Shown here: piece after piece, positions 1 to 64,000 of the stretch
Layout: every line of letters starts with the position of its first letter
Position numbering within the stretch: the stretch's first letter is position 1
Source: Castanea sativa
Lineage: Eukaryota; Streptophyta; Magnoliopsida; Fagales; Fagaceae
DNA length: 64,000 nucleotides
NCBI RefSeq assembly: GCF_040712315.1
Contig: NC_134016.1
Coordinates: 3,573,501 to 3,637,500 of the forward strand
Direction: 5' to 3'
The notes under the pieces: generated by a model
What the model saw: only the letters and a program-made list of their open reading frames with translations
What the model was told of the DNA's origin: nothing
The model's database searches: none
Program-made: the position numbers and the translations under genes

Positions 1-59
1 AAAAACGCTTAGAAAATTTTTCAAAAATCTAGGTTTTTGATTTTTTGGCTACTCATTTT

Positions 60-215
60 TGCAACTCATTCGCGAGTCGCGAGTTCATCCAGAGGCGTAC
101 GTGACTCACTGGCGAGTGGAAGTCCCAGTGAAAAAGACTTAGAGAAGTTTTTCAAAATCTTGTTCAAGAGATTTGGTGACTCAGTTTGGCAACTCACTCC
201 TGAGTCAGTTGAGTA
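60..215 (+). promoter_or_regulatory. CpG-motif cluster (GACTCGC / GCGAGTC) upstream of accessory ORF leader
   Basis: Short direct and inverted copies of ACTCGC, GCGAGT and close variants are packed here, with two imperfect repeats of about 120 bp starting near 1 and 130. The same motif is dense in the element's own LTR at 3640-3830. The cluster lies just upstream of the spliced leader of the accessory ORF, so it may be a promoter or protein-binding array. Function is inferred. Confidence 0.4.
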
Positions 216-400
216 GCGAAAAACGTATGTTTTGTACAAATAGGGTTAAAACTCAGATAGTTTTTCAAAAACTTTTCAATTTCCCTTGCATCACGTGCAT
301 ACCTCTTTGTCTTCTCTGCCTCTCCCTCCCTCAGAACCGTCATTTTCACTCCATAAACCTCCATTTTCATCTTCAATCTTCACTCAAACTCCAATAGAAG

Positions 401-1040
401 GTATGGGTTTTCACTTATTTTCACTCTATTTCAAGTTTATAGCCTTATTTTTCATGGATTTGTTGTTTGTGTTGAGATATTGAAATATGGTTGATGAACA
501 TGGGTTTTTGATGTTTTTGCTGAGATCGATATATAGGTTTTGTTGAGATTGATAGTATAATGCTTAGTTTACATGTTTTTCATGTTTTCATTACATGCTC
601 ATACATTATACTATGTTTTGTGTTGTGTTGTGCATATCATGTTGTTGATAAAATGTCTATTTAGATGTTTTTGTGTGTATTTTTGGACTCTATTGAGTAC
701 AAAAATTTTGGGGATAATCTTCTTTCCTTGCTTTGAAACATCAAATAATTATGAGTTTTCACACTTTGTCCCTTGCATGTTTTCATGCCCTATTTGCACA
801 CTTTTTCATATGATGCACACACACAAAATCTTTGACATGTTGAGTGTTTAGTGCCATGATTAAATCATGCTTTGATATTTAGCATCTTCACATGTAAATG
901 TTTTTTGAATTACTCTTTAAATTCTAGTTTTTAGGGTTTGATTCGTAGTGTATGTTTTGGGTACTAACTTGTTGCTAATCAAGTTTGTTGCCATTTGTTT
1001 TTCATCTTGCTCTTTGCTATTTCATGATCTTTGCTTGAAG
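401..1040 (+). other. Probable 5'-leader intron of the accessory ORF
   Basis: A pyrimidine-rich leader (about 300-400) ends in AAG followed by GTATGGG at 401. A T-rich stretch then ends in an AG at 1039-1040, directly before the ATG at 1041. The second Sirevirus-like element has the same arrangement (leader, GTAAGC donor, AG before the ATG), so a spliced subgenomic transcript is likely in both families. Confidence 0.45.
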
Positions 1041-2109
1041 ATGTCTCCTTTCAAAAATTCAGCTATGAAAGGAAGCAACAGTAAAGGAAAGGAACCAGTA
1101 ATTGATCTCAGTAGCTTCTCCCCTAAGTCGAAGAAAACTTTATCTTCGGCTGGAGTTTTCAATGACACTCGATTCAGATCATATGTCGCATATCAAGCAT
1201 ATTTAAACTGCTAAAGATGCTCCCATGGTGATTGAACGGGTTGTTGAGCAAGCTTCTCTTCTCGATACGAACATTCCCAAATGGTTTGCCTCTAAGGATT
1301 AGAACTACCTTCTATCAAATGTTGAAGATCCTTATGAAGAGCTTGTTAAAGAATTTTATGGAAATGCCCTCTTTGATGGGGATGAGCTAAGATGTTGGGT
1401 AAGAGGAAAGGACTTCACTGTAACGCCTTCCTATCTTGCTATCATTCTGAACATCAACCGACCAGTGCTTGTCAAAACACCGGTGTATAATGAGTTGGAA
1501 CTAGATCTTGACATTCTTCAAGATGCTTTCGGAAAAAAACTTGGAGGCATCCTTAAATGGGAAAGCAATCAGTCTGTCATCGTTGTCTCCCGAATTGAGG
1601 TTGCTCACTACAATAATGTTTCATAATCTTTATCCTCTCTCAAGCACCGAACACATGAATCTTGGTCGGGCTCTATTTCTTCATGACTTGATTACCGATA
1701 AAGAAATTGATGTTTGCTCTCATCTCATATGGCCTCTAGGAATTGTCTTCCATTTTGTTACCTCATCGCAAAGATATTGAAGCTAAAAGGAGTACTAACA
1801 TTGGAAGATGAGTATCCTCATCCCAAGCAAAGACCAATCAACATCAGCACTCTCAATGCTATAATAGGCCATAGTCGAAAGAATCCTAAGCAAGAGAGTA
1901 ATGCTCCTCAAGGTGATACAAGCTCTAGCTCACACTTCTATGATGAGAAGTTGGACAACATCATGGCTTCCGTGCAAGACATCGGCACAAAATTTTTTGG
2001 CCTCACATTTATCATGCACTCTCAGCACATCCGCTTTGACTTAAAGTTTACCTCTCTCCAAACTCAATTGGATCAAATTCAAAGGAAGCTAGAAGAAGGT
2101 GATGACTAG
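1041..2109 (+). pseudogene. Accessory 'putative plant transposon protein' ORF, frameshifted
   Basis: The reading starts at the ATG at 1041 with a Ser/Lys-rich N-terminus. It is broken by a frameshift near 1207, an in-frame stop near 1301, further shifts around 1535 and 1735, and it ends at the stop at 2107-2109. The C-terminal part (about 1930-2105) is a heptad-like helix with LDQIQRKLEE at its end. It is collinear with the ORF at 60218-61402: a Ser-rich start, a globular middle with YLAI-type and LP-type segments, and a short coiled-coil tail. Proteins like this are annotated in plant genomes as 'putative plant transposon protein' (Transposase_32-like) and have no proven biochemical role. 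In Sireviruses this position is sometimes occupied by an env-like ORF; no signal peptide or membrane segment is evident here. Confidence 0.6.
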
Positions 2110-3488
2110 CTCCATGACAAAAAGGGGGAGAAAGGGTGTTCATGATAGGGGAGAGCAATGATAGGGGGAGAGAGAGCTAAATCAAAAAGGGGGAGCAATG
2201 CAATGCAAAAGCAAGAAAATCAAACTACAACAACAAGCCTTTCCATTTTCTTCTTTTAATGCTACTACTAGTCCATGTTCATATTTCATAGTTTAAGCTT
2301 ATGTTGTTACTTAACAATATTTATTTTGTACCTTTGTTTATGTAGCTTAGTATTTATAGTTAATGTGTTGCATTTTCTTAAGTACTCTTGTGCTCTTGTT
2401 GGATCCTGTATCCTTGATGCAATTGCTTTAGTGTTCTTGCATCGGTTGAGTGTTGGACATGCAAATATACTTTGCATTGAGCTTATTAGCTTACATATCC
2501 GGATGTTCATTCACCGTGTGAATGTTCATTGTGATCACTATTGTACGAGGCTAGGCCCTGGGGTCATTGGGCCTTGGACCCTAGCCTTATGGCACCATAC
2601 GGGGCAGGGCCCCAGGCCTATTGGGCCTTGGGCACTAGCCTTCAGATACGACACTTGGCCCTCTCCCCTTTGGACTTATGACCTTGATCCGGACACCTCT
2701 TGAGACCCAATATGAGCCCAAAAATGGTAACGGGACCATTTTGCCTTGAAAGTCAAAAGTGAGCCCCTCCTAATCAATCTTAACTTGACCAGGGTGCGTG
2801 GTTGCTTGGCAGTATGATGTCTCTACTTCCTGGTATTGCTTTAGGGAATATCACTGCCGAATAGTCTTTTAGAGATGGGAACCAGTTCCAATGCCATTAC
2901 CATCGTCCTTGACAGAGCACCCACTTAGAAACGATGGAATTGGACCACCATCAGAAGGTAATCATAACACCTCCACTTATCTCCAACTATAATTAGGAAA
3001 GTAGAGTAAGAAATAAGGGGTTGGCAAGGTGAAGAAAAGAACAAAGGAGAGAAAGAGAGAGAGAGGTTGTAAAATCAAGAGAGCATAGCTAGGTCTCCAA
3101 GCTAAGGACTACCTAATATAGAAAATCCAAAGCCTATAATACAAATAAGTTGTGAGCCCAAGTATAGATTAAGCTTGTTAATTGTACTTTGGGTGCCCAC
3201 AACTATTTATAGTGATTGTTCTTGTATGGTCAAGTTATGCTCTATTGTCATATTCATACTTGCTTGATTGTATTGTGCTTGCTCTATATGCTTTCTCAGA
3301 TTTCTGCTTACAATGAACTTAATGAGTGCATTTTGTGATATTGTTTTCAGAAAACTTATTCATATGGTTCAAGAGCTTCATAGTTCTAGAGTTAGGTGTG
3401 AGTGAGTTTTGACAACTGTTCCTAACTCACATTTTTAAGTCTAGAGTCTGTTTTAGGATTTTGTCACAGAATAGCCAAAGGGGGAGAT
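2110..3488 (+). other. Noncoding 3' region of the Sirevirus-like element with polypurine-tract array
   Basis: No coding signal. It contains at least four AGGGGGAG tracts at 2117-2195, a GC-rich duplicated stretch at 2545-2645 (two copies of a motif around GGGCCTTGG), a GA-rich run near 3050, and the final polypurine tract directly before the LTR. The extra tracts match Sirevirus biology, where several precede the functional one. Confidence 0.5.
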
Positions 3489-4574
3489 TGTAAAGTTGAA
3501 CTTATTCAACTATGTGTTCGCTTTATTCTATGCCAAATTTTCTTGTAATTCAGCATTTCGAAACTCTATATTTAGGTGGGAATGATGTAAGGATTCTGTG
3601 TGAGAGAGTGTGAAGAATTGATTAAGTGTGTGTAATCAAGAGGCAACTCGCGACTGACTCGCAAGTAGTGACTCGCCAAAATTTGTCACACGTGTGGAGC
3701 ATGTAGGAAGTTGAAGGGTCAGGACAGCTAAATCACTACAGGACAAAAAGTACAGTTTGACCATTCTGTTAACTGGCGACTGGAACTCATGACTTGTCCT
3801 AGTCGCGAGTGACTCGCCAGTACACCCTGTTTTGTAGAAAAATAACTTTTCACATTCCTTCTCATACCCTACTATAAATACCCTTATACCCACGAAATGT
3901 AGAGAGCTTCCAGAGAGAATTTTGAAAGATAAAACCTAAAGAATAACAAGATTGATTCATCCACAATCTTATACATTTGATTCTCCAAATTCCTCTACTC
4001 TCGCCCTTTCCATTTCATACTCTTAAGAGGATCTTTAGCCAAATCCTTATCTCACCATATTCATATCATTGAGAAGGTTTTTGGTGTTTGGGAAGCAGTT
4101 CAAGAGAGAACCAATTCATTTTGGTTCATGCAATGGGCTTATTGCAGGATCTAGTAAGTTAGAAAAGACAAGGTTAGGCGTAACCTTGTTGAAGTAAGAA
4201 GCTTGGAGGGCTTAGGTGCATTGGGTAGATTAGGCTTGGAAGGTCTATTGCTATTTATGTATCCCAATTGATTTTCTTGTGAATCATTTTACCATTTGGA
4301 GGGCGGTGAAGAGGCTTTTCGTCGAGTTCTTTAGTTTCCTCTTCAATAACACGTGCCAGTGTTATCTTGCGTTTGCTTCTCTCTATCCCTTACTCTTTGC
4401 TATTGATTACTACTGTGTTGTGATTAAATTATGGCTTAGAGTAGTTTGCATGTTTGGGTATAGCTTATATTTATCATTCTGCACATATATTGTTTAAGTA
4501 TAAGCTTGTGTTGGTAATTTTGTAATTGGGGGTCTAAACATTCACTAGTGTTTTACACACTAAGTGAGCTTTCA
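3489..4574 (+). repeat. 3' LTR of the left Sirevirus-like element
   Basis: It begins TGTAAAGTTG immediately after CAAAGGGGGAGAT. It contains a dense GACTCGC/GCGAGTC cluster (3640-3830) and a TATA-like ACTATAAATAC at about 3870. The start is well supported by the polypurine tract. The end is uncertain because the partner LTR is outside the window. Confidence 0.55.
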
Positions 4575-4803
4575 AAATCAATCAAGGAAACAAATTGTGC
4601 ATAATACCCTTTTTTTCCCGTTAAGTGGGCACCTACTATTATTAGACTATTTGTGTTACTATTATACATGTGTAGGGAAAAAAAACATAAAACTTTCCAT
4701 ATCCTTCTAATTCTAATAGTTTTGAACATGACTAAAATTGTTTATAGTCATGATAACAAAATTTTCCACGTTAATAACTCGCAACCAGAATGCTTATAAT
4801 TAC
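4575..4803. other. Spacer between two retrotransposons
   Basis: AT-rich DNA with no gene. Its last five bases (4799-4803, ATTAC) are the left target-site duplication of the gypsy element that follows. Confidence 0.7.
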
Positions 4804-5462
4804 TGATAATACGAAGAAAATCAGTAGGCTGGATGCTTCGGACTTGAAAGGACTACTTGCTCTTTCGATGGCCTGGAAAAGAAAGAAAAGCGATCAAAGG
4901 TGACCGGGGTTGCCGGCCAAGAACCCTCCGATGGCAAAGTTAGTTTTCTCTCTATATTTTCGGAGTTCCAACTTTTTAGGAAATATAAAACATACCTTTT
5001 TCTGGTTTGAATGGGTGTTTATATAGTGTCCTAGGAACAGTTATTGGGCTTGTAACCTCCCCTGGATTTGAGGAGGTGCGAGGGTTCAAGGATAACTTCC
5101 ACAACCGTTTAGGAGTTATATTTTCTCATATAACGGTCACCGGAAGTTATGCGTATATTACGGAGTGGTGACATGTACTCAAGAATTTTTCGAAGTGTAA
5201 AGGGCTCGTCCAGGGGTCCTTTTGTTGTATATACCTTGCTTCTAAAGGAGGTTGTTCCTCTTATGGACGAACCCCTTCAGGACAGGGTTGATAGCTTTCC
5301 TAGGAAGAGTAGATGCAGTTGTGCCAAATTTGACTGCGGGTGTGTTTTCGTCTATGGATGACCATGGACGTTAGCCTCGTCCTAGTGCTTTCTTTTGGAC
5401 GACTGCTGGTGTGGATGACCATGGACGGTCTTAAGTACTTTATTTTTCTTCATTCCTCATCA
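4804..5462 (-). repeat. 3' LTR of the Tat element (left copy)
   Basis: 659 bp, the same length as 14413-15071. It carries repeated CTCGTCC/GGACGAG motifs (for example near 5208, 5265, 5378, 5396). On the minus strand it follows a short purine stretch, GAAGGGGC, likely the polypurine tract. Confidence 0.9.
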
Positions 5463-5693
5463 GTTGCCCCTTCATCCAGGGGTCATTCAGCATATCACTA
5501 AACTTCAGGACGAGTTTTCCAAGAACATTGTTATTATTATTATTTTATTTTCTATTTTATTTGTTTTTCAGACAGCGTACCATGTGTCATGCTTTCATAG
5601 GTGATTGGTCACATCGATTTACCTCCTCGAGGTAGATGCCACGTGTCGCTTTCTCATTGGTCTCGTCATTATGAATACCGAGACTTCTCTACC

Positions 5694-5701
5694 TATAAAT
5701 A
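5694..5701 (+). promoter_or_regulatory. TATA box of the antisense accessory gene
   Basis: TATAAATA at 5694-5701 in a plus-strand setting: about 180 bp upstream of the first coding exon and followed by a pyrimidine-rich leader. It lies inside the retrotransposon but outside the LTR, so the accessory gene seems to have its own promoter, opposed to the LTR promoter. Confidence 0.55.
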
Positions 5702-5872
5702 GTGGTTTCCCTCTCGTGCCCCTCTCATTTTTTCAGATTTTCTATTTTGACACTTCTCGTCTGTCGCCTCGTCTAGGAGTGTTCTCAGCGTCCTTAGTAT
5801 CTTTCTTCTAGAGCCAGGTATTCCCCTTACTCTCACTCTCAGGCTTTCCTTTTTAAGCTTTAGGACGTCTGA

Positions 5873-8021
5873 AATGGCTATCGTGATTCTTCTAGCTGTA
5901 GCACTTCCGGTAACGATAGTAGTAGTAGTAGTGGCCACACAACGGAGGAATATACCTTTAGTGTTCCTGGAATTCCTGCTGAAACCTTACAAGAAAATCT
6001 TAGGATAAGGGCAGCCTTTGGAGCTGGTACCTCGACGAGCGTCCCGCCGTCCTCCCCTTTGGACGAAGAAGAAACTGTGTATAGTTGTGCTATAGAAATT
6101 CCTTCTAAGACGGACGAGAAGAGGTTAGACGCTCTTAGGAGTTGGTTCCAAATCCCAGACGATCTGAATCCTAGGTTAGCCGTCCAAGGGGAATGGTGTT
6201 GCCAACCCCGTTTAGGAATAGGTATTTACGAAGCTTATTTGCTAGGGAGGCTTAGATTACCTTTAAATGCCTTCGCTAGAGAATTACTCACTAGGCTGGG
6301 CTTGGGAGTTTGTCAGTTTAACCCCAACGCGTGGAGACTTATTGCCTCTATACAGGTCTTATGGAGGGAGGTATTTAATGGGAACCGTCCTATCACCGTG
6401 GACGAGTTTCTGTACTGTTATAAATCCTCTGAGATAAGTCAATCTTTAGGTTTTTATCAATTCACAACTAAGGGCAATGACTGTAGGTTGATTAAGTCTT
6501 TGCCTTCGTTTGACAAAAACTGGAAGACATAATTTTTCTTTGTCTCTAGTTTTTGGGCGAGGCATCCTATCGAGGTTGGTAGAGATGCATTTGCCCCTTA
6601 TACTGGAGAGTTAGGGAACCTTCGTCAAGAAGGTATGTTATGTTTTTCCTTCATTCTCTTTTTATTTGTTTTGTTATATTTTATCTTTAGACAGTTGTCT
6701 AACCTTAATTTTCCTCTCTTTTCTCAGCTGTTAGACGTCCTTCTCTAAGTAATTTTCACCGTGACCGCGTCCACAGAGCTCGTCTACACTTCGAGAGAAA
6801 TTTTCACTCGTTGGTGACTCTTCGACGCTTGCACAAGTGGGGACTTGGCCCTAATCCATCTGCTGAAGCCCTTGCGCACGAGCAAACTGTCCGTAGACGT
6901 GAGTGTTTTTCTTACTTGAATTTTGAATTTTTTTTAAATATATATATATACACATATGTACATGTATTTTTCAGGAATGACAACCATGAAAGAAAACAAA
7001 GGGAAGGAAGTGATTGACGAGACGACCAGGCTTGAAGTTTAATCTCAGCCTCATCCTATCGCTGGAGACAAAAGGAAAAGCTTGTCCAAAAACTTGGACT
7101 TGGGAAGCTTACCCAGTCGTCGGGGGAAGAAGACCAAGCATGGGTCGTCTAGGCCTGAAACTGCTAAGTCTGACACTCCTTCCTCTTTGCCGTCCATCAC
7201 AGTCGTTGATGTTGACTTGTCTACGCCCGTTGGCGTTACTCTGTCCAAAACCCATGCTCCCACTTCGTCCGAGCCTCCTCAAAGGATTTCTATGAACTTA
7301 CTGGAGAATAAGGATTTAGCCTGGGAACGATTTCAAGAGGCTGTAACAAGTGAGGACGTGGCTGCGTGCTACGATATGTCTTTGAAGGAGTTTGAGCATT
7401 CCGGTGTCCACGATCTTTTTAAGGTGAGCATCTTTGTCTTGTCTTGCTTTAGCAATATTATCTATTGTCATTTTTATCTCTTGAACCTTTTTGTCTTCTA
7501 TGTAGGCAATGTCGAAGTTCATTGCTACGTCCAGGCAGGCCACAAAGGTGGACAAGATGAGGATCCTTCTCGAAAAAAGAATAGAGGAGATTAAAGACGA
7601 CTGCAAAACTTAGGCTGAGGTGGCGAATAAGGCCAAGGACGAGGTTAAAGGGTTGAACACTTTAGTAGGAGAGCTGAAATCTAATGCTGCTAAGAAGGAT
7701 GATCGTCTTGACTTTTTTTAAAAGAAGAACGACGAGCTGAGTTCCCTTCTCAAGAAGGCTAAAGATGATGCAGTGGAGGAGTTCAAAGCGTCCAAGGAGT
7801 TTACCAACCTACTGGACACCAACTATGCAGCAGGGTTTGAAGATTTCAGAATGGATGCTATAGAAAACTTTCCTGGAGTTGACTTTGGCACTATTAAACT
7901 CAACATTGGCACTGCTACAAGTTCTCTCCTCCAAACAGGCTGAGACGATGTTAATATTGAGGATGATGCCACTACAAAGCCATCTCAGGATGACCCCAAT
8001 GTTGATGCCCTTCCTTCTTGA
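5873..8021 (+). pseudogene. Antisense accessory gene of the Tat element ('putative gypsy type transposon' protein), four exons, broken
   Basis: Four exons join in frame: about 5873-6632, 6728-6898, 6975-7423 and 7506-8021. The introns start GTATGT, GTGAGT and GTGAGC, and end CTCAG, TTCAG and TGTAG; the phases match at every junction. Exon 1 encodes a Ser-rich N-terminus, then a globular domain (WFQIPDDL, LGRLRLPLNAFARELL) of the type annotated as 'putative gypsy type transposon' (PF04195). Exons 2-4 give a Lys/Arg-rich linker, then a helical, probably coiled-coil part and an acidic tail. The ATG at 5874 is one base out of frame with the rest. In-frame stops interrupt exon 1 (about 6530), exon 3 (about 7040) and exon 4 (about 7612, 7720, 7940). 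Such antisense extra ORFs are described for Tat elements; the function is unknown. Confidence 0.75.
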
Positions 8022-9057
8022 AGACGAAATTTTTAACTTAGAATGCTATTGTTGTTTTGTTTTTCTTTTGGTTTGGTCCATTGTTTTTTGGACCCTTATT
8101 AAGATGTATTTGAGTACAATTATCTCGTCCAGAGTGTTCTGGACGAGTTTATTAACAATTGTCTTTTAAGGCTTATTTTGTAAGGGTTTTTGGACGGTGG
8201 TCATCTACCCTCTTTAGACTTTAATGAATATTTACTTTTATCCATTATTTATTGTATGGACGAGTTTATCCACTATTTTCACCATTAATGTCATTGGTTT
8301 TTAAACAGTCTGTGTTCTAAGTGTTAAATGGTCGTCCATGTGATTTTCTTATGGACGACCCACCTAAGCATGGATGTCTTTGTTAGCCAGTCAAATCTTT
8401 ACAAGTGTAACTCGTCTTAGGACGACAATGATGACTTCGCCAGTCTTTTACCTCGTCCTTTGGGCAATTATCACTCGTCTTCTTGCAAGACGCTTATAAT
8501 GTTTCACTCATCCTAAGACATTGAGGCATCTTGGCTAGATGCTCGTCTTTGGAACTTTATGCTTTAACGTATGCCTTTTTCTTGTCTATCTACTTTTTAG
8601 ACGAGTATGCCTTAGCTTTTTTTTTTACTTTATCCTCATTTCGAGGAAAGCTTAGACAAGTATGCCTTAGCTTATTATTTTTTTTTATATATATCCTCAT
8701 TTCAAGGAAAGCTTATGAACGTTACATCCATGCGTCCAGAGATTTTCATTCGTCTTAGGCTTTTGCCCCTCTTGTGGGTATCATTATGGAAACTAGATTT
8801 ATATATTAAATATATTAGAAATCCAAACCATATTATTGCATGAACATTGTCCACAAATATGGCACGCTTAGAAGCTGGTGCCTTATTAGAATACTTAAGA
8901 AAATACATAACCTCGTCTTTCACAAACTGGTCCGTAGACGGTGCAAAAGTTTAAGAACTAGTGCACTTTTTATTCTTAATACACACCATAGTAGTAATAA
9001 GAACACAACAGTAGGTATAAGTAAACACATAGACCGTAGTTGTAGCTGTCCATAGTA
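8022..9057. other. Intergenic part of the Tat element between accessory gene and integrase
   Basis: No credible coding sequence. It is notable for very frequent CTCGTCC/GGACGAG and related CGTC/GACG words, several as inverted pairs (near 8128-8150, 8330-8360, 8412-8425). It presumably holds the 3' ends of both converging transcripts. Confidence 0.6.
8605..8715. repeat. Tandem duplication, about 55 bp, two copies
   Basis: Units 8605-8659 and 8660-8715 both run from GTATGCCTTAGCTT through a T-rich stretch to AGGAAAGCTTA. They differ mainly in the T/AT run. Confidence 0.8.
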
Positions 9058-12000
9058 TCAACCTCGTCCCTGGACTATTTCGTCCAAGTTCATCACTAAT
9101 AGTACCTCCTTAGGTGTTCCGCGTTCTAGGAGTGCTCTAACTTTCGTCTGTCCAGGGCCTCCAGGTAGTATGACCCCTGCCTCTTGCAATTGATTACCCT
9201 GTAAGGTCCCTCCCAATTGGGTCCCAATTTTCCATGAGCTTGATTCCTAGTTGCTAAGGAGACTCTTTTGAGAACAAGGTCCCCAATATTGAATCATCTA
9301 GGTTTTACCATGGCATCATGCTGCCTAGCCATAAGATTCTTGTATCTTGCTTTCCTTTACTCCGCATCCATTCTTACCTCGTCAATAAGATCGAGGTCAA
9401 GACGAAGTTGTTCCCCATTCTCTCTCTCCTGATACTTCATCACTCGATGATTAGCCATATGAACTTCTGTCAGTATGACGACTTCACTTCCATAGGCTAG
9501 CTTAAAGGGGGTCTCTCCTGTCAGAGTTTGTACAGGTTTCCTGTAGGCCCAAAGAACACCTGGTAACTCGTCTGGCCATATCCCTTTTGCCCCCTCGAGC
9601 CGAGTCTTGATGATTTTCAGCAGGGATCGGTTCGCTACTTCTGCTTGTCCATTCGCCTGTGGATGGGAGGGTGAGGAATAGTAATTCTTGATTCCAAAAT
9701 GTTTGTAAAAGTCCCTCAAGGATGCGTTGTCAAACTGACGTCCGTTATCTGATATTAGTACCCTGGGTACTCCGAACCTACATAGAATATTCTTCCAAAC
9801 AAAATTTTTAACATTTTGCTGAGTGATTGTTGCAATAGGTTCGGCCTATACCCACTTGGTAAAGTAATTGATCCCTACTACCAAAAACTTCATTTGTCTA
9901 GTTCCCATGGGGAAGGGACCTAGGATATCCAGTCCCCATTGTGCTTTAAGGGCCATGAGCCATCATTGGGGTTTGATACTCTGACGGCTGTCTAGGGACA
10001 TTGCTATAGCGCTGACACTGGTCACATACCTTGACATAGGCCTTAGCATCTACCTGCATTGTAGGCCAATAGTAGCCTGCATGGACGACCTTATGGACTA
10101 GTGATCTCGCTCCTGAATGATTCCCACATGCTCCTTCATGAACTTTCCTCAAAACATAGTTTGACTCATCCGGAGCCAAGCACCTTAGGTAAGGTTGGGA
10201 AAAACCTTGCTTGTACAGCACTTCGTTTATGAGGACGTATTTGGCTACCCTGACCCTCAACTTCCTAGCTTTGTCCTTGTCTTCTGGAAGCCTTCCATCT
10301 TTAAGATAGATTACTATTGGACTCATCCAATTTTCTCCCTCTTCTATCTGTTGTATGTCCGAAAAGTCTATGCTTGGCATATATTGGACGTTGTCGTACT
10401 CGTCCGTAACTCCTCCTGTCGAAGCTGCTTTCGCCAAGGCATCTGCTTCCATATTTTCCTCCTTGGGGAGTTGAACAAAACTTATTGCTGAAAACTTTCG
10501 TGCAAGTCGTTTCACTTTGCTGAGGTATTTCTTCATCCGATCTTCCTTGGCATCACACATTCCATTTACTTGGTTGATGACTAGCTGAGAATCTCCTTTG
10601 ACTATTATCGACTCTGCCCCTAAGGACTTAGCCAATTCCAGTCCTTTGAGTAGAGTTTCATACTCAGTCTCGTTGTTGGTGGTTTGATACTATAGACGGG
10701 CCGTGTACTCCAGCTTATCACCCTCTGGGGACTTTAGTATGACTCCAATCCCTCCTGCATATAGTGTGGACGATCCGTCTACATTAATAACCCACCTTTC
10801 AACTCCTTCGTCTTTGTCCAGCTCATTCTGGCTGGGGGTGAACTCTGCAATGAAATCTATTAATGCCTGTGCCTTTATCGTGCTCCTTGGAAGGTATCTG
10901 ATGTCAAACTCGCTAAGTTCCACAGCCCACTGTATTAATCGTCCAGCGGCTTTCAACTTGTTCATTGCCTTCTTTATGGGATGATCTGTTAGGATGTTGA
11001 TAATATGAGCTTGGAAATAATGCCTCAGCTTCCTAGAAGCCGTAATCAAGGCAAAAGCTAGCTTCTCCATCATCGGGTATCGTCCTTCCGCTCCTCTCAT
11101 CGTATGGCTTGTGTAATAAACTGGTTTCTGGATTTTCCATTCTTCTCTGACCAACGCCAAGCTTACTGCGTGTGGGGACACCACCAAATACAAATACAGC
11201 TCTTCTCCAGGTACAGACGAACTCAACAACGGCGCTGTCATGAGATATGTCTTCAAGTCTTGGAAGGCCTTTTAACACTCGTCTGTCCACTCAAATGCCT
11301 TCCTGAGGACTTTAAAGAATGACAAACACTTGTCAGTAGCTTTCGACACAAACCTGTTAAGGGCAACAACTCGTCCGGTAAGAGACTGGACTTCCTTGAT
11401 ATTTTTCGGTGGTTCCATATTCAGTATCGCCTGGATTTTTTCCGGATTCGCTTCAATTCCTGTGCGAAACCATGAACCCCAAAAACTTCCCCAACGAAAC
11501 TCCTAAAGCACACTTGCTTGGATTTAATTTCAAGTTATACCACTGAAGTGTATTAAAAGTCTCTTGAAGGTCGTCCAGATGATTTCCCTCGTCCAGGCTC
11601 TTTACCAGCATATCATCTACATAAACCTCCACATTTTGCCCGATTTGAGGACAGAACATGTGGTTAACCAGTCTTTGGTAAGTCGCCCCTGCGTTCTTCA
11701 AACCGAAGGGCATTACTTTGTAGCAATACAACCCTTGGCTTGTAATGAATGAGGTCTTTTCTTGATCCACCTCGTCCATCTTTATCTGGTTGTAGCTTGA
11801 GAAGGCGTCCATGAAACTCAGCAACCTGTGACCTGCCATTGAGTCCACCAGCTGGTCAATGCGTGGTAATGGGTAACTATCCTTGGGGCAAGCTTTGTTT
11901 AAGTCAGTAAAGTCCATGGACATTCGCCACTTGCCATTAGCTTTCTTCACCATGACTACGTTTGCCAACCAATCTGGATAATAAACTTCTCGAATGAACT

Positions 12001-12817
12001 CTGCGGTAACCAACTTCTAGACTTCTTCCTTGATGGCATTGTCTCGCTCAGGAGCAAAAACCCTCTTCTTCTGACGCACTAGTTTGGAATAGGGACACAC
12101 GTTCAGGCTGTGAGTAATAACACTTGGATCAATACCAGGCATGTCTTCATGACTCCATGCAAAGATATCGAGACTTTTCTTTAAAAACTGGACCAAAGCA
12201 TGCTTTACCTCTTCTTCCATGCTCTCCCCAATTCTAATGAACTTCTCAAGCCTGTTCTCGTCCAAAGGGACGCCTTCTAACACCTCAGTGGGTTCCGCTG
12301 CAATCCTTCTCTCGTCTATACTCATTGCCTGTATATGCTCGTCCATCGCCAGCATGGCTAGGCAGCACTCTCTAGTGGCCAACTGATCTCCTTGTACTTG
12401 GCCCACTCCGTGCTCGGTCGGGAATTTGATGGACAAGTGGTAGGTAGAGGTTACCGCCTTCCAACTATTCAGAGTCGGTCTTCCAATCATTGCATTATAT
12501 GACGATGCACAATCAACAATAAGGAAATTTACCTCTTTGGTTATCTGCTGTGGATACGCTCTAACGACCACTAGTAATGTGATGGTGCCCACTAGTTGCA
12601 CCTTCATTCCTCCGAATCCTACCAATAGCGAATTCACTGGTCGAAGCTGATCTCGTCCTAACCTCATTTGCTGGAAGGTGGGGTAATACAAAATGTCCGC
12701 AGAACTACCATTGTCTATCAACACCCTCCTAGTCATGTAGTCAGCAATGAGTAGGGTGATGACTATCGCGTCATCGTGTGGGTGGTGAAGTCGTCCTGCG
12801 TCCTCGTCTGTGAACAT
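9058..12817 (-). pseudogene. Tat-type pol: protease, RT, RNase H, second RNase H, integrase (degenerate)
   Basis: Reading leftwards: an aspartic protease with the DNGSS active-site motif (near 12710). RT follows with LSFMDAFSSYNQ and the catalytic YVDDM (about 11605). Then comes an RNase H of the usual gypsy type. A second RNase H has INVDGSS, NETEYE, GDSQL and ADALA, the four acidic positions expected of an archaeal-like RNase H. Integrase has the HHCC-type zinc region (HEGACGNHSGA ... CDQCQR), DDE-core pieces (LISDNGRQFDN, then SSPSHPQANGQAE) and a C-terminal WEGPYRV motif. In-frame stops lie near 12017, 11453, 10690, 9946 and 9357, with frameshifts around 11450-11260 and 9900. It continues the gag frame across most breaks, so the ancestor was a single gag-pol reading frame. 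Not functional. Confidence 0.88.
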
Positions 12818-12874
12818 AATGGCCTGCTCGTCTACTTCCCTCGTCTTAGGAGGTCGTCTAGATAGCTGGATGTT

Positions 12875-14323
12875 CTACACCACCTTCAGGTATGTCTTCC
12901 TTGACTTGGATGACTGCCCTGTCAAGTTTCCTCCGATAATTACTCTTATCTCTCCTAGTGGGGGTCGTGATGACTCTTCCACCTTAGCCTTCAGTTTCTC
13001 ATCTCTCTGGTCTCGTCCAAGGAAGTTCCTTAGCTTTCCTTGTTTAATGAGGTTCTCTATCTGCTGCTTCAAATCAAAGCACTCGTTCGTGTCATGCCCG
13101 TGGTCTTTATGAAAGCGGCAATACTTGCTCCTATTACGCTTGTTAGGATCTCCCTTCATCTTATCCGGCCACTTCAAGGACGGATCATCCTTGATCTGCA
13201 TAAGAACCTGCTCTAGTGGCATACTCAGGGGTGTGTATTGCTGATTTCTCGCTGAAGAACCTGCCTTCTTACCATCCTTGTCTTTTCTCTCATCTACCCG
13301 AGCCTTCTTTGGACGAGGTCCCTGATCTGAGTAACGTTGGTGGCCCGCTTCCGAGCGCTCTGCTCTCTTTCTCTTCTTGGCTATGATAGCGTCCTCAGCA
13401 TTCATGAAATTCTGGGCCGAATGGACGAGTTCGGCCATAGTCTGTGGTTCCTACTCGTAGAGCTTATGGATGAACAAGTCAGAATTGACCCCATTGTGAA
13501 AAGCGGCCAACAATAACTTGTCATCCATTTCGTCCACCATCAAGGCTTCCCTATTAAACCGGGTTATGAAGGATTGCAAACTCTCATTTTTCCCTTGCTC
13601 TATAGTTAGCAAACTAGAAGAGGAACGCTTGTGGCGTTGTCCTCCAATGAAATTATTGACAAACAACTTACTCAACTCTTCAAATGATCCCACTGAGTTT
13701 GGGGGTATTTTGCTGAACCACACCCGCGCTGGTCCCTTAAGTGTGGTAAGGAAAGCTCTGCACATAATCTCGTCCGAGACCCCTTGAAGGTGCATGGTCA
13801 TCTTGAAAGTAGCAATGTGATCACATGGGTCACGATTTCCATCATACGAATCCAAAGAAGACATTTTAAATTTCGGAGGTAGAGGATGACTGTTGATGGA
13901 AGCCGTGAAAGGGGAGTCCGTTCGGTGAACTAAATCATCCACTAGATTTGCTCGCCTCATGTTCTCCCTCATCTCATCCATGGCTTTTCTCATCTGGTCC
14001 ATCTCTCTTTCCAAGTGTGGCACTCTTCTTGAAGCAGTACCCCTTGTCTGATTTTTGGACTCAACATTTTCTCCTCCACCTTCCTGATTCTGGGCTTGTC
14101 CTTTCGTGTGCCCATCATGGCGCTGCCTCCTAAGGTTGATCTCCCTGTTCAACTCCTGATTCTGACGGGTCAGTTCTGCCATAGTGGCAGCCATGGATTT
14201 TATATGTTAAACAGAAGAAGGTTGCATGACAGGCGCTGACTAACGATCGCGAAGGGGATTACTAGAAGCATCCTTACTCTCTTGGTGGCCTGGGCTAGTA
14301 GCCCTTGATCTTGTTCGAACCAT
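12875..14323 (-). pseudogene. Tat-type gag (capsid and zinc knuckle), interrupted
   Basis: The likely start is the ATG complementary to 14321-14323, in frame with the rest. Stops follow at codons 28 and 39, then at 13451-13453 and 12875-12877. Recognisable parts are a coiled-coil N-terminal region (MAELTRQNQELNREI, then heptads with MDQMRKAMDEMRENM), a Retrotrans_gag capsid core (FKMTMHLQGVSDE, ARVWFSKIP, SFEELSKLFVNNF) and a basic nucleocapsid with a zinc-knuckle-like CRFHKDHGHDTNECF. The protein would package the element RNA in cytoplasmic particles. Gag and pol share one frame. Confidence 0.85.
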
Positions 14324-14395
14324 TCAGCCTTTTGTTTGAGAAAGGCTAATCGTTGAAAACAAAACAGATAATCGAACGAAAAGAACAGTGATTTC

Positions 14396-14411
14396 CCACA
14401 GACGACGCCAA
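14396..14411 (-). other. Primer-binding site of the Tat element
   Basis: On the minus strand the sequence one base inside the 5' LTR reads TGGCGTCGTCTGTGGG. This is the form found next to the 5' LTR of many plant gypsy elements, usually TGGCGCCGTCTGTGGG, where the 3' end of a host tRNA primes reverse transcription. One C-to-T difference is consistent with decay. Confidence 0.75.
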
Positions 14412-14412
14412 C

Positions 14413-15071
14413 TGATAATGCGAAGAAAATCAATAGGCTGGATGCTTCAGACTTGAAAGGACTACTTGCTCTTTCGATGGCCTGGAAAAGAAAGAAAAGC
14501 GATCAAAGGTGACCGGGGTTGCCGGCCAAGAACCCTTCGATGGCAAAGTTAGTTTTCTCTTTATATTTTCGGAGTTCCAACTTTTTGGGAAATATAAAGC
14601 GTACCTTTTTCTGGTTTGAATGAGTGTTTATATAGTGTCCTATGAACAGTTATTGGGCTTGTAGCCTCCCCTGGATTTGAGGAGGTGCAAGGGTTCAAGG
14701 ATAACTTTCACAACCGTTTAGGAGTTATATTTTCTCATATAACGGTCACTGGAAGTTATGCGTATGTTACGGAGTGGTGACATATACTCAAGAATTTTTC
14801 GAAGTGTAAAGGGCTCGTCCAGGGGTCCTTTTGTTCTATATACCTTGCTTCTAAAGGAGGTTGTTCCTCTTATGGACAAACCCCTTCAGGACAGGGTTGA
14901 TAGCTTTCCTACGAAGAGTAGATGTAGTTGTGCCAAATTTGACTGCGGGTGTGTTTTCGTCTATGGACGACCATGGACATTAGCCTCGTCCTGGTGCTTT
15001 CTTTTGGACAACTGCTGGTGTGGATGACCATGGACGGTCTGGAGTACTTTATTTTTCTCCATTCCTCATCA
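14413..15071 (-). repeat. 5' LTR of the Tat element (right copy)
   Basis: Matches 4804-5462 over its full 659 bp. The right target duplication ATTAC follows at 15072-15076. Confidence 0.9.
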
Positions 15072-15076
15072 ATTAC

Positions 15077-15614
15077 AAATTTACAACTTGAGAGAGAAAT
15101 AGATTCTAAAGAGTACAAAAAAGTATATATTTTAAGTTTACACATTTCAAATTCAAAATTCACAAATGATATGGACTTTTGAACTTTTTTCTTTTACTTT
15201 AGTTTTGTTTTGTGTTAGTTAGACTTAGTGTTAGCAACTTAGTGTTAGTATTTAACTTAGTGTTAAACATTCAATAGTGTAGACGTGTAGTTTTTTTTTT
15301 TTTTTTTTTAAGAGAAGACGTGTAGCTGTAAATGCTTTTCCTTTTGTATTTTTTTTCCTTTGATTATCCTTTTTTTTAATAAATGAGGGCATAACCACTG
15401 ATACTGATGGCTACTAAATAATTAGGTGGTGTCAGTGCATTGTTCTTTTATGTCTATGCACCTAGCACCTTGACATGTAGTCTAAATATTTTTTAGGAAA
15501 AAAAATGGGTCAGGTCATAGATTGGCCTACAAAAAAATGGGTTGGCCACGAGTTGGTTTGTTCTTTACTTATGCCAAGAAATTTGGGTTTGGACCGGTGT
15601 GGACACAACAGCCA
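15077..15614. other. Spacer, no gene seen
   Basis: AT-rich with a long T run near 15291. The segment 15500-15600 contains a 'GGGTCAGGTCA ... TTGGCC' stretch that partly resembles the flank at 17130-17160, which may mark the interrupted host sequence or an older repeat. Confidence 0.5.
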
Positions 15615-17104
15615 CTACCTAGTTTTTGCAATGGTCTAGGAACCATATATATTGCGTCCTCTCAGGGAATGACCTTTTGATCTTACTACCAGAGATATGG
15701 GTTCGGAGTTTAGGTACGCTAACTCACACACACATTAGCATACAACATAGCATCGCTCATCCCAAACCTAACCATACATCTAATCATGGCATCCATCACA
15801 AAACCCTAGTATACATCTATCATGGCATCAAAGCATATTCAAGGCAGCAACATATACAAACAAATCAAGGCAGAAACATAAGCATTAGGAAAGATTTAAG
15901 CATTCACATTCATCTATAACATCAACACAAGATTACATCACAAATGCATGAACATTTCCAATGCAGGACTTACCTTTCACTTACCTTTCAGCAACACAAC
16001 ACCTATGGCATCAATGCGTGGGCATGTGAATGTATGTTCATGTCATCAAAACAAGGAAAACACTAAACAAACCCTAACTCTAACATGTGATAGCAAACCA
16101 AGCAATTAAACACGTGAAACATAGGCATTGAAAGCATAAAAGCATGGAAAATGAGGCTAAACAAACAAACATGTGAAAGTAGAAACAAAACAACCAAAAA
16201 AAAAACTAAGGTTTCTGGGCAACGGCATCACGCACACTAGAATAGGCCTACGTACGCATAATCAAGCCTATGTACGCAGGCTAGATTAGACGTATGCAGA
16301 TCCTTGCCTAGAAAACCTAAAAATGCAAAAACATAGCAAAACTTTAAGACAACAATTCTAACAACCTAACATGCATTTTAAGCATACAAAAACTTAAACC
16401 TAACCTAAAAAGGCATATTAAAACATATTATAGCAAACAAGAAAGCAAGCAGAAGGATTTAAAAGCAGAAAATAAAAGAAAAGGAAAAAGAAAGGTTTAG
16501 ACTAGATACCTCACCCAAAAGCTTTCCAAGCTTGATTTTGACCGTTCCCTTCAGTCAAATCTATTCACAAACCAATAAGAAAGTGATTAGCAACGTTAAA
16601 CTAAAAGGATTGGGGCCAGAAAATGTCTCAATCAAATAAAATTGACTTGAGGGTGTTTTGTGAAAAACTCCCTTTTGATTCACTATTTTCTAGTGAATCT
16701 TAGGTTTTTCCCGTAGGTTTTCTGTGTCTTTTGAAAATGTACCATGTAAAGCTTTTTATAGTTGAAAAAATGGGCTTTGGAATGGCTCCTAGACAATGTG
16801 GGATTCAACCTTAGCCATTATTGTAGAAAATTTGTCTTTCTTATGCTTTTGAAACCCTAGTTGCGTATGCAAGAATATGCCTGCTTACGCATGCATTGGC
16901 TCACGTACGCAAGCCGAGGGCCACTTAAGTCATTTTATTTCCAAAAATAGATTTTGCTCATTTAAAAGGTTTTATCTTCCATTTTAACACTTCTTAAGTC
17001 AATTTAAATCTAATTGGGCTCTAAACTGGCCTTAAGCCTTAGAGTTCGAGCATCATTAGGGAACGGGGGCCCAAGTCGTAAGGGGTACAAAATGCGATGT
17101 CTAC
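15615..17104 (-). mobile_element. Probable solo LTR, minus strand
   Basis: Read on the minus strand it starts TGTAGACATCGCATTTTGT at 17104, a typical plant LTR start, and could end at ...CTAGGTA (15615). The flanks GCCAG (17105-17109) and GCCAC (15610-15614) would be a target duplication with one mismatch. There is no internal coding sequence. It contains two clusters of TACGCA/TGCGTA words (16230-16300 and 16863-16915). The boundaries and the assignment are tentative; it could instead be a truncated element. Confidence 0.4.
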
Positions 17105-17164
17105 AGCCAGTCAAACATAGGCGACTTTGGGTCAGGTCAGCAAATTTTGGCCCATTTTACCATG

Positions 17165-18545
17165 TCTACTTAAAGCATTGTATGATTTCATTCTCCGAAT
17201 TTAATAAATTTATCACTATCCATCCATAAATATAACCATATACTTCAAACATATTTGATTTCAATCAGATTTAATGTGATGCTAGATCTTCTTCATTTAG
17301 TTGTAGCATTTGGATGGTAAGTTTTGATAACAGTTCAGATTATGTTAATAATAGATGATTGTATTATTATTTTTCTTGAATTTCATGTATTGCATGGATT
17401 TATGACTAGTTTATAATATCATTAACGTGGAAGTTTAGCAAAGGATTAAACTAATTTATTCTAATTTTGTATCAAGTGTCGTAAGTTAATTAGACTTCAA
17501 TTCTACTCCAATTTTATGTCAAGTTTCTTTTCAATCTAAAACTATTTTAAGTCCATTCTACTTCAAACCCATTTAAGCTTACTTCCAACTCATTTGAAAC
17601 TAATTTAAATTCTTTTTCCAAAACTTATTGTGGGGGGTCCGAGGATAACGCCTCTGCTGGACGATGCTTAGGGAGCGTATGAGCCCAACCGGTAGATACT
17701 ATGGTGGAAAGAACTAGTATAACCTAAAGAAAGGGTTTGAATGAGGGCCTTTAAACGACCTGAGGAAGGAGAGAGAAGCCCTGTCTCTTGGTAACAGAGG
17801 GGAGTATCGCCCCTGGTTTGAAAGTGTGGGAGGAAAGAGAATGAGAGACTTGTCAAGAAAGCACACATCATCTTCGCATTTAATGTGCTGCACCAACTAA
17901 ATCAGCTGCATTAATGGCTAACTGATAGCTAAACAGTGTCATGACAGCCTGTATCTCACTCAGCACTCCCTCCAAAGGTAGGATGGGACAAGTCTCTATG
18001 GGAAATCAATGATAAGCTAGCTACTATAAAAGAAGGAGGGGGGGGGGGGGGAAGATCCCACTGAACGGGGACCGGAACCCAAATGTTAGGAAGAAGTTAT
18101 CCAAACTTGTAATCTTCAAAGTATAACGTACTCCCTCAGCTGACCAAGGAGACATTAATATACGTTTTCACCTTTTTTTTTTTTTTTTTTACTTCAGTTC
18201 TTATTTCTTTTGTCGAGATCTTTTTCTTTGACCTTAACCCTTTGGTTTAGGAACCCATGTGTTGGTCTACTACACTCATCTCTAAAATTGTTGTAGTGGG
18301 CTTGCTTCCAAAGCCTAGACATTCAACTTTTGGGCCTTTGTGTTTGTTTTTGCCCCGTATACTTATAGTTAACTCAAATATAAATTCCAATTAAATTTTT
18401 TACTATACTTTAGAAAACTAATTATGCATTTTCAATAGATTTTCATAAAAAATGACTTTTTTTTTTTAATTTATTTGAAAAATATAATAAACATCTACAA
18501 CATTAATTGTATCTCATTAAAATATTTCCGTTAAAAATTAAATAT
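17165..18545. repeat. Left end of resistance-locus copy A (paralogous to 47420-48015)
   Basis: 17172-17628 and 18362-18545 align with 47424-47877 and 47872-48010. Matching landmarks include GTATGATTTCATTCTCC, TGATGCTAGATCTT, TAGTTTATAATATCATTAA and AATATAATAAACATC. The alignment is interrupted only by the solo LTR at 17629-18361. It is noncoding and AT-rich. It defines the 5' side of a segmental duplication of the NB-LRR locus. Confidence 0.75.
17629..18361 (+). mobile_element. Solo LTR, 733 bp, TSD CTTAT
   Basis: It starts TGTGGGGGGTCCGAGG and ends CCCCGTATA (terminal CA decayed to TA). CTTAT flanks both sides (17624-17628 and 18362-18366). The paralogous locus at 47872 reads straight through a single CTTAT, the empty site. 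Orientation is set by the TG start. It contains a 15-base G run near 18040 and a T run near 18173. Confidence 0.75.
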
Positions 18546-19805
18546 ATAAATAGTTCAACAGAGTATAATATTTTTTTCTTATAAAAAAAGTATAATTTTT
18601 TAAATTAAAATGGAATAATTAAGATTAAATAATTTGCACAATAATAATTAGGCTTTTCTAAAAGTAAGAAAAACTTTAAAAATGAACAGAATAATATTTA
18701 ATCTAGGTAGAAACATTTCTCTCTCTCACACACACACATATGACTGTAGTTAATTTTTGTTGCATCGATCCTAACATATATGGAGAGTAATCACGTGTAG
18801 TGACAAATAACATAACCCAGATTGCTGTCAAGCTACTTTGGGTTCGGGATAGTTTATTTGATATTTCCATTAGTCGTTCAAGGAAAATTTGGTAACAACG
18901 ATTTTACCACCAAAATTTTCACACACATACAATAATTTTTGTATTGTAGCAAGTCGCAGTTAAGTGAGTTTGTGAGAGAATTTATGAATTTTCGGTGAAA
19001 AACTGCCCTTAGTACGTAGTAGTGTTGGTCAAAAGCCCTCCTGCATCTTTTCAGTGACTAGGGCTTCCCTCAGCCTCAGCTCAGTATCTAGCTCCCAGTA
19101 CCATTCCATAAATTAAAAAGATACCATTGATTTATTCATCAAAGTTATTGTTGCGCACATGGTGCCAGCTATATTTTTGTATACTATATTAATTTGTTGA
19201 CTGAATGTGAGTTTATCAAAATGTACATACATGCAGCATTGGCCACTTAGACAAATATATAATGATGATGTGCTAGTTCCGTCACATGGCTTGTGTCCCC
19301 ATTCCATAAGCCTCCTTCTTGGTAGAAGTGACGAACGGACTAAATTACTTTAGACTTGTGCAAGTTGATGAGTTTTCTATATAATATTATTTCTTTATAT
19401 CTCTGCATAGGCCATTAAACAAAAATGTTAAATTGAAGTTGATGCAGAATTGCACAAGTAGATGGTGCTATAAGACGTTGATGCGCAGTTCACAATGCAA
19501 ATGGTGGCCAGCTGTATCTGTATTATATTACTTTGTTGATCATATAATATGAGTTTTTACTCTGCCAAATTGTGAAGGTTTATCTGCTTTGGCCCTTGGG
19601 CAATTATTTAATGATGATGGCCAAGCTCCAGCACATGGTTATGTCCCCAGATGGAACAAATAGATATGTACAAGTTGATGTTCTAATGTTCCCATCTTCT
19701 ATATTGTTATTGCTGTTAGTCTTCAGCATACTGATACCTCTATAGTTTCCAAATACTTCCAGCTTATTTCTGAATTCTGACTTCTACCTGAGTACCAAAG
19801 AAAAC
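18546..19805. other. 5' flank of the NB-LRR gene
   Basis: No coding sequence. It probably contains the promoter and 5' UTR of the gene starting at 19806, within 19700-19805. No clear TATA box could be fixed. It includes a diverged internal duplication (listed separately). Confidence 0.45.
19145..19660. repeat. Diverged direct repeat upstream of the NB-LRR gene
   Basis: 19145-19310 and 19468-19660 share the order of landmarks: GCCAGCT(A/G)TAT, TTTGTTGA near ATATGAG, TTTATC, GGCC, ATAATGATGATG, then CACATGG and TGTCCCCA. A promoter-region duplication of roughly 190 bp is likely. Confidence 0.55.
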
Positions 19806-22800
19806 ATGGCTGAGGCTATTGTTGCTGATGTTGCTAAGGGAATACTGAACAAGCTGATTCCACTTGTTACTGACCAGATCAGCCTTGCTTGGGGTTTCAA
19901 GGAGGCGCTGACACGACTTTGTGACTCATTAATGACAATTCAAGCTGTGCTGGCTGATGCCGAGAGAAGGCAAGTGAGAGAAGAGCTAGTGAGGCTTTGG
20001 CTGCGGAGGCTTAAAGATGTTGCTTATGATGCTGATGACGTGCTAGATGAGCTTGCTTACGAGATTCTTCGGCGAAAGGTAGAGATCCGAAACCAAATGA
20101 AGAGAAAGGTATGCTTCTTCTTTTCATTTTCAAATCCCATTGCATTCCGTTTCAAGATGGCCAACAAAGTTAAGGCAATTGCTGAATCGCTGAAGAGAAT
20201 TAATGATGAAGCAAATCAATTTAGACTTACTAAAGTCGAATCAGAAAATGTCAATCTTGAGAATGTCCTAGGCCAGCGAGTTGAATCAGTAAATGTCAAT
20301 CCTAAGAATGTCCTAGGCCAGCGAGAGACAGATCGCTTTCTTGATAATTCAGAAGTTGTAGGAAGGGGAGATCGTGTTTCAGAAATAGTGAAATTAATGA
20401 CTAGTAAAACCAGCGAAAAACTCTCAGTCATTCCCATAGTAGGAATGGCAGGTTTGGGAAAAACAACTTTAGCAAAAATGCTCTACAATCATGAGCTAGT
20501 GAAGAGTCATTTTAATAAGAAAATATGGGTATGTGTCTCTAATGATTTTGACGATAAAAGGATTCTAGGAGGGATTCTAGATTTCCTTATCGATAACCCA
20601 AGTCCATTAAATACAAAGGATAAAATACTTGAAAAACTTCAAGAAGAGTTGGAGGTTGGAAGATATCTTCTAGTCCTTGATGATGTGTGGAATGAAGAGT
20701 CACTTAAATGGGAAACTTTAAGAAGTTGTTTGTTGGGAATTACTTCAAATATTGGAAACTACATTATTGTTACAACCCGTAATGACAATGTGGCAGCAAT
20801 CATGGGGACACTTCCCCGATGTCACTTGGAAAAACTTCCAGATGATGAGTGTTGGTCCATAATCAAGAAGAAAGTATCTCTTAGTGAAAGAGTTCCATTA
20901 ACTCTAGATTTGGAGGAAATTGGAAGGGATATTGCTAAAAAATGTGGAGGGGTTCCATTAGCTGCAAAAGTCCTAGGAGGAATGATGTGTGGTAAAAAAG
21001 AGAAAAGTGAATGGTTAGCAATTCTAAACAATGAAATTTGGAACATACATGGCAGGAATGAAATTCTACCAATATTAAAATTGAGCTTCAATCATCTTCC
21101 ATTGCCATCTCTTAAACAATGCTTTGCATATTGTTCAATTTTTCCTAAAGATTATGAGATTAACAAGGAAGAATTAATTCAGCTTTGGATGGCCGAAGGG
21201 TTTCTTCAACCGTCTCAAGGAAGTAGTTTAGTGATGGAAGATATTGGTAACATGCATTTTGATATATTGTTAGCAAATTCCTTATTCCAGGATGTGGAAA
21301 AGGACGATTGTGATAATATTAAGAGTTGTAAGATGCATGATTTGGTACATGATCTTGCCCTCTCAATTTAAAAATTTGAAACTTTGATTTTGGAGGAAGA
21401 ATCACAAGATAATATCAATCATGTACAGGATAATATCAATCATGTACGGCGTTTATTAATCCAATATGATGGGGAAATAGTACCAAAAATTCCACTTTCA
21501 AATGACCATGTTCGGAGAATGCGTACACTTGTTTCAAAAAATGCTATGTCTGGAAACAAATTATCAAATTTTAAATGCTTGCGTGTTCTAAAATTATCTG
21601 GAAATCAGATAACAAAGTTATCAAACTCAATTGGTTGCTTGGTACACTTGAGGCTTCTCCACATCTCAAAGACTAGCATCAGAGCATTACCAAACTCCAT
21701 CACCAAGCTCTACAATTTGCAGACTTTAAGACTTGAAGGCTGCAACAGATGTGAACAAGTTCCCACCCTCGGGCACCTACCCTGCCTTAAGGCTCTAGAA
21801 ATAGCGGGAATGCATAACGTGACATGTATTGGAGTTGAGTTTTACGGCATTTGCAGTAATGTATTGTTTCCGACATTAAGAACACTCAGAATTGAAGATA
21901 TGCACAAACTAGTGGAGTGGAAGGATGCACTGGAGGTGACATTAGCACGTGTAGTGTTTCCTTGCCTTGAGGTGTTGACCATTAAAAATTGTTCACAACT
22001 GAGGAGTGCCCCATGTCATTTTCCGTTTCTACAGAAATTAAAGATTGATAAAGTCTACAACACGGCTTTGCAAAGGATTAGCAGCAATCTTACCACACTC
22101 AAGTCCGCCCGTATTTCTAATATATCAGGACCTACTTTTGTGCCAGAGCAACTTTTCTGTACCTCTCTCCAATCACTCCAAATAGAATGTTGTCTGCAAC
22201 TGAGTTCTATTGTGGACACCTCGCAACCCCTCATTTCCCTCGAGTTGACAATAAAATATTGTCCTAAGCTGAAGTGTTTTCCATGTATACAAGGTCTACG
22301 CCGCTTGCATATTGAAAATTGTGGTTTTGAAGTTCTAACTAAGCTACAATTATGTACGTCTCTCTCACAATTGCACATAATTTGTTGTCATGACTTGAAA
22401 TCACTTCCAGATCTACAAGAATGCCATTCTCTTGCCCAACTAGATATCTACAGGTGTCGTAATCTCAAATCAATTCCAGATCTACAAGAATGCCATTCTC
22501 TTGCCCAACTAGATATCTACAGGTGTCGTAATCTCAAATCAATTCCAGATATACAAGAATGCCATTCTCTTGCCCAATTAGAGATCTACGGGTGTCCTAA
22601 TCTCAAATCAATTCCAGATCTAGGAGAGTTGTGCTTTCTTACCTGTTTAGCAATTACAGATTGCAGCAACATCATGCGTCTGCCAGAGGGGTCATTAAAA
22701 TGCTTGAAGAGTTTGGCGATTGGTGGGTATTGCAGGGAGCTGGATGTTTTTCCCAGTCTCAATTTCATCCAACACTCTCATACGACCCTCGAACGTCTAC

Positions 22801-23111
22801 ACTTGAAAGGGTGTTCTAAACTCAACTCTCTCCCAGACGAAATTCAACATTTCACTGCCCTTGAAACTCTGAGTATCGATAGTTTTGGTGGAATAGAAAC
22901 TTTACCTGAGTGGTTGGGCAACCTTTCTTCCCTTAAAAAACTCAATATTTGGAAGTGCAATAACCTGATGTATCTGCCCACAACCACAACACGCCTCATC
23001 AAATTAGAAGAACTAGATATTATGTACTGCTCCAAGTTAAAGGAAAGATGTGCAAAGGGAAGCGGGGCTGAGTGGTTGAAGATTGTCCACATTCCAAAGA
23101 TAAGCATGTAA
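19806..23111 (+). pseudogene. CC-NB-LRR (CNL) disease-resistance gene with one internal stop
   Basis: Intracellular immune receptor of the non-TIR class. The ATG at 19806 opens a coiled-coil Rx-type N-terminus with an EDVID-like segment ([15 protein letters not shown], about residue 75). NB-ARC motifs follow in order: P-loop GMAGLGKTT (about 213), [16 protein letters not shown], kinase-2 [10 protein letters not shown] (about 288; the final W is typical of CNLs), GLPL as CGGVPLAAK (about 380), [19 protein letters not shown], and MHD as MHDLVHDLA (about 510). A TAA at 21369-21371 then stops the frame. The LRR part continues in the same frame to 23111, 1,101 codons in total. The first LRRs join directly to GCNRCEQVPTLGHLPCLK, a segment normally much further along, so roughly 200 residues of LRR appear deleted. 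No intron is needed. A short CC-NB-ARC protein could still be made; otherwise it is a pseudogene. Confidence 0.9.
22413..22619 (+). repeat. 69-bp tandem triplication within the LRR region
   Basis: Three consecutive 69-bp units (starts 22413, 22482, 22551), each coding one 23-residue LRR (ECHSLAQLDIYRCRNLKSIP type). They are nearly identical, so the expansion is recent. The third unit has drifted most. Confidence 0.95.
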
Positions 23112-23430
23112 GTTTTCTGATACCTCAAATCCTCTTCTCATATACTCTCCTTTGAATGAACAAATTATATATATTATTCATACTCAACCCTAATTTCTTT
23201 ATTCCTCTTTTCCCTTTCCCAAATAAACGATGTCCTTCCGATTGAAGCCGCTGAATTTTCAGCATCCCCAGTCATAGAAAATGGCCCAACATTGGCCGTA
23301 TTCCAATTACACAGAAATAATGAGGTAATTTCATCTAAACCTGATCTCCTCCTCTTCTTTTCTTGTGAACTTTTTTTTAAGGAACCAAATATAAAATGAT
23401 GGACATAGACAATCCGTGGTTTTAAATGAT
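23112..23430. other. 3' flank of the NB-LRR gene
   Basis: Noncoding. 23265-23340 matches 49725-49795 in copy B (CCCAACATTG...ATATTCCAATTA type landmarks) and provides one anchor of the segmental duplication. It ends at the hAT-type insertion. Confidence 0.55.
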
Positions 23431-24675
23431 TAGGGGTGCCAAATGGATGGGTTTGGGTTGGGCATAATTGGGTTGGGTATTTAAAACCCATTCACCCATT
23501 AAAACCCACTTAACTAATTGATTATAATCCAAACTCAACCCAACCCAATTATAATGGGTAAACTCCAACCCACCCAATTACCCAATTATTAAAATTACCA
23601 AAATGTCCATAAACACAGTAACAACTCAGCACTAGGAAAATAGAGGAATAAGATAGAAACTAAGTGGTTCGTCGTTTGGTTACCGAGAAAATTTAGAAAA
23701 ATAAGGAAATGAAGTTTGAAAATTGGATTTCAATTATTTACGAACTAAAAACCAACACAAAAAAAAAAAAAAAAAAAAAAAAAAAGCCAAATGAAGCAAC
23801 TTCGACTCAATCGAACCAAATATAACCAAATGGCTCTATTACATGCACCAAATTCAAAAAAAAAAAAAGACAATGAAAAATAAAAACTATCAATTCCTCA
23901 ACTTTCTCAGCAACCAAACGGATTTTGGATCTGAAAAAAGAAACCACGAGTTCGAAGCGAAGAAGAAATGAAGAGATTCGAGCGAGAGGGGAGACCTTCG
24001 GGCTGAACTGAGAGAGCTCGTCATCGTCGTCGTCATCGTTGTGGTGGTGGTGGTTGTGGTGGTGGTGGTGAGGGTTTGAGAATAGGGAGAAATCTTGGGA
24101 ATGAGATCGAGACAATTCGATGATTTGCTTGTCTATGAACTCCGTATTTGAGAATCGAACGCACCGCATCGAGAATTCTGTCGACGATTTGAAGGACTCG
24201 ATTGAGTCTCGCCATGGCAGCTCTGATGGCAAGCTCAGAGAGCTCCATAATATTTAAAAAGATGTATCAAGATTTTCTGAGACACTTACTCTGTTTTGCT
24301 CGAATTTTTCTGGATTTTCAGAAAGAGTATTTGTGTGTTGTTGTTTGGTTGCCAAGAAAGTGAGAGAAAGGGAAATGACAAAAATTTTCTTTGTGGTTTC
24401 CGAGAAAGGCAAGAAAGGACAAGAAAATGAATGGATTTTAAAATTGAGAAATTTTTTTTTTTTTTTTTTTGGGAAAGGGCTGGGTTGAATTTGGGTATAT
24501 TGTTTTTGGGTTAAATGGGGTTCAACAGATTTTTAGTTAAAACACAATAATCACTAGGTTTAATTGGGTTGATATCCATTTAACCCAACTAATAATTGGG
24601 TGGGTTTAGGTTAAATTAGAGTGAGTGGGTGGGTTTAGGTGGGCAAATGGATTTGGGCTTATCTTGCCACCCTTA
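23431..24675. mobile_element. hAT-type non-autonomous DNA transposon carrying a gene-like insert
   Basis: The termini are TAGGGGTGCCAAAT on the left and, inverted, TAAGGGTGGCAAGAT on the right, which fits the plant hAT consensus. The inner sides continue as imperfect inverted GGGTTGGG/AACCCAACC-rich repeats. GTTTTAA(A/T) occurs next to both ends but offset by four bases, so the 8-bp target duplication is not clean. Copy B at about 49885-49920 lacks it. No transposase is present. Confidence 0.65.
23807..24248 (-). other. Unidentified gene-like ORFs inside the hAT element
   Basis: Two overlapping minus-strand frames start at 24248 (71 codons) and about 24232 (141 codons). The first begins MELSELAIRAAMARLNRVLQ and reads like the amphipathic start of a real protein, then turns into a Pro/Arg run. 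The second passes through a His-rich and then Asp-rich run from a GTGGTG/GTCATC repeat. It looks like a first exon with its promoter (AT-rich with TATTTAAA near 24250) captured from a host gene. I do not recognise the family. Confidence 0.35.
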
Positions 24676-24910
24676 GTTTTAATCCACTAGGGAAAGAACT
24701 AAAATTTATTAATGTGCAAAACAAGTTCAGGTACCTCAATTTCTCTTTTTCCCGAGACATTTTCTTTTTTCTTTTCCAACATAACAGAATGCTGAAAAGT
24801 TGTAGTTCACATAACATTCACAGTCTTAGCATTGTATTATGCTATTATTAGGTCCAATGGGAGCATTACTTTGTACCATCATCATGCTTCTAATCTATCG
24901 TTGTTCCAAA

Positions 24911-25050
24911 GTTGCTCGATGGTACAGTGGTTGCCGTTAACTGATTGGTTGGAGGTTTGAATCCTACTTGGGGAGATTTGATTCATTTGCTTTGGCCGTT
25001 AATGATAGGTAACCTATTCCTAGGTAACCTGTTTCTATTGCATTCTATAC
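24911..25050 (+). mobile_element. tRNA-derived SINE
   Basis: RNA polymerase III promoter boxes are visible: an A box TGGTACAGTGG (24920-24930) and a B box GGTTTGAATCC (24954-24964), 23 bp apart. The sequence between and after them does not fold as a tRNA. Copy B has no such sequence at the matching point. The tail end near 25050 is approximate. Confidence 0.6.
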
Positions 25051-26589
25051 CAGCAACACTCATAATATCTAATCTTTAAAATCAAGATTTATAACATCTA
25101 CCACGGTTAAAAAATTTGTGAGAGAAAAAGAAAGCTAAAAAAAATGGATGCTTTTTTAGTGGAAATTATGTCATGTTGAAGAATAGACAGTTATATACTA
25201 AATGCAAACAGGGATAACAAAAACATCATCTTTCTAGCTAAAACTTGTGAAACCAGTAAGCGTTGGATATATACTCTACATTTTCTATTCTTCTTGCAGT
25301 GACCTGAGCTATAGTTTTCAAATTGTTAGTTAAAGGTATCATATTTTGATGATCTTGAAGCTTTGCTGGACTGGTGGGACAACTTCTCCTTTCCTGAAGA
25401 GCTAATTTCTGGAGAAAATTATGGAAGAAGCGTAATCCATGCCAATAGAGATGCTCTCTGTTGTTAGAGTGGTTAAACGATGGACATAGGCAATCTAGGA
25501 ATTTGTAATGCCAGGGTTTTGATATGATTCCTATCTTGTTGAAGTTCATTAAAATTTGTGAGTTCATTACAATGCAATAGAACAAAATGACTGTGTTCGT
25601 GAAGATTATTGAACTTAATAAGTCAGGCACAACCCTTTATCTTCTAATATTTCATTCTTCTTTGTTATGTTCAAAATTTGTGGCAAATTGATGTCAGTCA
25701 AAGCTTGAGGACCCTGCACATGTTATGATTTTCATTGAAGTTGGATTATTGAAGGTTTTTATATATTAATCTATCTTTTTCTATGCTGCTCATTTTTTTT
25801 CTTATGCATCTTCTATGCATTGGAATGAAATCATGCATCCTAGAGATTTTCTCTTTCACACGTTTAAGACTATAGATGAGCTCAATGATAGAATTTGGAA
25901 AACTGTAATGAATGTTTTATTATATCTACTTTTGGTTTATGTGCAATTGTATTTTTGTTTTCATTACGACTAAAGATCAATTTCTGTTGGACAAGGCTAA
26001 ATGCTTAGGGATTTTATGCTTACCTCAAGTCTCTGTCGTTGGGGAACCTTTCATTTATACATCATCTATCTGTTAACAGTTGCAAGAAGCCAGAACTTCT
26101 ACCAGCACTAGATGTGGCGGAATGCCTCGTTAATTTAAAGATGCCAATTATTTTTCAATGTTCCAATAAAAGGTCACATTTGATCAACAGGCTCTCAATC
26201 TATTTTATTCCCTTCAAACTTCAAACAGCTGACAAAGGATTTGAGCAAAGCGCTGTGAAATTCTATCATTTGACTTGTCTGTAAATGATATGTTTAATGT
26301 CCCCAAGAAAGAGGAGCAACTTGAGATTCAAGTCAAAAGAGAGCATCTTTTCATTTTATGTCTGATATCAAGTTCCAAATTTTTGGTAAGCCATCTTCAT
26401 TTAACCTGTGTGAAATTTCTGGTTGCTGGCCAATTGGACTATTATTGCGTCTATATCTGCAAATGTTTACAATTTTACTCCGCATGATAGCACTACTAAC
26501 TTTGTCAACCAATAAAATATCAAGTGAGTCCAAGTTTTCCGGCTTTTACATCATGGTTTCTTCCATCTCCTATGTACTCAGCAGTGGAT
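25051..26589. other. Noncoding 3' region of the resistance locus, possible LRR remnant
   Basis: No intact gene. Around 26030-26160 a plus-strand frame reads SLGNLSFIHHLSVNSCKK...ELLPALD, which resembles a decayed leucine-rich repeat and may be a leftover of an NB-LRR coding end; weak evidence only. 26350-26400 resembles 28145-28200, part of the repeat modules that follow. Confidence 0.4.
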
Positions 26590-29340
26590 CTTTTCTAATA
26601 AACTAAATTCCAGTGTGTCATCCACTTATTGAATCTTATTTTTTTTCTGGGTTATGGTTGGCTAACCTAGGGACCTCTTTTTTCATCAACATCTGAACTT
26701 TACTGCACTCTAAGGTATATATCTGCCCAAATAATTCCCAAATAATTTCTTCTTCATATCTTTATAGCCTCAATTAATGTCAGTTTTGTTCTTCTCTTCT
26801 TGTAAGCTTTTCCTTAACGAAAGGGCCAATTGGTTTGGATGCTCCAATTCATGAACATGTTGGAAGAACAGTTCTTAATAGTAAGCAGATAAGGTAATGG
26901 ACATATATAACTTTTATTGGCTATTATTCAAAAATTACCATTTTAGTTTAAAATTTCATTTTGTTACTCAGAAATTATTTGAAAGTTTTACACATTAAGT
27001 CATGTTTGAGTATGGATATAAAAACAGTGAATGGCGACTCTCCCAAAAGATTTTGATGACTCCCCTAACCAATTAGAAGAGGGCAAGATCCATGACATAC
27101 TCCGACAGTGTGGCAGGATGGCATGTTCTTGTTTCAATTGGGCTGGTACAATACTACAATTACAATGAACTTGCCACTTGAGAAGCTACTCATATTCACA
27201 AGTATGGTGGCTTCTTAAAAGCTTTTTGAATTTCTGCATTTTGGTAAGCTATGTTTCTTGTGAATAAGTTGGTTAGATTCCTTGAAATTGATTGTGGAAG
27301 ATGCTAACCAAAATTAGCTGCACAGATTCCTAATAGTTCATCCACCTATCAAATCTTATTTTGTTATTGTGACCTCACCTAAAGCCCATTGTTATAGTGA
27401 CTTCTACACTTCAATGCTTGCTAAGGTATGAATTTGATGGTTAGAAATCTTGCACGCTTGATTGATTATCAAAATTGTTACACATAAAATCACTTCTACA
27501 TATCTTTGCCAGAGAAATTTAACATACTAGCTTCATTTATGGATTTTTACATGTCTGTTACAGCCTTCTGTTCTTGTCAATCTTCTTGTCTTAACTAAGA
27601 GGCCAACCCGTTTGGGTGCTCCAATTCATACTAGCCTACAGTGACTGGATAAGGTAATAAACATATGTCTCTGTAAGTTGACTTTTATTTGCAATCAATT
27701 AGTTCCATTTTTAAAAAAAATTAATTGTATTACTCAGAAATATGAGCTAAAAACCTCTATTAATTAAGTCAATCATGGCAAAAATATCTTGATGTGCTAT
27801 TATATAATTTTAATAACCAACTGTATACTTCAGGTGATTCTATTTTGGTCTCAATAAAGTTTATTACTTATAAAAAAAAATTGTAGTTCCTACACTAAAA
27901 ACCTTATTGTCAATGAATAGTTGAAGCAAGATACAGTATGTAGTTTTCCTGGAAAAAGATAGAACATACATGTATGAAACCTAAATCTAAATTGCTTACA
28001 TAAACTAATTTTGCAGTGATAGTTGCTCATTGCTAACCAAGGCTGACAAACTTTATGCCTGGTCAATATATTGAGACTTAAGCCTTACTATTAATAACTT
28101 TGTTACTTTATCTTGTAGCCTCAACAACCCACTAGCAAATTTGATTTTATGTCTGATATCAAGTTCACACAATTTTCGGCAAGCCATATTACATTTTATA
28201 ATACTAGCTTCTCTTAATTGAGTTTTGCTTGTCTGTTACAGTCTTCTCTTCTCATCAGTCTTGCTGTCTTAACTAAGAGGATATGCTGCTTGGGCGATCT
28301 AGTTCATTCAAAAGTTCTAAAAGACCTAGCCTACACTGCGTGGGTAAGGCAATGAACATATGTCTCTGTAATCTAACTCTTATTTACAATTATTCAATTA
28401 GTACCATTAGGCTTAGAATTGATTTTATTACTCAGAAATATGACTTAAAATTTCCATCAATGAAATCAGCCATGACTAAAATATCTTACTGTGTTTTAAT
28501 CCAATTTTAGTTATAGCTCCTACACTAAAAGCCTCACTGTCAGTGATAAGTTGAAACATGATACAGTATGCAGTTTACGTTTTTTTTTATAAGTCAATAT
28601 GCAGTTTTCTTGGAAAAAGATAGAACATACTGTTGAAGAACCTTCCAACTCTGTTTCTGGTCAGGCTTTAATACAGTGATGAAGATAACCCAACATGCAC
28701 CGTTTCACTAATAGTCTATGCGCATTGTTTCATTTATGTCTTAAATGATGCGCACCGTTTTGACTTAAGCTGAGGAGTTTATTTCAGAATACACAAACGG
28801 TGTCATCTAGCAGTGAGTTCAAGTATCAGTTAGTGTTGGCGGGAATGTTAGTTGGAGAGGCCGTTATAGTTCCTGGAATCACGGGAATTGATCCGCATAG
28901 TTTGGATCTTAATCTATGTCTTTTAGTGCTAGATTGTAATTATATAAATAGGAAAGTTCTCACTCAGATGTATTATTGAGCTTGTAATTCAGTCTTGTTG
29001 TTAATAACAATCTTCGTCAACCTCTCGTTTCTCTCTCTCTCTTCCTCTATCTCTGCCTTCTTCTTCCTTGTTGAGTTCTTCTAAAATCTTCATTGTTTTT
29101 CACAGAATATTGATTTTTCTTCACATACCAGTATGAATGCTAAATCTAAAATGTCTTACATTACTAATTTTACTGTCTACCCCAAAATGAAGCTGGGATA
29201 GCTGCTAATTTCTAGACAAGGCCGAAAAACTTTATGCCTAGTCAACATTTTGAGCTTTAAGCTTTGCTATTAATAACTGTGTTACTTTATCTTGTAACCC
29301 AAAACACCCACTAGCACATTTTCTATTATTCTTCTCCTGC
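26590..29340. repeat. Three diverged tandem modules downstream of the NB-LRR gene
   Basis: Modules of about 0.7-0.8 kb begin near 26590, 27320 and 28131 (the last is enlarged by a solo LTR). Shared landmarks, in order, are TCATCCAC..ATC(A/G)AATCTTATT, TGTTACAG..TCTTCT, TCTTAACTAAGAGG (or variant), GG(A/G)TAAGG(C/T)AAT(G/A)AACATATG, ATTACTCAGAAATATGA, and CTAA..AAGGC(C/T)GA..AAACTTTATGCC. A single further copy lies at 51080-51850 in copy B. They look like alternative 3' UTR exons or an expanded noncoding tail of the resistance locus. Confidence 0.65.
28631..29123 (+). mobile_element. Solo LTR, 493 bp, perfect TSD CATAC
   Basis: TGTTGAAG...TTCTTCA is flanked by CATAC on both sides (28626-28630 and 29124-29128). 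The matching place in copy B (about 51598-51605) lacks it, as does the tandem module near 27965. It contains a TATA-like TATATAAATAGG near 28935, a pyrimidine-rich leader, and no coding sequence. Probably from a Ty1/copia element reduced by LTR-LTR recombination. Confidence 0.85.
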
Positions 29341-29854
29341 TTAAATTTATGTTGAATATTTGTTTATGCAGGTCCCGAAGTTGTCTGATTTGCTACAATC
29401 TCAACTAAATTTAAGCTTCACTTGTCGAAAGCTGATGTCAATTGCTGGTACTCACTCCTTAGTGCTGTTCTGCTCTTCAATTCGTTGGGCTGATATCTTG
29501 GAAAATATCAAAAGCTAATGGCAATTGCATCTGAATTTGAAGTGTGGTGGTCAGTAGAGGAATCATTGCTGCATGTATATAAGACTCCAATCTGGAAAAT
29601 AGGTGACCTCATCTGCTGCAACAATAGAGTTCTCTAAGACCTGACTTAGATACTAAAGGTTTACCTTCTGTCATTGTTACAGTTTTTACATAGTCATATT
29701 TTACTTGTAAAAGAATAATTAGTGTTATTTACTTATTTAATGCCTTATCCTTTGTCATTCGGTTTAATTATTGACATTGTAGAACAAAAAGGAATGTCTT
29801 TTGTGTGTTTTTGTGTACCTTGTGATGTAATTGTTGTGATAGCAGAAGCTCTAA

Positions 29855-30310
29855 TACAGATTTGGTTGGCTTGGTTGGCAGCCTTGCATATGCAGTAATA
29901 TGCACTCGTCATCTCGGCCCAACATTTCTCAAGCTGTCAATGTGGAACCTAGTCGCTATGTGCAAGATTAGGATAATGGTCAGTCACAAGTTAATGGATC
30001 TTGAGATGTATTTTGGGAACGCTGATTTGGGTTTGAAGTTTGAGAGATGAATCTGTTGGAAGACATTTAGCTGGATATGTTGATTCAGACTATGCTGGAG
30101 AAGATCTGGATAATCTTTGTTCTACTCTGAAGCTAGAGGTTGACCTCCGGTGAGTTGGAGGTCGATACTATAGTCAACTATTGTATTATTAACCAGTGAA
30201 GTGGAATACATGGCTATGATTGAAGCTGTCAAGGAGGTTATCTGTCCACGCAGTTTCATTAAAGACTTTGCGAATCATCAGGAGCATGATCTTGAAAATT
30301 CAACATAACT
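29855..30310 (+). pseudogene. Ty1/copia RT/RNase H fragment
   Basis: The reading GSLAYAVICTRHLGP...LGLKFER is followed, after a stop and shifts, by HLAGYVDSDYAGEDLD and VEYMAMIEAVKE...FIKDF. This is the copia RNase H order with catalytic D (DSDYAG) and E (EYMA) regions. It is highly decayed, with several indels and stops. No LTRs for it were found. It is absent from copy B. Confidence 0.75.
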
Positions 30311-30902
30311 AGGAGTTCTATTTGACTTTGACAACTTTTATATATATGTTGCTTTAACTAAAGAGAGGGCTGCAGTGCTGTGCAACGATTAGAGAGTAGA
30401 AAAACTTCTCTTCAGGTGAAGCCTTAAACTTTGTATTTTTTAGAGATTTTTTAGGGTGTATTTGGGGTATGAGTTTTGTGAAAGTGACTTTTTGCCTCTT
30501 CTGTAATGTACATATTTGATTAGTGAAATTTTCTCCACACCATCACCCGTGGATGTAGGCTATTACTGAACCACGAAAATCCTTGTTGCTTTTGTGAATT
30601 TTTTTTTTCTTCTAGGTATTTTTAATTTCTATTATCTGTTTGGAGATTTTTCTAAAATCCAAACTAGTTTTCACAATTAATCTTGTATGGAAGTGCTATC
30701 CAGAGGATGTTTCCCACTATTTATTTGCGAAACAATTTGCTATATCTATAAAATAATTTATCATCAATTATCACCATTCTCACAATCTAGATTTCTCCAT
30801 GTTCTAATGTGGGTAATTGTATAGTATTCCCTACCTTAATATCCAAGAGCTTCCTTATAAGGTAATTATAGTTCTTTATGTTAAATTACCAATTGTCTCA
30901 AA

Positions 30903-31312
30903 AGCTTAAGTTTTTGGGACAATCGGTAATTTAACATAATATCAGAGCAGGAGATCCTGAGTTCAATCCCTGATTTTACTCTACCTCCCATTTAAAATGT
31001 TAAATTCCCACTTGTTGGCCCTCCACTTATAAAGGGAAATTTTAGGTCCACAAGTGAGGGAGAGCGTTAGACTTATGGTTAAGCGATTAAATTCACCATT
31101 TCCTAATAGCTTAAGCTTTTGGGACAATTGGTAATTTAATATAGTATTAGAGCAGGAGATCCTAAGTTCGATCTCTGGTTTTACTCTACCTCTCATTTAA
31201 AAAGTTAAATTCCCACTTGTTGGGCTCCCACTTATAAAGGGAAATTTTAGGTCCACAAGTGAGGGAGAGCGTTAGACTTATAGTTAAGCGATTAAATTCA
31301 CCATTTCCTAAT
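30903..31312. repeat. 205-bp tandem duplication
   Basis: Units 30903-31107 and 31108-31312 are near identical (AGCTTAAG...TTTCCTAAT). Each contains AGAGCAGGAGATCCT followed by GAGTTCAATCCC or AAGTTCGATCTC, a B-box-like stretch. 30876-30940 adds an inverted copy of GTTAAATTACCAATTGTC around the first unit. Possibly a SINE or small element in tandem. Confidence 0.75.
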
Positions 31313-31639
31313 ATGCCACCATATGGTGGCTACTTTGTTCTAACTGCAAACCAATTCTACATAGGAAGGGAAGACAATCTGCTGCCACTAAAATGTATTT
31401 GGTATTTCAATTATAAACTAATCACCATCTAGATCCATCATTCAGTTCTAAATGATGCGGTCCATCAATTGGTCAAGGTTTGAACTACGTAGGATCATAT
31501 AGAAGGGTACATCATTTATGCTCTTGATAACATCATATTCACTAGAGGTAGTGTTATTATATCACCATCCGGCCAGTTCCATTCTAGCTAGACCTAATAC
31601 CAAGGGGAGTCCATCTTAGCAGCCTTAGCTTATCAAGGT

Positions 31640-31965
31640 AAGAATTTATACTTGCATGATTGTTAATATTTGGGAATTGACCAAATCTGAAAAGTATAGG
31701 CATCTTTTCATGAAAGATGGATTGTTCCACATTATCTTTCAAAACTGAAACAATCTTATTCATTCTTTAATGTTCTTGATCTTTAAGAGAATTGTTCGAG
31801 CAAAGCTAGATTTTAGCGGTATTGGGCATCGAGTGGGACTAAACTTTGTCAAGCAAACTCTAAATATACCCAATTTAATTTTGTTTACAATTGCAGTGAA
31901 AGAAGAAGTTCTTGATGAGCTGTCATGATGAATTATCTATGTAGAAAAATTGAGTTCTAGAATTT
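31640..31965. repeat. Right part of resistance-locus copy A, interrupted by the MULE
   Basis: Aligns with 52765-53085: shared CATCTTTTCATGA(A/G), GAGAATTGTTCGAGCAAAGCTAGAT, CAAATATACCCAAT, AGAAAAATTGAGTTCT. The alignment continues on the far side of the MULE at 45592-45680, matching 53090-53165. Confidence 0.8.
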
Positions 31966-32082
31966 AGGCAAAATTTGGGAAACAGTACAGGATGGGAAAA
32001 ATTTTAGGACGAAAGCATGCGTTCAAACTTAATTAGTAAGTTGGACTCTTTTTGAAAGTCGAGTTTACTATACTCGACTTCC
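31966..32082 (+). repeat. Left terminal inverted repeat of the MULE
   Basis: About 117 bp, inverted match to 45475-45591 with only a few differences. A further shared block with CTGACGTGGATTAAAAAAAG (32112-32135 on the left; inverted near 45450 on the right) extends the similarity. Confidence 0.92.
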
Positions 32083-32442
32083 GGGTAACTTCAGTCCACA
32101 CCACCGCATATTTCTCTGTCTGACGTGGATTAAAAAAAGGGAAAAAAAAAACCCCGTAGAAGTCGAGTTTTTTGAACTCGACTTTCATAAGTCGATTACC
32201 CTAAACTGGACTTCAAGGTCGCCACAGTGTCAAAAACTCATGTAGAAGTCGAGTTCACTAAACTCGACTTTTAGAAGTCAACAGTGAACTCCAATATAAG
32301 AAGGTGTATGAACTCACATAAAATTGAGTTTAATGTACTCGACTTTCAGTTAAAGTCGAGTACAGCTTACTCGACTTCTGGGTATTCACCCCTTCACGGT
32401 AAAAGAATTTTGAATGGAAATCGAGTTTCTTGTACTCGATTT
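32056..32442. repeat. Array of seven 25-bp palindromes, left subterminal region
   Basis: Copies follow AAGTCGAGT-N7-ACTCGACTT at 32056-32080, 32160-32184, 32189-32213 (degenerate), 32246-32270, 32322-32345 (degenerate), 32353-32377 and 32418-32442. The 9-bp arms are conserved and the 7-bp centre varies. They sit between the inverted repeat and the transposase leader. Confidence 0.92.
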
Positions 32443-32732
32443 CCAATTAATTCTGCAACCACCTCAACTGCCTCAGATTATTACTCTGATGACTCTTAAT
32501 CCCTTACTCTCACAACTCTCACAACTCTCACTTCTCCCAGCTCTCTCCCACGTCCAAAATTCTCCCTTTCACCACACATCACATTCTACAAATTAAAAAG
32601 GTTGTTTCTTCTTCTTCAATAAGGGAGGTAAATTATTCAAACATTTTAAACTTTTCTTCTTCAATACTTGGTTATTCAACGTTCTTGAATTTTTTTTTTA
32701 TTATAATCGTAGTAATGGTAGTTTATGTGCTG

Positions 32733-32763
<31 letters not shown>

Positions 32764-32811
32764 TGTTTGTAATGGTAGTTTATTATCATTATGATGTGCT
32801 GTTTTTTTTAT

Positions 32812-33290
32812 GATGTGCTGTTTTTTTTTTTTTTTTTTTTTTTTTTTTTGATCCCAGCAAAGAAAAGTTTCAGCTCTCTTAATAAAACATTGTAAATTAT
32901 AGTGATTCAAGAAACATGAACTTGATGGGCTGTTATATTATAATGATGTGCTGTTTTTTTTTTTTTTTTTTTTATCCCAGCAAAGAAAACTTTCAGCTCT
33001 CTTAATAAAACATTGTAAATTATAGTGATTCAAGAAACATGAACTTGATGGGCTGTTATATTATTATGATGTGCTGTTTTTTTTTTTTTTTTGATCCCAG
33101 CAAAGAAAACTTTCAGCTCTCTTAATAAAACATTGTAAATTATAGTGATTCAAGAAACATGAACTTGATGGGCTGTTATATTATTATGATGTGCTGTTTT
33201 TTTTTTTTGATCCCAGCAAAGAAAAGTTTCAGCTCTCTTAATAAATATTGTAAATTATAGTGGCAGGATTCAAGAAACATGAACTTCTCT
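32812..33290. repeat. About 120-bp minisatellite, four units, in the transposase leader intron
   Basis: Units start near 32812, 32945, 33068 and 33188. Each begins GATGTGCTG, then a T run that shrinks from about 29 to 13 bases, then a constant part with CCCAGCAAAGAAAA and CAAGAAACATGAACTT. A TA run precedes it (32737-32757). The array lies within a probable 5' UTR intron (donor GAG|GTAAATT near 32626, acceptor TTGTAG near 33504). Confidence 0.85.
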
Positions 33291-33512
33291 TGTTAGTTGT
33301 AAGGTGTAACGTATTAATTTTTTAAGGTTAGCGACCATGTAGAAATTTGTTTGAGTTTAAAAATTTGTTTATAGTTGTTTAAAATTTTTTTTAAGGTTAG
33401 CAACCATGTTATCTTTATATTTTCCTTGAGGCAATATTTGTAGTTCATATCGAATAAATGTGTTATATTTGTCACTAACTTTCAGTAAACTTATTTGACT
33501 TGTAGGCTTGTA

Positions 33513-36221
33513 ATGAGTTCGATTGATTTATATTTATATTATGGTGGGGAGCTCTGCAATGATGTTACTTATGGAGTGGCATATGAAGGGCCTGGTACAA
33601 AGTTAGAAATTATTCAGCTAAAAAAACGGCGGGAGATCAATTTGAAGAAGTTGAAAAAGAAAATTATGAAAGAGCTGAATTTGGACCGTCGGTTGCAAGA
33701 CATAAAAATTACATATCGTGCTCCTCTTGCAATGTTCAGTGACCGTATTGTCTTCACACCTATTGAAATAAAAGGAGACAAGCATGTTAAGATTATGTTT
33801 GACAGGATAAACTCTATGCCCCAATTAAAAGCTGCTGAGTTGTATATAAGTGTGGAGCCTCGTATAGAAGTTGGCGGTGCAGATGTGCAACAAACAACTT
33901 TGGAGGGTGGTGGCGGGGAAGAATTCCAATCATTACATGCAGATAGTCATCCGACTCTTACCCCGTCCACTATAGTTGGGGGTTATACACTACCATGTCA
34001 AGAGAGACCAACTCCAATGGAGGCTTGCGGATCTAGTTATCAACAAGAATATATTCAATCTCTAGGGGGGGAAGGTGAAGACGAAGACGAAGACGAAGAT
34101 GATGTTGATCATGGTAGAGATGAGTATGAAGAGATGATTGGGAGAGATGACTTTCACGAGAATACTATAAACTATGAAAATGTTGACAATGTCTGTGATG
34201 ATGTCGTGGATGATCATGATGATGATGCTATAGAGTTTCAAGATGATATAGGCGATGGTGATCATGCTACAGTCCCTACATATGAAGCTCATGGCCTGTC
34301 ATTCTATGCAAACACTTGGGATAATGTTATTGATCCTTCAAGTGTTGAGATACCATTTTCATCAAGTTGGGGGCGGGGAATGAATTTTAGCAAAGGGTTG
34401 ATTTTCCCTAATAAAGAGGCTGTGAAACAAGCATTAATAGTTTACTCTCTGGATAACAACAAGAATTATATAACTGAGTGGTCCAACCAGAAAAGATTGT
34501 GTGTGAAGTGCGCAAATGAGTCATGTGCATGGAAAGTCCGAGCATTCTCGCAACCGAAGCTTAACGGATTATGGGCTGTCAAAGTATTTGGCGGTCCTCA
34601 CACTTGTCCATCAGTTGGGGTGAACAAAGATGGCAGAATGATGGATTCGAATTTTCTTGCCAAAGAACTGCATAAATATATACTTGACGATCACACCAGC
34701 AAAATAAAGGGTCTCCAAAATCTGATGAAGGAAAGGTTTAACCACGATATATCATACTACAAGATATGGGATGCGAAACAAAAGGCTATTGCAAACATAC
34801 ACGGGAATTGGGAAGAGTCGTACCAAAAGTTGCAGAAGTTGTTGTTGGCATATAAGGATAGCGATCCAGGTACACAAGTAAAGTTTCGGTCGATCAACGG
34901 GGACATACCGGGTACTATTATATTCAAGTATGTGTTCTGGGCTTTTGCTCCTTCCATTGCTGGATTCGCACATTGTAGGCCAGTGATTAGTATTGATGGA
35001 ACTCATCTTTATGGAAAATATAAAGGAAAGTTGTTGATTGCAATGGCTACCGATGCTAATAATGAGATTTTTCCGTTTGCCTTTGCGGTTGTGGATGATG
35101 AGACGGGGGCCAGTTGGGGATGGTTTTTAGAATGCTTGCAGACTGCAATACGGGATGTGGTACCCAATTCTGGCATTTGCATAATATCAGACCGACATAA
35201 AGGTATAATATCATCCATTGCCCAGTGGCCCAATAATTATGTTCCGGTATATCATAGATATTGCATTAGACATGTGGCCAGCAACTTCAACACCCAATTT
35301 AATGACAAGTTCTTAAAGTCTTTGGCCTTGAAAGCAGGATACGAGCATCAAGATCGCAAACTTGAAAAAATATTGGATTGCCTTAAGGAAGTTGAACTCA
35401 AATTCAGTAAGGATCCCAATCCCAATATAGCAAAAAAGAAGCCGTACTCCTATCTAACGAAGGAGGGTCTAGATAAGTGGACACTGTCACATGATGGTGG
35501 ACACCGCTATGGGGCAATGACTACCAATATGTCTGAGTGTTTCAATGGAGTTCTAAAAGGTGCACGTGGATTACCCATATCTGCATTGGTTGACTACATT
35601 TGGTGCAAACTTGTGGCCTATTTCAATGATCGGCGCACTAAAATATTGGGTGATATTGAACATGGTCAGAAGTTCAGCAAGCATGCCATGGAGAAATATG
35701 AAGCAAATTACGAAAAAGGGACAAGACACTATGTGAGGCCATTTAACCAGCAGAACGGTGTATATTAGGTTTGCACAACACATAATCCACACAGCTCTAA
35801 TGGGGGAGACCATAGTCATGAAGTAAGATTGCTGGAGAACACATGTACTTGTGGCAAATGGGAAATCTATAAGATCCCTTGTTCACATGTGATTGCAGTT
35901 TGTATCAGGGAACATGTCAATGCAATGAGGTATATTGACCCATGTTATACTTTACAAAAGTGACTTGCCACCTATTCACATGAGTTTTGTGTGCCCAAGG
36001 ATAAGTCATTATGGCGAGAGGTTGCCGGCCCAAAGTTGTACCCTGACCCTGAAATGTTGCGAGACAAAGGTCGACCTATGTCAACAAGAATAAGAAATGA
36101 GATGGATTGGAGGGAGAGTCAACCCAAGCCGAAATGTGGAATGTGTCACGAAGAGGGCCATAACCGCAGGAGATGTCCGAATGTGATTCGCGCATCAACA
36201 AGCAGCCATGTTCCAAACTAG
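33513..36221 (+). pseudogene. MULE transposase (MuDR/MURA-like), two nonsense codons
   Basis: The ATG at 33513 is chosen because it follows a splice-acceptor-like TTGTAG by a few bases. An N-terminal PB1-like domain (residues about 1-115) is followed by an acidic linker. Next comes a MuDR zinc-binding DNA-binding domain (about 285-370, FPNKEAVKQAL...CVKCANESCAWKVRA...GGPHTC). The MULE DDE transposase core follows, with first D in SIDGTHLYGKYKG (about 495) and second D in IISDRHKG (about 559); a third acidic residue probably lies in the helical part after NMSECFNG. A SWIM zinc finger (CTCGKWEIYKIPCSH) and a C-terminal CCHC knuckle (CGMCHEEGHNRRRCP) complete it. In-frame stops at 35766-35768 and 35961-35963 (WLATYS context) interrupt it before and after the SWIM domain. 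Otherwise the 903-codon frame is open, so loss of function is recent. Confidence 0.92.
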
Positions 36222-37168
36222 GTAAGCAACGCATGCAATTTTTTCTATTTTTGGGATATACTTATTAGAATTACAATAACTCCCTTGACTTTACAAATTA
36301 TTTAAACTAAATTAAAATAAATCTTTCCTTGTGCTTCCTCCATCACATACTCCTATATAGTAGCTATCGCTTTCGGTTTCTAATGTTTATGTATCCATGA
36401 TTTTCTCTTGATTTACGGCTGGCCTCATGTTTTTCCTTTTCTTTCTTGTTTTGCTTTGCTGTTTTTCTTATTTGTACACTTTTTGATTTTTAATAAATTA
36501 CAATTAACTATAAAAAAAAAAAAAGATTTTCTCCTGATGCCATTTCCTTGTACCGTTGAACCTTAAGCTATCCTGGTTACTGGTGATAAGGGCTTTTGTG
36601 GAGGTTTTTTAATATTGTGTTTTAACTTACAAAAGCTTTTCATTCACATCTTTGCACATATATCCTCATAAAGTAGCACTGTGTTGTTATTTGTTACTTA
36701 CCATAAAACAAATTCATCTTTAGCCAACTTGAAACAGAAAAAAAAAATTTCGCTGGTTTAAAAAACATAATATAAGCTATAACAAAACTTGTTGTGCCCA
36801 TGGAAGCCAGCATGTTCATCATTTGCCGAAACCAGCAGCAGGCTGTTTTCATTGGTTGGTTTCTATTCTTTCAGGGCTTGTCAAGCCCAAAAACAAATTT
36901 TAGAAAATAATTAATCAAATTAAACCATAATAATGATATGTAAAATTGTGAGGCCTCCAAAGCTGATGTTCCACAATATGAAGAGGTCAACAGCTCAAAA
37001 ACTACTTCAATTTTTATATATATTAGATTACATTAATAAGTAGAAATGCATGTTCTCATTAAAGAAAATTAACTACAACACTCTCAATCCTCATGCAAAA
37101 CAGTAATTATGCTAGAGGGGAAAAAATGGGAAGGTAAATCATAGACTATAGATACAGGAATTGCCACT
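36222..37168. other. Transposase 3' flank, no gene seen
   Basis: AT-rich, with an A run near 36510. It presumably contains the transposase 3' UTR. The last 100 bp may be the 3' UTR of the captured aminomutase fragment. Confidence 0.5.
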
Positions 37169-37300
37169 CTAAATCTGCTGTAAAACCTTCTCAGTAGCTG
37201 CTATTGTTTTCTGGATATCTGTAGGAGTATGTGCCAAGCTTGTAAATCCAGCCTCAAACTGTGAAGGAGCAAAATATACTCAACTGTTTCTTTCCATAGC
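37169..37300 (-). pseudogene. GSA: Captured C-terminal exon of glutamate-1-semialdehyde 2,1-aminomutase
   Basis: On the minus strand, a frame preceded by an acceptor-like TTTCCAG reads ...[18 protein letters not shown], then [18 protein letters not shown] and a stop at 37169-37171. This is the characteristic C-terminal end of plastid GSA aminotransferase, a tetrapyrrole-pathway enzyme. One nonsense codon lies just upstream of VYF. The rest of the gene is not found in the window, so this is a fragment carried inside the MULE, as in Pack-MULEs. Confidence 0.8.
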
Positions 37301-38470
37301 TGGAAATGCACTATAAATTAGATTGTTGGCTTTGCAAGATCAAAATATTCTTGGTTGTTTTTCATATCCTATTACCTTTGAAGCTTATGTGACTTGTCTT
37401 TATCTGATTTCTTTTGATTGGTTTATAAAGGTGCGGCAATGGAGGTAAACATTTCTCATCGAAGCCGAAATTTTGACTACTGCTGATCTTGCACACCCTA
37501 GTCTCTTTAACAATGGAGAGTCAATATTTACTAGTCCAGACAAATGAAGACTGCAAGAGCACTGAATCAGCATGACCAGCAAAAAAATGGATGACCAGCA
37601 AGAGCACTGTTATTAAGTGTTTTGTTTGTTTAAATTCTGGAATTAGACTGTAGGTAACCTCTAGACTGAATTTCAAATACAGTATTTAATTTTTAATTTT
37701 TGATTATGAAGTTGTTCCAAAAATGGATGTTTAGGCTAGAGATATTAGAGGGTCTTTGTCATCTTCAATGACTGATTGGTTAAGTGGCAGCAGCTTTTTA
37801 ATGGAAAAAGGCACTCTTTCTTGATTTTATAGAAAATACTAGATAAATAACTTAGGCTCAGACCCTTTGCTTTTTATAAAAAAAAAAACAATACTTTATT
37901 AGAAACATAAGTTTGGCTCAGACCTGTGTGATGATGAAGAAACCTATTTGTAATGCAAGAACTAAGTTTCCCTTATTTACTTAGCTGTATGTATCCTTGT
38001 TTAGATGATTACACAGTGCCACCATGATCTTTTCAGACTCAATTCAAAAGAAAACATGTTCAGAGAATTTTAGAAAAGTAGAAACTTGTAACTGGAAAGG
38101 CACAAGAACTAATAAATGAAAAGACTAAATTACAAGGATGTGAATTTAAATTCAACATTCTTCACTAAAACAGAGTAACTACAATAACATGAAATAGACA
38201 AGAACATGCTATTTTTTGATAAGCAAAGAAGGTTGCTGATTGAACAGTACAGTTTTACAAAAGAAGATGCCCATTTGGTCAACCAAGCCCACCCCAGTCA
38301 AGCTATCATCAACAGTGCGGCCTATCATTGCAGTGCGGCCTGCATCAAACACAATATACAGCATAGACAGATTAGTACGATATAGCATCTTGTATATATA
38401 CACACACAAACTAGGTAAGAGAAAACAAATGCATTGAACAAACCACCATTGGGAATATTTGAGTTAGTGC

Positions 38471-38800
38471 CTATAGCTGAAAAGCTGCTAATGTAGTAAA
38501 GGTGTTAGCTTTGAGATTGAAATTAGTATTGAAGTTCATAGTTTCAATCTTCCAGGACATGGAATTGGAGAGCATCCCATCAACCTGACCAGAAAGCTTG
38601 TTCTGCTGAACATAAAAATAATTTTGGTTCAGCCTTTGCGACAAAGATGCAGGAAGTTCACCATTGAGCTCATTAGACCTCAAATCTAAGTGGGTCAGCT
38701 CTTTCAAGTTCCCTAAACTTAATGGAACCAAACTAGATAGCTTTTTAGCAGTAAAATTCAGCTTCACCAAACTACTCAGCTGGCCTGTGAGCTGGGATTG
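38471..38800 (-). pseudogene. Captured LRR fragment of an EMS1-like receptor kinase
   Basis: The minus strand encodes LTGQLSSLVKLNFTAKKLSS and then LVPLSLGNLKELTHLDLRSN, two plant extracellular LRRs. These are followed by NKLSGQVDGMLSNSMSWKIE, which resembles the EMS1/EXS family. No kinase part, signal peptide or start is present. The assignment to EMS1 is from memory of the family pattern; an LRR receptor fragment is certain. Confidence 0.65.
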
Positions 38801-41756
38801 TCACAAATCTTTCCCTACTCAGCTTCACCAAACTACTCAGCTTCACAAATCTTTCAAGTTCCCTACTCTTTCAAGTTCTCACAAATCTTTTATCTCACAC
38901 AACCACAACACTGCTCATATTATAAAATAATTTTTGATAAACTACATAATTTTTGCTGTTTACAGTTTACAAAATGAATTTGATTGAGATAGTTTACAGT
39001 TTTCATTACTAATTGATATTGGAAACCTCTGTTCATACCATTTACATTGTTTAAACTCATTCATTGATGGAAATCTTTCTCCTTTACACATTCTCTCCCT
39101 CCAATTTCTCAAGTAAAATACACTACTCAGCTGCCTCTCAAAAGTCATACCGTTTACCTTTTTTTTAAGTCATTTATTAATGACAATCTTTCTCCTTTAC
39201 ATATTGTCTCCCTCCAATTTTTCGAGCAAAGTTTCACTCACTATATTTAAAGAAATGGATGTTTAAGATGTCATGGTGATATTAACACACATATCTCAAA
39301 CTATCAGCCCCTCAAAAGTGATACCATTTACTTATTTCAAACTCATTCACTAACAAAAACTTTTCTCTTGACACATTCTCTCCTCCAGTTTCCCAAGCAA
39401 AAATTCCCTCACTATGTATATATATTTAAGATGTCATGGTGAACAAATGAACATATCTCAAGCTAAAATCCTTTCAGAAGTCCAAACAAGATTTTACATG
39501 AGAAAGTAGATCAGAGAAGTAAAAAAATCGGTATGACATGCAATGAACAGAATGATAAAATAATTGAAAATGCCATGCATGAAAATAAGCTGAGATTCAA
39601 AATAGATCCATCCAGAGAAAAGCATGACTCATTATGCTGAAACAGCAGCCTTCAACAGAGCAAACAGAACCATCTCAAGTACAGGAACGACAAGTGGAAA
39701 CTGACAGAGTAGAAAATTAAAAATTTGTGCTACAGTGAATAAAAGGAAGAATTATGAAAGACAAAGCAACTCGGAGAGACAGAAGTTAAATAATTTCTAT
39801 TAAGAATTCATTTCCATGTTTAGTAATCCAATTAACTAACAGAATTTTTCTTAGCAAGCAGAGAAAGTAACAAACAGTCGTAGCAAACTCAATAATCCAC
39901 CAGTCCAAAAACCTTGAACCTCTATCTTTTTTAGTTCTTTGAATGCTCTGGGTTTCAAAACTGTGGTGTCATCTACTGCATCAACGATTGTGCTAAAACA
40001 ATTTCAGAGATCAACTTAGAAAGTGATAACTTGATGGCAAAGCTCACCTATCATGCCAATTACATCCATAAATGCATTACCTGTTGCAACAATGTCTTTA
40101 CATACGTCTCTAGAACATAACCCATAGCAGTTAATTTTGCAGCTGAATTAATTGGAACAGACCTATGATCCCCCAGAAGGATTTGCAGCTTGGAGACTAT
40201 AATTCTTATAAAAAAACCTTTGCAGGGTGACTTATGAAAGATTTCTAAATAAATAAAACCTCCATAGTATGTTTTAAACAGATTTAAAGAGAACCTTTGC
40301 AACTCTTCCAGAGACAACAAACATCTTTGATGTCTAAAATGCTGAACTTTTCTGGATAAAATTGCACATGACAAACCAGAACCCTATGAAGCTGACTAAG
40401 GATAGAGATGGTAAACTGCACAGCAAAATCCAAGTAAAATACACTTTTGTACTTGTATCTACTTCTGCTATTTATAATGGCCCGTCACTTCATTCAATGG
40501 AGTAGATGCCCAAGCACTTGTTTTAGCCATGACTTACTACTCACATATTTAAAAAGCCTAAATTTCAGGGTTGATGTAGTTGTTTCCAATGATGTGAAGA
40601 TGATTTATAGCATCCCCCCCCCCCCCTCTCCAAAACTAGAGAGAGAGAGAGCTCTAGGTGAAGATGAAAAGATAGAGGAGCAGCAAAAAGTAAATACAAA
40701 GACAATGAGCTCTACCTCAACTTCAAGACCCATCAGGTGCATGTGTAATTTACCAAACAAAAGAAAAGGTAAATATAAGCATTGTATGCAAAAAAATCAT
40801 TCAACAATCGGCCAAGTATGGGATAAACCATATCTCTGCCAACAAAAAAGATGGGATTGATTATCTAGCCTCTTGTAATGTAGTTAAAATTTGATGTTAA
40901 GTTAATAAAAGTATGTGCTAACACCTGTACATTCCAGTGTTGTTTACTTAACAGTATTCATGCCTAGGAGTAATTCTATACTCATTTGTTCTGAAAATTT
41001 ACAGAATTATAGATAGCAGATAATAAAGTTAAATAAGTAATAAATAATCAAAATGACAGAAAAAATACCTAAGGTTTGCTGTTTTCTCTCTCTATAAACA
41101 TAACTAGCATCATTACTAATATAGAATAAGCTATACTCATTAGCTTACAACCAAAGGCAGAAAGACAAGAAAGGAATTTCTACCGCTGAGTGCAACACTT
41201 TATCAACGGACATTGAGAATCTGTGGAATGTATTTTCATTGGAAAGCAATATGGAAGACAAAGACTCCAAGGAAGGTAGTTTTCATTTGGACTTTGGACA
41301 TTTGTTCAGTATTTATATACTTTTTCTGGACCACAGTTGGAAGTGTGAATTGGTCAAGTTTCTGGGTGTGATACTCAAATGCATAGAGATACCCTGGTTA
41401 CATATCAGATATACCCAACAAAAGACCAAACTTTGTAAAGCAAAAAATCAAGCAAAACTCAGACTTATAACCATAAGAAGTCTAGCTAAGAAGAAAAAAC
41501 AAATTGGCTATAAAATCAGAAGTCACAAAGGGTTAGCTGCATTTTAAAGTTTAGCCCAAAAAATATAAATTTCCATTAAAGAAAAAGGAAATTAGTTCAT
41601 ACTTACAATAACAATCTCAAGACTGCAGCAGCCCTTATAGGATTCCAATAGTCATGATGCACCCTCCCCTCGTTTACTTCTTTTCTGGTTGCGTCTGGTG
41701 TATTGTTTGGCCGGAACATGCTCTGTTACCTGCTCATAATGTTATATTTTAAGCTG
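38801..41756. other. MULE middle region, no intact gene
   Basis: Contains direct repeats near 38760-38890 (CTTCACCAAACTACTCAGC twice) and near 39000-39460 (ATTCTCTCCCTCC-type blocks three times). A minus-strand exon-like piece at about 40080-40200 (SAAKLTAMGYVLETYVKTL followed by GTAATG) is also present, its gene unrecognised, along with a 14-base C run at 40614. It may hold more captured host fragments. Confidence 0.45.
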
Positions 41757-44265
41757 TCACAAACAAACAAATTCATGCACAAAGAAACCCAAAAAATATA
41801 TGGAATTAAAAACAGAGTAAAGCACTTGGAATACCAGGTGGGAACCTGTGCCGCATCTCCTTGGTTGGATGGCGTGAGTCGATTTCCGTTTGGGTGGAGC
41901 GTCAGCGTTTGCATCCTGTGGCTGCTCAGCTTGGTCACCTTGCCCCTGCTCAACGTCACTTTCATGTGGATGCGTGGCTTGTGGAACATGTATCAAGGTA
42001 GAGGAGGTAGGAGGTGATTGTGTCTGACTTGGGCTGGTAGACATAAGTTCAACGTGGGGTGTTTGAAGGCTAGGGGTGGGTATAACTATCTGGGGGGAGC
42101 TATAGGACGGGGCCGTGGGTGAGTGGTGGTCAACGGTGGTGGTGTGTGGGGAGGACTCAAATTCAGCATGGGTAAATAGCGAGTGAGATCCAGTGTCAAT
42201 GGGAGGGATGGGTGGCATGGGAGGGCTGGTTGTGTCCTCAGGGGTGGACACAGGTGGAACAGGGGTCACAGTGGCCAAAGGAGGGGTAGGGGCAGGTCGA
42301 TAACGTGTCATTGGAGCAGCTAAGCTTGTACTGGGCCCTACATCTGGTATTTCAGTCTGGTTTGCTGCTTCATCATTGGCTGGCACCTCGATACGATCAA
42401 CCTCATCCACATCCTCAAGGGCCTTCTTAATGAACTTATATTCATAAGATTCTTCATTGAACCAGTTGAGGATAGCCAGTTGGGTTGCAAGCTGTCATTA
42501 AATCACGGGCATATATTAAGTACAACACATACATAACATCAAACATAACATATAAGTGAAAAAGTAATTAATACACATTACCAAAATGTCCATCTTAGCA
42601 CTAGCGCGGTCGATATACAGTCGAGTGATTCTACGATACCACACCATATATGGATGATGACGTGACATCACCTCCTCCATCTTGAGTGCATTACAAACGT
42701 ACTCGTCATGATCATTCCACTTCTGAATATGGACTGCATGTTCCACCAACCAATTTTTCTCTACCTTGCCCCTCGCATCTATTTTGTGCAAAGCACGATT
42801 GGTATTAGCATCTGTGGGTTGTTCCTGCTTTAGCCCAAACTGTCGCAGGACACGATCAGGTAGGTGGAACTCTACAAGCCAAAAACATATAAGTGGAACG
42901 GTCGACCTCCACACGTTACTTCCCTCAATGCTAAAACTAGGAGGAAGGTGGCTCAAGTCATTTCCGTATGGCTCCCACTTAACCTACAAAAGCCACCAAG
43001 TAAAGCAACCACATTCAATCTATTCCCATAATTTGCATAACAAGTACCACAATAGTTGGCAATGAAAAACTTTTTGAAGGACATAAGATGTTATGGACGT
43101 ATAAATATTATACCTGGTCAGGCCGTGTCGTGGCAATTTGATTGCGATATGCGGAAAGCACATGCGTGGGAGCATTCTTTGTACACATCGCCCCTGCCCA
43201 CCTACAAGCAAGTAACATTGCATGGTCATTAGCATCATCTGTTTACGTATAAAAATGTGGCATAATACATGAGTTTTACTAATTATGCAATAGATACTTA
43301 CTTCATAGCAAGAGGAATTGGTGGTAGTGGTGGACCATAAACACCCTCGGGTTGGGGCACCATCTGAGGGGACATATGTGGGAACCTAACATATATCCAC
43401 AATTGGACCAAAATCAGTGGTCCGCCAATCTGCTTTGCCTTCTTGTCGGTTGCATTGCATAGCTGTCTATACAACCATGATAAGGCTGCACTACCCCAAC
43501 TATACTTGCGTGGATTACGAAGGTTCTGCATGAACTCTAACCACATGAGATGGACCCTATCTCCGGACTTGTCAAGAAAAACCATATCTCCTAGTAGGGC
43601 TAGTATATAACAACGAGCATACTGATGAACTTGAATCTCATTGGCATTTGGAGGCAGTGGTTGTCTGATTCTTTCAACAAGTGCGGGTATTAGAATCCTT
43701 TGACCTTTTAGCACAGTTTGAGGGCCATTTGGAATTTGAATTCCAAGCATTTCAGTACACACGTCTTCCCAAATTCTTTTAGAAGGCCCAACCATTGCCT
43801 CACCCTCAATGGGCAACCCCATGATAACTTCCACATCTTGCAATGTGATCGTCATCTCACCATGTGGTAGGTGGAATGTATGGGTCTCTGGGCGCCATCG
43901 CTCTACAAATGAAGTGATCAGTGCATGGTCAAGCTGTATGGATGGGACCAAGTGCAAACCCTCTAGACCAAGCAACCTCACAATGGCAAGGACACGATCA
44001 TCTACCATAGGATCTCGAAGTCTCAATTCTTCATGGCGACTTCGACAATCCAGTGTGCCAGGAGGATCCTACAAATATTATAACAATAGATGAAAAACGT
44101 ATGCAAATATTTAGTATTTATGGCTAATTAGAGTTGTGACATGAATGCATAGTTACATAAAACTCATGCAATTACCTGTCCCCCAGGGTTCCACAGTAAC
44201 ACAGATCGATGTTTAACTTGTTCCGTCAATACACTACGATCAATAGGTCCAGGATCTATCGTCAT
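41757..44265 (-). CDS. Plant mobile domain (PMD) gene of the MULE, five coding exons, intact
   Basis: Exons on the minus strand are 44265-44176, 44068-43302, 43201-43114, 42983-42582 and 42491-41757. All introns follow GT-AG and the phases match, giving 693 codons without a stop. The N-terminus MTIDPGPIDRSVL, then LQDVEVIMGLPIEGE, WGSAALSWLYRQLC and LVQLWIYVRFPH are classical PMD signatures, the family of Arabidopsis MAIN and MAIL1 and of the PP7-long-form phosphatases. The C-terminal 220 residues are a Pro/Ser/Thr-rich low-complexity tail. Upstream, a leader exon (about 44995-45200) is joined by an intron ending TTTTTGCAG one base before the ATG. Host PMD proteins act in nuclear gene and transposon silencing; transposon-borne versions have no proven role. 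It stays open while the transposase has stops. Confidence 0.88.
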
Positions 44266-45014
44266 ACTGCAAAAAGTTTATGTGTCATAAGGCATAACAA
44301 GAAAAGGAGATCAAAAAAGTCAAGCTCAAGCATAACATGGATAAAGAGGAGCTATGCTCTACTAGAACAATATTAATCAAGGGAAACAATACAAATGACT
44401 TGGCTTGAACTACCACATTCGTCTGCCCACCAACACAAAAATTGAATTAGTCCTAACATATTTCAGTCAACCATTAGCACATAAGAAACAACTAACATTC
44501 AAGAGCACTATCTACACAAAGTAACTAAGATACTATTAAACTCATAGAAAAGTAATCATGATTTGGGCAGATTATATAGGTGGAAGAGGGAGAAAGAAAT
44601 AATTAGAAGATTCAGAGGCATAACAAGAACAAATAAAATAAAAACAAGTATGTATCGAAGTTTTAAGTCGGTGCTTCTATTGTTTTGAGTAATTGACAAG
44701 TCTGAAAACTTCTAGTTTGTTTGAGAAAGCTACAAAAATTGAATCATTCCAGATAGCAATGTACACAAACATGATTTGGTTGATTATATAGGTAAATCAT
44801 GATTTGGTTGATTATATTTGGGCAGATTAAACTCATAGAAAATAAATAATTAGACGATTCAGATGCATAACAAGAACAAATAAAAACTAAACCCAAATCT
44901 CCAAATCACTAAACCTAAAAACCAAATCAAAACCCATTTCAGCCAATAAATAAAGAGAAACAAATCACATTAGAGAGAGAGAGAGAGAAAACAAACCTGC
45001 TGGTTGATGATGGA

Positions 45015-45200
45015 TGGAGAAAACGACGGCGTAGGAAGAGAGAGACACCGGAGAGAGAGACAGTTACGGCGTATAAAGAGAGAGACGCCGGAGAGAGAGA
45101 GAGTTACGGCGTAGAAAGAGAGAGACGCCGGAGAGAGAGACAGTTACGGCGTATAAAGAGAGAGACGCCGAAGAGAGAGAGGAACGGCGTAGAGAGAAGG
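45015..45200 (-). repeat. About 40-bp minisatellite in the PMD leader exon
   Basis: Four to five units of GGCGTA(G/T)AAAGAGAGAGACGCCG plus a GA-rich part. On the minus strand this gives a CT-rich leader ending in a GTTTGT donor near 44995. Each unit contains an inverted GGCGT/ACGCC pair. Confidence 0.8.
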
Positions 45201-45208
45201 CCTTAGGT

Positions 45209-45501
45209 AAATCGAGTATACGATACTCGGATTAGAAGACAAAAAAACAAAATTTAACCGCAGTGGAAGTCGAGTACAGGATACTCGACTTTTTAGGGAA
45301 GTCGAGTATGTTGTACTCGATTTTAGTAGTTTTACTACGGTTAACTGTTTATTCATTAGAAGTCGAGTACACTATACTCGACTTCATAAGTCGAGTTTAC
45401 TGTACTCGCTTTTATAGAATTCCAACCTGGCTTTTTTCCTCTTTTTTTAATCCACGTCAGAAATATTTTTAGTAGGAAGTCGAGTATCCTAAACTCGACT
45501 T
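45209..45501. repeat. Array of six 25-bp palindromes, right subterminal region
   Basis: The same AAGTCGAGT-N7-ACTCGACTT unit as on the left, at 45209-45233, 45267-45291, 45299-45323, 45360-45384, 45388-45412 and 45477-45501. The last lies inside the inverted repeat, mirroring the first on the left. Confidence 0.92.
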
Positions 45502-45591
45502 CCAAAAAGAGTCCAACTTACTAATTAAGTTTGAACGCATGCTTTCGTCCTAAAATTTTTTCCATTCTGTACTGTTTCCCAAATTTTGCCT
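45475..45591 (-). repeat. Right terminal inverted repeat of the MULE
   Basis: Inverted counterpart of 31966-32082. It ends CCCAAATTTTGCCT before host DNA CTGGTTGTC. Confidence 0.92.
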
Positions 45592-46020
45592 CTGGTTGTC
45601 TTCTTACTAAACAGCTAATTTAGGCTTTGTATTTTATTTTCTAAAGTTTAGAGGATGTATAGAGGTTGAATAGTGGCCACAATTTGTCAAAAACATAGCA
45701 AGAAATATAACCAAAAATAATAATAAAAACAATAAAAATCAAACATTGTGTAATGTTTTAAATTGGAGTGATGAACTTAAATATGTAGATAAAACATTGT
45801 ATACTTTACATATAGCTTGTACTAAAAAATATGAACCGGCCAAATTGTGTACAATGCCAAGAACACAATATATTCTTTCAAGCTGTGGTACTATCCCTAT
45901 TAAAGAACACTCACTTGGTTGGTTGGATTAAGTGTTGTTAAATAAGTCAACAATAACACACATCATCTTCCTATTGGGGGTTAAAGCACAGGGCTCCAAA
46001 CAAGTTTGAAGAAACTTTGT

Positions 46021-46073
<53 letters not shown>

Positions 46074-46401
46074 ATCTTTTCACCAATCACACTAGAAGAA
46101 AATATTGAAAGTACTATGCAAGACCTTTTACCTTTTTTTGGATGAGATCATAGTTAGACACTTAGTATCAGGTGTTTTTATTTATTTATTTATTTTATTT
46201 AATGCCCAAATACATGTAGACTCAATTTTCCAAATAGAACATAATCTTCCAACATTGCCAATAAAGATACCAAAAGTCAACTTGGGGAACAAGAGTAGAG
46301 ATACGAATACAACCTTTCGAAAGTCTTTGAAGGGCCCTTACAGAGCCAACAATTAGCTGAAATAACGGTCACTAAGGTGTAAGTTCTTCAAGTTGCGATT
46401 C
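45592..46401. other. End of locus copy A and spacer
   Basis: 45592-45680 continues the copy-A alignment (matches 53090-53165: CAAACAGCTAA-like, TTTAGGCTTTGTATTT). The remainder is AT-rich with no gene and includes a pure AT run at 46023-46070. Confidence 0.6.
46023..46070. repeat. (AT)n microsatellite
   Basis: An uninterrupted AT dinucleotide run of about 48 bp. Confidence 0.95.
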
Positions 46402-47095
46402 TCAGATCTTCCCCAAATAAATCTGTTTATCACTACTGCAAGATCCAACAATAGGTTCACTGGGATGGAAGACACACTCATTGACTGAACCAGTGTGGCC
46501 AGGGAGCTTATATAAGATGTGTCTAGATGTAGTATCCCAAATGTAAACCATCCGATCTGAACTCCCGGCAGTGACTTTGCTTCCATCAGGTGACCAGCTA
46601 CACTTTAACAAGTTCTTCTCAAAGTTGTGTTGGTGCCCTTCCATTACCTTCATACACCGATTTTGTGGTGCATATGGATGCGTATCCCATATACAGAGTT
46701 TGCAATCCATACCATTTGTAAGAAGATATGAGCCATCAGGACTGAGGACTCAACTGCATGCCTGTTATCATATCTTGATGGCCTTGAAGTGTCATTGTAA
46801 CTTCACCTTTGTGCTAGTCCCATACAGTTACTTCATTGTCAATACCACCTGTGAAGATCTTATCAGATGCATCCGAGAAACTGACTGTTGTGATTTGGTA
46901 TTTATCTGGAAATGTTTGAATGGCGCCCCTCTGACACATATCCAACAGTTTGGCAGTTCCATCATGAAATCCACTGACAACAAGTGGTGGCCCTCTCTGA
47001 GAAGGACAGCATGAATTCACAAACGATGAGTGTTCTTCCATTTTCTTGATTTGTTTTCCTGTTTCAACATTCCATGCCCTCAGATTCTATGTGAT
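46402..47095 (-). pseudogene. SNRNP40: 5'-truncated pseudogene of the U5 snRNP 40-kDa WD40 protein
   Basis: The minus strand encodes WD40 repeats with LRAWNVETGKQIKKM, TAKLLDMCQRGAIQTF, TGGIDNEVTVWD, KCSWSPDGSKVTAGSSDRMV and HTGSVNECVFHPSEP, ending in SDKQIYLGKI and a stop at 46402. This order is that of SNRNP40, a WD40 subunit of the spliceosomal U5 snRNP. The N-terminal third is missing. A stop follows VTVWD and a frameshift lies near 46745 (a TCCTCAG duplication). No introns interrupt the roughly 690 bp, which suggests a retrocopy or a naturally intronless source. No poly(A) tail is seen on its 3' side. Confidence 0.85.
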
Positions 47096-47224
47096 GCTTG
47101 GGTCTTGTCCATTTAGTTTTAGCATTTTTTTTTTTTTTTTGATTGGTGAGTCCTGATAAAAATTTGGATTACGTGCTATAATAAATAATTGCACTATTTT
47201 TTTCTTGCATGAATCTCCTGGATT

Positions 47225-48015
47225 CCATTGGGTTGTGACTAGTTTAAATTTTAAAATATAATTAATATGAAAGTTCAGTTAGATAAATATAAATTTCAAT
47301 AAAAAATTTACAATACTTTAGAAAACTGACTATGAATTTTCCAAAGAATTTTATAATGAATGATTTTTTTAGGTTATTTGAAAAATATAAAGTGGTTATA
47401 TTTGTATCAATATTTTCCCCCTTAAATGTATTGTATGATTTCATTCTCCACATCTAATAAATTATCACTAGCTATTCATAAATCTAACCATGTACTTTAA
47501 AAATATTTGAATTAGGTATGATTTAAGTGATGCTAGATCTTTTTTCATTTAGTTATTGCATTTGATTGGTGAATCTTGAGAACAATTCAAATTACAGGCA
47601 AATGATTGTACTATTGTTTTTCTTGAATTCCATTTATTGTACGGATTTACTACTAGTTTATAATATCATTAAGATGGAAGTTCAACAAAGGTTTAAACTA
47701 ATTTTATTATAATTTTGTATTAAGTGTCAAAGGTAGACTTCAATTCTACTCTAAATTTATGTTGAGTTTCTCTTCAATCTAAAACTATTTTAAGTCCATT
47801 TAAAAGTACATCAAACCCATTTAAGATTATTTCCAACTCATTTGAAACAAATTTAAATTTTCTTTCCAAAACTTATAGCTAACACAAATATAAATCTTAA
47901 TTAGAATTTTTTTTAATACTTTAGAAATTTGATTATAAATTTTTCAGTAGATTTTCTTAATAAATGACTTTTTTATCGTTTATTTGTAAAATATAATAAA
48001 CATCAACAACATTGT
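47225..48015. repeat. Left end of resistance-locus copy B
   Basis: 47424-47877 matches 17172-17628, and 47872-48010 matches 18362-18545 without the solo LTR. 47250-47410 resembles 47880-48010 again, so copy B has an extra internal duplication of this AT-rich module. Confidence 0.75.
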
Positions 48016-48993
48016 ATCACAAATTTTACCAGAATTTGTATTTCTTTACCAGACAAAAGAGACGAACGGACTGGTATATCTTTACCAGAATATACATACT
48101 TTTCCTAGTGTAATTCACAAATTTTATGTTGAGTAGGTTTAAATGATGGTAGTTATCCAATTGGGGAGTGAAAGAATTCAAATGTATTATCTGCAAAGAA
48201 GTTCAGGTATTTAACTTTCTCTTTTTCCAAAAGAATTATTTCCCATTTTCCAACATAACACAATACAAGTGTAATTCTCTGTTTCCAATACTTAATTTCA
48301 ACACTTGTATGCTTATGTCTCATTCAACAATAAAAATCAATGCTTATGTATCATTTAAAAATAAAAAAAAAACACTTGTACATGATTCATATTAGAGTTG
48401 TGCTTCAACCAATATTCAAGTTTGTTTCCCCTGTTCTTTTTCACAGTTGACCTGATAATTGCATACTTTTCTAATAGTCTAGCATTAGAAACTTAATATG
48501 AACAGCTCATTGCTAGGAACTAAATAAAAGAAAAGAATAAATAATTGGAGGATTTTTTTTGTTACCCTGTAGCATATTGAAGTTGAACGCCTTCTTCGTA
48601 CTTTATAGTTTACCTACAACATTAACAATGTGGAATCTTCAAAGTCAACAAATTTTGAGAATGAAAAATAAAGTTAATGAAAATGGGTGATTTTGCTAGT
48701 GAATAAAATGTCATTTCCATAGTGAATAATAGACATTTATAAGTCAACACTACTAATCCTCTTCTCTTTTCTGATACTCTACTTCAAATTAACCAATTGT
48801 GTTCATAATTTCCCTAATTTTTTCCTTTCTTTGTTTAGTTTCCTTAGATCTTTATTTTAGTCTATTTCTTATTTATTATTTTAATATATTGTCTTGATGT
48901 GCAGGCACTAGTGACAACATATCCATTGTATTCAGTTGGAAGAAGAATTGATTAGTCTTATGGAGTTCAATATAAATCCAACAAATATACTAT
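48016..48993. other. Copy B region where the NB-LRR gene should be; no gene found
   Basis: After 48015 the alignment to copy A breaks. From about 48190 the sequence (AAGTTCAGGTATTTAA...CTTTTTCC) matches 24715-24780, downstream of the NB-LRR gene in copy A, and again 49945-50000. No NB-ARC or LRR motif is visible on either strand. The NB-LRR therefore seems deleted, or was never present, in copy B. Confidence 0.55.
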
Positions 48994-49417
48994 TCATGCC
49001 AAAGATCGCCTCTTCTCTGTCACCTTTTCTACAACATTTACTAACCAAAAGAAAATTTTGACCTGGTCAACAGATGCCCGTTCTACCTGCATAGACACAC
49101 CCAACGCTCTTTGATGTTTCTTTCCATTGATATGATCCAAGTAATTTGCAGAATCCTTCACTACACACACACGCACAAACAGAACAGTAATATCCAGGTG
49201 CCACCACTGGAGTAACAACAAGCTGAGTTTTTCCCAACCGAGATTCAAGGTCCGCTTTATAATTCCTATCTTTCAAAGGCTTCCTCTGCACTGGAGATTT
49301 GGATTTATACCGTGACGCTTCCTCCCGCCTTTCACGCTCTCTAGCTCGCTCCCGTTTTTCCTTTCTACATTTGGATTGACCAATTGTTTTTTGAAACTGA
49401 AACATTGATTCATTCAA
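48994..49417 (-). pseudogene. ZMAT2: Pseudogene of ZMAT2/SNU23, a spliceosomal zinc-finger protein
   Basis: The minus strand encodes RARERERREEASR, KSPVQRKPLKDRNYKADLES, RLGKTQ and GYYCSVC, then in a shifted frame VVKDSANYLDHINGKKHQRA followed by SMQVERASVDQVK. This is the N-terminal helix and matrin-type C2H2 zinc finger of ZMAT2 (yeast Snu23), a tri-snRNP component. One frameshift lies inside the zinc finger (near 49190). The C-terminal lysine-rich part is corrupted and the start is lost. No introns are evident, so probably a retrocopy. Confidence 0.85.
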
Positions 49418-49434
49418 TTAAGCAAAGTAAGAGA

Positions 49435-49715
49435 ATCCTGGAACGTACAAAGCTTCCACTGCTGGTGGAGGTGTGTCCTCCATCCAGTACATTTCATCTA
49501 TATGATATTCCTAGCATGGCTGGCGAGCAAGGGCAACTGCCACTTTATTTCCACTTCTCCTAACACATTTGACAGAAACCCATTGTAGCCCACGGACAAG
49601 ACACTGAATATCTTCAACCACAGTTTCCAAGCAAAGAGAAATTAGGAGTTGGGGAAGCAATTGCCCTCATAACATTGACATTATCTCCCTCAACTACTAG
49701 CCCAGAGGACCCAGC
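49435..49715 (-). pseudogene. RNase H-like (RVT_3) domain fragment
   Basis: The minus strand reads VVEGDNVNVMRAIASPTPN, then LVRGLQWVSVKCVRRSGNK and VAVALAR, in two frames. This matches the C-terminal half of the plant RNase H-like domain found in non-LTR elements and related host ORFs: a D at the start of the strand, and a conserved R.xN..AH-like region here degraded. Several stops are present. It is likely a LINE-derived remnant. Confidence 0.55.
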
Positions 49716-49724
49716 AAGCAAAGA

Positions 49725-50256
49725 ATAACTGGCCCAACATTGCCCATATTCCAATTATACAAAAATAATGTGGTAATTCCATCTTAACCAAATCTCCTCC
49801 TTTTCTTTTCTAGTAAACTCGTTTTCCTTTTCTTTTCTTTTTTTGGTGGGGTGGGGAGGGTTTGTAAGGAACCAAATAATGATGTGTCTATAGCTTATTT
49901 CATTGTTGTTATGCAACAGGGGAAAGAACTGAAATGTGTTCATGTGCAAACAAGTCAAGGTACTTAAATTTCTCTTTCTCCAAGGAATTTTATTTTTTAC
50001 TTTCCAACGTAAAAGAATGCAAGGGAATTATTTCTCAATAGTTAAATAAAACTCTATATGCTTATGTAATATGTGTGGTGGAAAAGTAATAATTCACTTG
50101 CATAAGATTGATATTATCATTCTATTGTTGAAGAGCTTCAAACGATATTCAAGTTTTTAATGGTTTAGCTTTAGAGTTATAGTTCACACTCACAGTCTTA
50201 GCATTGTATTATGCAATTATCAGATCCAATTGGAGCATTACTTCGTACCCTGATCC
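49725..50256. other. Copy B segment matching the 3' side of the NB-LRR in copy A
   Basis: 49725-49800 matches 23265-23340, and 49855-50000 matches 23390-23420 joined to 24685-24780. This is the pre-insertion arrangement for the hAT element. 50190-50250 matches 24810-24875. No gene. Confidence 0.6.
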
Positions 50257-50684
50257 GTCTGAAACGCCTGCACCGTGCTTGATATCTATTAGGAAAACAG
50301 AGAAAAGAAGATTCTAGAGTTGGAGAATTTCTGTATATTGCACTGAATGAGTGATTACAGAGGCTAAGTATATATATATATATATATACAAGAAGGTAAA
50401 ACAGGGGAAAAGGAAAACGGATTAACTAACTAATCTACCAGATTTCCCTCCAAACCTCATTAACAAAACTAACTTCCACACACGTGTTATCCACGTGCTT
50501 ACTAAAACCTATACACAGAGATGCAAAAGCTACATGTCGTAGTAAAATAGAACAAACACAGTGTACAGAGTATATATTTTGTCGTTTAAGCAGTAGACTT
50601 GAAAGTCTTCTTCTTCACTTGATCCTTGCTTCTGTCATGATCATTTCTATCCTTTGTTGCAGAATCTTGACATTACCACCAACA
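50257..50684 (-). mobile_element. Solo-LTR-like insertion in copy B
   Basis: Absent from the matching point in copy A. Read on the minus strand it starts TGTTGGTGGTAATGTC and contains a TATA-like TTGTATATATATATA run and a CTAATAG end region, as in short copia LTRs. It ends near GACGGATCA. No clear target duplication was found, so the boundaries are approximate. Confidence 0.45.
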
Positions 50685-51079
50685 CGCATATCTAATCTTC
50701 AAAATCAAGATTTATAAGATTTTCCACACGCAAACTTTTTGTGAAAGAAACAGGAAGGTAAAGAAAAATGGCTGACCTTGTCTGTGAATAATATTTCATA
50801 TTGACAATTATATATCAACAATGGTGAGAAAGTGCTCTACATGACCAAAATCAAACTGATATAACAAATACAACATATTTCTAGCGATTCCTTTTCTTTT
50901 TATTGTTATTTTTATTTTTAAGTTTCCCTTTTAACCAATTCCATGATTTCTATAGTTAAAAGGTGAGTTTGTAGGTGTTGGTTTCATTGCGTCTGATTCA
51001 TGTTCATTTTCTGATAAAATAAAACTTTGGTACAATCCCTTCAGTGCAATACATTAGGTTCCCCAATTAAATGACACTT

Positions 51080-51850
51080 GGTTGCATCCAGTTCATCCAC
51101 CTATCAAATCTTATGCCGTTAGCATGGCTTCACCTAGAGCCCTTTGCTCTAGTGACTTCAACAGTTTATTGTTTGCTAGGGTGATTAGCCATCTTACACT
51201 TGACTTATTGTCAAACTTTTTTCACAGATAATCACTTCAATTAATGGATTTTCACATGTTGTCTGTTACAGTCCTTTCTTGTCAGTCTTGTTGTCTATAG
51301 TCTATGATAAGAGGTCAATCAATTTGGGTGCTCCAGTTCATACAAAAGATTAAAGGATGCTAGTCTTCATTGGAGATAAGGCAATGAACAAGTGCTTCTG
51401 TAAGCTGAATTTTATTTGAAATTATTCAATTAGTACCAATTGGTTTAGAAATTAATTGCATTACTCAGAAATATGACTTAAAACTTCCATAAAGAGGTTA
51501 GCCATGACTAATTTCAGTTGTAGCTCCTACACTAAAGCCTCATTGTCAGTAACAATTTGAAACAAGATACAGTATGCAGTTTTCTTGGGAAAAGATAGAA
51601 CTTACAGGTATGAATGCTAAATATGAAATGCATACAGAAATTAATCTTGCAGTCTACCCAAAAAAGAAGCAGTGATAGTTGCTAATTGTTAATCAAGGCT
51701 GAGCAACATTATGAGTCAATATTTCATGCTTTAAGCTTTACTATTGCCATGTTATATTATCTTGTAACCCCAAAAAACTAACTAGCAAATTTAATCTTAT
51801 TCTTCCTTTGGCTAAATTTTGTGGAATATTTGTTTATATAGGTCCTCACA
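51080..51850. repeat. Single 3' module of copy B
   Basis: Counterpart of the three modules at 26590-29340, with the same ordered landmarks. It lacks the solo LTR. It ends at TATATAGGTCCTCACATTGGCAG, which parallels TATGCAGGTCCCGAAGTTG at 29365, a possible splice acceptor and noncoding 3' exon. Confidence 0.65.
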
Positions 51851-52764
51851 TTGGCAGATCTGCTAGAATCTCGGGTAAATATAAACTCATTTGCTGATGA
51901 GAGTAGTTGAAAGAATTGGATAATCTTTTGTGTCGTCCTCTTTTTTAATTCCTTGGGCCAGTATCTTGGGAAAGATCAAAAGCTAACGGCAATGGCATCT
52001 GAATGTGAAGTGTAGTGGTCAGTGGAGAAAGCATTACTGTTCTCCTCTGCTGCAGCAATAGAATGCAATCCCTAAGACCTGAATTAGATAGGAAAGGTAT
52101 ATCTTTTCTCATTGTCATAGTTACTTATGAAAAAACTAGTGTGACTTAATGTCTTCTCTTTTGTCATTCAATTTAACCATTGACATTATTGAATACAATG
52201 AAATGTATTTTGTATTTTTTTTGTACCTTTGGCTGTTCTCTGGGAAATAATTTGCTGTATCTATAGAATAATTTATGATCAATCATCACCATTTTTACAA
52301 TCAGGTATTTTTCTTAAGATCAAAACTGGGTTATGTCTCAGCATTCCTTTCTTTTATATTCAAGAGCTACCTAAAAAGCTATAGATCTTCAGTATTTTAT
52401 ATAATCCATATGCCACCATGTGTAGGCAGGTTTCAATGACCCATATTGCCATAGAAGGCAGCTGCTTTGTTCAATCTGCAAACCAATTCTGCAGAAGGGA
52501 AGACTATCTGCTGCCACCAGTTGTGACTTAATCACCATCTAGATCCCATCATTCAGTTGTAAATGATGCGGTCCGCATTGAGAGGTCTCTATATCTTCTC
52601 TCTCCACTCTGTGAGTCACTTTCTTTGAGTGGTGTGTGAAGGCCAGCCAATATTTCCTTCCAACACTCCTTCAATTGAAGGGGCATATGTTCTGGGGAAA
52701 GTGTTTTCACCATCTGGCTAGGCCTAATTACCAAGGGGAGTCCATCTCAGCTGATCTAGGTATG
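51851..52764. other. Copy B noncoding region
   Basis: Diverged counterpart of 29370-29760 and 31330-31640 (shared ATGATGCGGTCC, CAAGGGGAGTCCATCT). The copia fragment and the 205-bp duplication of copy A are missing here. No gene. Confidence 0.55.
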
Positions 52765-53165
52765 AATTTATACTTGCGTGAGGGTTAACAATTTGGAACT
52801 GGCCAAATTTGAAAATCATAGACATCTTTTCATGAGTGATGGATTGACCAAAGTCTTTCAAATCTGAAAAAATAATGTTCACTCTTTGATGTACCAGATC
52901 TTTATGAGAATTGTTCGAGCAAAGCTAGATCAGTGGAATTGGGTGTGGAGTGGGACCAACTTTGTCAAGCAGGCTCCAAATATACCCAATCCAATTTTGT
53001 TTACAACTTTTGTGAAAGCAAGTTCTTGATGAGCTGTATAGGTGACTTAGCTGTGCAGAAAAATTGAGTTCTGGAATTAACTTCTCCTAGTTGTCTTCTA
53101 GCCAAACAGCTAAATTTAGGCTTTGTATTTCTCTTTTTTAATTTTTAGAAGATGCACGAAGGTTA
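52765..53165. repeat. Right end of copy B with the empty MULE site
   Basis: Aligns with 31640-31965 plus 45592-45680. The uninterrupted sequence GGAATTAACTTCTCCTAG (about 53073-53090) shows the state before MULE insertion. Confidence 0.8.
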
Positions 53166-53854
53166 GTTGCTTATTGGAAATTTTTGATGTTCACCAAACC
53201 AATCATCAGCAGTTTATGAAAATGTTAGTCCTAGAATTTTTGTTATTAGAAGAACTTCAATATGTTGGCAAAGATTATAATCGAGTGTTCCAATTTTCAA
53301 TGTGGCAATCTTATATTCCAAGGAGTATGACTCTAGGAATTCTTAAACTCTTTTCGCCTGGAGCATGAACGTGGCATCTCTATCGCTTCCAAGGTCAATG
53401 CTTGTTTGCCCAGAAAAGTCCACTGAATTTGGATTCTGATTCAATTGGTTTCTTGTGGTTGAATTATTATTTTTATTTATTTATCGGGTTTTTGACTTTA
53501 ATTATACATGTGCAAGAGGCTATTAAATTCTAGTAGAACAGTGCTTAAAATGTGAGATCTATCTTTTTCAATCTAATATCACCCGCTGAAGTATTGGATC
53601 ATGGCTAGCTAGCAAATTAGCACGGTATAGCAAGAGGGGTTTTTTTTTTTTTTTGAATCATGCTTTATTAACAGGGACATGTTTTTATAAATACAATAAT
53701 ATTTTAAATTTATAACATCTTATGATGATTGTTTTTTATCATCATACAAAAGCATCAATTGAGACAATTTTAAAAGTATATTAAGATAGTCTTTCCAACA
53801 TTAAACTTGTCTTTTGAAGAGACAAGTTACACTTAATACATGAAGCTCGTCTTT
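53166..53854. other. AT-rich spacer, no gene seen
   Basis: Short open frames only, none with recognisable protein character. A 16-base T run near 53640. Confidence 0.6.
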
Positions 53855-54246
53855 GTTTAGGATCCGCTTATTTTGTAGAAACTAAAAAATTTTTGCGGAA
53901 AGTATTGTAAATAAAGGTAAAAATTAGCTGAAATAGTATAGTGAGACCCATAAATAATACCAAAAAGTGCAATGGGCTCATGAATACTAGCAAAAATAAG
54001 TTGGCTTTTTAATTTGAAGCCAAATGCATACTTCATGTGACTAGGGGTCTGTTTGGGATCCATTTAGTTTATTGAAAATAAAAACTTTTTACTGAAAGTA
54101 CTTTAGATAAAGGTAAAAGTTAGCTGAAATAGTATAGTGAGACTTATGAATAGTACCAAAAAGTGTAGTGGGACCCATAAATAATACAAAAATAAGCTGA
54201 ATAGTAAATTAAGCTGACTTTTTAATTTGGAGCCAAACACACCTTA
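53855..54246. mobile_element. MITE pair, about 190-200 bp each, in tandem
   Basis: The second copy (about 54043-54246) has imperfect inverted ends AGGGGTCTGTTTGG and CCAAACACACCTTA, a form common to short plant MITEs. The first (about 53855-54035) shares its interior (TAGCTGAAATAGTATAGTGAGAC, TTTTTAATTTG(A/G)AGCCAAA) but has lost its left end. No target duplication could be fixed. Confidence 0.6.
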
Positions 54247-54494
54247 GGTTAGTATTCCAAGATTTTTTTTTATAAAATTATTTTTCTCAAAATAACTTTC
54301 AACTATTGCTATTTTATAAAAATATATATATTTTTAAAAATGGTATAAATTCAGTAAAAATTACCTGCATCTTGTTCATAACATCAAGCTAAAAGTTCTA
54401 GGATTAAAATATTTAGAAAATGGAAAAACTTAATTATAGTTCCTTAAATATTTTATCGTAAGTTCTCTAATTTAGTTCAACCACATGTTATATA

Positions 54495-54955
54495 TCTATA
54501 TTATTACTAAAAGCTGAAGCGTAGCGTTTAATACTACTGTGTTCACGTTGAACCACGTCAGTGTCTACGTTATTATCTTTTTTCTTTCCATTTTCTTATA
54601 ATTTATATATCTATATTTATATATTACTAAAAGCTAAAGCATAACGTTTAATATTACTGCGCTCACATTGAACCACGTCATTGTCTACGTTATTATCTTT
54701 TTTCTTTCCATTTTCTTATAATCTATATATCTATATTTATATATTACTAAAAACTGAAGCGTAGCGTTTAATACTACTGCGCTCACGTTGAGCCACGTCA
54801 GCGTCTACGCTATTATCTTTTTTCTTTCCATTTTCTTATAATCTATATATTACTAAAAACTGAAATGTAGCATTTAATACTATTACGCTCATGTTAAACC
54901 ATGTCAGCGTCTACGTTATTATCTTTTTTCTTCCATTTTCTTATAATTATTTAAT
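54495..54955. repeat. Tandem array of about 115-120 bp, four units
   Basis: Units begin TCTATAT near 54495, 54610, 54730 and 54842. Each continues TTACTAAAA(G/A)CTGAA and contains CCA(C/T)GTCAG.GTCTACG and a TCTTTTTTCTT-rich end. The TC start followed by TATAT..TACTAAAAGC resembles Helitron 5' ends. Confidence 0.85.
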
Positions 54956-55332
54956 TTTAATATTTTTTTATTTCATATTTATACTTCTCAAACCTTTCCC
55001 CGTCCCTTACCTTTTCATCTCCCTACTACTTCTCCAACCTTTCTTCTTCACTCACATTCTCATCTCCCCACTACCCACTACATTAATATCGTTCTTTATT
55101 TTTCCCTTCATCTTTTTCTATTTTTGTCTCTTTTTATTCACACTCTCTTACTATAAATTTGTCACTATCTCTTTCATTCTATGCATAGTTTTCCCTTGCA
55201 AAAAAAAAAAAAAGTTTTTCTCTCCCTCTCTCTCTCTCTCACACACAATTTTTGGGTGGATTTTTATTTTTTTATTTTTCTTGCATCTTCGCTTTAGGGT
55301 GATAATTTTTTATATTCTTTAATCTACTTTAG

Positions 55333-56340
55333 TGTTAAGACATATGTGTTTCACTTATTTAGAACATATGTCATTCATTATTTATGTAATTGGCTAATCC
55401 TTTGTCAAAACGTACTTTACTTGTAATTGGGTAGATTTAAGATGAGGTTAATGCTTCAAGAAATAAGGTTTCAAGATCAAGTGTTAAAGCCATGCAAGTC
55501 TATCCAAGAAACAAGATTAAAATTGCTCTTCATTAAAGCTTGACAGCTGGCTCGACAGCTGCATCTATTGAGTTTTAAGAAGTTCTCGACAGCACCTCGA
55601 CACCTTTAGCTGTTGAGATTTAAGAAAAACAGATTCTGAGTTCTGTTTTAATTCTAATATGTGGATGTGTTTTTGGGCCTTCTTTTCTTCTAACCCTAGA
55701 CATATAAAAAAATTATTTTAAAGGCCGTCAAAATGTGGAAAGTTGCACAAGCATTGAGAAATCCTTATTTATGCGAATTGTAACTTGAGACGAAGTTCTT
55801 GCTCTAGTTCATCTTTCTTGTGAAGAAGTTGTTGTGTCTTTGCACCGTTGGGTTTTGTAACCGAGCATCTTCTTGATCTTCATCATGTGGATGAATTGAA
55901 GAACTTTGCAACCAACAATCTTCTCTAGTTGGTGATTGAAGTTGCGTACTGGGATCCGCACAATTGGTTAGTCACGTACTTGGGAGCCGTGCATCAAAAG
56001 GAGAAACTATCACTACAGAACAAGTTCAATTGGGTATTGGGGTAATGGTTCAACTGTACGTTGGTAAGGTACTTGGGATTTCTTTACTTGTAACCACTTG
56101 TTGTGATAATAGTGGAGTTTCAGGAGTGGTGACCTTAAAATCACCCGGTGGGGTTTTTGCCGTGTAGATTTTCTCCATTCGTAAATAAATCACCGTGTCA
56201 TTTATTTTCCGCTGTATACTTTAGTTTATTGGTGGTTTGTTTGTGTTACCACGCTTTGCATGTTAATTTGATTAATTAATAAACTTGGCTAATTAATCAA
56301 TTAATCCATCACAAGGGGTCAATACGTTTTTGGCCTATTA
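55333..56340 (+). repeat. 5' LTR of the right Sirevirus-like element
   Basis: 1,008 bp. It differs from the 3' LTR by scattered substitutions and by lacking about 26 bp (present at about 62215-62245) between two short AGTT/CAGTT copies, a typical slippage deletion. It carries CTCGACA/TGTCGAG-type motifs at 55548-55620. Confidence 0.92.
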
Positions 56341-56342
56341 AG

Positions 56343-56354
56343 TGGTATTAGAGC
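56343..56354 (+). other. Primer-binding site (initiator Met tRNA)
   Basis: TGGTATTAGAGC, two bases inside the 5' LTR. One change from the canonical TGGTATCAGAGC found in Ty1/copia elements. Confidence 0.88.
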
Positions 56355-56409
56355 AGGCACACTCTGATTAGGGTTTATTTTTGTGTGTGATCCATTGACC
56401 CTATTTTTC

Positions 56410-58100
56410 ATGGATAGAGATCAATCTCTTATTATACCTCCATTGTTTAATGGTACTAACTATGCATACTGGAAAGTACGCATGAGAGCTTTCTTGCAGT
56501 CTCTAGATGAGAAGGTGTGGCAAGCTGTGGAGATAGGCTGGACCAAGCCTAAAGAAGCACCGGCCGATTGGGATGAAGCCAAGATCAAGGCAGCAAACTT
56601 CAACAGCATAACTTTGAATGCCTTATTTATTGTGGTCACTAATGAGGAGTTCAAGAAGATATCTTCCACTAAAACTGCTAAGGAAGCATGGACCATCCTC
56701 TAGACAACCTATGAGGGAACAAAGGCTGTCAAAGATTTGAAGCTACAAAGACTCACAACAAGCTTCGAAGAAATTAAGATGGAGAAAGATGAGTCATTTG
56801 ATGAGTTCTATGCCAAACTCAAGGACATAGTGAACTTTCAATCTTGGAGAAACCATTCCTGAACCCAAGATTGTGAGAAAAGTGCACAGATCTCTGCCCG
56901 AGAGATTCCATGCCAAGATCACGGCGATAGAGGAATCAAAGGATATTGATAAGATTCCTCTAACTGAGCTAGTTGATAATTTGCAAACCTATAAGTTAGG
57001 GTTGACAAGAATTGGCAAATCGGGAAAAGGCAAGAGCATGGCACTAAAGGCCAAGAGCAATGAGACAGACGAGTCATCAGACGATGAAGACTCTAAGATG
57101 AAGTCCTACATCACTAGGCAATTCAAGAAATTCATGAAAAATTCCAATGGAAAAGGCTTCGACAAGGACCGTAGGCAATCTAGTTCTTCTCAGTTCAAGA
57201 GCCAAGATAAAGGGAAGAAGGATGCTAGGGATGACGGTCAGTACACTATTCCCGCAGGACCCAAGTGCTTCAAATGTCAAGGCTTCGGTCACATGAAACG
57301 GGAGTGTCCCACATATCTCAAAAGCATTGGGAAAAGCAAGGCAATTGCTACTACTTTGAGCGACACTGAGCCTAAGGACGATTCCGACAACGAGGATGAC
57401 AGAATTTTAAATGCCTTCACTACCACTGTCAATCCTACTGAAGGGATTGTTGAAGATATGGATGAAGAAGAAGAATTGGAGGAATCCAAGTTTGAAAAGA
57501 TAGATGATCAAGATGATATCCATACAGCCTATGAGAAACTGTACAAGCTCTCTGAGAAGTATGAGAAACTCTATAGGCTAGCCACCAAGAAACTCAGTGA
57601 TGTGGAACTTAACCGTGAGGAACTTTCCACAAAGTTTGATGAAGCTAATCAAACTATTGGGGCACTGAGATTCGAGAATAATTTCTTGGCTGAGAAGATC
57701 AAGAAGCTTGAAGCGGAACTGTTTCAAGTTAGAGCTCAATTGGAGAGGGCATCAAATGCGAAGCTGGATGAGATGCTCAGCATTCAAAAATCTACTTCTG
57801 ATCGAACAGGATTAGGGTATGAATTCTCTTTTTCTAATATTGCTTTTGCTAGTACCACTGTTTTTGTTCCTCCTGCTAATAATATTAAAATTGAGAACAA
57901 TGATGTTAAAACTGAATTAGCAAATGAGAACCTAGACAAGGGTAAATCTATTTTAGGAGCAACCCTAAGCTTGAGAAGAAGGACACTAAAAACCCTAGGA
58001 CTAAGAAGGCTAACTCTCAAAAGCCTAAACAGAAAAAGCAGCATTTCTGTCATCATTATGGTATTGTTGGTCATACTCGACCAAATTGCTATAAGTAGTT
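56410..58100 (+). pseudogene. Ty1/copia gag, broken
   Basis: The ATG at 56410 opens DRDQSLIIPPLFNGTNYAYW, the DUF4219/UBN2 gag start. It is cut by a TAG at 56701-56703 and a frameshift near 56838, resumes with IPEPKIVRKVHRSLPERF, then a basic stretch and a CCHC knuckle CFKCQGFGHMKREC (about 57268). An acidic linker and a long coiled coil (about 57520-57780) follow. A last frameshift near 57963 precedes a second knuckle-like CHHYGIVGHTRPNC. The gag would form virus-like particles. Two zinc knuckles and a coiled-coil extension are unusual compared with a short copia gag, but large Gag is described for Sireviruses. Confidence 0.85.
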
Positions 58101-59676
58101 AGCCACTTAACAGAGCAATGGCATGATAGCATCTGGGAACCAGAATTAGCTTCAAACCTCTCTTGCTCCTCTTGGAGATCTTCTCAAAACTCTCATGTTC
58201 CTTTCGAACTTGAACAGTTTCAATCCTTCCCCCTCATCACCGGTTCAAGGGTTTGCTAAGAGGAAAGGTTCTTCCAAGGTGTGAAAGGAAAAGAGTTCCA
58301 AGTGATTTATTCACTTTTTCTCTCTCTCCCCTTCTTGTTTTTGTTTTTGCATTACTTGTGTATTTTGCTTTAATGTTTTGAGTCAGTCTAGTTTTATGCA
58401 TTATTTTACCTTGTTTAACATGTTTTTGTTTGTGTGTTTTTAGTTTTGTTTTATTTTGTTTTTCAAATAAAAAAAAATACAAAAACAGTGTGTGTATATG
58501 TACATCGGTTCTTGTGAACCTTAAAATGGCCATTGAAACAGAGTTTTCTAAACTTTGTATCTCTTGTAGCTTAGATGAGCATCTCTATGCACAACTAAAT
58601 AAGTGAGCTTTGTGGCTCTTTGTTTGTGATGAGTAAGGTTAAGTGATCTCTTGAACTTAACACTCATATCACTTTTTTTGACAGGTAGGACTAGAAAATC
58701 CTAAGAGAAAGGCATAAATAATCATCTCACCACTGTTACCCGCCAATCATGATATGACATCTGTATGCTTCAGCATAACAAAAGTGCAATGTCAAAAGCT
58801 TAACATAATTGGGTATTTCTTTTCTCTCCTTTGTATACCCATGCATGATTTGCCTAATAAAAAGAAAATATGCAAAGAAAATAAAAGCAAAAAGAACAAA
58901 ATGCTTTAAATATGATTGCAAGCATGTTTTCTAGGAGATGTAAGAGTTATAGGATGTACCTCAAAGGTGATAGTCCCCATCAAACAGTTATGATTGTGTG
59001 TGAGTTAAAGCGATTTTCTCATATCTCAAATCGTCATAACATAGAGACACTTATGCAATCTTGCGATGTTTTCACACACAACACGCAATATTCTTTGCTA
59101 CTTTTGATACATGTGCATATACAATGTGATTTGGCCATCATAAGGTTTACATACGTTGATGTATACTCACTAAATTGTCTTGACTTGTTTTTGAAATATA
59201 AAATCGATTAGACTTGTTTAGTGTGTGAGTGCGTGTTTTGAGATCCATGTGCTTAAGATTGTTGTTGAGAGATGATTTTGAGAATCTAATATGCTGATTG
59301 GATTATTAGTTAAGTTGCATGCGTGATTGCATTCATGTTTGTATTTTTCCATTCTTGAAAAACTGTTTTGAAAAGTTGGCTAGACACCTCCTCGACACCT
59401 CCTCGATACCTAGCTGTCTCTCGAGCTTCTCAACTTTTTCTTATCGCAATCTTGATAGTTTCTTGACACCTTCTAGATCGATCGAGAAACCTCCTGTCTT
59501 CTCGATAGCTTCTCGACACCTAGTGGATCGATTAAGCATCTGTTCTCGTGTCCTGTCTTGTTCCTCGACACCATCTCGATAACTGTATCTATCGAAGTTG
59601 TATTTCTTGACACTTACCTCGACAGATGTCTCGACACCTCTCAATACCTGTATCTGTCGGGATTTACTGATCTACT
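58101..59676. other. Noncoding spacer where pol should be, with CpG-motif cluster
   Basis: No pol motifs. 59380-59660 contains about eight TCTCGACACC/CTCGATA-type words and inverted TATCGAG/CTGTCG words, the same motif set as in the LTRs (55548-55620 and 62163-62275). The cluster lies just upstream of the leader of the accessory ORF. Confidence 0.7.
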
Positions 59677-60217
59677 ATTTAAAGGTTCTGTGCGATCCGT
59701 TTCTCATTTTTCTCGATCTCTCTCTCGATAGCACCGTCTTTTCATCTTCCAAATCTCTCTCTCTCACTCCAAATCCATTTCTCAAGGTTTCTCAAAGCTT
59801 CATCGAGTTTTTCTTCACTTGGTAAGCTTCTTATCTCTCATTCTACATGCATTTCATGTTTTTGAAACCTAGGTTTTGGGGTCTTTGAAAAATTTTGAGG
59901 TTTTTCAAAATTGATGAGTTATTGTTGAAATTTTTGGGTTAAGTTTTGTAGTTTTGATCTTAAAAACTCCATTCATTGCATCACATTAGCATTCTCACAG
60001 TATTCTCATGCATTTAGATGTGTGCAAAATGTTTGTGTGCTAGTAGGATTGGATTGGGTTGAGCCCATGATGTCTTTCATATTGCATGTCACATGTTCAT
60101 GCATTCCCCATGCGTACGTTCTATCTTTTCAATATACTTATTATATTTGAATTGTGTTGAAACTTTTCTGAGTGTATCTTTTTCCCCCCTCTCTTTCTGT
60201 TTGCGTTAGTAGTGTCT
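59677..60217 (+). promoter_or_regulatory. Leader and intron of the accessory ORF
   Basis: A TATA-like CTATTTAAAGG (about 59673-59683) is followed by a pyrimidine-rich leader. A donor CACTTG|GTAAGC at 59822 and an acceptor TTTGCGTTAG ending at 60209 follow, eight bases before the ATG at 60218. The intron is 388 bp. This suggests an independent spliced transcript, as in the left element. Confidence 0.5.
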
Positions 60218-61402
60218 ATGGCACCAAAACGTAAGTCTATTCTGACTTAGAACCCTCTTCGTTCTAATGCCTCTTCATCTTCTGATTCCACTCCTCTTTC
60301 TATTCGTTTCCGTGATGAGAAAGCCCATCATGACTTCTCGGAGAACTTCTCTAAATAAGGTTTTCATTCAGAACGCCAAGTTGTTCTGGCAAACTTTGCC
60401 GACACTGACCTTCTCGATGTCTTTCAAAAACGGGAATGGGAGTCACTGTGTGACGTCCCGGTCACTTGTCCTTCCGTGCTGATCCAGGAGTTTTACTCTA
60501 ACATGCATGACTTCGATTATTCAGTACCTCTCTTTCTCACTCGCGTTCGAGGTACGCGTATAATTCTCACACCGGAGTTAGTATCCGATGTGCTCCATGT
60601 TTCGAAGGTTGCGCATCCTGACTACCCTGGTTGTGAGCGTCTGCGGACTGTGTCCAAAGATGAGATGATTACCGCTTTTTGTAAGTGCCAGTCTGATTAG
60701 GATAAGCACCAGTTTACGTCATGTTGACCTTTTGCTAAAGGTCCTCGTTTCTTAAACATGATGATGACTTTTGTCTTACATCCTCTCTCTCACTACAACT
60801 CTATCATAGAGCCTCGTGCTTGTTTTCTGTTGTCTCTTATTGAGGATCTTACCATTGACTTTCCTTCACATTTCATCTTTTCTATCATAGATGTGTATAA
60901 GGATACGGCTACCCGTGATAAGCTCATCTTTTCTTTCGCTATCACGAGGATCTTACGCCATTTTTCCATTCTTTTTCTTGTCTCTGACCATTTTCATGTC
61001 ATGGTTGCCATAGATGCCGCTACCGTAAAACGTAGTGAGGCATAGCTTAGCTCGCGTCAGACAAGTTCAGCAACTCCTTCCTCCCGTTCCTCTCCATCCA
61101 GATTTGCTCGTGTCTCATCTGCTCCCTCCTCTTCTACGAGCGATGTGTCATTAGGAGACATCATGGCGCAGCTTCAACGCATAGATGTTCGCCTGGATAC
61201 GCTCTCTACAGAGTTGTATCAGGTGAATGTTCATGTTGGTCGCATTGCTAGGCAACAGGAGACCATGGGTGGTTTTGCTCTCGAGATTTCTCCTCCACCA
61301 CCTTCTGTGGCTTCCACATCTGGGGATGATGATGGTGATAACGATGATGCTTTGAATAATGATGGTGGAGATGCTAGCTCTACCGATGAGATGTCTACTT
61401 GA
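60218..61402 (+). pseudogene. Accessory 'putative plant transposon protein' ORF, five internal stops
   Basis: A single frame from the ATG at 60218 to the stop at 61400-61402 (395 codons) contains internal stops at about 60248, 60356, 60698, 60726 and 61043 but no frameshift. Domains: a Ser-rich N-terminus, a globular core (LANFADTDLLDVFQKREWE ... YSVPLFLTRVRGTRIILTPE ... DVLHVSKVAHPDYPG; then LIEDLTIDFPSHFIFSIIDV), a Ser-rich linker, a short coiled coil (MAQLQRIDVRLDTLSTELYQ), and an acidic DDDGDNDD tail. The family is the Transposase_32-type plant transposon protein. Its function is unknown. No transmembrane or signal segment argues against an envelope role. The stops look like single-base C-to-T changes. 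Confidence 0.75.
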
Positions 61403-61426
61403 CACTCTACCCTTTGTCACTCGTGA

Positions 61427-61964
61427 CAAAAAGGGGGAGTAGTTTTGGGTTATAAGAGTAGTCATACTTAGGGGGAGAGCTTGTATAGGGACATCTTTTT
61501 TATAGGGGGAGTGTTGAGTGCTAAGGGATGTAGTGAGGATTATTTGTATCTTTTTCTTTTCTTTACTTTAGATACATATTCTTCTTGTACCTAGGTCTTG
61601 TGACCATTATTACATACATTGTGCTCATCTTTTTTATATATGTGATAATGTATGTTTATTTTACCTATCTTTACATGTGTTGTTTCTTTTCTCTCTTTAT
61701 ACACATGTTTCTTTATTTGTATACAATATATTATTTCTGTTTCACACTAAGATGCCTTGATGAGTTTTGTTTAAAGTGTTTCAGAAATACAAGTTGTCAA
61801 AATCTACTTGTCATAAACTCTCTTCTTGCAAAATTTTTCAAGAGTTTGTGTTAGAATAGATTTTATTGTATTCAACAAGTGAATATGAGTTGAGTGATTT
61901 ATGACTTCTCTCATATGTTCATTTGTTGGTTGTGGTTTTGTCACAGATTGCCAAAGGAGGAGAT
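61427..61964 (+). other. Polypurine-tract array before the 3' LTR
   Basis: AAAAAGGGGGAG near 61428, AGGGGGAG near 61471 and 61503, and the final CAAAGGAGGAGAT directly before TGTTAGGAC at 61965. Multiple tracts are a Sirevirus feature. The rest is T-rich and noncoding. Confidence 0.75.
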
Positions 61965-62997
61965 TGTTAGGACATATGTGTTTCACTTGTTTAGAACATA
62001 TGTCATTCATTATTTATGTAATTGGCTAATCCTTTGTCAAAACGCACTTTACTTGTAATTGGATAAATTTAGGATGAGATTAATGCTTCAAGAAACAAGG
62101 TTTCAAGATCAAGTGTTAAAATCATGCAAGTTTGTCTAAGAAACAAGCTTAGAAGTGCTCTTCATTAAAGCTCGATAGTTGGCTCGACAGCTGCATCTAT
62201 CGAGTTTTAAGAAGTTGTTCTAGCCCCGAGGTTCAACAGTTTCTCGACAGCACCTCGACACCTTTAGCTGTCGAGATTTAAGAAAAACAGATTCTGAGTT
62301 CTATTTTAATTCTAATCCGTGGATGTGTCTTTGGGCCTTCTTTCTCCTAACCCTAGACATATAAAATGATTATTTTAAGGGCCGTCAAAATGTGGAAAGT
62401 TGCATAAGCATTGAGAAATCCTTATTCATGCAAATTGTAACTTGAGACAAAGTTCTTGCTCTAGTTCATCTCTCTTGTGAAGAAGTTGCTGTGTTTTTGC
62501 ACCGTTGGGTTTTGTAACCGAGCATCTTCTTGATCTTTATCGTGTGGATGAATTGAAGAACTTTGCAGCCAATAATCTTCTCTAGTTGGTGATTGAAGTC
62601 GCGTACTGGGATCTGCGCAATTGGTTAGTCACGTACTTGGGAGTCGTGCATCAAAAGGAGAAACTGTCACTATAGAACAAGTCCAATTAGGTATTGGGGT
62701 AAGGGTTCAACTGTAGGTTGGTAAGGTACTTGAAATTCCTTTACTTGTAACCGCTTGTTGTGATAATAGTGGAGTTTCGGGAGTGGTGACTTTAAAATCA
62801 CCTAGTGGGGTTTTTGCCGTGTAGGTTTTCCTCATTCGTAAACAAATCACCGTGTCATTTATTTTCCGCTGCATACTTTAGTTTATTGGTGATTTGTTTG
62901 TGCTACCACGCTTTGCATGTTAATTTGATTAATTAATAAACTTGGCTAATTAATCAATTAATCCATCACAAGGGGTCAATATGTTTTTAGCCTATCA
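61965..62997 (+). repeat. 3' LTR of the right Sirevirus-like element
   Basis: 1,033 bp, homologous along its length to 55333-56340, with the TG...CA ends preserved. Confidence 0.92.
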
Positions 62998-64000
62998 AGG
63001 TTAATGCAATTCAGTTTGTTTTTTTTTTTTTAATTGTTGTGTTTTTTTTTTCCTCTCCCTTTGATTGTTAAATGTTATCCTATTGCGTTATAAATAATTA
63101 AATATAGCATATAAAAATATAATATTATTCTACTACATAGCATGATTTGGATAATTTAATTTGGTAGTTATTGTAATTTGATAGCATGATTTTTATAGTG
63201 CGCAATTTAAATGATAAACTATGAGACTTTAATCATTTTTTATTATTTTTTAATCTTTGGTGGTGGACAGAGTACTCTTAATAGTTGTATTAGAAGTACT
63301 CTATAATACTATTTATTTAGAGAAAAACAAATGTTGGCTAAACAAAAATTATTAGATGAGAGACAAATTTTATCTTTCGTAATTTTACTTTAATTATTAT
63401 TATTATTATTATTTTATAACAATGCATATATAGAAATTTAATTCTTAGATTTTGCTAATAATTGTTTATTTGAAAATATGTTTTTGGTGGACGAAATTAC
63501 AATTTCTGCAAAGAAAATAACCTTAGTAGATTATAAATAACAAATTTTTTTCCTAATTGGTTCAATTAATCATAGTTAAGTTTTATTAATTTTTGGATTG
63601 TAGGCAAAAAAAATAAGTTTGAGAAAGTTTGTTTAAAACTAAAAGAATAATTTTCAAATTTTATATTCTTTTTAATGATTCAGAAAATGTTATAAATAAT
63701 TTTTATTAAAAAATAAATATTTTCTTTAACTTGCCTTTTGAATTTCGGAGAAAAATTGTATTTTTTTCATTTTAGTATGACAAAAATTATTAAATTTATG
63801 ATTTATGATTGTTCCTATATTACATTTATGATTATTCTTATAATAAATAAAGATATAATTACAAAATACATTACTCTTTATTAAATTAGTTTAAATTGTA
63901 TAAAAAAATTTAATAAAACTACCATAAAAATAATTATCATGCGCAATACGTAGGTTCGCGGTTAGTCATAACTAATAATCTAATTTTTTTTTTTTCAACG
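62998..64000. other. AT-rich right flank, no gene
   Basis: Strongly AT-rich with T and A runs. No coding sequence. The possible Helitron 3' end near 63965 is the only structure noticed. Confidence 0.6.

Follow-up and report, generated by a model that had tools for sequence, protein, structure and literature searches.

The repeated CpG-containing motifs that accompany several transposable elements of Castanea sativa in the stretch analysed here form real arrays, and these are probably several cis arrays, each specific to its element and separately evolved, with no common convention behind them. The stretch (GCF_040712315.1, NC_134016.1, 3,573,501-3,637,500, forward strand; 64,000 nt) is referred to in its full length as the window. 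The original prediction had been that unrelated transposons here may share an anti-silencing convention, each pairing a private motif array with an accessory gene. That broad claim is thereby narrowed, and the part of main interest is a MULE, in whose lineage the motif array, the transposase gene and a further gene (PMD) stay together, so that the idea of self-protection becomes testable. For the LTR elements, most of what is seen has already been described in the published structures of Sireviruses and Retand.

Expected motif counts were obtained from dinucleotide-shuffle controls of each stretch. In a second test the word was left free, and the top CpG 7-mer of each stretch was compared with those of the shuffles. 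Genome counts of exact MULE dyads were compared with a reversed-pattern control. The features discussed are listed in Table 1.

Table 1. Elements, genes and motif arrays in the window
Feature	Position	Strand	Details
Left copia-like element, internal boxes	1..260	+	5' of extra ORF; run on upstream of the window
Left copia-like element, broken extra ORF	1303..1780	+	Two pieces; Transposase_32 (PF20167) 3e-05, under curated cut-off
Left copia-like element, 3' LTR	3487..4575	+	GACTCGC/ACTCGCGA dyad boxes at 3648-3680 and 3774-3821
Tat/Retand-like element	4802..15071	- (gag-pol)	LTR ends by eye; CTCGTCC throughout element
Tat antisense ORF	5873..6529	+	Transposase_28/TRP28 (PF04195), E 9e-05, under curated cut-off
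Fifth LTR (name from the original prediction)	15615..17104		TACGCA words
MULE, whole	31966..45591		Bounded by 117-nt TIRs at 31966-32082 and 45475-45591
MULE left array	32056..32442		AAGTCGAGT-N7-ACTCGACTT dyads, 5' of transposase ORF; first dyad within TIR
MULE transposase frame	33489..35768	+	PF03108, PF10551
MULE PMD gene	42516..44068	-	PF10536; two scored exon pieces, 42516-42983 and 43298-44068
MULE right array	45213..45501		Same AAGTCGAGT-N7-ACTCGACTT dyads, on PMD gene's 5' side; last dyad within TIR
Right copia-like element, whole	55333..62629	+	LTR starts 55333 and 61965; gag piece 56834-58102; pol not evident
Right copia-like element, internal array	59383..59731	+	CTCGACA/CTCGATA, 5' of extra ORF
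Right copia-like element, broken extra ORF	60359..61042	+	Transposase_32 pieces 2.1e-08 and 2.8e-07, under curated cut-off

Arrays in the LTR elements

The two copia-like elements had been described as unrelated, but alignment of their gag pieces, with identities of 61% and 46%, indicates that gag is common to both. The notion of one convention adopted by unrelated elements is not supported on this point, nor by the patterns themselves, which follow those published for Sireviruses and Retand. Pol seems to be absent from both elements, since the gaps of ~2.1 and ~2.4 kb between gag and the extra ORF leave too little room. In the right element CTCGACA/CTCGATA is present three times in the 5' LTR (0.08 expected), six times in the 3' LTR (0.10 expected) and nine times at 59300-59780 (0.24 expected), with none at 56171-59299, as predicted for LTRs and internal region alike. 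With the word left free, the internal array (p=0.002) and the 3' LTR (p=0.008) are exceptional and the 5' LTR is not (p=0.052).

The left element is less clear. Its LTR contains GACTCGC three times (0.04 expected), but positions 1-260, also predicted to hold an array, contain it once (0.02 expected; p=0.024 before correcting for word choice), and neither the LTR (p=0.066) nor the internal stretch (p=0.66) is exceptional in the free-word test. Words related to GACTCGC extend upstream of the window. The copia-like elements have palindromic boxes in their LTRs as well as on the 5' side of the extra ORF, a Sirevirus-type feature. These may be LTR promoter boxes repeated ahead of a further promoter that drives the extra ORF, an arrangement already suggested for Sireviruses. 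The fifth LTR contains the predicted TACGCA words in excess (5, with 0.38 expected), but is unexceptional with the word left free (p=0.13).

The Tat element is enriched for CTCGTCC, as had been claimed (24 in 10.3 kb, 0.70 expected), but the word does not form an array beside the accessory gene. It is dispersed, coding DNA included, since 11/24 copies fall in the gag-pol coding stretch 9300-14200 (0.43 expected). Like both MULE ends, the whole element is exceptional in the free-word test, its top CpG 7-mer being matched in none of the 500 or 100 shuffles; its 5' stretch is not (p=0.26). Codon make-up alone predicts 2.9 of the 11 copies in the L056 frame, and codon bias as the whole cause is rejected by 200 synonymous-codon shuffles, in which the maximum was 7. 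Selection on the word in coding DNA was not evident, TCGTCC being exactly kept in 12/27 cases against 39/113 for CpG 6-mers of the same composition. The match of the antisense ORF to PF04195 scores 23.1 bits, short of the 26.2-bit cut-off; the position and strand of the ORF are as in Retand, which the element resembles.

The MULE and its sister lineage

The terminal inverted repeats of the MULE are 117 nt long and 96% complementary, and a 25 bp dyad is present in front of both the transposase gene and the PMD gene. The window contains 17 AAGTCGAGT half-sites, nine in the left array (0.01 expected) and eight in the right (0.02 expected), with none in the 12.7 kb between them. Seven of the dyads are perfect; the thirteen of the original prediction are reached, in a count by eye, only when imperfect arms are admitted. 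Both MULE ends remain exceptional with the word left free. The transposase frame ends in a stop beyond which similarity continues, and its matches to PF10551 (6.5e-18) and PF03108 (DBD_Tnp_Mut; 8.1e-09) are each above the curated cut-off.

The motifs had been expected to recur in other copies, and both MULE dyads and the right-LTR dyad (the latter by pattern count) are found repeatedly elsewhere in the genome. The window form, AAGTCGAGT-N7-ACTCGACTT, occurs at 126 sites and that of a sister lineage, AAATCGAGT-N7-ACTCGATTT, at 2,349; the reversed control gave 0 for each. Transposases of the two lineages are ~51% identical; their dyads share the arms and the N7 gap but differ at position 3 and in the spacer. 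Sister-lineage arrays within elements sit in non-coding DNA. TIRs were sought in 11 sister loci and none was found, although these loci may stop short of the element ends. It is very unlikely that the arrays are functionless by-products of local tandem duplication and composition: some sister arrays do resemble local tandem duplications, codons alone yield part of the Tat word and several arrays are unexceptional once the word is left free, but the Tat word exceeds every synonymous-codon shuffle, and arms and gap have been kept across MULE lineages ~50% diverged.

A PMD gene lies within 25 kb at 38/59 transposase loci (0.58 expected; both lineages, top-scoring matches listed), and 35/38 of these linked pairs, among the matches listed, are tail-to-tail. 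The possibility that the sister lineage has arrays without PMD was rejected, since a genome-wide PMD search placed one within 25 kb of 24/40 sister transposases listed; shorter stretches around these loci miss it. PF10536 was found on the transposase itself in 0/70 transposase relatives listed. The PMD gene is under purifying selection (dN/dS=0.28-0.37). The two lineages differ jointly in motif variant, transposase and PMD, in agreement with the motif-protein co-variation that had been proposed as a check, and the dyad variant follows the co-inherited transposase-PMD pair.

Candidate readers of the MULE dyads

The account that we prefer stands, as a whole, about an even chance of being correct: separate element arrays, MULE dyads serving the element's own transposase, PMD as a partner gene, and promoter boxes in the copia-like elements. 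The MULE arrays would be putative binding sites for the element's own DNA-binding protein, each dyad being read as two AARTCGAGT half-sites with starts 16 bp apart, possibly by a dimer. Reading by an own protein is favoured because arms and gap persist despite the divergence of the transposases, because the genome counts contrast with empty controls, and because the transposase has a DBD_Tnp_Mut domain. The transposase is favoured over PMD as the likeliest reader, probably through that domain. It may use the dyads for end recognition, since the outermost dyad sits inside each TIR, and for control of the promoters at both MULE ends; Mutator TIRs contain transposase binding sites, and promoters are located there (PMC3310237, available part). 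PMD would be a long-standing partner of these MULEs that aids expression or chromatin state, and co-inheritance of the two genes means that the motif tracks PMD as well as it does the transposase. In the listed C1-C3 range, 9/20 AAG-dyad clusters have no listed transposase or PMD nearby (the tally counts C1:54.10 Mb as having both); these may be short derivatives keeping ends needed in trans, a weak indication.

Several observations sit less easily with this account. One sister array lies beyond the transposase 3' end, with homology continuing past it, and an internal dyad cluster is present at C1:5366090-5385382, neither of which pure end recognition requires. In addition, 25/96 half-sites of the window lineage carry the A form (AAA-type) instead of the AAG-type. 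MULEs have a target-site duplication of ~9 bp, and none was seen at the window MULE, whose flanks differ by eye; this also counts against the account, although the duplication could have disappeared from an old copy.

Instead, the elements could be exploiting transcription factors of the host, with the arrays serving as enhancer or silencer sites for these and no element protein reading them. Sirevirus boxes are described as mainly sites for stress-related plant factors and dyads as common in retrotransposon activators (PMC2829016, available part), but the lineage-specific bases vary with transposase and PMD inside one host genome, and 2,349 and 126 exact dyads stand against 0 in controls; we regard this explanation as unlikely.

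Equally improbable, in our estimate, is VANDAL/VANC-like anti-silencing, in which PMD, with or without the transposase, is recruited to the dyads and removes or blocks DNA methylation. It is consistent with arrays 5' of both genes (in 7/11 close PMD matches listed for C1-C3 an exact AAG dyad lies 1.2-2.8 kb upstream), with the PMD-transposase linkage and purifying selection described above, and with the internal non-coding arrays of sister elements, which recall VANC motifs (Hosaka et al., 2017; PMC5735166, available part); the idea has also been voiced by Ikeda et al. (2017; PMC5418596). On the other side, DNA binding by PMD is putative here, VANC21 motifs are non-palindromic and in a single orientation (PMC5735166) whereas the MULE motifs are dyads, and the arrays show no excess CpG retention.

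CpG words had been predicted to persist in the arrays, but their retention is not convincingly elevated, and as a sign of protection it was rejected. MULE half-sites were intact in 100/120 cases against 458/560 for kept-or-decayed transposase CpGs (p=0.79), a comparison to which protection of the whole element would be invisible. The left LTR gave 61/88 against 75/135 cells (p=0.049), and Tat 19/27 against 106/210 (p=0.065) or, in the other direction, 17/20 against 108/161 (p=0.13).

It is unlikely that this Fagaceae MULE lineage represents a second, independent VANDAL-like counter-silencing system, comprising PMD, a co-diverging transposase and a lineage-specific 25-bp dyad before both genes; if it did, PMD, a host silencing domain, would have been turned against silencing in a sequence-directed way. 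Should transposase, PMD and dyad work together, one genome would offer two diverged lineages with known array base differences, and this natural series could show which of the proteins is the reader and whether transposons turn a host silencing domain against silencing.

Comparison with known systems

The copia-like elements resemble Sireviruses in that their LTRs contain palindromic CpG boxes particular to the element, with more boxes upstream of an extra gene. In the available text of Bousios et al. (2010; PMC2829016), 77/79 linker box copies are upstream of ENV and four ENV-less elements have none. A CGG-CCG core is present in 12/13 published cases there, whereas the chestnut words are CTCGACA/TATCGAG and GACTCGC; moreover, the chestnut extra ORF matches Transposase_32 and pol is seemingly missing. 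The Tat element shares with Retand a gypsy gag-pol, and its antisense ORF, with the sub-threshold PF04195 match, has the place between pol and 3' LTR that the PF04195 ORF takes there. An antisense PF04195 ORF is standard in Retand, where a DNA-binding and regulatory role is suggested, and Retand arrays are tandem and family-specific (Vicient, 2025; PMC11963269). The chestnut short word, by contrast, extends over the whole element including coding DNA, and the available portion of the Retand description has no such word.

Like VANDAL elements with VANC, the chestnut elements are MULEs whose non-coding DNA contains short motifs, specific to the lineage and co-varying with an element protein, but VANC motifs are direct, non-palindromic and in the same orientation (Hosaka et al., 2017; PMC5735166, available part), whereas those of the chestnut MULE are dyads, and by Pfam it has PMD in VANC's place. 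MULE-borne PMD, with anti-silencing as a speculation, is already in print and that suggestion is not new (Ikeda et al., 2017; PMC5418596, available part). In grasses and Amborella, however, the captured PMD is fused to the transposase (PMC5418596), whereas in chestnut it is a separate gene, mostly arranged tail-to-tail with it.

The MULE and its dyads

The Mutator-like transposon (MULE) is delimited by an inverted repeat of 117 nt (96% complementary). All 17 of the window's AAGTCGAGT half-sites lie in its two end arrays, with none in the intervening 12.7 kb; seven perfect dyads (half-sites facing each other across N7) are present, and steps of 16 bp give a partial ladder of half-sites. In the C. 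sativa genome (716 Mb in 13 contigs, the window being C4:3573501-3637500) the form AAGTCGAGT-N7-ACTCGACTT occurs at 126 sites and its reversed control at none. Five sites (C1:25128615, C1:59083911, C2:2356035, C2:4444789 and C3:35615895) share the identical spacer TTTGACA or its complement and have no transposase or PMD close by among the matches listed; they are perhaps a short non-autonomous family.

Features of the window
Feature	Position	Strand	Remarks
Left copia-like element	1-4575		5′ LTR and gag upstream of window start
Tat/Retand-like element	4802-15071
NLR-type plant gene	19746-23111	+	Rx_N, NB-ARC, winged helix, LRR; two abutting frames, one in-frame stop between
Tandem repeat	30903-31313		205-bp units; outside MULE
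MULE	31966-45591
MULE transposase	inside 31966-45591	+	PF03108, PF10551; interrupted in window copy
PMD gene	inside 31966-45591	-	PF10536
Tandem repeat	32834-33286		120-bp units; ahead of transposase frame
Tandem repeat	45026-45180		40-bp units with CpG; ahead of PMD gene
Tandem repeat	54491-54947		120/106-bp units; adjoining right copia-like element
Right copia-like element	55333-62629

The transposase search listed 60 matches; leaving out one of two pieces at a single locus gives 59 loci, with identity to the window copy of 73-100% in 19 loci, the window MULE's own lineage, and 50-58% in 40. Dyads were found in 13 of the 19 own loci, the rest being cut too short or without dyads, and all ten sister loci counted (L044-L053) carry AAATCGAGT-N7-ACTCGATTT dyads, a form with 2,349 sites genome-wide and none for its control. 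With each dyad entered in both orientations, position 3 of the half-site is G in 65/96 own and A in 69/72 sister half-sites, a split that is incomplete, since A occurs in 25/96 own half-sites and some G half-sites in L051 and L053; the spacers of the two lineages are also unlike. In two further sister loci (L054 and L055) an array lies ~1-1.4 kb beyond the transposase match, homology continues past it, and no PMD was found within 9.4 kb. At C5:56912805-56940495, two stop-free transposase frames, 54-58% identical to the window's and ~25 kb apart, are possibly domesticated; this region includes L042 (54% identity, outside the ten-locus set), which has no dyads within its 5.3 kb.

Linkage of transposase, PMD and dyads

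When the best 148 of 1,474 candidate PMD places were scored, a PMD lay within 25 kb of the transposase in 14/19 own and 24/40 other loci, 35 of these 38 being downstream on the opposite strand; the remaining 21 loci had none within that distance among the matches listed. Random placement, repeated 500 times with approximate lengths for five contigs, linked a mean of 0.58 of the 59 loci and at most 4. Identity to the window's PMD is 76-100% beside own transposases and 58-61% beside the others. On C1-C3, an exact AAG dyad lies 1.2-2.8 kb upstream of 7 of the 11 close PMDs, and two of three PMDs of 60-63% identity among the C1 matches listed have AAA dyads ~4.1-4.3 kb upstream. Four short PMD comparisons, two with stops in the subject, gave dN/dS of 0.31, 0.34, 0.28 and 0.37; for the transposase, values within the own lineage span 0.03 to 0.87. 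Forty PMD matches of 62-74% identity include none near a transposase among the matches listed; one of them (C1:5998648) has AAA dyads 4.1 kb upstream, and this group is perhaps a third lineage. Lithocarpus hints at the same pairing, with PMD SO802_017657 and transposase-like SO802_017659 having near-adjacent locus tags and lying on contigs of the same size.

Dyad motif, transposase and PMD look like a single co-inherited set. We favour the transposase as putative reader of the dyads, because the outermost of these lie within the terminal inverted repeats and the protein has a DNA-binding domain; PMD is also a candidate. With arrays also lying internally and ahead of both genes, a role in regulation or chromatin may exist as well; anti-silencing is at most something that we infer. 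The MULE is the part deserving further work.

The other array carriers

The original prediction was largely right about the motif arrays; its proposal that they and the accessory genes form one anti-silencing convention of unrelated transposons is not supported. Persistence of CpG in the motif words, also proposed, reached a nominal p=0.049 once, other tests being non-significant. Eight copies of the left LTR hold 3, 2, 1, 2, 2, 0, 1 and 1 exact GACTCGC words, the losses being partly of CpG type. Gag pieces of the left element are 61%, 46%, 41% and 31% identical to the right element. The extra ORFs of both are broken, match Transposase_32 below the curated cut-off, and in direct comparison reach a best E of 0.041. 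Both elements (the left read together with genome locus L057) apparently lack pol, since too little space separates gag from the extra ORF to accommodate it. The right LTR dyad CTCGACAGCTGNNTCTATCGAG has 245 genome sites (control 0), including, by eye among the matches listed, at least four same-strand pairs spaced 6.67-6.71 kb; this nearly matches the window LTR spacing of 6.63-6.66 kb and suggests that it was the short form that multiplied.

In the Tat element CTCGTCC occurs 24 times, on both strands and in several codon frames, and the 9.9 kb of a second copy (L056) contain 25; CTCGTCC/TCGTCCA is dispersed across both entire copies, coding DNA included. The long frame of L056 holds 11, against 2.9 expected from 200 codon shuffles (maximum 7). 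Conservation of the word between the copies is just mildly above background. TRP28 is a candidate reader of this dispersed word.

Comparisons with known systems draw on PMC2829016, PMC5735166, PMC5418596, PMC11963269, PMC7264820 and PMC3310237. The antisense ORF of the Tat element, a PF04195 match below the curated cut-off, agrees in place and strand with Retand anatomy as described in PMC11963269. Sireviruses, as described in PMC2829016, have element-private boxes repeated upstream of an extra gene, and the copia-like elements resemble them in both respects.
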